Virus record (IMG/VR): IMGVR_UViG_3300041809_000101
Location: 1-28,198 of that record
Source: a virus
Reading direction: 5' to 3' (one strand)
Length of the DNA: 28,198 nucleotides
The notes under the pieces: generated by a model
The model's database searches: none
Told to the model about the DNA's origin: nothing
The model's input: the letters and a program-made list of their open reading frames with translations, nothing else
Made by a program: the position numbers and the translations under genes
In this document: one piece after another, positions 1-28,198 of the stretch
Layout: every line of letters starts with the position of its first letter
How positions within the stretch are numbered: position 1 is the stretch's first letter

Positions 1-113
1 CTCAACAACTTGTCGGCTTTCTCCAGGCTGATTCCAAGTACGTCCGCTGCGTGTTCTGCCGTCACATAGATTTGTGGGCTGAAAAATAATTTCACGTGCT
101 GTGTTGTTTCCAT
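1..113 (-). CDS. Partial hypothetical protein (N-terminal 37 residues)
   Basis: An ATG on the minus strand at 113 opens a frame that stays open to the left edge, so only the first 37 residues are visible, beginning METTQHVKLFFSPQIYVTAE. The start lies one base after the TAA stop of the 115-501 gene (TAA-C-ATG), the same stop-start arrangement used between gp25 and gp6. This suggests translational coupling and co-transcription. The visible part has an Ala/Asp-containing helical stretch (AEHAADVLGISLEKADKLL) that could be a small helix-turn-helix-like or structural helix. No family is recognised and the function is unknown. Confidence 0.6.
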   Translation of the reverse strand, partial: METTQHVKLFFSPQIYVTAEHAADVLGISLEKADKLL

Positions 114-114
114 G

Positions 115-501
115 TTAGTCCACCACCGAAATCGTCTGCTGATAATTCTCTCCAGCAATAGTTGTCTGCCAGCCGATATGATATTCCACCGAATGTGATC
201 GCCCGCCGCCTTGCGATGTATTATGCTGGTGCCGTCTGAAGTAGATCAGACGATATATGCAATCTCCCTCTGGCCGATTACCGTGTATGAAGAAGCGGAT
301 GCCATCAATTTCAAAATGGCCGTCTCCCAAATCGACAGTGTACAAATGTGTCCCATTTGAGATGCTAAAAACGACAGGAACGCCTTGAAGCACATCATAG
401 AACGCACTTTTGGTTACATCTGTGGTGGAAACATCTGCTTGTGTCTGTTTGAGGATCGTGCCATCAGAAAAACGGCACTCGAAGAGATAGTCTAACGCCA
501 T
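115..501 (-). CDS. Conserved small phage protein, paralogue of the 9102-9539 product
   Basis: This 128-residue protein starts at ATG 501 with a good Shine-Dalgarno (AGGAG, about 8 bases upstream) and a late-type promoter at 536-543. It aligns over most of its length with the product of 9102-9539. Both begin YLFEC..(S/N)DGT near residue 5 and continue with a Gln-Thr plus Asp-Val-Ser segment, Ser-Ala-(F/Y)-Tyr-Asp-Val, Val-Asp-Leu..DGHFEIDG, and a Tyr-Phe-Arg-Arg-His then Ile-Gly-Trp-(Q/K)-Thr-Thr-Ile core. It is predicted to be mostly beta-strand, with no signal peptide or membrane segment. The next gene starts one base after its stop. I do not recognise the family. Context and a late promoter suggest a virion or late-expressed protein. 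Confidence 0.8.
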   Translation of the reverse strand: MALDYLFECRFSDGTILKQTQADVSTTDVTKSAFYDVLQGVPVVFSISNGTHLYTVDLGDGHFEIDGIRFFIHGNRPEGDCIYRLIYFRRHQHNTSQGGGRSHSVEYHIGWQTTIAGENYQQTISVVD

Positions 502-514
502 TGTATTGACTCCT

Positions 515-530
515 GTCGATTGTATTCGAC
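515..530 (-). promoter_or_regulatory. 5-bp hairpin at the predicted 5' end of the 115-501 mRNA
   Basis: Read on the minus strand, this is GTCGA-ATACAA-TCGAC, a perfect 5-bp stem with a 6-base loop. With a T4-type late start (five bases after the TAAATA box at 536-541), the first transcribed base would be 530, the first base of the stem. The AGGAG ribosome binding site lies just after the hairpin and stays free. The inverted repeat is visible; its role, such as 5'-end mRNA protection, is inference. Confidence 0.45.
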
Positions 531-535
531 ATTGC

Positions 536-543
536 TATTTATG
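536..543 (-). promoter_or_regulatory. Late-type promoter box (CATAAATA) for 115-501
   Basis: CATAAATA on the minus strand matches seven of eight bases of the T4 late consensus TATAAATA. It is back to back with the plus-strand box at 559-566, so the two adhesin/accessory units diverge from a 30-base interval. The predicted start at 530 gives a 29-base leader. Confidence 0.65.
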
Positions 544-558
544 ACTTACCCTGATTTT

Positions 559-566
559 GCTAAATA
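559..566 (+). promoter_or_regulatory. Late-type promoter box (GCTAAATA) for the plus-strand gene at 572
   Basis: This is the only TAAATA I found on the plus strand, and it lies upstream of the only plus-strand gene. Exactly five bases (CCTGT) separate it from ATG 572, so a T4-like late start would fall on the A of the ATG and give a leaderless mRNA. No Shine-Dalgarno is present upstream. Confidence 0.65.
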
Positions 567-571
567 CCTGT

Positions 572-2881
572 ATGTCAGACCAGTACATACAAGTTACGCC
601 GGATTCCACGGGCAAAAAGATTGACACATCCGAAATCACCGTAAACTCGAACACCGTCGAACGGCAGCGTGTTGTCATTGGAGACCCCACAGCCGCCGAA
701 TCATTCGTCACGGTCACCGGAAATTCAGCGCAGACCATTCTGACTACCCCTGGCGGCGCTGGAACTTCTCCGTATTTTGCGACCATCCAGCCAAACGCAC
801 GTGTCCGTGTCGCCAACGAAACTTCCGAATTGTTTTCTGATGGTTTTGATGGACCAACACTCAGTTCAATAAGATGGTCGGGTCTGTTTGGTTCTGTATC
901 TATTTCAGCCGGAAATTTGGTCTTTGCTACTGGTACAGGTGCTTCAACTTATGGCATGGTAACTTCCAATCCAGTATTCATTGCGGCTGGTATCAATAGC
1001 TTGCTCTTCAAAGCCGCAGTGCAATTTGAAGCATCAGTTGTAACGAATACACACCGTTTTTGGGGATTAGGTACACCGACTTTATCGCCTTCAGCCACAG
1101 CACCGATGGTCAATGCAATTGGATTTGAAATTGACACTACCGGCGCATTGAACGCTGTTGTCTATTCAGGTGGAAGCAGAACAGCCACAGCTTTGACTGC
1201 GGTAACAGACGGAAACTTCCACACTTACAGAATCATTTTCAGTAAGGAAAAAATCAGCTACTACGTTGACACATACGATGTTCCTGGAGCGGTGATTAAC
1301 TACGTACTTCCGGTTATCAGCACACTTCCGGTTCACCTTCACTGCATTAACAATTCGACGCCGCCTTCCCCGGCCCCAACGTTCAACATCATTTCAGTTG
1401 CCCTCGCAGATACCGGCCCGAATGAAATTTCGATTTCCGATGCCAACAATCCATTTTTAGGAACCAGCGTGTCGGCCACAGGAAGCCTTCAGGTGGCCTT
1501 GCAAGACGGCACAGGTCAAACTAACAAGCAAGCATACGTCGATGCCAACAACTCGCTTCAGGTCGTCTTAAACGCCGATCTGGACAGCTTGAAAACCGGC
1601 AATGCGTTTACCCTTGAACACGCACTTCATGATCCGACGTACCCGACTTACGTCAAGTTTGATCGGTATGGAAAGCAGATCGGTGGTACATCAATTCCAG
1701 TTACATTGGCATCTGATGATATTGTTCCGACAGTACCAGCTACAGCGCCAACAATTGCTGGCGCTATCAACGGAAACGCCGTCATAATTGGTCCAATCGC
1801 TACGTCGGGGTATCCAGCCGCCACCGTACACGTATACGGTGCAGCATATAGCTTGACAATCATCTTTGAAGGCACATTAGATGATCCAATTTCGGGATCG
1901 TGGACAACGGTAGCTGCTGTCAACTTGGCGTCTGGTGCTGCTATCACTGCTGCAACAGCCGTTACCCAAGCCGCACCGACTTCCTATTTGGTGTATTGTC
2001 CTGGCTTCCAATATTTCAGAGTTCGTTGTACCGCTTATACTTCTGGAACAGCTTTAGTCAAGATTGCCCGTACTGCTGTAGTTCCGAACCCGTTTGCTGG
2101 TGCAGTTACGGCTACTGGCGGCGCTGGAGTAGGCAGTGTTGCATCTGGTAACCCGATTGAAATAGCCGGTACTGACGGAACGACAGCCGTCACCATTCGT
2201 CAAGCAACAGTTACGCCACCTAACGTACCTCTAACTCTTCCTTACAACTCAGCATTAACAATTGGAAGTGTCTTTCCGACCTTGACTGCGTTAACTGGTC
2301 AGACTACCTCTCAGCCAAACGTGATGTTGATGGGAGGTGTTGATGGAACCTATGTTGCATCAACAGCACAAGGTTTAACTAACGCTGCTCAGTTAGGGTA
2401 CGCCCGTGCTCTCCTTACAGACGCTTCCGGTGTCCTTCAAGTCAACAATGTTGCTGAAGGACAGCACCGTATCGAGACTCGTGAGACCAATGCATTGCTC
2501 CTTCAGATCCTCAATGAACTGGACATGAATAATGCGTTGGCAGAACACATTCCATCGTTCCTTGCTACTATCAACTCGCTGAACGATTCGATTGTTGCGG
2601 CGCAGGCGCTCTCCATTCCATCATCGCAAATTGTCAGTGGACAGGTAACTCTCAATCAGACGGCACAACTTCTTCCGAACAGTGCAGGACACACCATAAC
2701 GATCCAATCGAGCAATGCCAATGCCGTGAACAACATCATCATTTACTGCGGCCAGCAAGGGCAGGAATATTTTGAACTACAGGCAGGGCAGTCGCAGACG
2801 TTCAATATCGCTAACTTGAACTTGATCTCTGCTTACTGCAATGGTGTGACGACGGCGGCTCTAAACTACATTGTGCAGTAG
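572..2881 (+). CDS. Large adhesin/tail-fibre-like virion protein with LamG-like domain
   Basis: This 769-residue protein is the only one encoded on the plus strand. I chose ATG 572. An in-frame TTG at 557 runs through the TAAATA promoter box and is unlikely to be used. The N-terminus (QVTPDSTGKKIDTSEITV, residues 7-24) is a style common at the start of phage tail-associated proteins. Residues about 87-285 resemble a concanavalin/LamG-like jelly roll: an FDGPTL..IRWSG opening, then a GFEIDTTGALNAVVYSGG segment and a final HTYRIIFSKEKISYYVD strand pair. The middle contains an IPVTLASDD motif typical of phage fibre proteins, and the C-terminal 75 residues form a Gln/Asn-rich beta domain. It is likely surface exposed and may bind glycans (inference). 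It converges on the 2884-4116 gene with a two-base gap. Confidence 0.8.
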   Translation: MSDQYIQVTPDSTGKKIDTSEITVNSNTVERQRVVIGDPTAAESFVTVTGNSAQTILTTPGGAGTSPYFATIQPNARVRVANETSELFSDGFDGPTLSSIRWSGLFGSVSISAGNLVFATGTGASTYGMVTSNPVFIAAGINSLLFKAAVQFEASVVTNTHRFWGLGTPTLSPSATAPMVNAIGFEIDTTGALNAVVYSGGSRTATALTAVTDGNFHTYRIIFSKEKISYYVDTYDVPGAVINYVLPVISTLPVHLHCINNSTPPSPAPTFNIISVALADTGPNEISISDANNPFLGTSVSATGSLQVALQDGTGQTNKQAYVDANNSLQVVLNADLDSLKTGNAFTLEHALHDPTYPTYVKFDRYGKQIGGTSIPVTLASDDIVPTVPATAPTIAGAINGNAVIIGPIATSGYPAATVHVYGAAYSLTIIFEGTLDDPISGSWTTVAAVNLASGAAITAATAVTQAAPTSYLVYCPGFQYFRVRCTAYTSGTALVKIARTAVVPNPFAGAVTATGGAGVGSVASGNPIEIAGTDGTTAVTIRQATVTPPNVPLTLPYNSALTIGSVFPTLTALTGQTTSQPNVMLMGGVDGTYVASTAQGLTNAAQLGYARALLTDASGVLQVNNVAEGQHRIETRETNALLLQILNELDMNNALAEHIPSFLATINSLNDSIVAAQALSIPSSQIVSGQVTLNQTAQLLPNSAGHTITIQSSNANAVNNIIIYCGQQGQEYFELQAGQSQTFNIANLNLISAYCNGVTTAALNYIVQ

Positions 2882-2883
2882 TC

Positions 2884-4116
2884 TTAGATGTCTTCTGTCC
2901 AGGTGACAGCTATAGTACATGTTGCTGATGCACTTGCGAATGCAGTAATACTCATAATTTCTCCGGGCGCAATGTACAATTCAGCATTCGTTAAGTCAGT
3001 GACAAAGCTGCCAGAGGAATTCTGTGTGACGAAGCCATATTGATAAGTTCCACCAGAAACAGTCGTCCCGGCCACGTCGTAAGAAGCAACAGAATTTCCA
3101 GCCGTAATCGTCGCACCGCCGCTGGCTGGTGTTCCATTGACTGCGCTATAGGAAGGCGTTCCTCCAATAGTTGCTCCCAACTTGAACCGAATGATTGCAT
3201 AGTTGGTTCCGCCGCTTGTTGTCAGTCCAGAAATTTGTGCAAGTCGAATGATTCCACGATTCGGTATTCCATTATAGCTTGTGGCGTTCTGTATGTTTAC
3301 CAAGCAATTTTCTGTCGTGATTCCTGTCTTAGAAGAATCTATTGCCCATTTCGGATTGGAGACAAACGACTGCACGCCGCTTATCGAAATTCCGACAGAA
3401 CCACAGTACATGATCTGATTTGCTGTGTTGCCGCTGTTCGCAGTGAAGCCCAAAAATTGCAACGACGGATTTGACAATTCCGGTGTTGTTACTGTGTTAG
3501 CATAACGAACTGTATGCACCAAAACCCATCCGCCCGTCGTCTGATTTTCGACGTAGAAGAAGATGTTTCCGAAGCCAAGATACGGGTACTTAATCATGAC
3601 CGGCGAACCAAGTGTCGGGTTCCATGTCATACCATTGACTGTGCCGTTCATTGGATTGCCGTTCCAAGTAGATTGAGCGTACCAAGTTGGCGTACCACTA
3701 ATGTAGTGTGCGATGGAAAAAACAGTGCCATTGTAGCCGAAGAACCATCCATCATACGGTGCATTCGATGCGATTGTACCAACTCCCATCACTGAGATAT
3801 TGCTGGCAACACCTTGTGTGAAAATAGGTGTGAATCGCACATTGGTGCCTTGTCCTGCCCGATACCGAATGGACTTCCTTGACGAGATGTATGCGTAGCT
3901 CGTAGAGGATGTGCCGCTCTGAATTCTCAGACGACCACTGTTAGTATCGACAGCAGCGCCAGTGCCAGATGTGACGCCACCCGCTCCCAATTGACCCCAA
4001 AGCTGTGTGTTCAGTCCATAGACGAAATCGCCCTGAATTACATAGCTCAATTCTGCGGTTTCAAGCGTACCGAACGCTGACAAATTTGAAGGGTCAATGA
4101 TGTTGTTCTGTGGCAT
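2884..4116 (-). CDS. Putative tail-fibre/adhesin-like virion protein
   Basis: This 410-residue protein starts at ATG 4116, five bases downstream of a CATAAATA box, with no Shine-Dalgarno. The N-terminus (residues 13-36) carries AFGTLETAELS followed by a GDFVYGLNTQLW segment. Around residues 80-160 are SSRKSIRYRAGQGTNVRFTP and DGWFFGYNGTVFSI, a beta-rich pattern I associate with phage surface or fibre proteins of environmental myoviruses. It is rich in Gly, Ser, Thr and Asn, with no signal peptide and no membrane helix. Its stop is two bases from the stop of the opposing adhesin gene, with no terminator between. A receptor-binding or decoration role is inferred from composition and context. 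Confidence 0.75.
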   Translation of the reverse strand: MPQNNIIDPSNLSAFGTLETAELSYVIQGDFVYGLNTQLWGQLGAGGVTSGTGAAVDTNSGRLRIQSGTSSTSYAYISSRKSIRYRAGQGTNVRFTPIFTQGVASNISVMGVGTIASNAPYDGWFFGYNGTVFSIAHYISGTPTWYAQSTWNGNPMNGTVNGMTWNPTLGSPVMIKYPYLGFGNIFFYVENQTTGGWVLVHTVRYANTVTTPELSNPSLQFLGFTANSGNTANQIMYCGSVGISISGVQSFVSNPKWAIDSSKTGITTENCLVNIQNATSYNGIPNRGIIRLAQISGLTTSGGTNYAIIRFKLGATIGGTPSYSAVNGTPASGGATITAGNSVASYDVAGTTVSGGTYQYGFVTQNSSGSFVTDLTNAELYIAPGEIMSITAFASASATCTIAVTWTEDI

Positions 4117-4121
4117 GTTTG

Positions 4122-4129
4122 TATTTATG
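4122..4129 (-). promoter_or_regulatory. Late-type promoter box (CATAAATA), five bases before ATG 4116
   Basis: The minus strand reads CATAAATA-CAAAC-ATG. A T4-like late start would fall on the A of the start codon. No purine-rich ribosome binding site lies within 15 bases of the start, which fits a leaderless message. The box lies between the stop of the 4132-5580 gene and the start of 2884-4116. Confidence 0.65.
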
Positions 4130-4131
4130 AG

Positions 4132-5580
4132 CTATCTTTCCCACCAGCCCATCTCGAATGTGTATGGAAGATTTGCCATACCAACTCCTGTCATCCAGAA
4201 GTAAATCGTCATGGCTGTGCCTGGACCCATAATGATCGGAGGGATCACACTTACCTTTCGGCCCGGATACGATTGATCTCCTGTGGTTGCAGAGTAAGCA
4301 GCAGGATCGGTTGTCCCACTTATTAAGACCAATTCATCTCCTGGCGTCGGCGCACCAAGAGATGCATTCGCAACCATTATGGACACGGATGATGACGCCC
4401 CCAATGCCACAGAGTTGACAGAATTGACGGCGAAAACCTGTGCTATAGAAAGATTGGTACTGGCGTATTGGGAAACCGTGGGCAAAAGAGGATCTAGCTC
4501 GACAACATATCCGATCTGACCGTTCATCAAATCTCCAATGACTTGTATCGAATTGGTGGCAGAAGAGAGTGGACCGTTGTCGAAGAAATCGAACGAACTG
4601 CTGAGACGATCTGTGCCGGTCACTGTCGTGAAAGGATCACCCGTTTGGTTCCACGCCAGTCCTACCATCCAAGAATTCGGCTGCGTCGTAAGCGTGAGTG
4701 TAAGCGTGCTGTTTCCACTTGAGGTCGATGTGCTGAAATTCGTCGGTGGTGTAGTCTGAGAGACACCGAAATATGAGACTGCGTTGATGGTGCTGCAATT
4801 TTGATCTGTTGTGATAGATGCACTGCCAGCCGATACACCGGCAATGAAGTACAAGTTCACATTGTATGCCGATCCATTGTTATTGTTCGTCATACTAAAC
4901 ATCGGTATACCATTGCATTGGACATTTGGAAAGGTTCCATATGACAATGTACCAACCAGCAGAACTTCATTGCTACCGCTTCCTACAGTGATGCTCAACG
5001 TCTGGCCGCTGCCTGTTGTGATGGCAGAATTATCGTAGGTGATGGCCGGGGCAGAAGACAATACGTTAGAACTGCAAGGACCGAAATCGGAATTTGGAGA
5101 GACAATCGGAGCGGGATTCACGCCATCCCAAAAGAAATTTTGAGATACGAGAGTTCTCTGAACTGGATCAAGGATTATGGCAAATCGAGCACTGCCCCAA
5201 TTTGGATTTGTCCAGGCCGTGCTAGAACTAAGAAACATGTCCGGGTCGATTACCACTTTGAGATAGTCCAGATAGAATCTCTTTGCTGAGAGATTCGTTT
5301 TGTTATCGTTATTTTGAACGTAGATGAACGGCATCGTATCCAAAAAATTTGGATAGATAGGATACGTCAGCGTGTAGTCTGGTTGATAGAAAGACGCCGA
5401 AGAAGTTGTGAAATACGATCCCTCGTCGGCCAACAGGTGTTTTGTCGGAACCGGCGAGAGGACGTACTGTTCACCATACGAACCACCACGGACGTTGACA
5501 CCAATTCGTTCTTTGTCCGGTGTTCCTGGTGGTAAATTTTCAGCGACAGTATACCACTGTGTTGCGTCTAGTCCCGGCAT
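4132..5580 (-). CDS. WWER-family paralogue 4, enlarged by an inserted beta domain
   Basis: This 482-residue protein is the last member of a four-gene tandem family. It has the family N-terminus (MPGLD, then NVRGGSYGEQYVLSPVPTKH and a LADEGSYF motif) and the shared end FEMGWWER. Its paralogues are 256-273 residues. The extra length is one block, about residues 174-370, between the SPNSD motif and the resumed family sequence (AQVFAVNSVNSVALGASS). The insert has the pattern of a bacterial/phage surface beta-sandwich domain: VLLVGTLSYGTFPNVQCNGI, then SASITTDQN, SYFGVSQTTPP and an NSWMVGLAWNQTG strand. Start ATG 5580 follows a strong AAGGGAGG site. It is probably a virion surface protein, with the inserted domain projecting outward (inference). 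Confidence 0.8.
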   Translation of the reverse strand: MPGLDATQWYTVAENLPPGTPDKERIGVNVRGGSYGEQYVLSPVPTKHLLADEGSYFTTSSASFYQPDYTLTYPIYPNFLDTMPFIYVQNNDNKTNLSAKRFYLDYLKVVIDPDMFLSSSTAWTNPNWGSARFAIILDPVQRTLVSQNFFWDGVNPAPIVSPNSDFGPCSSNVLSSAPAITYDNSAITTGSGQTLSITVGSGSNEVLLVGTLSYGTFPNVQCNGIPMFSMTNNNNGSAYNVNLYFIAGVSAGSASITTDQNCSTINAVSYFGVSQTTPPTNFSTSTSSGNSTLTLTLTTQPNSWMVGLAWNQTGDPFTTVTGTDRLSSSFDFFDNGPLSSATNSIQVIGDLMNGQIGYVVELDPLLPTVSQYASTNLSIAQVFAVNSVNSVALGASSSVSIMVANASLGAPTPGDELVLISGTTDPAAYSATTGDQSYPGRKVSVIPPIIMGPGTAMTIYFWMTGVGMANLPYTFEMGWWER

Positions 5581-5600
5581 GAACGCCCTCCCTTAAGGAT

Positions 5601-6371
5601 TTAGCGTTCCCACCAGCACATCTCAAATTCGTAGGTAAACGCAGACATTGATCCAGCCCACAGATAAACGATCATGTTGCTACCTGGACCAACAATGATT
5701 GGAGGAACAAGACTGACTTTTCTTCCAGCAGATGCGGATTGAGCAGCCGTCAGACCGGCATAAGCGCCAGCACCCGGCGATCCGCTCATGATAACGATTT
5801 CATCTCCAACCAACGCAAGCCCACCCATATTGCAAGTAGCTACCACACGAGAAACAGAAGATGGCGCAGTTACAGTCGGAGCAGCAGTAGCAGCATAGTT
5901 TACTGTTGTGACCGATGTTGGGTTGATATCGGAGTTTGGAGAGACTACCGTGGAAGCCGTCATGTTAGCTAGACCACCGTTGACGATTGGATCTACGATG
6001 ACTGCCATGTGGAAGTTTGTAGAAGCGGTTGCCGATGCAATGATGACTTTCAAATAGTCAAAGTAGACACGCTTACCAACAGGGTTCGACTTGGAATCAT
6101 TGTTCTGCAAATACATGAATCCGTATGTCTTTCCGAAGGACTGAAAGTTGGCACCAGAGCCACCTGTCAAAGCTGTACCCGGCGTCGGGTTTGTTGTCAT
6201 GAAGTATGTTCCTTCATCGGCCAACAAGTGCTTCGTCGGCATCAAATTCAAGATGTATTGTTCAGCGTAGCGGCCACCACGAACGTTGCCCACAGGAGAC
6301 TTTTGGTCTGGTTGTGCTTGCGGCAATCCACGAGCAGGTGTCCATAATTGGTTAATATCTATTCCAGGCAT
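5601..6371 (-). CDS. WWER-family paralogue 3, putative virion protein
   Basis: This 256-residue protein starts at ATG 6371 behind an AGGAG/AGAAG-rich leader. It shares with its neighbours the N-terminus MPGIDINQLWTPAR, the NVRGGRYAEQY and PTKHLLADEGTYF motifs, a YLQNNDSKSNPVGKRVYFDY strand, an SPNSD turn, a GRKVSLVPPIIVGPG segment and the C-terminal YEFEMCWWER. Here the Gly of the usual EMGWWER is Cys. There is no signal peptide or transmembrane segment, and a beta-rich fold is likely. I do not recognise a characterised family. Multiple tandem copies inside a structural cluster suggest a capsid or tail decoration or fibre component. Confidence 0.8.
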   Translation of the reverse strand: MPGIDINQLWTPARGLPQAQPDQKSPVGNVRGGRYAEQYILNLMPTKHLLADEGTYFMTTNPTPGTALTGGSGANFQSFGKTYGFMYLQNNDSKSNPVGKRVYFDYLKVIIASATASTNFHMAVIVDPIVNGGLANMTASTVVSPNSDINPTSVTTVNYAATAAPTVTAPSSVSRVVATCNMGGLALVGDEIVIMSGSPGAGAYAGLTAAQSASAGRKVSLVPPIIVGPGSNMIVYLWAGSMSAFTYEFEMCWWER

Positions 6372-6417
6372 TTTTCTTCTTTTCTCCTATTCTTTATCTA
6401 CCGCTACGCAGTAGAGG

Positions 6418-7239
6418 TTAACGTTCCCACCAACCCATCTCAAATTCGTATGTTGGTGATCCAGACAACGATCCGGCACTCCAAATATAGAATGTCATGC
6501 CGCCACCCGGCCCAACAACAATCGGTGGTACAACACTTACTTTTCTTCCAGGACACGTTCCTTCAGCAGAGCCTAATCCTGGGTACGCAGCACAATCCGT
6601 TGTTCCGCTTTGAATCACATATTCGTCGCCAACAACCTGAATACCACCCATCGAACAAGTTGCCACAACACGAGCGCCGTAAGATGATGCTGAAATGACA
6701 CTGTTAGTTGTGCTGTTTTGTGCGTAAACCGTGGCAATAGATGAAGTCTGCACATCAATGTTTGGCGACCACGGATAACACGTTGCTACGTGGTTAGTAG
6801 TAATCTGTCGAACAGTCGGATCAGTCTTGATTGCAAGGTGGAAGCTGGTTGCGCTCGTTGTGACAATAGTCCAAACCAATTTCAAATAGTCAAAATATAG
6901 TCGCTTTGAAATTGGATTGTCAATTGCGTCGTTGTTAGAGACGTATATGAATGGCGTCGTATCCGAAAATGAACCGTTAGCTGCGGAAGACCATGCAAGC
7001 GCCGTTCCAGGTGTCCAAGCTCCAATTCCTGTTACTACTGAAGTGTTGTTTCCAGCCGATGTCGCTACAAAGTATGTTCCTTCGTCGGATAACACGTGCT
7101 TGGTAGGGACCAAAGAAAGCATGTACTGTTCGCCGTAACGTCCAGCACGAACGTTGGCGATCTGTGTCTTCTGATCCGGTGTGGCTGGCGGAATACTTCT
7201 TGCCGGTGTCCACAATTGGTTGGTGTCAATTCCTGGCAT
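6418..7239 (-). CDS. WWER-family paralogue 2, putative virion protein
   Basis: This 273-residue protein starts at ATG 7239 with an AAGGAG site nine bases upstream. Family hallmarks are MPGIDTNQLWTPAR, NVRAGRYGEQY, PTKHVLSDEGTYF, a YVSNNDAIDNPISKRLYFDY strand, an SPNID turn in place of SPNSD, GRKVSVVPPIVVGPGGG and EFEMGWWER. It is slightly longer than its neighbours because of a variable loop at about residues 66-90. Only 10 bases separate it from the upstream paralogue, and no promoter lies in that gap, so the genes are probably one operon read from 8092-8125. Function is unknown; a surface virion protein is the likely role. Confidence 0.8.
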   Translation of the reverse strand: MPGIDTNQLWTPARSIPPATPDQKTQIANVRAGRYGEQYMLSLVPTKHVLSDEGTYFVATSAGNNTSVVTGIGAWTPGTALAWSSAANGSFSDTTPFIYVSNNDAIDNPISKRLYFDYLKLVWTIVTTSATSFHLAIKTDPTVRQITTNHVATCYPWSPNIDVQTSSIATVYAQNSTTNSVISASSYGARVVATCSMGGIQVVGDEYVIQSGTTDCAAYPGLGSAEGTCPGRKVSVVPPIVVGPGGGMTFYIWSAGSLSGSPTYEFEMGWWER

Positions 7240-7249
7240 CTAATTCTCC

Positions 7250-8041
7250 TTAGCGTTCCCACCAACCCATCTCAAACTCATAGGTAAGTGCGGTTGAAGC
7301 GTTGTTTGGCAACCACATGAAAAATGTCAATCCAGCGTTCGGACCAAGAATGAGCGGAGGAATTACCGTGACTCGTCTACCAGGACAAGTCGCTTGAACC
7401 GCAGTCGTTCCAGGATACACTCCAGGATCAGTCGTTCCACTAATGATTGCATACTCATCACCCAACACTGTGAGGTTGCCCATCGAACCATTTGCAACCA
7501 CACGGTTAGATGTAGACGCAGCAGAAATGACACTGGCTGTCGATGAGTTTTGAATCCAGAAAGAGCAGACGGACTGTGGAGATACGTCGCTGTTTGGCGA
7601 AGTAGGAGTGAAGAATGTTCCGTTGTTTGTTGTAATACCACGAACAACAGGGTCAACAACCGCAGCAAATCTAACACCTGTCGATGAGGCAGCGGCCTGA
7701 GCGCAGACAATCTTCAGATAGTCGAAATACACTCTCTTTGCAACCGGGTTTGACTTGCTATCATTATTCTGAAGATACACAAAAGGTGTCGTTGCCGAAT
7801 ATGATGTAGTAAGAGGATAGGACATTGTTGTCGTACCCGGAGTTCCTGATGTGGTTGCTGAAGTAACGATGAAATACGAGCCTTCGTCGGCCAGCAAGTG
7901 TTTCGTTGGGATCAGCGAGAGTCCATACTGCTCACCGTAACGACCACCACGGACGTTCGTCACCGGAGATTTTTGATCTGGTGTAGCTGAAGGCAACGCT
8001 CTGGCGGGCGTCCACAATTGGTTGATATCAATTCCTGGCAT
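7250..8041 (-). CDS. WWER-family paralogue 1, first gene of the four-copy operon
   Basis: This 263-residue protein starts at ATG 8041 with a TAGGAG site. It carries all family motifs: MPGIDINQLWTPARALP, NVRGGRYGEQYGLSLIPTKH, LADEGSYF, YLQNNDSKSNPVAKRVYFDY, SPNSD, GRRVTVIPPLILGPN and YEFEMGWWER. As the promoter-proximal copy it has two upstream late-type boxes (8092-8099 and 8118-8125), the only doubled promoter in the window. That suggests strong expression of the four-gene operon. There are no targeting signals. The ends of the protein are more conserved among copies than the middle, as expected if a common anchoring fold displays variable loops (inference). Confidence 0.8.
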   Translation of the reverse strand: MPGIDINQLWTPARALPSATPDQKSPVTNVRGGRYGEQYGLSLIPTKHLLADEGSYFIVTSATTSGTPGTTTMSYPLTTSYSATTPFVYLQNNDSKSNPVAKRVYFDYLKIVCAQAAASSTGVRFAAVVDPVVRGITTNNGTFFTPTSPNSDVSPQSVCSFWIQNSSTASVISAASTSNRVVANGSMGNLTVLGDEYAIISGTTDPGVYPGTTAVQATCPGRRVTVIPPLILGPNAGLTFFMWLPNNASTALTYEFEMGWWER

Positions 8042-8091
8042 GTGTGTAAAATTCTCCTAAACCACTGGTATCTAGCTTGGTTCTCTCTTCG

Positions 8092-8099
8092 TATTTAGA
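8092..8099 (-). promoter_or_regulatory. Late-type promoter box (TCTAAATA), proximal promoter of the WWER operon
   Basis: TCTAAATA on the minus strand lies about 50 bases before ATG 8041. It is the downstream member of a pair. The transcript would begin near 8086 and carry an inverted repeat (AACCA...TGGTT) before the AGGAG site. Confidence 0.55.
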
Positions 8100-8117
8100 T
8101 CCGAGGCAACCTGTTCA

Positions 8118-8125
8118 TATTTATA
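8118..8125 (-). promoter_or_regulatory. Perfect T4-consensus late promoter (TATAAATA) for the WWER operon
   Basis: The minus strand reads TATAAATA, identical to the T4 late consensus, in the 98-base gap between the 8140-8814 and 7250-8041 genes. Together with the box at 8092-8099 it gives the four-paralogue operon two promoters 26 bases apart. Confidence 0.75.
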
Positions 8126-8139
8126 TCCGTTTCAGACAC

Positions 8140-8814
8140 TTACTTTTCCAAAACAGGCACAGAGAACCGCAGCGATATCAGTTCCACCGGAGCTTCTACG
8201 GTATCGGAAGAGTCCCGTGTCATGCGGAAGAACAATTCACCAACTGGAGGAAAATTGGTGGTGTCAATTGTGATCGTGGTTGTCGAGAGTTGATTGATCG
8301 TGCCAGAACTGATGACCGCCGCTACGACTGGTGGTCCAAAGGGATTTGACTGAAGGACCGATCCGACAGGCACACAGCAGCTTTCAAATTTCCAGGCCAC
8401 CGTTCCTAGCGTGCTTGCGGTGCGCCAGACGGCATCGACGGACAAGGGGGTAGTCCAGCCTACCGGAAGCAGGAAATGGTCCTGTATGACCTCTCCTACG
8501 TCAAATGAGGCCACTCCTGTGAGGATGCCGGTGTCTTCCGTGTATGCGATGGCTTCAGGCCCCTGGTTCAATGGAGAAGAGAACCCAAGGCTGGCTTGCC
8601 CTTGTTGCACAGAAGCCGCCCGGTACATCAGATAGCGAACGTGAGCGTATTCTACCGCTTCGACTTTGAGAGGGTATCCACCGGCTTTCATGCCATCATG
8701 AACGACAGCACACCACTTGTCTGTATCGACGGTAATCTCGCCTGGAGCGCCAGTAAAGACTTCGGTCTGAGCAGTGGTGCCACGACGGAATTGTACGACT
8801 TTGAAATCTGCCAC
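8140..8814 (-). CDS. Tail-fibre-type protein with Mtd-like N-terminal domain
   Basis: This 224-residue protein starts at GTG 8814, five bases after a TCTAAATA box and without a Shine-Dalgarno. Residues 9-45 (FRRGTTAQTEVF, GAPGEITVDTDKW, then VVHDG and GGYPL) match the well-known repeat-like N-terminal segment of phage tail fibres and of the major tropism determinant, which anchors fibres to the baseplate. The C-terminal half (PVGWTTPLSVDAVWRTAS, VAWKFESCCVP, FFRMTRDSSDT and a final LISLRFSV) matches a jelly-roll pattern seen at the ends of many small phage fibre proteins. It is likely a short fibre or adsorption protein. There is no variable-repeat/reverse-transcriptase cassette nearby. Confidence 0.75.
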   Translation of the reverse strand: MADFKVVQFRRGTTAQTEVFTGAPGEITVDTDKWCAVVHDGMKAGGYPLKVEAVEYAHVRYLMYRAASVQQGQASLGFSSPLNQGPEAIAYTEDTGILTGVASFDVGEVIQDHFLLPVGWTTPLSVDAVWRTASTLGTVAWKFESCCVPVGSVLQSNPFGPPVVAAVISSGTINQLSTTTITIDTTNFPPVGELFFRMTRDSSDTVEAPVELISLRFSVPVLEK

Positions 8815-8819
8815 AGCAG

Positions 8820-8827
8820 TATTTAGA
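8820..8827 (-). promoter_or_regulatory. Late-type promoter box (TCTAAATA), five bases before GTG 8814
   Basis: The minus strand reads TCTAAATA-CTGCT-GTG, the exact five-base spacing seen at five other starts. It lies directly after the tandem stops TAG-TAA that end the 8833-9072 frame. The predicted mRNA starts at the G of the GTG codon. Confidence 0.6.
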
Positions 8828-8832
8828 GCTTA

Positions 8833-9072
8833 CTACTCAGCAAACGGATTTTGTGGAGATTCGCCTTTCAGGAATCTGATGAGGTTGTAAATGCCAAGGA
8901 ATCCTAGATAGGGGATAATCAGGGCGACAACTTCTGCGACGTGTCCTACGCCCTTCAAGAAATTCAGAAAAGATGACTTCTCTTCAGGAGTCAGGCTGTC
9001 CAAAACTTGCTTCTTTTCTTCCTTGGTCTTAGCAGCTTTCAATGCGTCAAAAATTGATTGTGGGTCTCTCAT
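8833..9072 (-). CDS. Small one-helix membrane protein (holin-like candidate)
   Basis: This 79-residue protein starts at ATG 9072 behind a GGAGGG site. Residues 1-40 are a charged amphipathic region with helix-forming KTKEEKKQ and PEEK segments. Residues about 43-66 form one hydrophobic helix (HVAEVVALIIPYLGFLGIYNLI) followed by RFLK and a short hydrophilic tail. It ends with TAG directly followed by TAA. Size, a single hydrophobic segment and a charged N-terminus would fit a small holin or another phage inner-membrane protein, but no specific family is recognised and no endolysin is visible next to it. Confidence 0.7.
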   Translation of the reverse strand: MRDPQSIFDALKAAKTKEEKKQVLDSLTPEEKSSFLNFLKGVGHVAEVVALIIPYLGFLGIYNLIRFLKGESPQNPFAE

Positions 9073-9089
9073 TGGGAACCCTCCAACCG

Positions 9090-9097
9090 TATTTAGG
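9090..9097 (-). promoter_or_regulatory. Late-type promoter box (CCTAAATA) for 8833-9072
   Basis: CCTAAATA on the minus strand. The predicted start at 9084 would give a 12-base leader beginning with GGAGGG, so the Shine-Dalgarno would be the first bases of the message. Confidence 0.6.
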
Positions 9098-9101
9098 CGC
9101 T

Positions 9102-9539
9102 CTACTTGATGCTGATTGTCCGTGTGATGACTTCTTCTTCCTCGCCGTCTTCACCTTCTTTGTTTGGAGTTTTGATAGTAGTCTTCCAACCAATGAAAAA
9201 TTCGGTAGGAGCCTCTTCGATCATTTCCACCGCTCCCAGGACCATTGTCTGAATGTGACGCCGGAAATAGACTAGTTCCAATTTTTGATCGACTGCCAGG
9301 ACGGGATCGCCGGAAAGCACATTGAACGGAACGCCATCAATTTCAAAATGGCCGTCTCGTAGGTCTACAGCGTAAGTGTGATCGTCATTGAAAATCCCGA
9401 ATACTTCAACATCGGCCTTCCGTTGAACTACGTCATAGTATGCGCTGCGAGTAGGATCGAGTACGGAAACATCTTCTGGAGTTTGTTGGATGAGGGTGCC
9501 GTCGTTGAGATGGCATTCAAAGAGATACGAGAGCTTCAT
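9102..9539 (-). CDS. Conserved small phage protein, paralogue of the 115-501 product
   Basis: This 145-residue protein starts at ATG 9539, chosen because the paralogue at 115-501 begins at the equivalent residue (MKLSYLFEC versus MALDYLFEC) and because a TATAAATG box lies exactly five bases upstream. A longer frame to 9665 is open but overlaps the HNH gene. Shared features are a DGT..QQT segment, Asp-Val-Ser, a Ser-Ala-Tyr-Tyr-Asp-Val motif, VDLRDGHFEIDGVPF, YFRRH and FIGWKTTI. Compared with the paralogue it has an acidic insertion near the C-terminus (KEGEDGEEEE). Function is unknown; late expression is inferred from the promoter. Confidence 0.8.
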   Translation of the reverse strand: MKLSYLFECHLNDGTLIQQTPEDVSVLDPTRSAYYDVVQRKADVEVFGIFNDDHTYAVDLRDGHFEIDGVPFNVLSGDPVLAVDQKLELVYFRRHIQTMVLGAVEMIEEAPTEFFIGWKTTIKTPNKEGEDGEEEEVITRTISIK

Positions 9540-9544
9540 AATGA

Positions 9545-9552
9545 CATTTATA
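9545..9552 (-). promoter_or_regulatory. Late-type promoter box (TATAAATG), five bases before ATG 9539
   Basis: The minus strand reads TATAAATG-TCATT-ATG, seven of eight bases matching the T4 late consensus. It contains the TAA stop codon of the HNH gene, so promoter and stop overlap. This separate promoter would uncouple the 9102-9539 gene from the inserted endonuclease gene. Confidence 0.6.
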
Positions 9553-10048
9553 CAGCAGTTCTTCGTGCTGTTTGATGTGGACATTCTGCGCCCGACCGCT
9601 TGGCGAAATTGCAATTCGCACAAAGAACTTGAAAGCCTTCCGGCCAATTGTTCTTCTTGAGCCAATAGACGAATCCATTGCCGCCCATTGACACTTTTTG
9701 ATTTTGTCTCTTGACTTGATTCGCATCGCCTTGCGCCATGCCGATCTCACGTCGGTGTGCCGCTCCATCGCCATTGATGTGGTCGATGGTGAGGAATGGG
9801 ATTCCTTTCTCGCCACAACACGCACACTCTGGAATTTCTTTGCTGTAATGTTGAAGAGCTTCTAGTCTTGCATTCTGATAACAACGCTTCTGTGTGGTTA
9901 GGAATTTTTCACGGTTGTTCTTGCGCCATTCTTTCATGTACGCATTGTGGTTTTTACGATATTCCTTTCCACCTTCTGTTTCGTACCAACCTCGTTGCCG
10001 GATAGCACCTTCCGTAATGTGAGCTTCATCTCGTTTCCATCTACTCAT
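9548..10048 (-). CDS. Free-standing HNH homing endonuclease
   Basis: This 166-residue protein is taken from ATG 10048 with GGAGG nine bases upstream. The frame is open further, to a TTG at 10111, but that start has no ribosome binding site. It has the zinc-binding HNH layout of phage free-standing endonucleases: CxxC at residues 75-78, TIDHINGDG with the catalytic His at 90, a long linker including FVYWLKKNNWPEGF, and the second zinc pair CANC at 143-146, followed by CPH. The Lys/Arg-rich N-terminal 65 residues probably bind DNA. It likely cuts phage DNA lacking the gene and promotes its own spread. It sits between two virion-type genes as a mobile insertion, and its translation start is embedded in a hairpin (10057-10086). 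Confidence 0.9.
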   Translation of the reverse strand: MSRWKRDEAHITEGAIRQRGWYETEGGKEYRKNHNAYMKEWRKNNREKFLTTQKRCYQNARLEALQHYSKEIPECACCGEKGIPFLTIDHINGDGAAHRREIGMAQGDANQVKRQNQKVSMGGNGFVYWLKKNNWPEGFQVLCANCNFAKRSGAECPHQTARRTAV

Positions 10049-10056
10049 AAAACAAA

Positions 10057-10086
10057 ACCTCCGAGAGTTGTTATACTCCCGGAGGT
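10057..10086 (-). terminator. Hairpin with T-rich tail that also contains the HNH ribosome binding site
   Basis: On the minus strand an 11-bp stem (ACCTCCGGGAG paired with CTCTCGGAGGT, one G-U pair, 8-base loop) is followed by TTTTGTTTT and then the HNH start codon. The form is that of an intrinsic terminator for transcripts coming from the 10132-10701 gene. The 3' arm contains the GGAGG Shine-Dalgarno of the endonuclease, so the same structure would block its translation. Both functions are inferred from the structure. Confidence 0.7.
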
Positions 10087-10131
10087 ATCTATGCACCAGT
10101 TTTCCTCTCAATCAGGTAAACTTATAAGTCC

Positions 10132-10701
10132 TTAATTTTCATCATATTGGAGCGTTGTGGTGGTGGTAGCCATATCACCAGCGGCAGCGGACGAAGTGGT
10201 CTGAATCTGTGTGGTCAAGTACTGTGTGTATCCATTTGCGACCAACGTTGACGTTGGAGCCGCATCATACGGGCCAGTGGTCGAGAAGTTTACAGAGCTA
10301 CCAGAGCCAATGGCTACCGGGGCGCTCGTGTAATTCGTTGGGGAACCACCCATCGCTGTCGTAGACGGTCCACCATAAGTGCTAGTGACTGCGCCGACCA
10401 AACTGATGCCTGTTGCCAACGCACCAGCCGGGGAAGTTCGAGCCGACCACTTGCAGTTCAAAATTTCGTTGAACGGTGTGGTAAATTTTCCGTACTGGTA
10501 TTTGATGAAAGAGTTCTGTCCAGCTACGATTGGCGCAGCCGAATAAGCCGTTCCAGAGTTAGCTGTGCAGTCATCAACGCTCTTCCAGTTTACGTCTGTG
10601 GCATAGTGGGTGTCGCCGCCGAAGCCACTCTGAGTTGTGCCATGAGCCGGGGAGCCAGTAGCCGTCCCGTTATCTTCGCACCAGTTAAATGTTGCTGCCA
10701 T
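10132..10701 (-). CDS. Putative virion-associated protein, 189 residues
   Basis: Start ATG 10701 follows an ACGGAG site. The protein (MAATFNWCEDNG, then NWKSVDD, SFIKYQYGKFTTPFNEI, SVNFSTTGP, a YTQYLTTQIQTTSSAAAGD segment and an LQYDEN end) follows a pattern I associate with small structural proteins of environmental tailed phages. It is rich in Gly, Ser, Thr and Ala and probably all beta, with no signal or membrane segment. It has its own perfect TATAAATA promoter and is followed by the terminator-like hairpin at 10057-10086, so it may be an independently and strongly expressed unit, as expected of an abundant virion component. The exact location in the particle is unknown. Confidence 0.75.
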   Translation of the reverse strand: MAATFNWCEDNGTATGSPAHGTTQSGFGGDTHYATDVNWKSVDDCTANSGTAYSAAPIVAGQNSFIKYQYGKFTTPFNEILNCKWSARTSPAGALATGISLVGAVTSTYGGPSTTAMGGSPTNYTSAPVAIGSGSSVNFSTTGPYDAAPTSTLVANGYTQYLTTQIQTTSSAAAGDMATTTTTLQYDEN

Positions 10702-10731
10702 GTCTTTTTCTCCGTTGTAAATCCGTAATTG

Positions 10732-10743
10732 AGAGGATTCTCT
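10732..10743 (-). promoter_or_regulatory. Small hairpin at the predicted 5' end of the 10132-10701 mRNA
   Basis: The minus strand reads AGAG-AATC-CTCT, a 4-bp stem with a tetraloop whose first base (10743) is the predicted late transcription start, five bases after TATAAATA. The stem is short, so this is weaker than the one at 515-530, but the position is equivalent. Confidence 0.3.
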
Positions 10744-10748
10744 TATGC

Positions 10749-10756
10749 TATTTATA
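10749..10756 (-). promoter_or_regulatory. Perfect T4-consensus late promoter (TATAAATA) for 10132-10701
   Basis: TATAAATA on the minus strand lies in the 59-base gap after the 10761-11153 gene. It would give a 42-base leader to ATG 10701 with an ACGGAG ribosome binding site. Confidence 0.75.
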
Positions 10757-10760
10757 CCGT

Positions 10761-11153
10761 TTACAATCCTCCGTAATCTTCCGGTATATAAGGCGTTAAC
10801 AAAGTTGTATTGGGCTTCGATGACACGCCAGGATTCACCGTAGCCAGCCCTTCAAAAACCTTGGTGACCAATCCGCTCAGATCTTGAATCGTCACATCAT
10901 AGACATAACGAGTAGGAGTAAGACCGGCAGTCTCCGTGTTAGGTAGAGTAACTGTAATCACGCCACCTGAAAAATTTGAATCATCAATGTTCATCTGCAC
11001 GGCATACACCGTCGCATAAGAACGCCGAATCTGACACACAGCGGTATACCCTGTCAAATCAATGGCATTACCGTTCGTGGCGTCTGTGACAGGAGGAAAC
11101 GTGGCCGTGAAATCCGACCCTTGGTCAATGTACATGTCAATGTTCTTAGCCAC
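10761..11153 (-). CDS. Small beta-rich phage protein, possibly baseplate/neck-associated
   Basis: This 130-residue protein starts at GTG 11153 with AGAGGA just upstream. The sequence (MAKNIDMYIDQGSDFTATF, then DLTGYTAVCQIRRSY, FSGGVITVTLPNTETAGL and YVYDVTIQDLSGLVTKVFEGLATVNPGVS) has the alternating pattern of an immunoglobulin-like fold. It resembles short phage proteins with the DLTGYT.....R and Y.YD(V/L) motifs found next to tail genes. There are no targeting signals. No promoter box lies directly upstream, so it is probably co-transcribed with the lipoprotein gene 21 bases upstream. A structural role is likely but unproven. Confidence 0.7.
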   Translation of the reverse strand: MAKNIDMYIDQGSDFTATFPPVTDATNGNAIDLTGYTAVCQIRRSYATVYAVQMNIDDSNFSGGVITVTLPNTETAGLTPTRYVYDVTIQDLSGLVTKVFEGLATVNPGVSSKPNTTLLTPYIPEDYGGL

Positions 11154-11174
11154 GTTTCCTCTTATCTGTTCCTG

Positions 11175-11717
11175 TTACTTCTTCACTACGAGCGCAGCAG
11201 CGGCAACCTTTGTTGCTTCTGCCTTCACACCGATCTTCTTCAACAGAGACTTATCCGAATGGGATAGAGCAAGCATCGGGGATACCGTAGGAGCCTTCGC
11301 AGCAGCCATCGTAACTGTCTGAGAGCCAAGTTGCTGCAAGAAGATGTCGATTGCTGTCTGGACCGCAGTGATTGCAGCCTGGACCGCAGGAGCATTTGTT
11401 CCAAACGCCGGGGCGACAACCTTAGCGAAAGCCGCTGTGATATTGGCGATCTTCACTGGATTGGTATCTGTGCTGTTCAATTCCGCAATGGAAGTTGTCA
11501 CAGCGCCGGATACGCCGGTTGCATACGTAGAAACCTGTGCAGCAACATCAGGACTGACTGCGCCTGTTGCTACCAAGGCTTGTGTAACGACTACGGCCAC
11601 GGATGCAGCGTCACCGACAGCATTCAAAGCAGTAACCAAATTGGACGGGGTGGTCGTACCGCAGCCTGTCAAAAGCAGGACGCAGACGAGAAAACATGAA
11701 ACGAGTGATTTCATCAT
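11175..11717 (-). CDS. Ala/Val/Thr-rich lipoprotein
   Basis: This 180-residue protein starts at ATG 11717 (a second ATG follows immediately). The N-terminus is a textbook lipoprotein signal: K3, a hydrophobic core (LVSCFLVCVLLL), and the lipobox L-T-G-C with the lipidated Cys at 19, followed by GTTTPSN. The mature part is helical and rich in Ala, Val and Thr, with several amphipathic helices (NAVGDAASVAVVVTQALVAT; AAITAVQTAIDIFLQQL) and a basic C-terminus ending VVKK. It should be anchored in a host membrane, which is unusual inside a tail gene cluster. Candidate roles are lysis (outer spanin-like) or superinfection exclusion, but it is longer than typical outer spanins and no inner partner is recognised. 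Confidence 0.8.
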   Translation of the reverse strand: MMKSLVSCFLVCVLLLTGCGTTTPSNLVTALNAVGDAASVAVVVTQALVATGAVSPDVAAQVSTYATGVSGAVTTSIAELNSTDTNPVKIANITAAFAKVVAPAFGTNAPAVQAAITAVQTAIDIFLQQLGSQTVTMAAAKAPTVSPMLALSHSDKSLLKKIGVKAEATKVAAAALVVKK

Positions 11718-11737
11718 AGTTTGAGTAACCTCACCTG

Positions 11738-11745
11738 TATATATG
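11738..11745 (-). promoter_or_regulatory. Possible late promoter variant (CATATATA) for the lipoprotein gene
   Basis: CATATATA on the minus strand differs from TATAAATA at two positions. The predicted start at 11732 would give a leader beginning GAGG, which is the Shine-Dalgarno itself, matching the short-leader pattern at 9072 and 21587. Weak on sequence alone. Confidence 0.35.
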
Positions 11746-11750
11746 AGCGC

Positions 11751-12251
11751 CTATTTTGCGCTTACGAAGTCTTTGAGTCTTTGTGCTGTTTCGAGCACAG
11801 CTTCCACAGTCACACGGCCTGGAGTCATCTCAATTTCAGTGCCTCTGCCGCCTTCTTTACGTGGCAACCAGAAGTCGCCATCCTTGTCTTTGTAGGTCTT
11901 TTGCAATTCCTTCAAGTAAGGTTCAATCTTGGTCTTTGGCAGCATTCCGATATCCACATAGAAGACCATCTTCTGTCTTTTCGACGCTTCAATTTCGAGC
12001 GCCATTTTGAGCAATTCGACATTCATCCAGGTCTGTTGCTCGGTTGAATTCTTTTCTTCTTCCATAGTCTCTTCTTCCTTCTTCACTTCTTCTACGACAG
12101 GTTCCACAACGGGTTCTGCCATTCCTTCAGGCGGTGGTAGAGAAGCCAGCAAATCTGCCGTCGTTCCCTCAAACACTACCGGGTCCGCAGAGCATGAATT
12201 CTCTGTCGGATATTCTTCTTCTTTTGTGCCAAACAACCAATCCCAATTCAT
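11751..12251 (-). CDS. Hypothetical protein with acidic N-terminal half
   Basis: This 166-residue protein starts at ATG 12251, two bases after the TAA of the upstream gene (TAA-TT-ATG), with a GAAGAG site inside the upstream coding region. Residues about 1-72 are disordered-looking and acidic (KEEEYPTEN, PVVEPVVEEVKKEEETMEEE). Residues about 73-166 look folded and alpha/beta: MNVELLKMALEIEASKRQKM, then FYVDIGMLPKTKIEPYLKEL and the end VEAVLETAQRLKDFVSAK. It has no recognised family, signal or membrane segment. Position between virion genes suggests a structural or assembly role. Confidence 0.7.
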   Translation of the reverse strand: MNWDWLFGTKEEEYPTENSCSADPVVFEGTTADLLASLPPPEGMAEPVVEPVVEEVKKEEETMEEEKNSTEQQTWMNVELLKMALEIEASKRQKMVFYVDIGMLPKTKIEPYLKELQKTYKDKDGDFWLPRKEGGRGTEIEMTPGRVTVEAVLETAQRLKDFVSAK

Positions 12252-12253
12252 AA

Positions 12254-12568
12254 TTACTCTTCGTATCCGTAGACTACGGCATTCACACCCGTGGCGCTTG
12301 ATCGCACATAGACAAATTGTCCCTGCGTAAGCACGAAGCCAGAGCGTTCATAAACTTCAAGCGGGTAGACCGTCACGTCATATGCAACGTACTGATCGTT
12401 CGAGATTGAAGATGATGTAGTGAGAGCGATGCGAACCTGTACTGGACTGCTTGTCCGGTTCACCATGCACATCGAAAACGATGCTGTTTTGGTATTCGGC
12501 ACAGTGTACAGAAGCGTGTCCGTCGCCGCATTTGTGATGTCAAGTGATGATAATTTTCCCGATGCCAT
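12254..12568 (-). CDS. Small virion protein of a type common in environmental T4-like phages
   Basis: This 104-residue protein starts at ATG 12568 after AGAGAGG. The pattern is MASGKLSSLDI, DTLLYTVPNTKTASFSMCMVNR, VQVRIAL, YVAYDVTVYPLEVYERSGFVL and ending VVYGYEE. It matches a small beta-sandwich protein often encoded next to fibre and baseplate genes in cyanophage-like myoviruses (typical motifs: LYTVPxGKTA, N(R)xxxPVxVRIA, LERTG(I/F)VL, VVYGxEE). It probably decorates a tail structure or fibre. It is in an operon with the genes on each side, with 9-base and 2-base gaps and no promoter between. Confidence 0.75.
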   Translation of the reverse strand: MASGKLSSLDITNAATDTLLYTVPNTKTASFSMCMVNRTSSPVQVRIALTTSSSISNDQYVAYDVTVYPLEVYERSGFVLTQGQFVYVRSSATGVNAVVYGYEE

Positions 12569-12577
12569 AGTTCCTCT

Positions 12578-12868
12578 CTAATATAGACTTGTCATTGATC
12601 CTGCAAAACGGACACGACCTTTTGTCAAGTCATTGCTACCGCCCACAAGTGTTGCCACACCGCTCGGAGAAATTGTAATGTCTCCCGTGACCGTCACATT
12701 CGCAAACGTTCCGTTGCTCTGACAAACCAAAATCTGCCCTGATGCCTGAGAAGTGATCGAAAGAATGGAGCCAGCACTACTCAAAGAATTGACGACGCCG
12801 ACCATCTGGTTGTCTTTTTGACGCCACTGGTCCAACGTATCGGTAAGCAATATAGTAGCAATTGGCAT
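12578..12868 (-). CDS. Small putative fibre/structural protein
   Basis: This 96-residue protein starts at ATG 12868 after GGAGAAGG. The N-terminus (TILLTDTLDQWRQKDNQMVG) is a motif shared by short phage fibre-associated proteins, where a helix is followed by beta repeats. The rest, ILVCQSNGTFANVTVTGDITISPSGVATL, is a typical fibre-shaft-like strand repeat, and it ends KGRVRFAGSMTSLY. It lies one base from the stop of the coiled-coil gene upstream. It is likely a minor virion component associated with the small proteins around it (inference from context). Confidence 0.7.
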   Translation of the reverse strand: MPIATILLTDTLDQWRQKDNQMVGVVNSLSSAGSILSITSQASGQILVCQSNGTFANVTVTGDITISPSGVATLVGGSNDLTKGRVRFAGSMTSLY

Positions 12869-12869
12869 G

Positions 12870-13115
12870 TTATTCCTTCTCCAAAATCTGTCTTACAAGG
12901 ACTTTCAATTCATCAACTTCCTTCCGAAGAGTATTTAGTTCCGCTTCCCGGCGACGTTCTTCACCCAATTTTTCTAAGGCCCGTCGATGCCGGTTCAAAT
13001 ACTCATTCAAGGCGTTCTTGTTCGTGTTTACCAAACCCATGCTAAAAGTGTCACGTACCAAGTTGGTGTTGTCCTTGATGGCGACATATCGTGGTACTGC
13101 TGCGATTTTTTTCAT
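12870..13115 (-). CDS. Small coiled-coil protein downstream of the DUF4815 gene
   Basis: This 81-residue protein starts at ATG 13115, one base after the TAA of the giant upstream gene (TAA-T-ATG), with no good Shine-Dalgarno, so translational coupling is likely. Residues 1-35 (MKKIAAVPRYVAIKDNTNLV, RDTFSMGLVNTN) form a conserved-looking basic head. Residues 36-81 are heptad-like with many Glu, Lys, Arg and Leu (ALEKLGEERRREAELNTLRK, EVDELKVLVRQILEKE), consistent with a coiled coil. The pairing with the DUF4815 protein suggests it binds or assembles with it. A TAAATA at 12932-12937 lies inside the gene. Confidence 0.75.
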   Translation of the reverse strand: MKKIAAVPRYVAIKDNTNLVRDTFSMGLVNTNKNALNEYLNRHRRALEKLGEERRREAELNTLRKEVDELKVLVRQILEKE

Positions 13116-13116
13116 A

Positions 13117-16100
13117 TTAGACCGCTAGTGCGATGCCTCTAAAGCTCTGGATCAACGGTACCTGAGACGAGTTGCCACCCCGCATGACCAGCTTGATTGA
13201 AAATGCTGTGAACGGCCCAATGCTGTTAGCCGTATAGGAGTAATCCTTGTACTGATTCGGGTTTGTTGACGGCGTATTGTCTACTGTCGAGTCAAGCTCC
13301 ATCTGAACATACGGAATCGTACCGAATGCCTGTGTGCTGTTCGCAGCCAAGATGCGGTAGTAGCAATCAACGAAGGCTCCAGGCGGCAAGTTGATCGAGA
13401 AGATGACGTTCAAGCTGTTCGATGAGTTCGCCAGATTGAACTGTCTGGTAATGTAGTGACACGTCGTTGTGCAATTGTCCGGGGCCGTCTCAGCGACGAA
13501 GCGGACATACTGCGTAAGACCGATGTTCGTCTGGACGTACGCCTGAGTGAACGGCGGTGTAGCATCAACGATGATTTGATTTCCACTCACAGCTACAATC
13601 GTGACTGGATTGGTGTACGAGTAAATCGGAGATCCGCCGCCACCAACTTCAGTTCCGGTGATCGTCAAAGCATATCCAGGAACGAAGACGCTGAAGTCCA
13701 ATGTACCAGGAGTAGGCGACGGAGATCCCGGCTGCATGTTTGTGATCGTATTCAAGTATTGGAAGCTGGAAACAGTGCCGATTGCGCCTGATGTCTGGCC
13801 GGTGATTGCTTCCGTATCCTGGAAAACTCCATGCACACTACCAAGCGTAAGAGTAAGGCCATTCCATGCAACGACTGTGCCATAAGCTCCGCTGACTGCG
13901 CCAGTTACCGTTTCTCCAGATGGGGTTGCCTGGAACTGTCCACCAGTCACACCGACTACTTGAATCAATACTTGAGAGTCGAAGTTCAAGTAATTCGAGC
14001 TTGTGACCAAAGCAGATGGAATCGTAGTTCCTTGATCCATTGCCTGAATCGTATAGTTGGAGAACGAAGGATCGTCAATTTCGTTGCCGATCAGGATTGC
14101 GCTTGTACGAGTCAAGTCAACCATCGGTGTAAGGTTCGCAGATGTGGTTGCTAGAGTTGCATTGAATACCATCGACTTTCTGTCATATGCCGATGTTCCA
14201 ACAATGCTTGTCGTCTCATTGATGTCGCTGGCTACCATTCTTGGTGCGGTGAAATTGGACGTTGTATTCGTCGTGATCGGGTTCCAAATCGTATCCTTGA
14301 TGTAAGGTTCTTGCATTGCATACGAATTGTTGTTTGGCGACTTACCACTTGTGAACAGAGCCGACCAAGCGATACTTGAACCTGTTGGGGCAAATGTGTT
14401 TGTGATCGGGCAAATCGAGTCGAATTGAATGTTCTTTGTAGCGACTACACCATCAGGTCCAACACGACTGGTGCTGCTTGCGGCTGTTCCTGGGACCGTA
14501 ATCGTGTAAGTGTTCAAATCCACGTTATTGATCGGGAAGGTTCCTGTCAACTGAACATCGGTCAACCCATTGTAAGTTCCAGCAGCGATGTTATTCAAAG
14601 TGACAACACTGTTGGAATAGGAACCTTTCGGCATTCCGTGATTTTGATGATAGACACGAACCACATTCGATCCACTAACTGTCTGGAACGGAAGCGATTG
14701 CAATGTGTCTGGCTGAACACTCGAATTGGTAAAGTACAACTGACCGCTTACAGTTGGATCGAATTGCGCCTTGTTGATGATGAACTTCAAATTCTGTGAA
14801 GGATCAGCAACCCAGGTCGAAGCATTCTGCGACTTGAACAGATTGCCAAGATACGGCGGCGTGCTTACGATATTGGTAGAACCCACAACTGTGTCGCCAA
14901 TCTTAGCTGTGTACAAGAAATATTGGACAGAGTTAGCAATGAGCACAAAGGCATATTCTGTGCCATCAGACAAATAGACCGGGCAATCAAAGACAAAGGT
15001 TGTGCCAACTGAGGCGTCATCTGAAATGTTGATGACTGCTGGTGTAAGAGGATCAATCGTATTGTCTGGAATGACGCCAGCCGCCGTAAGTGCGCTCAAC
15101 GTTGGGTTATTCGGATAGAGCACCTTTTCAGAGAACGGCACAACATCCTGACCCGGATAACCATTCACCATATTTCTGATCTGCATGGTGATCGGTACAG
15201 ATGAGTCGGTGGTCTGGAAATATACCGTGATACTGGACACATAACAGCCACCCTGTTCTTTCACAAGGAAGGACTGTGCAATCGGGTCGATCCACAATGT
15301 CAAAGTTGTGTCACCGCCGCCGCCTGAGACAGAGCTTGTGGTCGAAGAAGTCGAACCCAAATTCTGAGTAATGACTTGGCTCTGGCTTACCTGCTTTGTG
15401 ATGACTTCCGGCGTGTAGATGGAAGTGATTGTATCCTGATCTTGTTCGATGATTCCGCTGGCATTGTAGTTCGCATCACCATAAGTGTCGGCATTATTGT
15501 CGTTAGTTTGAGAATCAGTCAAGCGGAATGGTCTCACACCAACACGGAATTCATTGGAAGCCGTGCAAGGAATTTCAAAGAAGAGCGTTGTGGTTCCGAT
15601 ATGATCCGTCATGATAGGAGCGTTCAGCGGACCTACCAAGAATGATCCAGTAAAACCTGTATCATTTGTATCGCTAGTGGTGCCTTCGTTGTTATTCGTC
15701 TGAGGATCGTAGTCACCGCCCCAGGACATTTTCTGCATAGTCCATGAAGCACCACTCAAAGACGGAGTGATTTGAGTATCTTGATATGGGCGGCAGAATG
15801 CTGAAACATCGGTGCCATCGAAGAATGGGAACAACTGAGTATTTGGTTTGAAGTGACGGCCAATTACTTGAATACGACGGCTTCTGATGTACGGTGAAAG
15901 ATAAGTGCCAACCACCGCATTGTTGACAGTCTGTGAAGACAACTGAGCAACGACTTCAGTCTGCGTTCCAACTTGTGTCTGTTGAATCTGCTGTGTGGTA
16001 TTGACTGTGGTTGTAGTCGTTGTGGTCTGTCCACCACCAGCGCCAGCTACATTAACTTGAACAGAAGCCTGTCCACCGTATTCCGGGCCGCAGGAGTAAG

Positions 16101-19100
16101 CCTGATTGTTGATGTGGATGATATTGGTGCCTTGACCACCATTACCTTGTTGGTACACCCATGTGCTCGGATCTGTAGCGATCAAGTTCTGAATGGTTGC
16201 GGCGTCATTTCCTACCACGTCGCCAGCAGCCAACTGGACACCAGCGCCAGCACCGGCAGCACCATTGGCTGCTCCTGTAACGGTCACTGTGCTTGTAGTC
16301 GTGCTCTGTGGCTGGCCTACCCACGTGGTTTCCCAATCACCCCAGGTTACTTGGCTCCACTGATTTACTGTGTATCCAGCCAGAGCGGTATCGTTCGACA
16401 CATTGATGGCCGGGAGTTGTACCGTGTCTTTCCAGGTGTCCGTATTCGGATTCAATGCGATGTCACCGTAATAAGTGAACACAGCAAATGGATTGACGTT
16501 GATAATGTCCGTAGCAAATGTTTGTTGAATCGTCACTGCTTCTGTATACGGCAGAATCAACATGTTGCAACGATTCACATAGCCGGAAGATGCATTCGGC
16601 TGGAAGATCATTGAATTCGATGTCTGATTGAAGATCGGGCGCAACGTGTTGGTAGATGGATCGACGGCGCATCTGTAGTCGCTGTCGAAGATGTTTCCAA
16701 CGGAATGGTCTACGAAATTATCAACCACAAAGCCGTTCTTGAAACGATCCAGGCCGGTGCTACTGTCAGTCACAGAATAGGTGGCCGTAGCAGTTTCAAG
16801 TTGATTCAAGTTTGTATAGTATTCCAGGTTCGCAATACGTTGTTCCAGCTTGCCAATGTCGTGCATAGTATAGCGTGGATTCTTCGTAGGCGTGGTCGTC
16901 AAATCCGATACTGACAACGTATACGGATTCAACTGAACAGTGTACAGCATCATGCCGTCGATTGGATCGGCTGGCGGCTGCGGATTCAATGCAGAGACGC
17001 CCTTGATGACGTTGAAGTTTCCGTATTGGTCGAGATAGATTTTGTCGATTCTTCCCAAGTAATATTGGAAGGCGCAGGACGTTGTTTCACTTGGTTGCAA
17101 CGGTGCCGAATAGCTCGATCCGGTTCCAGAGAAACCAAATCCAAAGTTATCCTTTCTCGGTCTGAAGTCCAAGCAATCACGTAAGGTATAGAATCTTCCA
17201 TTCGATGCATTGTAAGTCGGGATTCCTACGTAGTTGTTCAGCGAAGAATAGCTGTCAACAGAGAAGTAGTCGCCGCCCGAAGAATGGGAGAAGTATTGAA
17301 ATTCGATCAAGACTCTTCCTGCCGGTCCTGGAGCATTCGGGTATTTGGTTATGCTGCCGATGTCGTAGAAATAGTCACGCTGGCCCGTATCGAACGCATA
17401 CTGATTTTTGATATCAGGATCGCTTGTCGTTGCATTTATCGCAGGGTTGCCAGAGTCATGGATTGCGATTATATTCACAATGTCTGCTTCTTGCAGAGAC
17501 ATTGTGGCAGTTGGATTCGGATATGCAAGCGGAGTTGCTATGACAAGAGCCTTTGTCTTTTCCTTGGCACCTATCTTGTTCAACGTCGCCATGAGCTTGA
17601 TAATCGTGTTGCCAGAGGTTCCAGATCCTACGCCAGACGTAATGTAGAAAATCAATGTCGTGTTCGCAGGAGATCCGCTAAAGCTACTTCCGCTAATATA
17701 CGGTGCCAAGTTAATGATCTTACCCACATTCGATGGAGTAGCCGTATCCTGAATGATCGTAGCCATGTAGTCGGTTGGGGTGAATGGCGCAAATGGAGCA
17801 TTGGCTGTCGTTGTGAATTGGTACTTACCGCCAGTGGCAATCGTGCCCTGCAATGCTGTCCGAACAAAATAGTTGGTCTGAATGGAATTGTCGGCTGCAC
17901 GAACTGTCTTTATCAATGGAGATGGCATCGGGTAAATCAAGGTCGATGCGACAGTGTTGAAGATCTGTGTGCGCCCGGAGAGCGTACCCGTTGTAGCTGT
18001 TGCGCCGGAACCAGTCGTGAATGTTCCGTTCGTCAAAATTTGCTTGCCGTTGCTGACAGATGGCTCGGTGATGATATTGTTGTTGATAGCATCATAGGAG
18101 ACCAGAAGCTCAGTTCCGATTCCGCTAGGTCCAGTGATCGTTGCACCTGGGACCAAACCCGTACCGTTGACGTTCGTTGCATTGAAGGCCGCACAGATGT
18201 CACCAGCGCAATTTAGACTTTCTCCCAAGTTATTGTGAGAAGGATCATTCACCAAGAAGAAAGATCGAACTGTGTTGATATCGACACCAGGATTCATGTT
18301 GATGTCGAACAAGTACATTTTGAAAAGCGCAGATGGGTCGCCAGCGTTTGCTCCCTGAACGAATTCAATGGAGTGGACTCTAGCAGTGCCAAGTCCGTTG
18401 GTTGCCACACTGAATGTTCCACCGATTCCGGTTGACTTGATGTTTGAAAAATTGATCGTCAAGAAGTCTGGAACTGCGGCTGTCGTGTCCGGGAGAGGAA
18501 TATTTCTCAAGTTCTTGACGAACACAAACGATCCGACTGGAGTAGGGATCAACGCACCATTGGCCTGTCCGCTGTCTCTTGCTTTGTCCATTTCAACATA
18601 AGTTGTGGACAGAGTGTCGATACGATAACCATCTACGTAAGCTCTTCCAGATTCCAGACCGACTGCCAATTGGTCAGCTTCGCCATAAGGCGCAGCCGGG
18701 TAACCTGGAGGTGGATTGGTTGGGTCCGGTGGCGGCGGCGCATAGACACCACGATTGACCTTTGTAGGATCTGCGATTTCGTAAGATGTAGTGATGTCAG
18801 CAACTTGATTCGGTGCGTAGTCCTGATCCAACTGAGCCGTCTTTGTCGAACCGTTGTAACTTGTGATTGTGAAAGTCTGTCCTGCACCAGATCCATTGTT
18901 CAAATAGATCTGCATGTTATTGTAAGTACCATCAACTGCCGAAGCATTCGTTGCCAGACTGATAGTAGCAGGAGCGGCAGGAGAAGCAACAGCAACCGTT
19001 GCGCCCGTGGCAATACCGGCTGTCACAAACGATGTGTCCAAACTCTCCCGCACGTCGATGGAGAAGTTACGAACCGCAAAGTCTCCGTTCGCATCTGCCA

Positions 19101-19971
19101 TACGAGTTGCCATTTCTTTCAAAATGACGCTGTAAGTATCGGTAGAAACTTTTGCCTGGGTGACACTGTTGATAAGACGAACCAATTCCACGAAGTTGTT
19201 GTCGGTTGTGGTGTCCGTCAAACTCTTACTGGTAAGGGTAAGATCAATCTTGTAACGATGAGCGCCAGGAGCGGCATAGTTCGTGCTGCCCTGTGCATTG
19301 TCATTCAATGAAGGATCTTCTTCCGGTGTGATGATAGATTCTGCGATTTCAAGTCCAACACGACAGCTTACGATGTTGGAGTACTTGTTCAACAAAAGAT
19401 ACTGCTGTTCGACACGTACAAAGATGCCCCAAATGTAATAGACACCTTCATCAATCTGTGCCGAAACTGCAAGGCCGGTTGGTGAATTTGATGCTGTCTG
19501 AGCAAGACCTGTGGTCGAATTTGCGATGGCAAGAACTTCGTTGCTTGCGAACACCGTTGCGCCGTTGGTGCCAGTATTGAGGTACTTCACATAGATCGTG
19601 TTAGGATCTGTATTGACGGCGGCGACTGTGTAGACGACCTGTGCTTTCAATCCGGTGGTCTGTCCTTGAATGATCTGACCGTTGAACAATGCCAGATTGA
19701 TCGGAACTGGCGTGCTTCCTACGAAGCCGTAAGTTGGTTGCAGACACACATAATTGGTTTTTGGATCTGTAGCAACCTGACCCGGAATCACCATCGAACC
19801 GTGCTGGTAAATCGAATTTCCCAGGTACGTCAATTGCTGTTGAAGAATGGTCTGCTCTTGCGTAAGTTCACGGGCTTGGACCGCTACAGACGGGCGAAAG
19901 AGAATGCGGTAAAAATGCTTCGTCTCGCTGTAATCGTCATTGTACGGTGTGATGTTGAAATTCAGTGGCAT
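13117..19971 (-). CDS. Giant DUF4815-type T4-like virion structural protein (2284 residues)
   Basis: Start ATG 19971 is 15 bases after a GCTAAATA box; a clear Shine-Dalgarno is missing. The N-terminus (NITPYNDDYSETKHFYRILF, then RPSVAVQARELTQEQTILQQ) is the signature of the DUF4815 family of T4-like virion proteins encoded near the baseplate genes. The family motif NPRYTMHDIGKLEQRIANLE is at about residue 1030. Then come a Thr-rich linker (about 1310-1330), the IRSRRIQVIG..FKPNTQLFPFFDGTDV segment (about 1361-1388), a VKEQGGCYVSSITVYFQTTD segment (about 1569-1590), and near the C-terminus ITRQFNL..SNSLNVIFSINLPPG (about 2172-2198). It probably forms a tail-fibre or outer baseplate assembly; the exact role is not established by the sequence. 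The four-base gap to the coiled-coil gene suggests co-expression. Confidence 0.85.
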   Translation of the reverse strand: MPLNFNITPYNDDYSETKHFYRILFRPSVAVQARELTQEQTILQQQLTYLGNSIYQHGSMVIPGQVATDPKTNYVCLQPTYGFVGSTPVPINLALFNGQIIQGQTTGLKAQVVYTVAAVNTDPNTIYVKYLNTGTNGATVFASNEVLAIANSTTGLAQTASNSPTGLAVSAQIDEGVYYIWGIFVRVEQQYLLLNKYSNIVSCRVGLEIAESIITPEEDPSLNDNAQGSTNYAAPGAHRYKIDLTLTSKSLTDTTTDNNFVELVRLINSVTQAKVSTDTYSVILKEMATRMADANGDFAVRNFSIDVRESLDTSFVTAGIATGATVAVASPAAPATISLATNASAVDGTYNNMQIYLNNGSGAGQTFTITSYNGSTKTAQLDQDYAPNQVADITTSYEIADPTKVNRGVYAPPPPDPTNPPPGYPAAPYGEADQLAVGLESGRAYVDGYRIDTLSTTYVEMDKARDSGQANGALIPTPVGSFVFVKNLRNIPLPDTTAAVPDFLTINFSNIKSTGIGGTFSVATNGLGTARVHSIEFVQGANAGDPSALFKMYLFDINMNPGVDINTVRSFFLVNDPSHNNLGESLNCAGDICAAFNATNVNGTGLVPGATITGPSGIGTELLVSYDAINNNIITEPSVSNGKQILTNGTFTTGSGATATTGTLSGRTQIFNTVASTLIYPMPSPLIKTVRAADNSIQTNYFVRTALQGTIATGGKYQFTTTANAPFAPFTPTDYMATIIQDTATPSNVGKIINLAPYISGSSFSGSPANTTLIFYITSGVGSGTSGNTIIKLMATLNKIGAKEKTKALVIATPLAYPNPTATMSLQEADIVNIIAIHDSGNPAINATTSDPDIKNQYAFDTGQRDYFYDIGSITKYPNAPGPAGRVLIEFQYFSHSSGGDYFSVDSYSSLNNYVGIPTYNASNGRFYTLRDCLDFRPRKDNFGFGFSGTGSSYSAPLQPSETTSCAFQYYLGRIDKIYLDQYGNFNVIKGVSALNPQPPADPIDGMMLYTVQLNPYTLSVSDLTTTPTKNPRYTMHDIGKLEQRIANLEYYTNLNQLETATATYSVTDSSTGLDRFKNGFVVDNFVDHSVGNIFDSDYRCAVDPSTNTLRPIFNQTSNSMIFQPNASSGYVNRCNMLILPYTEAVTIQQTFATDIINVNPFAVFTYYGDIALNPNTDTWKDTVQLPAINVSNDTALAGYTVNQWSQVTWGDWETTWVGQPQSTTTSTVTVTGAANGAAGAGAGVQLAAGDVVGNDAATIQNLIATDPSTWVYQQGNGGQGTNIIHINNQAYSCGPEYGGQASVQVNVAGAGGGQTTTTTTTVNTTQQIQQTQVGTQTEVVAQLSSQTVNNAVVGTYLSPYIRSRRIQVIGRHFKPNTQLFPFFDGTDVSAFCRPYQDTQITPSLSGASWTMQKMSWGGDYDPQTNNNEGTTSDTNDTGFTGSFLVGPLNAPIMTDHIGTTTLFFEIPCTASNEFRVGVRPFRLTDSQTNDNNADTYGDANYNASGIIEQDQDTITSIYTPEVITKQVSQSQVITQNLGSTSSTTSSVSGGGGDTTLTLWIDPIAQSFLVKEQGGCYVSSITVYFQTTDSSVPITMQIRNMVNGYPGQDVVPFSEKVLYPNNPTLSALTAAGVIPDNTIDPLTPAVINISDDASVGTTFVFDCPVYLSDGTEYAFVLIANSVQYFLYTAKIGDTVVGSTNIVSTPPYLGNLFKSQNASTWVADPSQNLKFIINKAQFDPTVSGQLYFTNSSVQPDTLQSLPFQTVSGSNVVRVYHQNHGMPKGSYSNSVVTLNNIAAGTYNGLTDVQLTGTFPINNVDLNTYTITVPGTAASSTSRVGPDGVVATKNIQFDSICPITNTFAPTGSSIAWSALFTSGKSPNNNSYAMQEPYIKDTIWNPITTNTTSNFTAPRMVASDINETTSIVGTSAYDRKSMVFNATLATTSANLTPMVDLTRTSAILIGNEIDDPSFSNYTIQAMDQGTTIPSALVTSSNYLNFDSQVLIQVVGVTGGQFQATPSGETVTGAVSGAYGTVVAWNGLTLTLGSVHGVFQDTEAITGQTSGAIGTVSSFQYLNTITNMQPGSPSPTPGTLDFSVFVPGYALTITGTEVGGGGSPIYSYTNPVTIVAVSGNQIIVDATPPFTQAYVQTNIGLTQYVRFVAETAPDNCTTTCHYITRQFNLANSSNSLNVIFSINLPPGAFVDCYYRILAANSTQAFGTIPYVQMELDSTVDNTPSTNPNQYKDYSYTANSIGPFTAFSIKLVMRGGNSSQVPLIQSFRGIALAV

Positions 19972-19986
19972 GTGTGCTCTATCTGC

Positions 19987-19994
19987 TATTTAGC
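19987..19994 (-). promoter_or_regulatory. Late-type promoter box (GCTAAATA) for the DUF4815 gene
   Basis: GCTAAATA on the minus strand lies in the 38-base gap after gp8. The predicted start at 19981 gives a 10-base leader (TAGAGCACAC) with at most a GAG core as ribosome binding site. Confidence 0.6.
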
Positions 19995-20009
19995 CGTGTT
20001 TCTGAAGGC

Positions 20010-21587
20010 TTAAAACTCAACCACAATCTTGATGTCTTCTACCTGATCGGATGAACGGGCAATCGGGCGGCGATTTTCCAAATAGACAATCTCGCCCACA
20101 TATGGTGCTAAGTCTGGTGCGATGATACTTGCAATATTATATACGCTCGTGCCATTCGGTGTGATCGTCCAAGGTGTGTTCACCGTGGCTGTTCTGTTTG
20201 TTCCTACGTAGCCAGTAATGATTCTTGTCTGACCTGTGCCTACACCGCCGCTAATGAGGATCGTCTGTCCTACGTATGCGCCCGAAGCTGCTGACGCAGA
20301 ATTTGGAAGAACAATCGTTGTAGACGTTCCGCTAGTAGCTGTTCCTGTTGTGGTCAAAAGGACACCACTTGCTTCCGATCCAACTACTGTTTCGCCTGGG
20401 ACAAAGGTTCCTACCACTTCGGCCAATCTCAATGTTGGGCCTGGACCGACAGGATCTAATCCTTCAGAGTCATAGTCAACTACGACACCAGTTGCACCGC
20501 TAGTGCTTCCTGTAACCGTTTCATCGCCAAGGAACGTAGCGCCGCTCACTGTTCCGAAAGTCAGTCGCCACATTTGATCGTAGTCCAATGCGACGGCAGC
20601 GGTGACACCATCATTCAACAGAGGATTCTTCAAAATACCAACACGGCGATAATCATTGTTGACGGTGAACGTTTTGTTTTCGTCATAGGTCAACTTTGTG
20701 TCGATGAGAACGAAGAAGCCGCCTAATTCCGAAACCGGATCTGCGCCATGACCGGCGAACGGAGAAATTACAGCCGTCGCTACAGCACCATTTGCACCCA
20801 CGCCGCCACCTGTAATCACAATGTTGGCCCAAGTGTAACCCGATCCTGAACTTGTCACGATGATAGACGTGATGTTTCCTCCGCTGATAACCGGAGATGC
20901 TGTTGCTCCAGTTCCATCACCGACAATCGTGATAGTAGGCGTGACCGTGTATTGGGAGCCGATGCTTACCATGTCGATACGATCAATCGTTCCTGGAACT
21001 GCCGCTTGCTGAACGAGCCACTGTGCAGAGCCATCGTTCGTGGTCAAAGTCTCTACCGGGAACCATTCATTCGTCACAAAGTTCAAAACATCAGCAGAGT
21101 TGACTGTGAACATGTACTTCCATTGGTATCCGTCTGCGCTTGTCACAACGCTTGTCGTCGTACCAGTAGGCTTTACTGTCGAAGCAACGCCACCATGATT
21201 ATTGAGGCATTTGTAAACGTTCAATGCGTCCGTGATGACAAAGAACGGAGGTAGCCCGCCCGATGGATCGAACAAGTCGATAGAATTGCTGTATTGCGTA
21301 TAGACCGTACCAGTGGTCCAATCATAGCGTGGGACAACGAGGCTGACCGTGCTTGGAGAAATGAGCTTGGCAGACATCATGTCACGGAATGCAGCGCCTT
21401 CTTCGTATTCACAATCAATCGGAGTTGGCGGCGAATTGTCATTGCTACCAGCGTAAGGAAAAGCTCCTTGATCCCAAGGCAGTGTGCGCCCAATGAAAAG
21501 GTAAAGATTTTGTCCAGGAGTCGAAAAGCCGCTGATGAACTGATTTGCGGCGTACACCCTCATGTTTGTTGTGACTATTGCAGCCAT
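20010..21587 (-). CDS. 8: Baseplate wedge protein gp8-like
   Basis: This 525-residue protein starts at ATG 21587 with CGGAG 8-12 bases upstream. The N-terminus (NLYLFIGRTLPW, residues 27-38) and the block around residues 116-162 (ITDALNVYKCLNNHGGVAS, then PTGTTT and ADGYQWKYMFTV) are hallmarks of the T4 gp8 family, a wedge component of the baseplate. The protein is longer than T4 gp8 (334 residues). The extra C-terminal part holds beta modules: GDGTGATASPVISGGNITSI, a VGTFVPGETVVGSEASGVLL type repeat, and a VGTGQTRIITGYVGTNRTAT module also seen in the gp7-like and DUF4815 proteins. Position directly after the gp7-like gene matches T4 order. Confidence 0.9.
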   Translation of the reverse strand: MAAIVTTNMRVYAANQFISGFSTPGQNLYLFIGRTLPWDQGAFPYAGSNDNSPPTPIDCEYEEGAAFRDMMSAKLISPSTVSLVVPRYDWTTGTVYTQYSNSIDLFDPSGGLPPFFVITDALNVYKCLNNHGGVASTVKPTGTTTSVVTSADGYQWKYMFTVNSADVLNFVTNEWFPVETLTTNDGSAQWLVQQAAVPGTIDRIDMVSIGSQYTVTPTITIVGDGTGATASPVISGGNITSIIVTSSGSGYTWANIVITGGGVGANGAVATAVISPFAGHGADPVSELGGFFVLIDTKLTYDENKTFTVNNDYRRVGILKNPLLNDGVTAAVALDYDQMWRLTFGTVSGATFLGDETVTGSTSGATGVVVDYDSEGLDPVGPGPTLRLAEVVGTFVPGETVVGSEASGVLLTTTGTATSGTSTTIVLPNSASAASGAYVGQTILISGGVGTGQTRIITGYVGTNRTATVNTPWTITPNGTSVYNIASIIAPDLAPYVGEIVYLENRRPIARSSDQVEDIKIVVEF

Positions 21588-21603
21588 TGTATTCTCCGTA
21601 ATC

Positions 21604-21611
21604 TATTTAGG
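21604..21611 (-). promoter_or_regulatory. Late-type promoter box (CCTAAATA) for gp8
   Basis: CCTAAATA on the minus strand lies in the 32-base gap after the gp7-like gene. The predicted start at 21598 would give an 11-base leader (CGGAGAATACA) beginning with the Shine-Dalgarno. Confidence 0.65.
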
Positions 21612-21619
21612 CACAGTTT

Positions 21620-24600
21620 TTAGGTGATATGAGATACACCCATCTGTGTCTGAGTAGTCAATGTTAAGAAGTTCGACACACCCGTTTGTGTCTTGGTTGA
21701 TGTCCGCTGGAATCTCGAAATGCCCTGCTGAACTTGAACCGCAAAGCCTTGAATTGCCGAATTTCCATTGAGTATCTGAACCGTCGTCGGTTGGATTCTG
21801 GAGATACCAGCCTGAGTGCGAGTGGTTTGGTACCAGAATCTTGTGATTCCGCTTTGTGTATGCTGTGTGGTGATGCGGATTCTTGCTACGCCGGTCTGAA
21901 CCTGATTTGTGATAAGCTCAATTCTCGATACACCAGCTTGTGTCTGAGTGCTGGAGATGATAAGAGCAGTCGTGCCGTATTGCGGTCTTTGCGTCGTTGC
22001 CTGGATACGAGCGACACCAGCTTGCGGACGATTGGTGATAAGCTCGATTCTGGAGACGCCGGTCTGTGTCTGGACGCCGCCACCACGAATTGCCAAAGTA
22101 CCAGACTGATGCTGTTGCGATGTTGCGTAGACGTTGAATGTACCAGATTGAGTGTATGTTCTGGTTCTCTGGATACGAGACACACCAGTTAAGGTCTTTC
22201 TCTTGACGATCCAATAAGCGCCACCAATGGTCTGTTGTTCGCCGGTCTTCTTGATACGAGCATTTCCAAGAAGATTCTTGCTGATTGTGTTTGGAAGAGA
22301 AATTCCTCTCTCTTCAGCCAGCATTTCACGAAGTGCTTCATATGCGGAGTCGATCTCAAAATCAAAGAGTGGCCGATCATAGAAGATAGCATACGCCAGC
22401 ACTCCATTAAAATATCCTACTGAAACCGGCGACCCGGATACCGCAGCCTGTTTGAAGTCGCTTCTGCCGAACAAAGTCTTGGAAAACAGGGATGGTGATT
22501 GTGCATTATCAGCATAACTTACTGTAGATTTTCCGAAGTACCATCCTGGGGTATTAGAAACCGGAGCGGACGGGTAGTTTGAAAATGTGACCGATACCGC
22601 CCGACTGTTGCTTATATTTCCACTCAGTTTTCCTCTATCGAAACGAAGAGCGGCCATGAAGTAATTGCTGTCTGTGATCGTTCCTGCCGGGAATACTGCT
22701 GTCTTGTACTCATTGTCATATTGAACTCGGAATGAGACACCACCGCCCGCCCTGACATCTACAGAGAAGCCATTATCTGAAGTTGAATTGATGCAATTGA
22801 CAATGGACATGTCCGTCGAAACATCTGGACACATTGCGATTACAAGCACCGTGCATTGCGACAGGTTCAATGGAACGCCCGTTGCATTGACAATTTCGTT
22901 CTGCGAAGAATCAAGCTGCACGCCTGTGGCGACCCAGGTTCCATCAATAGTCTCGACAAGAATGGTATTGCCAAGAACACCATCGTATTCACCAATGGAA
23001 TTCGGAGACACATTGTAGACAATCTGCGGGTCGATGCCTTCTAAGAAGTTGTATTCAACCACTTCTCCGATTCTTGGAATAGTTCCTGGAACATAGATCG
23101 TGAAGTCACTATCTACGCAGATGTTGGAATGTTTGGTATCCGGCGCTACGATCAGGTCAGAAAGAACGATGTCTTTGATGTTGCCAATTTGTGTGTTTCC
23201 AAAGCCGGTGGACCAGTAATTGTCATTCGGGATTGGATAGCTTTCATCAAATCCCTCGAATGGCGGAAAACCAACAAAGCGGAATTGTGAGATGGCCGCT
23301 CTGCTCTGGCCGATAGGTCCGACCAATGAGTACGAATTGGTATTCTGAATCTGAATGTTTGCGTCTGGAGAAATCTTGGTACGTTGATCCGGGAAGTTCA
23401 CAAAGGAACCAATCGTCCGGTTCATCAGATTTGCGATCTGAGTGTTTCCCGGCCCGGTAGGGGTCCAGTAGTTTTCATTCGGATACGGATACAATGTGTC
23501 CCACTCTACGTTAGGCGGGAACGCAATGAACTTCATCCAATCGAAATCCTTGTTCTTCATACCGATGACTGCCGGGTCGATGGTATTGAGATGCATTGTA
23601 TGGAAGATGCGCTCTTCAAATACCTTGAGCTTTGTGTCGATAATCAAGGCGTCGAACTCAAGAATGTTCTGCCGAAGGATTTCAAGGAAGTTGGTGTCTG
23701 GCTTGGAATACAGCATCACAGAGCCGAACATCATCATACCAGCCGGATGCAACAAGGCTTTTACGGCATCACGGTACTTGTCAATCGTTTCTCCTACTTG
23801 AAGATCATATGAAAAATCTTGCCAGTAATACGAGTCCTGAATGACTTTATTCGAGTCTAGCAAGCTGTCTGTTGTCGTAGGGAAGCCACCAACGCCACCC
23901 GGACGCCCCGGCAACCACTGACCGGCTGTCTGTGCTACGATGCCCAAATTCGGCGGCAGGACAGCGCCAGATCCATACACCGTGTTGATGGTAACTGTCG
24001 GTGTGCTTACAAAGCCAAGGCCAAAGTCGATAATCGCTACCGATTTGATACCACCCTTGATGTGTGTGATGGAATACTGCGTCGTGCCATCTGGAACTAC
24101 CGTAAAAGGTGAAGCCACAGTAGCAACTTTCGTCGTTCCGTTGTACGATACAATGAGACCACGTTCTCCAACACCAGTTCCACCAACAAAGGAAATTTCG
24201 TCGCCCACAAAGAAGTTGTCTGTTGAAACTTCGTTGCTGGACAACATGACTTGATTTGGATTCAGCAAGTCAGCATCAGTATAGGTAGAGTGAACATCAG
24301 CCCAAAAGTACATGCCAGGAATACAGACAGCATCGTCCATTGGGTTGCCGTCTGTATTGATTGGGGCCGTTGCTGGTCCGAAGTAAGGCTCAAGGTAGTA
24401 CACAGACGGTGGAATGCCGCAACTGCCTGTGTAATAGGTCTGGAAGATGGATGTGATTACTGCCGTGGCCGGTGAAAGTTCTCCACCACCGCTGATAGTG
24501 ATCGTCTCTCCGACTTGATAGTTGTCTCCAGGTTCAGAGATCAAAAGCTGCTGTAAAAGCTGGTACGTTGATTCGTAGCGAAGCTGCGTGTACGGTTCTA

Positions 24601-25579
24601 GCAAGTCCGTCACAGAACCCAAATCAGTCTGCGGCGGTGGCGGAACGTTGTACGAAATTTTCACTTGCTCTGGTAAGCCTGTGGCCGGGTCCATCTGAAA
24701 CTGTCCATTGATATTGGAAAGAGTCAGCGTCGAAATCGTGCCTTGTGGAATCACTTGCTGAGTGACCGATTCCACGCTGGCGGTTGCGCCGGATGCTACG
24801 CCGGTCAGCACTCGATTCAAGTAGTCGAATGTCAGGCCAGTTGTCGTCATCTTCATCACGTTCTGGACGGACCAAATAGCGTCTGAGGCACGGAGCAAAT
24901 CGACCTTCGGGTAGTAGAACTCAATCTCTTCACCGAAAAGGCAACGGAAGATGAAGCGGAACGAATTTTCAGTTCCCTTGGCTTGGTAGAACTCTTTGAT
25001 GTGCTTGAGAATTTCCCGTGGATTCGCCAGGATGTTACCAGGAATCAAGTACATGAACTCATCACGGAAGTATTGGATGAACCGATCTAACGTGTAGTCG
25101 ATGTCTCTGTATTCGATCAGCTTTTCAGGACTGTACGAATCTCGGATCTCCATCAAGGTGTTAGGCGGCGGGATGTTATTTGGATCGAAGGTGTCTACCA
25201 AAGTAACGGTCCAAGTCGTAGGATCGTATGCTGCGATTTTGTGAGTGTGACCTTTGGCGGGGCCGTTCAGACACACGATGAACATGTTCTGATAAGCATT
25301 CAGATAAGTTGCAACTTGATTGACTGAGGTCGAGATCGGTGCTGATGCCTTGGCGACGGCGGCTTGCGCTGCTATTTGTGTCGCATCGGTAAGTGTGACA
25401 GTGTTTACAGAAGTGCCAATAACTTTCCCCGTCCATACCTGTGTTCCAAACGTTTCCAGCCATTCATAATAGGCTTTCAGAAACGCCACAAACATCGGGT
25501 AATCATCCTGAACAAAGTCAGGAAGTTGAGATGGAATAATCTGCGAGATTGTTCTTGGTACTTTCGGAATCGTCGGCAT
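21620..25579 (-). CDS. Giant gp7-position baseplate wedge protein with LamG-like domain and 14-residue repeats
   Basis: This 1319-residue protein starts at ATG 25579 after GGGGTAAGGAAGG. Residues 31-42 (VAFLKAYYEWLE) and 157-235 (DIDYTLDRFIQYFRDEFMYL, IPGN, KHIKEFYQAKGTENSFRFIF, then EEIEFYYPKVDLLRASDAIW) match the conserved N-terminal part of the gp7-position structural protein in cyanophage-like T4 relatives. A GTGVGERGLIVSYNG beta module lies near residue 470. Residues about 684-745 and 766-828 are two copies of one segment. Residues about 880-1105 look like a LamG/concanavalin domain ending LAYAIFYDRPLFDFEIDSAY. Residues 1130-1319 are 13 full 14-residue repeats plus a partial one. It sits between gp6 and gp8 and is probably a baseplate wedge protein carrying a surface-exposed binding tail (inference). 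Confidence 0.8.
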   Translation of the reverse strand: MPTIPKVPRTISQIIPSQLPDFVQDDYPMFVAFLKAYYEWLETFGTQVWTGKVIGTSVNTVTLTDATQIAAQAAVAKASAPISTSVNQVATYLNAYQNMFIVCLNGPAKGHTHKIAAYDPTTWTVTLVDTFDPNNIPPPNTLMEIRDSYSPEKLIEYRDIDYTLDRFIQYFRDEFMYLIPGNILANPREILKHIKEFYQAKGTENSFRFIFRCLFGEEIEFYYPKVDLLRASDAIWSVQNVMKMTTTGLTFDYLNRVLTGVASGATASVESVTQQVIPQGTISTLTLSNINGQFQMDPATGLPEQVKISYNVPPPPQTDLGSVTDLLEPYTQLRYESTYQLLQQLLISEPGDNYQVGETITISGGGELSPATAVITSIFQTYYTGSCGIPPSVYYLEPYFGPATAPINTDGNPMDDAVCIPGMYFWADVHSTYTDADLLNPNQVMLSSNEVSTDNFFVGDEISFVGGTGVGERGLIVSYNGTTKVATVASPFTVVPDGTTQYSITHIKGGIKSVAIIDFGLGFVSTPTVTINTVYGSGAVLPPNLGIVAQTAGQWLPGRPGGVGGFPTTTDSLLDSNKVIQDSYYWQDFSYDLQVGETIDKYRDAVKALLHPAGMMMFGSVMLYSKPDTNFLEILRQNILEFDALIIDTKLKVFEERIFHTMHLNTIDPAVIGMKNKDFDWMKFIAFPPNVEWDTLYPYPNENYWTPTGPGNTQIANLMNRTIGSFVNFPDQRTKISPDANIQIQNTNSYSLVGPIGQSRAAISQFRFVGFPPFEGFDESYPIPNDNYWSTGFGNTQIGNIKDIVLSDLIVAPDTKHSNICVDSDFTIYVPGTIPRIGEVVEYNFLEGIDPQIVYNVSPNSIGEYDGVLGNTILVETIDGTWVATGVQLDSSQNEIVNATGVPLNLSQCTVLVIAMCPDVSTDMSIVNCINSTSDNGFSVDVRAGGGVSFRVQYDNEYKTAVFPAGTITDSNYFMAALRFDRGKLSGNISNSRAVSVTFSNYPSAPVSNTPGWYFGKSTVSYADNAQSPSLFSKTLFGRSDFKQAAVSGSPVSVGYFNGVLAYAIFYDRPLFDFEIDSAYEALREMLAEERGISLPNTISKNLLGNARIKKTGEQQTIGGAYWIVKRKTLTGVSRIQRTRTYTQSGTFNVYATSQQHQSGTLAIRGGGVQTQTGVSRIELITNRPQAGVARIQATTQRPQYGTTALIISSTQTQAGVSRIELITNQVQTGVARIRITTQHTQSGITRFWYQTTRTQAGISRIQPTTVQILNGNSAIQGFAVQVQQGISRFQRTSTKTQTGVSNFLTLTTQTQMGVSHIT
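21623..22192 (-). repeat. 42-base (14-residue) repeat array at the C-terminus of the gp7-like protein
   Basis: Thirteen full units and one partial unit encode the consensus Q-x-G-(V/I/T)-(S/A)-R-(I/F)-x-x-x-T-x-x-(T/P). Examples are QTGVSRIELITNRP, QAGVARIQATTQRP, QTGVARIRITTQHT and QAGISRIQPTTVQI. The period is exactly 14 residues with no indels between units. The repeats are diverged at DNA level, so this is an old protein repeat and not a recent DNA expansion. Confidence 0.85.
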
Positions 25580-25592
25580 CCTTCCTTACCCC

Positions 25593-27398
25593 TTATGCAT
25601 TAGCCAAAACCGTAACTGAAACGTCTGCCGGTTTGATGAACAAGATGTTGTTCCGAACCGGGATGATATCGTTCTGCTGTGGAGTCATAGTAATAGTCAC
25701 GTTGCCATTTACATCGGCGGAATACGGAATGAACTCCTGAATTGTGATTGCGCCCGTCAGGTAATTGACTGTACCGCAGGACGCACGCACGACGGCATTA
25801 GGTGTGCCAATGCCTTGTTGAATCAACTGAATGTTTCCGTTGCCGTCATCTTTGAAAGAATAGGTGTTTCCATTCACATACGGCAGCAGCAACTTAGGAT
25901 CTTGCACCACAATGAAGTTGGTTGAAGTAAGTGTTCCAGGGACAACCGGGTTGTAGTAATTCAGAGTATAGTTCGTAATCACATTCAACGTCGGCGCAAA
26001 AATTTTCTTGATCTGTATCGTTGTCAAGTTATTGGTGATACTCACGTCGCTGCCATCAATTGCCGACAAGAGTTTGGAATAACGGAACTCCAAATCGAAC
26101 TTATCCAGATTCAAGGCAGCGTAGTTCACAATGGCGTTGTATGCAGCACTCTTGATGTCGCCTTCGGTCTTGAAAGTATTCGCCGGTAAGTATTTCACCG
26201 TGCAGTTGACGTTAATGAAAGTATAGTCGGGGTCGATGAACTCCGGGATGACCGACACGATGTTGATTGGTCGGATCAAGTTTCCAAGCACCAAAGACTT
26301 TGCTTCTTCTGTGATGACGAAGCCATCCACCGGCTTGATCGAAATGAAGACCTTTCCATACTGCGGTGGAACATTGTCTTCGCCGCCCCATACCGTTACT
26401 GAATCTGCATTCGAGTATTGCTCTGTGACTTGCAAGACGTAATCCGCCGCCGTGACTGCTCTCTTCTGTGTCTCAAAATTTTTCGGAGCGGAAAAACGAA
26501 TCTCGTCCGTAGTCTCGGCAACCAGACCACCAGCCGCACTCACTAAGGTTGTGACCGCCGTGAGGTTCGCCGGGTAGCCAGCCAACGGAACTGTAGGACT
26601 GAAAGACGAAGCACCATTCGCCGCTGGACCGTCTGAAATGACATAATCTACAATGACGATGTTTCCATCAATCAAGGCGCTGCCAATAACGCCATCACCA
26701 AACTTGATTTCAAACTGTTGATTCTCAACTTCCTGCAAGAAATATGCATTCGTGGTTGCTGTCAGTTCAAGAAGATTGTCGGCCAAAGAGAAGCTAGTCA
26801 GTGTTGTATTGGTCTGTGACTGCTGGACCCGGACTACAAGCTGGCTGGTGTCGATATTTGGATTCGGCAACAGGAACCTTTGATTTGGAACTGTCGAGTC
26901 AACCGTGATTCTGTAAGTGTACGGAACACCTTCCAGCAGCGTGACATTCGGAAATGTGAAAACGCCATTTTGAATCGTGGCTCCATACGCCTGATTAGTA
27001 ATGAAGGTGTAGACTGTGCCATCGACGTTGGAAGAAAACGTTGAATTCTCTTCAATGACAGCCGAAGCCGCACTATCATTCGGTGTAATCACGATGCTCA
27101 CTTGCGCCTGTGCGGACGTGACTGAGCGTGGAGTATAGTTCACCATCTTTGCCAGCGACACTACTGAGGATCGAAGATTGGCCGAATCTATGAACATTTC
27201 GTTGGCGATCATGTTCATGTAGAAGGCGTTGTAGTGAGTATTGTAAGCCAGGATGTCGAGAAGCACGGACAAGCCAGCGCCGTCGAAGTCGTAATCCTGA
27301 AACTGTGTCTGCGAACGAAGGTAGTCCCGGAGAGAAACCTTGATCGTATCGAAGTCAAGGTAAGAAACAAGCAGTTTGGAATTTGGAATCGTAGTCAT
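25593..27398 (-). CDS. 6: Baseplate wedge protein gp6
   Basis: This 601-residue protein starts at ATG 27398, one base after the gp25 stop (TAA-C-ATG), implying translational coupling. The N-terminal block (DFDTIKVSLRDYLRSQTQFQ, then DYDFDGAGLSVLLDILAYNT, HYNAFYMNMIANEMFIDSAN and SLAKMVNYTPRS, residues 15-95) is the signature of T4 gp6, the wedge protein that forms the ring joining six wedges around the hub. The gpJ-like core follows, including the RAVTAADYVLQVTEQYSNAD segment and the motif KVFISIKPVDG. Length is close to T4 gp6 (660 residues). It is preceded by gp25 and followed by the gp7-like gene, as expected. Confidence 0.95.
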   Translation of the reverse strand: MTTIPNSKLLVSYLDFDTIKVSLRDYLRSQTQFQDYDFDGAGLSVLLDILAYNTHYNAFYMNMIANEMFIDSANLRSSVVSLAKMVNYTPRSVTSAQAQVSIVITPNDSAASAVIEENSTFSSNVDGTVYTFITNQAYGATIQNGVFTFPNVTLLEGVPYTYRITVDSTVPNQRFLLPNPNIDTSQLVVRVQQSQTNTTLTSFSLADNLLELTATTNAYFLQEVENQQFEIKFGDGVIGSALIDGNIVIVDYVISDGPAANGASSFSPTVPLAGYPANLTAVTTLVSAAGGLVAETTDEIRFSAPKNFETQKRAVTAADYVLQVTEQYSNADSVTVWGGEDNVPPQYGKVFISIKPVDGFVITEEAKSLVLGNLIRPINIVSVIPEFIDPDYTFINVNCTVKYLPANTFKTEGDIKSAAYNAIVNYAALNLDKFDLEFRYSKLLSAIDGSDVSITNNLTTIQIKKIFAPTLNVITNYTLNYYNPVVPGTLTSTNFIVVQDPKLLLPYVNGNTYSFKDDGNGNIQLIQQGIGTPNAVVRASCGTVNYLTGAITIQEFIPYSADVNGNVTITMTPQQNDIIPVRNNILFIKPADVSVTVLANA

Positions 27399-27399
27399 G

Positions 27400-27795
27400 T
27401 TATCTCAATCTCTGGAGGAAGAACGTGATCGTCTGCGCCTGTGTGATGTTCAAGACATAGAACGTGATCGTCACATTGTAGCCGTCTTCCTGATAATTTT
27501 CCTCTACCTCTACGCTTTGCAACTGCGCCCTTGGTTCAAAGTTCTGAATCACATCGGTGATCGACTTCTGAATGCTCAAGGCCGTGATGCTCGTAATGTT
27601 CTCGAACAACATTGCCGTCACATTGCATCCTATCTCCGAATGAAAGGGCCGCTCGTAGTGCTTTGTAAGGACCAAATTCATGACAGAGGCTTTGGCGGCA
27701 TCGAAATCGTATAAGATGCCGATGTCTTTCTTCACTGGATTTGGAAGAAAGGCAAGATTTAAGTCACTGTAACGGTGAAAAATGTTCTGTGGCAC
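27400..27795 (-). CDS. 25: Baseplate wedge protein gp25
   Basis: This 131-residue protein has the usual family length. Start GTG 27795 is five bases after an ACTAAATA box; no in-frame ATG is nearby. The family fold is seen in YSDLNLAFLPNPVKKDIGIL (residues 9-28), an LVLTKHYERPFHSEIGCNVT block (41-60) with the conserved ERPF and IGCN residues, then LFENI and the C-terminal strands VTITFYVLNI. gp25 joins the sheath start to the baseplate wedge and is one of the core conserved proteins of contractile tails. The GGAG within the five-base spacer is only one base from the start and too close to act as a normal Shine-Dalgarno. Confidence 0.93.
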   Translation of the reverse strand: MPQNIFHRYSDLNLAFLPNPVKKDIGILYDFDAAKASVMNLVLTKHYERPFHSEIGCNVTAMLFENITSITALSIQKSITDVIQNFEPRAQLQSVEVEENYQEDGYNVTITFYVLNITQAQTITFFLQRLR

Positions 27796-27800
27796 ACTCC

Positions 27801-27808
27801 TATTTAGT
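27801..27808 (-). promoter_or_regulatory. Late-type promoter box (ACTAAATA), five bases before GTG 27795
   Basis: The minus strand reads ACTAAATA-GGAGT-GTG. A T4-like late start would be the G of the GTG. This promoter would serve the gp25-gp6-gp7-like operon, since no other box lies before gp8. Confidence 0.65.
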
Positions 27809-27847
27809 GCGTCAACTTAAGGACATCAATTACTTGGAAGAGATATA

Positions 27848-28138
27848 CTAGCCGCCGTTCGCAAAGACGTTTGGAGAACCTTCGCCGTCGAAATCTCCAC
27901 AGTTCACAGAGTCGCCAATTCGAGCAACAGGAAGGTTGTTTGCGAAGACATTTGGAGAGCCAGTAGCTTCTTCTCCATCGTGGCAAGCGGGGCCGCAACA
28001 GTGAGTCTCCCAATGGTCTCCGACACGATGAACCGGAATACCATTTGCAAATACGTTTGGAGATGCGGAGTCGTTAGGTCTGGACGGAAAGCAGCCGTGA
28101 CCGGTGCTCACGTCACCAAGGCGAACAATAGGTGGCAT
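27848..28138 (-). CDS. 5.4: PAAR-repeat spike tip protein (gp5.4-like)
   Basis: This 96-residue protein uses ATG 28138, five bases after a GTTAAATA box; a TTG at 28153 in the same frame overlaps the box and is rejected. PAAR features are MPPIVRLGDVSTGHG at the start, three SPNVFAN repeats (residues 26, 61, 88), and IPVHRVGD and LPVARIGD strands. Candidate metal ligands are H14, H37, H42, H46, C47, C48, C52, H53 and C80. Such proteins form the sharp zinc-bound tip on the central spike of contractile injection systems, and the size fits T4 gp5.4. The neighbouring gp25 and gp6 genes support the role. The spike protein itself (gp5) is not in the window. Confidence 0.9.
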   Translation of the reverse strand: MPPIVRLGDVSTGHGCFPSRPNDSASPNVFANGIPVHRVGDHWETHCCGPACHDGEEATGSPNVFANNLPVARIGDSVNCGDFDGEGSPNVFANGG

Positions 28139-28142
28139 ACCC

Positions 28143-28198
28143 CTATTTAACAAGTCGCCGGAACGTCCACCAAATCACAAAGAAGATTCCGATGAGAA
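28143..28198 (-). CDS. Partial membrane protein (C-terminal 17 residues)
   Basis: A minus-strand frame enters from the right edge and ends at TAG 28143-28145, encoding LIGIFFVIWWTFRRLVK. The hydrophobic stretch followed by RR and K is what the end of a transmembrane helix with a basic cytoplasmic tail looks like. The stop codon overlaps the TAAATA box of the PAAR gene (TAAATAG). Only the C-terminus is visible, so identity is unknown; a competing frame in the same bases gives no sensible protein. Confidence 0.5.
   Translation of the reverse strand, partial: LIGIFFVIWWTFRRLVK
28144..28151 (-). promoter_or_regulatory. Late-type promoter box (GTTAAATA), five bases before ATG 28138
   Basis: The minus strand reads GTTAAATA-GGGGT-ATG. 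The predicted start falls on the A of the ATG. The box overlaps the stop codon of the upstream partial gene. Confidence 0.65.

Follow-up and report, generated by a model that had tools for sequence, protein, structure and literature searches.

TAAATA boxes five bases before start codons point to leaderless late messages in a group of T4-like phages

In the window, the whole 28,198-nt stretch of viral DNA that we analysed, several late genes carry a TAAAT(A/G) box exactly five bases before their start codon. Judged from the sequence, these boxes are very probably T4-type late promoters whose +1 would be the first base of the start codon, leaders of 0–1 nt being counted together. By its gene content the window represents part of a T4-like myovirus genome: it encodes a PAAR protein (phrog_281), gp25 (phrog_261), gp6 (phrog_219), a 1319-aa baseplate-wedge-like protein, gp8 (phrog_438), a 2284-aa protein and fibre genes, and its closest cultured relative by gp6 is the Pelagibacter phage HTVC008M (42% identity). 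In the textbook case of T4 late transcription, the promoter gives messages whose leader contains a ribosome-binding site. In the mechanism that we propose, the boxes would be read by a sigma factor, presumably gp55-like, with gp33 and the gp45 clamp, and transcription from box, five bases, RTG would begin with the start codon's first base. The late mRNAs of the affected genes would then be leaderless, with a leader of 1–3 nt in relatives whose spacing is 6–8 bases, and translation would rely on leaderless initiation independent of a Shine-Dalgarno (SD) sequence, in which 70S ribosomes would probably start at the 5′ RTG.

Firstly, we enumerated every TAAAT[AG] in the window. Six of them are separated by exactly five bases from a gene's ATG or GTG start, five reading TAAATA and one TAAATG; all the sites reported in a preliminary description of this DNA were thus recovered, the positions that it gave (572, 4116, 8814, 9539, 27795 and 28138) being those of the start codons.

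561..574, plus strand: predicted leaderless late promoter of the 769-aa gene 572-2881; TAAATA 561-566, spacer cctgt, ATG 572, distance 5, base at -1 T
4114..4127, minus strand: predicted leaderless promoter of the 410-aa gene 2884-4116; TAAATA 4127-4122, spacer caaac, ATG 4116
8812..8825, minus strand: predicted leaderless promoter of the Mtd_N-type fibre gene 8140-8814; TAAATA 8825-8820, spacer ctgct, GTG 8814
9537..9550, minus strand: variant box of gene 9102-9539; TATAAATG (TAAATG 9550-9545), spacer tcatt, ATG 9539
27793..27806, minus strand: predicted leaderless promoter of gene 25 (baseplate wedge, phrog_261); TAAATA 27806-27801, spacer ggagt, GTG 27795
28136..28149, minus strand: predicted leaderless promoter of the PAAR gene 27848-28138 (phrog_281); TAAATA 28149-28144, spacer ggggt, ATG 28138

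The start at 9539 is backed by the alignment of its protein with the paralogue 115-501 from residue 1 (M1), that at 27795 by the alignment of gp25 with its relatives from M1, and that at 8814 by an N-terminal Mtd_N domain (PF18454, major tropism determinant N-terminal) running from residue 7. The leaderless layout is predicted for roughly one in four of the window's genes, among them gene 25, the PAAR gene and fibre genes. The G-rich spacers noted earlier at 27795 and 28138 are indeed present, but we rejected them as SD sequences: they abut the start, and the spacer of gp25 orthologues is fixed at 5 in length and variable in its letters (ggagt in the window, ccttt in the 118-kb relative G001, gtctt in the relative G007 and gtcgt in HTVC008M). 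Between positions 4132 and 8041 the window also holds four tandem paralogous genes, starting MPGIDINQLWTPAR or similar and mostly unannotated.

The remaining 8 TAAATA boxes of the window are not at distance 5, and some precede leadered genes with an SD sequence. Three of them provide a contrast.

21587..21609, minus strand: ordinary leadered late promoter of gp8; TAAATA 21609-21604, 16 nt to ATG 21587, GGAG in the leader
501..541, minus strand: leadered box of gene 115-501; TAAATA 541-536, 34 nt to ATG 501, AGGAG in the leader
19971..19992, minus strand: box before the gene for the 2284-aa protein; TAAATA 19992-19987, 15 nt to ATG 19971

The leadered box at 536-541 (minus strand) is divergent from the predicted leaderless promoter at 561 (plus strand). 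The paralogues 115-501 and 9102-9539 are 46% identical from residue 1, yet the one has 34 nt and AGGAG where the other has TATAAATG-N5-ATG. Because of this pair, and of the gp8 box with its SD sequence, leaderless and leadered late promoters appear to coexist in the window.

Secondly, we measured how sharply the boxes concentrate at distance 5. For each TAAATA, in-frame ATG or GTG codons of ORFs of >=50 aa were counted at distances 0-40, irrespective of annotation. Of the window's 13 boxes, 5 have an ORF start at a distance of exactly 5, whereas the other distances average 0.15 (P ~2e-6, floor 0.2). The preliminary description, which was concerned with one phage, held that a sharp peak at 5 among relatives would support its reading; such a peak is present in G001 (21 of 84 boxes against 0.85 per other distance, P 3e-22, the 21 sites not being fully independent since some of its endonuclease genes are mutually related), in HTVC008M (12 against 1.1, P 3e-9) and in G007 (4 against 0.15, P 6e-5), and a weaker one in Mosig (6 against 1.4, P 0.0035) and Melnitz-2 (4 against 1.2, P 0.03). 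The trait therefore extends from a single phage to a wide group that includes cultured pelagiphages. In G001 the matches at 110383 and 10469 were left out as doubtful, and that at 30706 is ambiguous. The same count gave no peak at distance 5 in T4, Syn9, S-PM2, P-HM2, Cr30 or DLP6; in T4 and the cyanophages the boxes cluster about 20-30 bases upstream of starts, an ordinary leader length. T4 itself was rejected as a user of the leaderless layout: its four distance-5 matches do not exceed background, one of them being internal to gene 9.

Pooling the de-duplicated genomes of the group gave 60 starts at 5, 3 each at 4 and 6, and about 4 per other distance, while the IMG/VR loci of relatives gave 119 at 5, with counts forming a shoulder over 4-8, falling to a trough at 9-13 and rising to another broad peak at 19-30. 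Neither TTG or CTG starts nor a shifted control box produced a comparable peak at 5 in the pooled genomes and IMG/VR loci. Start codons at distance 5 comprise 60 ATG and 10 GTG. When all hexamers were scanned at distances 0-30 in the window, G001 and G007, TAAATA at 5 ranked first (28 against 1.2 expected), above any SD sequence; the top hexamer of the same scan in T4 was AGGAGA. TAAATG at 5 is enriched as well in the window clade (5 against 0.9). These figures bear on the view that the layout reflects chance or wrongly chosen start codons. TAAATA is not rare in AT-rich DNA, but with P values down to 3e-22, and with M1 invariant in a nine-member alignment of gene 2 and across the alignment of gene 25, we regard this explanation as already refuted and its probability as negligible.

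Thirdly, we considered the bases around the predicted transcription start. The T4 late promoter is TATAAATA, with its first T at -13 (PMC2988020), and because it runs from -13 the sixth base after the box is +1; the earlier claim that T4 geometry places +1 on the first base of the start codon is in agreement with T4 numbering. Of the leadered boxes of T4, 78% have a purine at this position. Among the distance-5 genes of the group, 36 of 39 have a pyrimidine at -1, compared with 374 of 758 (49%) of the other genes (P 3e-8), which is an independent transcription-start signature, that of the usual pyrimidine-purine start. From the box geometry and this pyrimidine we predict that the 5′ end coincides with the start codon's first base. 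An SD sequence precedes 1 of the 39 distance-5 genes and 342 of the 758 others, the low figure being partly forced by the box, which occupies -11 to -6. GTG makes up 8 of 27 distance-5 starts in the window clade, against 8 of 58 SD-led starts, and 2 of 43 in the pelagimyophage-like group, all small numbers.

Upstream, the base next to TAAATA is A or C in 87% of 63 sites. C frequently takes this place in the window clade (CTAAATA), as A does in pelagimyophages (ATAAATAG), which may perhaps match differences in gp55 between the clades. A host sigma70-type -10 element, of the kind that gives rise to leaderless mRNAs in actinobacteria, is a further candidate for the box, and in its favour the -10 box of leaderless genes in other bacteria lies about 6 nt before the start codon. 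We consider such an element extremely unlikely here and rejected it, since TATAAT at distances 4-8 shows no comparable enrichment in the window clade, where TAAATA dominates; few one-mismatch variants of TAAATA are enriched, and no -35 element is visible, the 19 bases upstream of the box holding no other strongly conserved column in the 63 sites. The absence of a -35 element also holds for T4 late promoters (PMC2988020).

We then surveyed genes 2 and 25 among dozens of environmental relatives, where the distances between box and start are bimodal; both surveys were seeded with proteins having the layout, and so they speak to conservation and bimodality rather than to a genome-wide rate. Among 94 distinct contexts of gene 2, encoding the DNA end protector, 60 have the box at exactly 5, and a further 19 have it mostly at 4, 6, 7 or 8. 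For gene 25, the distance is 5 in 33 contexts and 4-8 in about 35 more, and a leadered promoter at 14-29 is found in 22. On a gp6 tree of 97 phages, gene 25 switches between the leaderless and leadered states at least about 8 times. The phage L339, of the 4-8 class, and its sister L344 (TATAAATATTAGTACAAAGGAAAGACTATG) differ in gene 25 by a piece carrying the SD sequence, and the sequence upstream of gene 25 in L326 and L327, neighbours of L339, is TATAAATATTAGTGTTATG.

With distances of 4 and 6-8 in some orthologues, leader length may range over 0-3 nt instead of being strictly 0. The main alternative to a start on the codon itself is accordingly a T4-type late promoter at which initiation occurs a few bases off, yielding near-leaderless messages with leaders of 1-4 nt, which would be almost as significant. 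It is favoured by the variation in distance: gene 25 orthologues have it at 4, 6 and 8, and the PAAR gene of L005, an 82% relative of the window, at 7. We nonetheless judge it unlikely, because the peak at 5 is far above 4 and 6, the codon has a pyrimidine before it and a purine as its first base, and there is no enrichment of TTG starts.

A further possibility is that the box is not a promoter but an A/U-rich translation element at -11 to -6, either a site for S1 or for non-SD ribosome binding or a TAA stop-start coupling. Its position is where a ribosome-binding site would be, and in a few cases (HTVC008M 7551, 11961 and 142349) the TAA closes an upstream ORF. Most boxes, however, do not end a long ORF, on which ground stop-codon coupling was rejected, and several are divergent. 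A tolerance of 1-2 bases in either direction would be expected of such an element; the identical hexamer at 20-30 in T4 and cyanophages is a known late promoter there; the pyrimidine at -1 is not a known translation signal; and the sister phages L339 and L344 alternate between a near-leaderless box and one with an SD leader. We thus find a translation element very unlikely and retain the late promoter with its start on the codon as the favoured explanation.

The clearest single case is found in HTVC008M (KC465899.1), where genes 2 and 4 diverge at 18914-18945. Their 26-bp gap reads GTTAC TATTTA TATC TAAATA AGGAT, that is, 5 nt, box, 4 nt, box and 5 nt: two back-to-back boxes, each 5 nt from a start, which would leave no space for an ordinary leader on either side. 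L243, L245, L247 and L248 have a nearly identical layout. The HTVC008M genes with the box-5-start layout at annotated starts include gp2, gp4, gp25, tail completion and tape measure, and those of the window gp25, PAAR and fibre genes, so that in both the layout serves late virion genes.

The preliminary description had also pointed to gp55, gp33 and gp45 as homologues to look for. All three are annotated in HTVC008M and have profile matches in Mosig, Melnitz, G008 and G010. In G001 only gp33 was found, in a contig that also lacks gp23, gp43 and gp44 and is therefore missing a region, and none of the three was found in the 28-kb window, itself an incomplete genome fragment. The gp33 homologue of G001 (30706, minus strand) follows TAAATA-gtatt-GTG, and some 30 nt later come another box and an ATG led by GGAG.

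Six of the 19 clear sites of G001 precede homing endonucleases of different families (GIY-YIG, HNH, LAGLIDADG).

7835, 36317, 81397, 89905 and 94535, plus strand: G001 endonuclease genes with TAAATA-N5-RTG
71995, minus strand: G001 endonuclease gene with TAAATA-N5-RTG

In G001 the box-N5-RTG unit behaves as if it were a portable cassette. The T4 homing endonucleases I-TevI and segB are alike in having a late promoter directly upstream of the mobile gene, but the T4 intron endonucleases retain an SD sequence, whereas the G001 genes have box-5-RTG without one (PMC2988022).

Compared with T4 late promoters (TATAAATA at -13 to -6, served by gp55, gp33 and gp45), those proposed here share the hexamer core, the lack of a -35 element and the control of many structural genes, and the T4 machinery is also encoded in cultured relatives. 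They differ in that the T4 box lies mostly 15-30 nt from the start, with an SD leader, against 5 nt and, as predicted, no leader in the window group, and in the base before TAAATA, which is preferably C in the window clade but A in T4. Cyanophage late promoters (NATAAATA; S-PM2, Syn9; PMC2984593) use the same box in related phages, HTVC008M being classed with the cyanophages in Kyanoviridae, but at distances of 19-30, with leaders and without a peak at 5. Much of the middle and late mRNA of Thermus phage phiYS40 is leaderless, yet phage and host are unrelated to those considered here and the system is not described as a T4-type late promoter system (PMC3594737). Mycobacterial leaderless mRNAs are alike in RTG at +1, in the cytosine favoured at -1 and in twin leaderless and leadered peaks, and differ in belonging to cellular genes and host sigma factors (PMC4633059). 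Our search on leaderless mRNA in T4-like phages, cyanophages, pelagiphages and gp55, with subscription papers thinly covered, found no earlier report. A pelagimyophage survey using the methods applied to cyanophages was unsuccessful in predicting middle and late promoters (PMC7029224); the box-5-start layout may be why it missed the late ones.

Relatives that include phages of the abundant ocean bacterium SAR11 appear to drop the leader for conserved virion genes. The layout offers a simple rule for start-codon correction and late-gene prediction in such genomes, and it opens leaderless translation to testing in a phage group whose near relatives serve as leadered controls, the gene 25 promoter having switched state repeatedly. 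Only tentatively do we extend this to a broader picture, in which a large T4-superfamily group from marine and other waters would use a 14-bp portable cassette, TAAATA-N5-RTG, for virion genes and mobile endonucleases, placing part of late infection on leaderless translation and possibly biasing host ribosomes towards phage messages. It would be speculation to link leaderless translation to the cultured members' own bS21. Ribosomal protein S21 is encoded by HTVC008M (91228-91431), Mosig and Melnitz.
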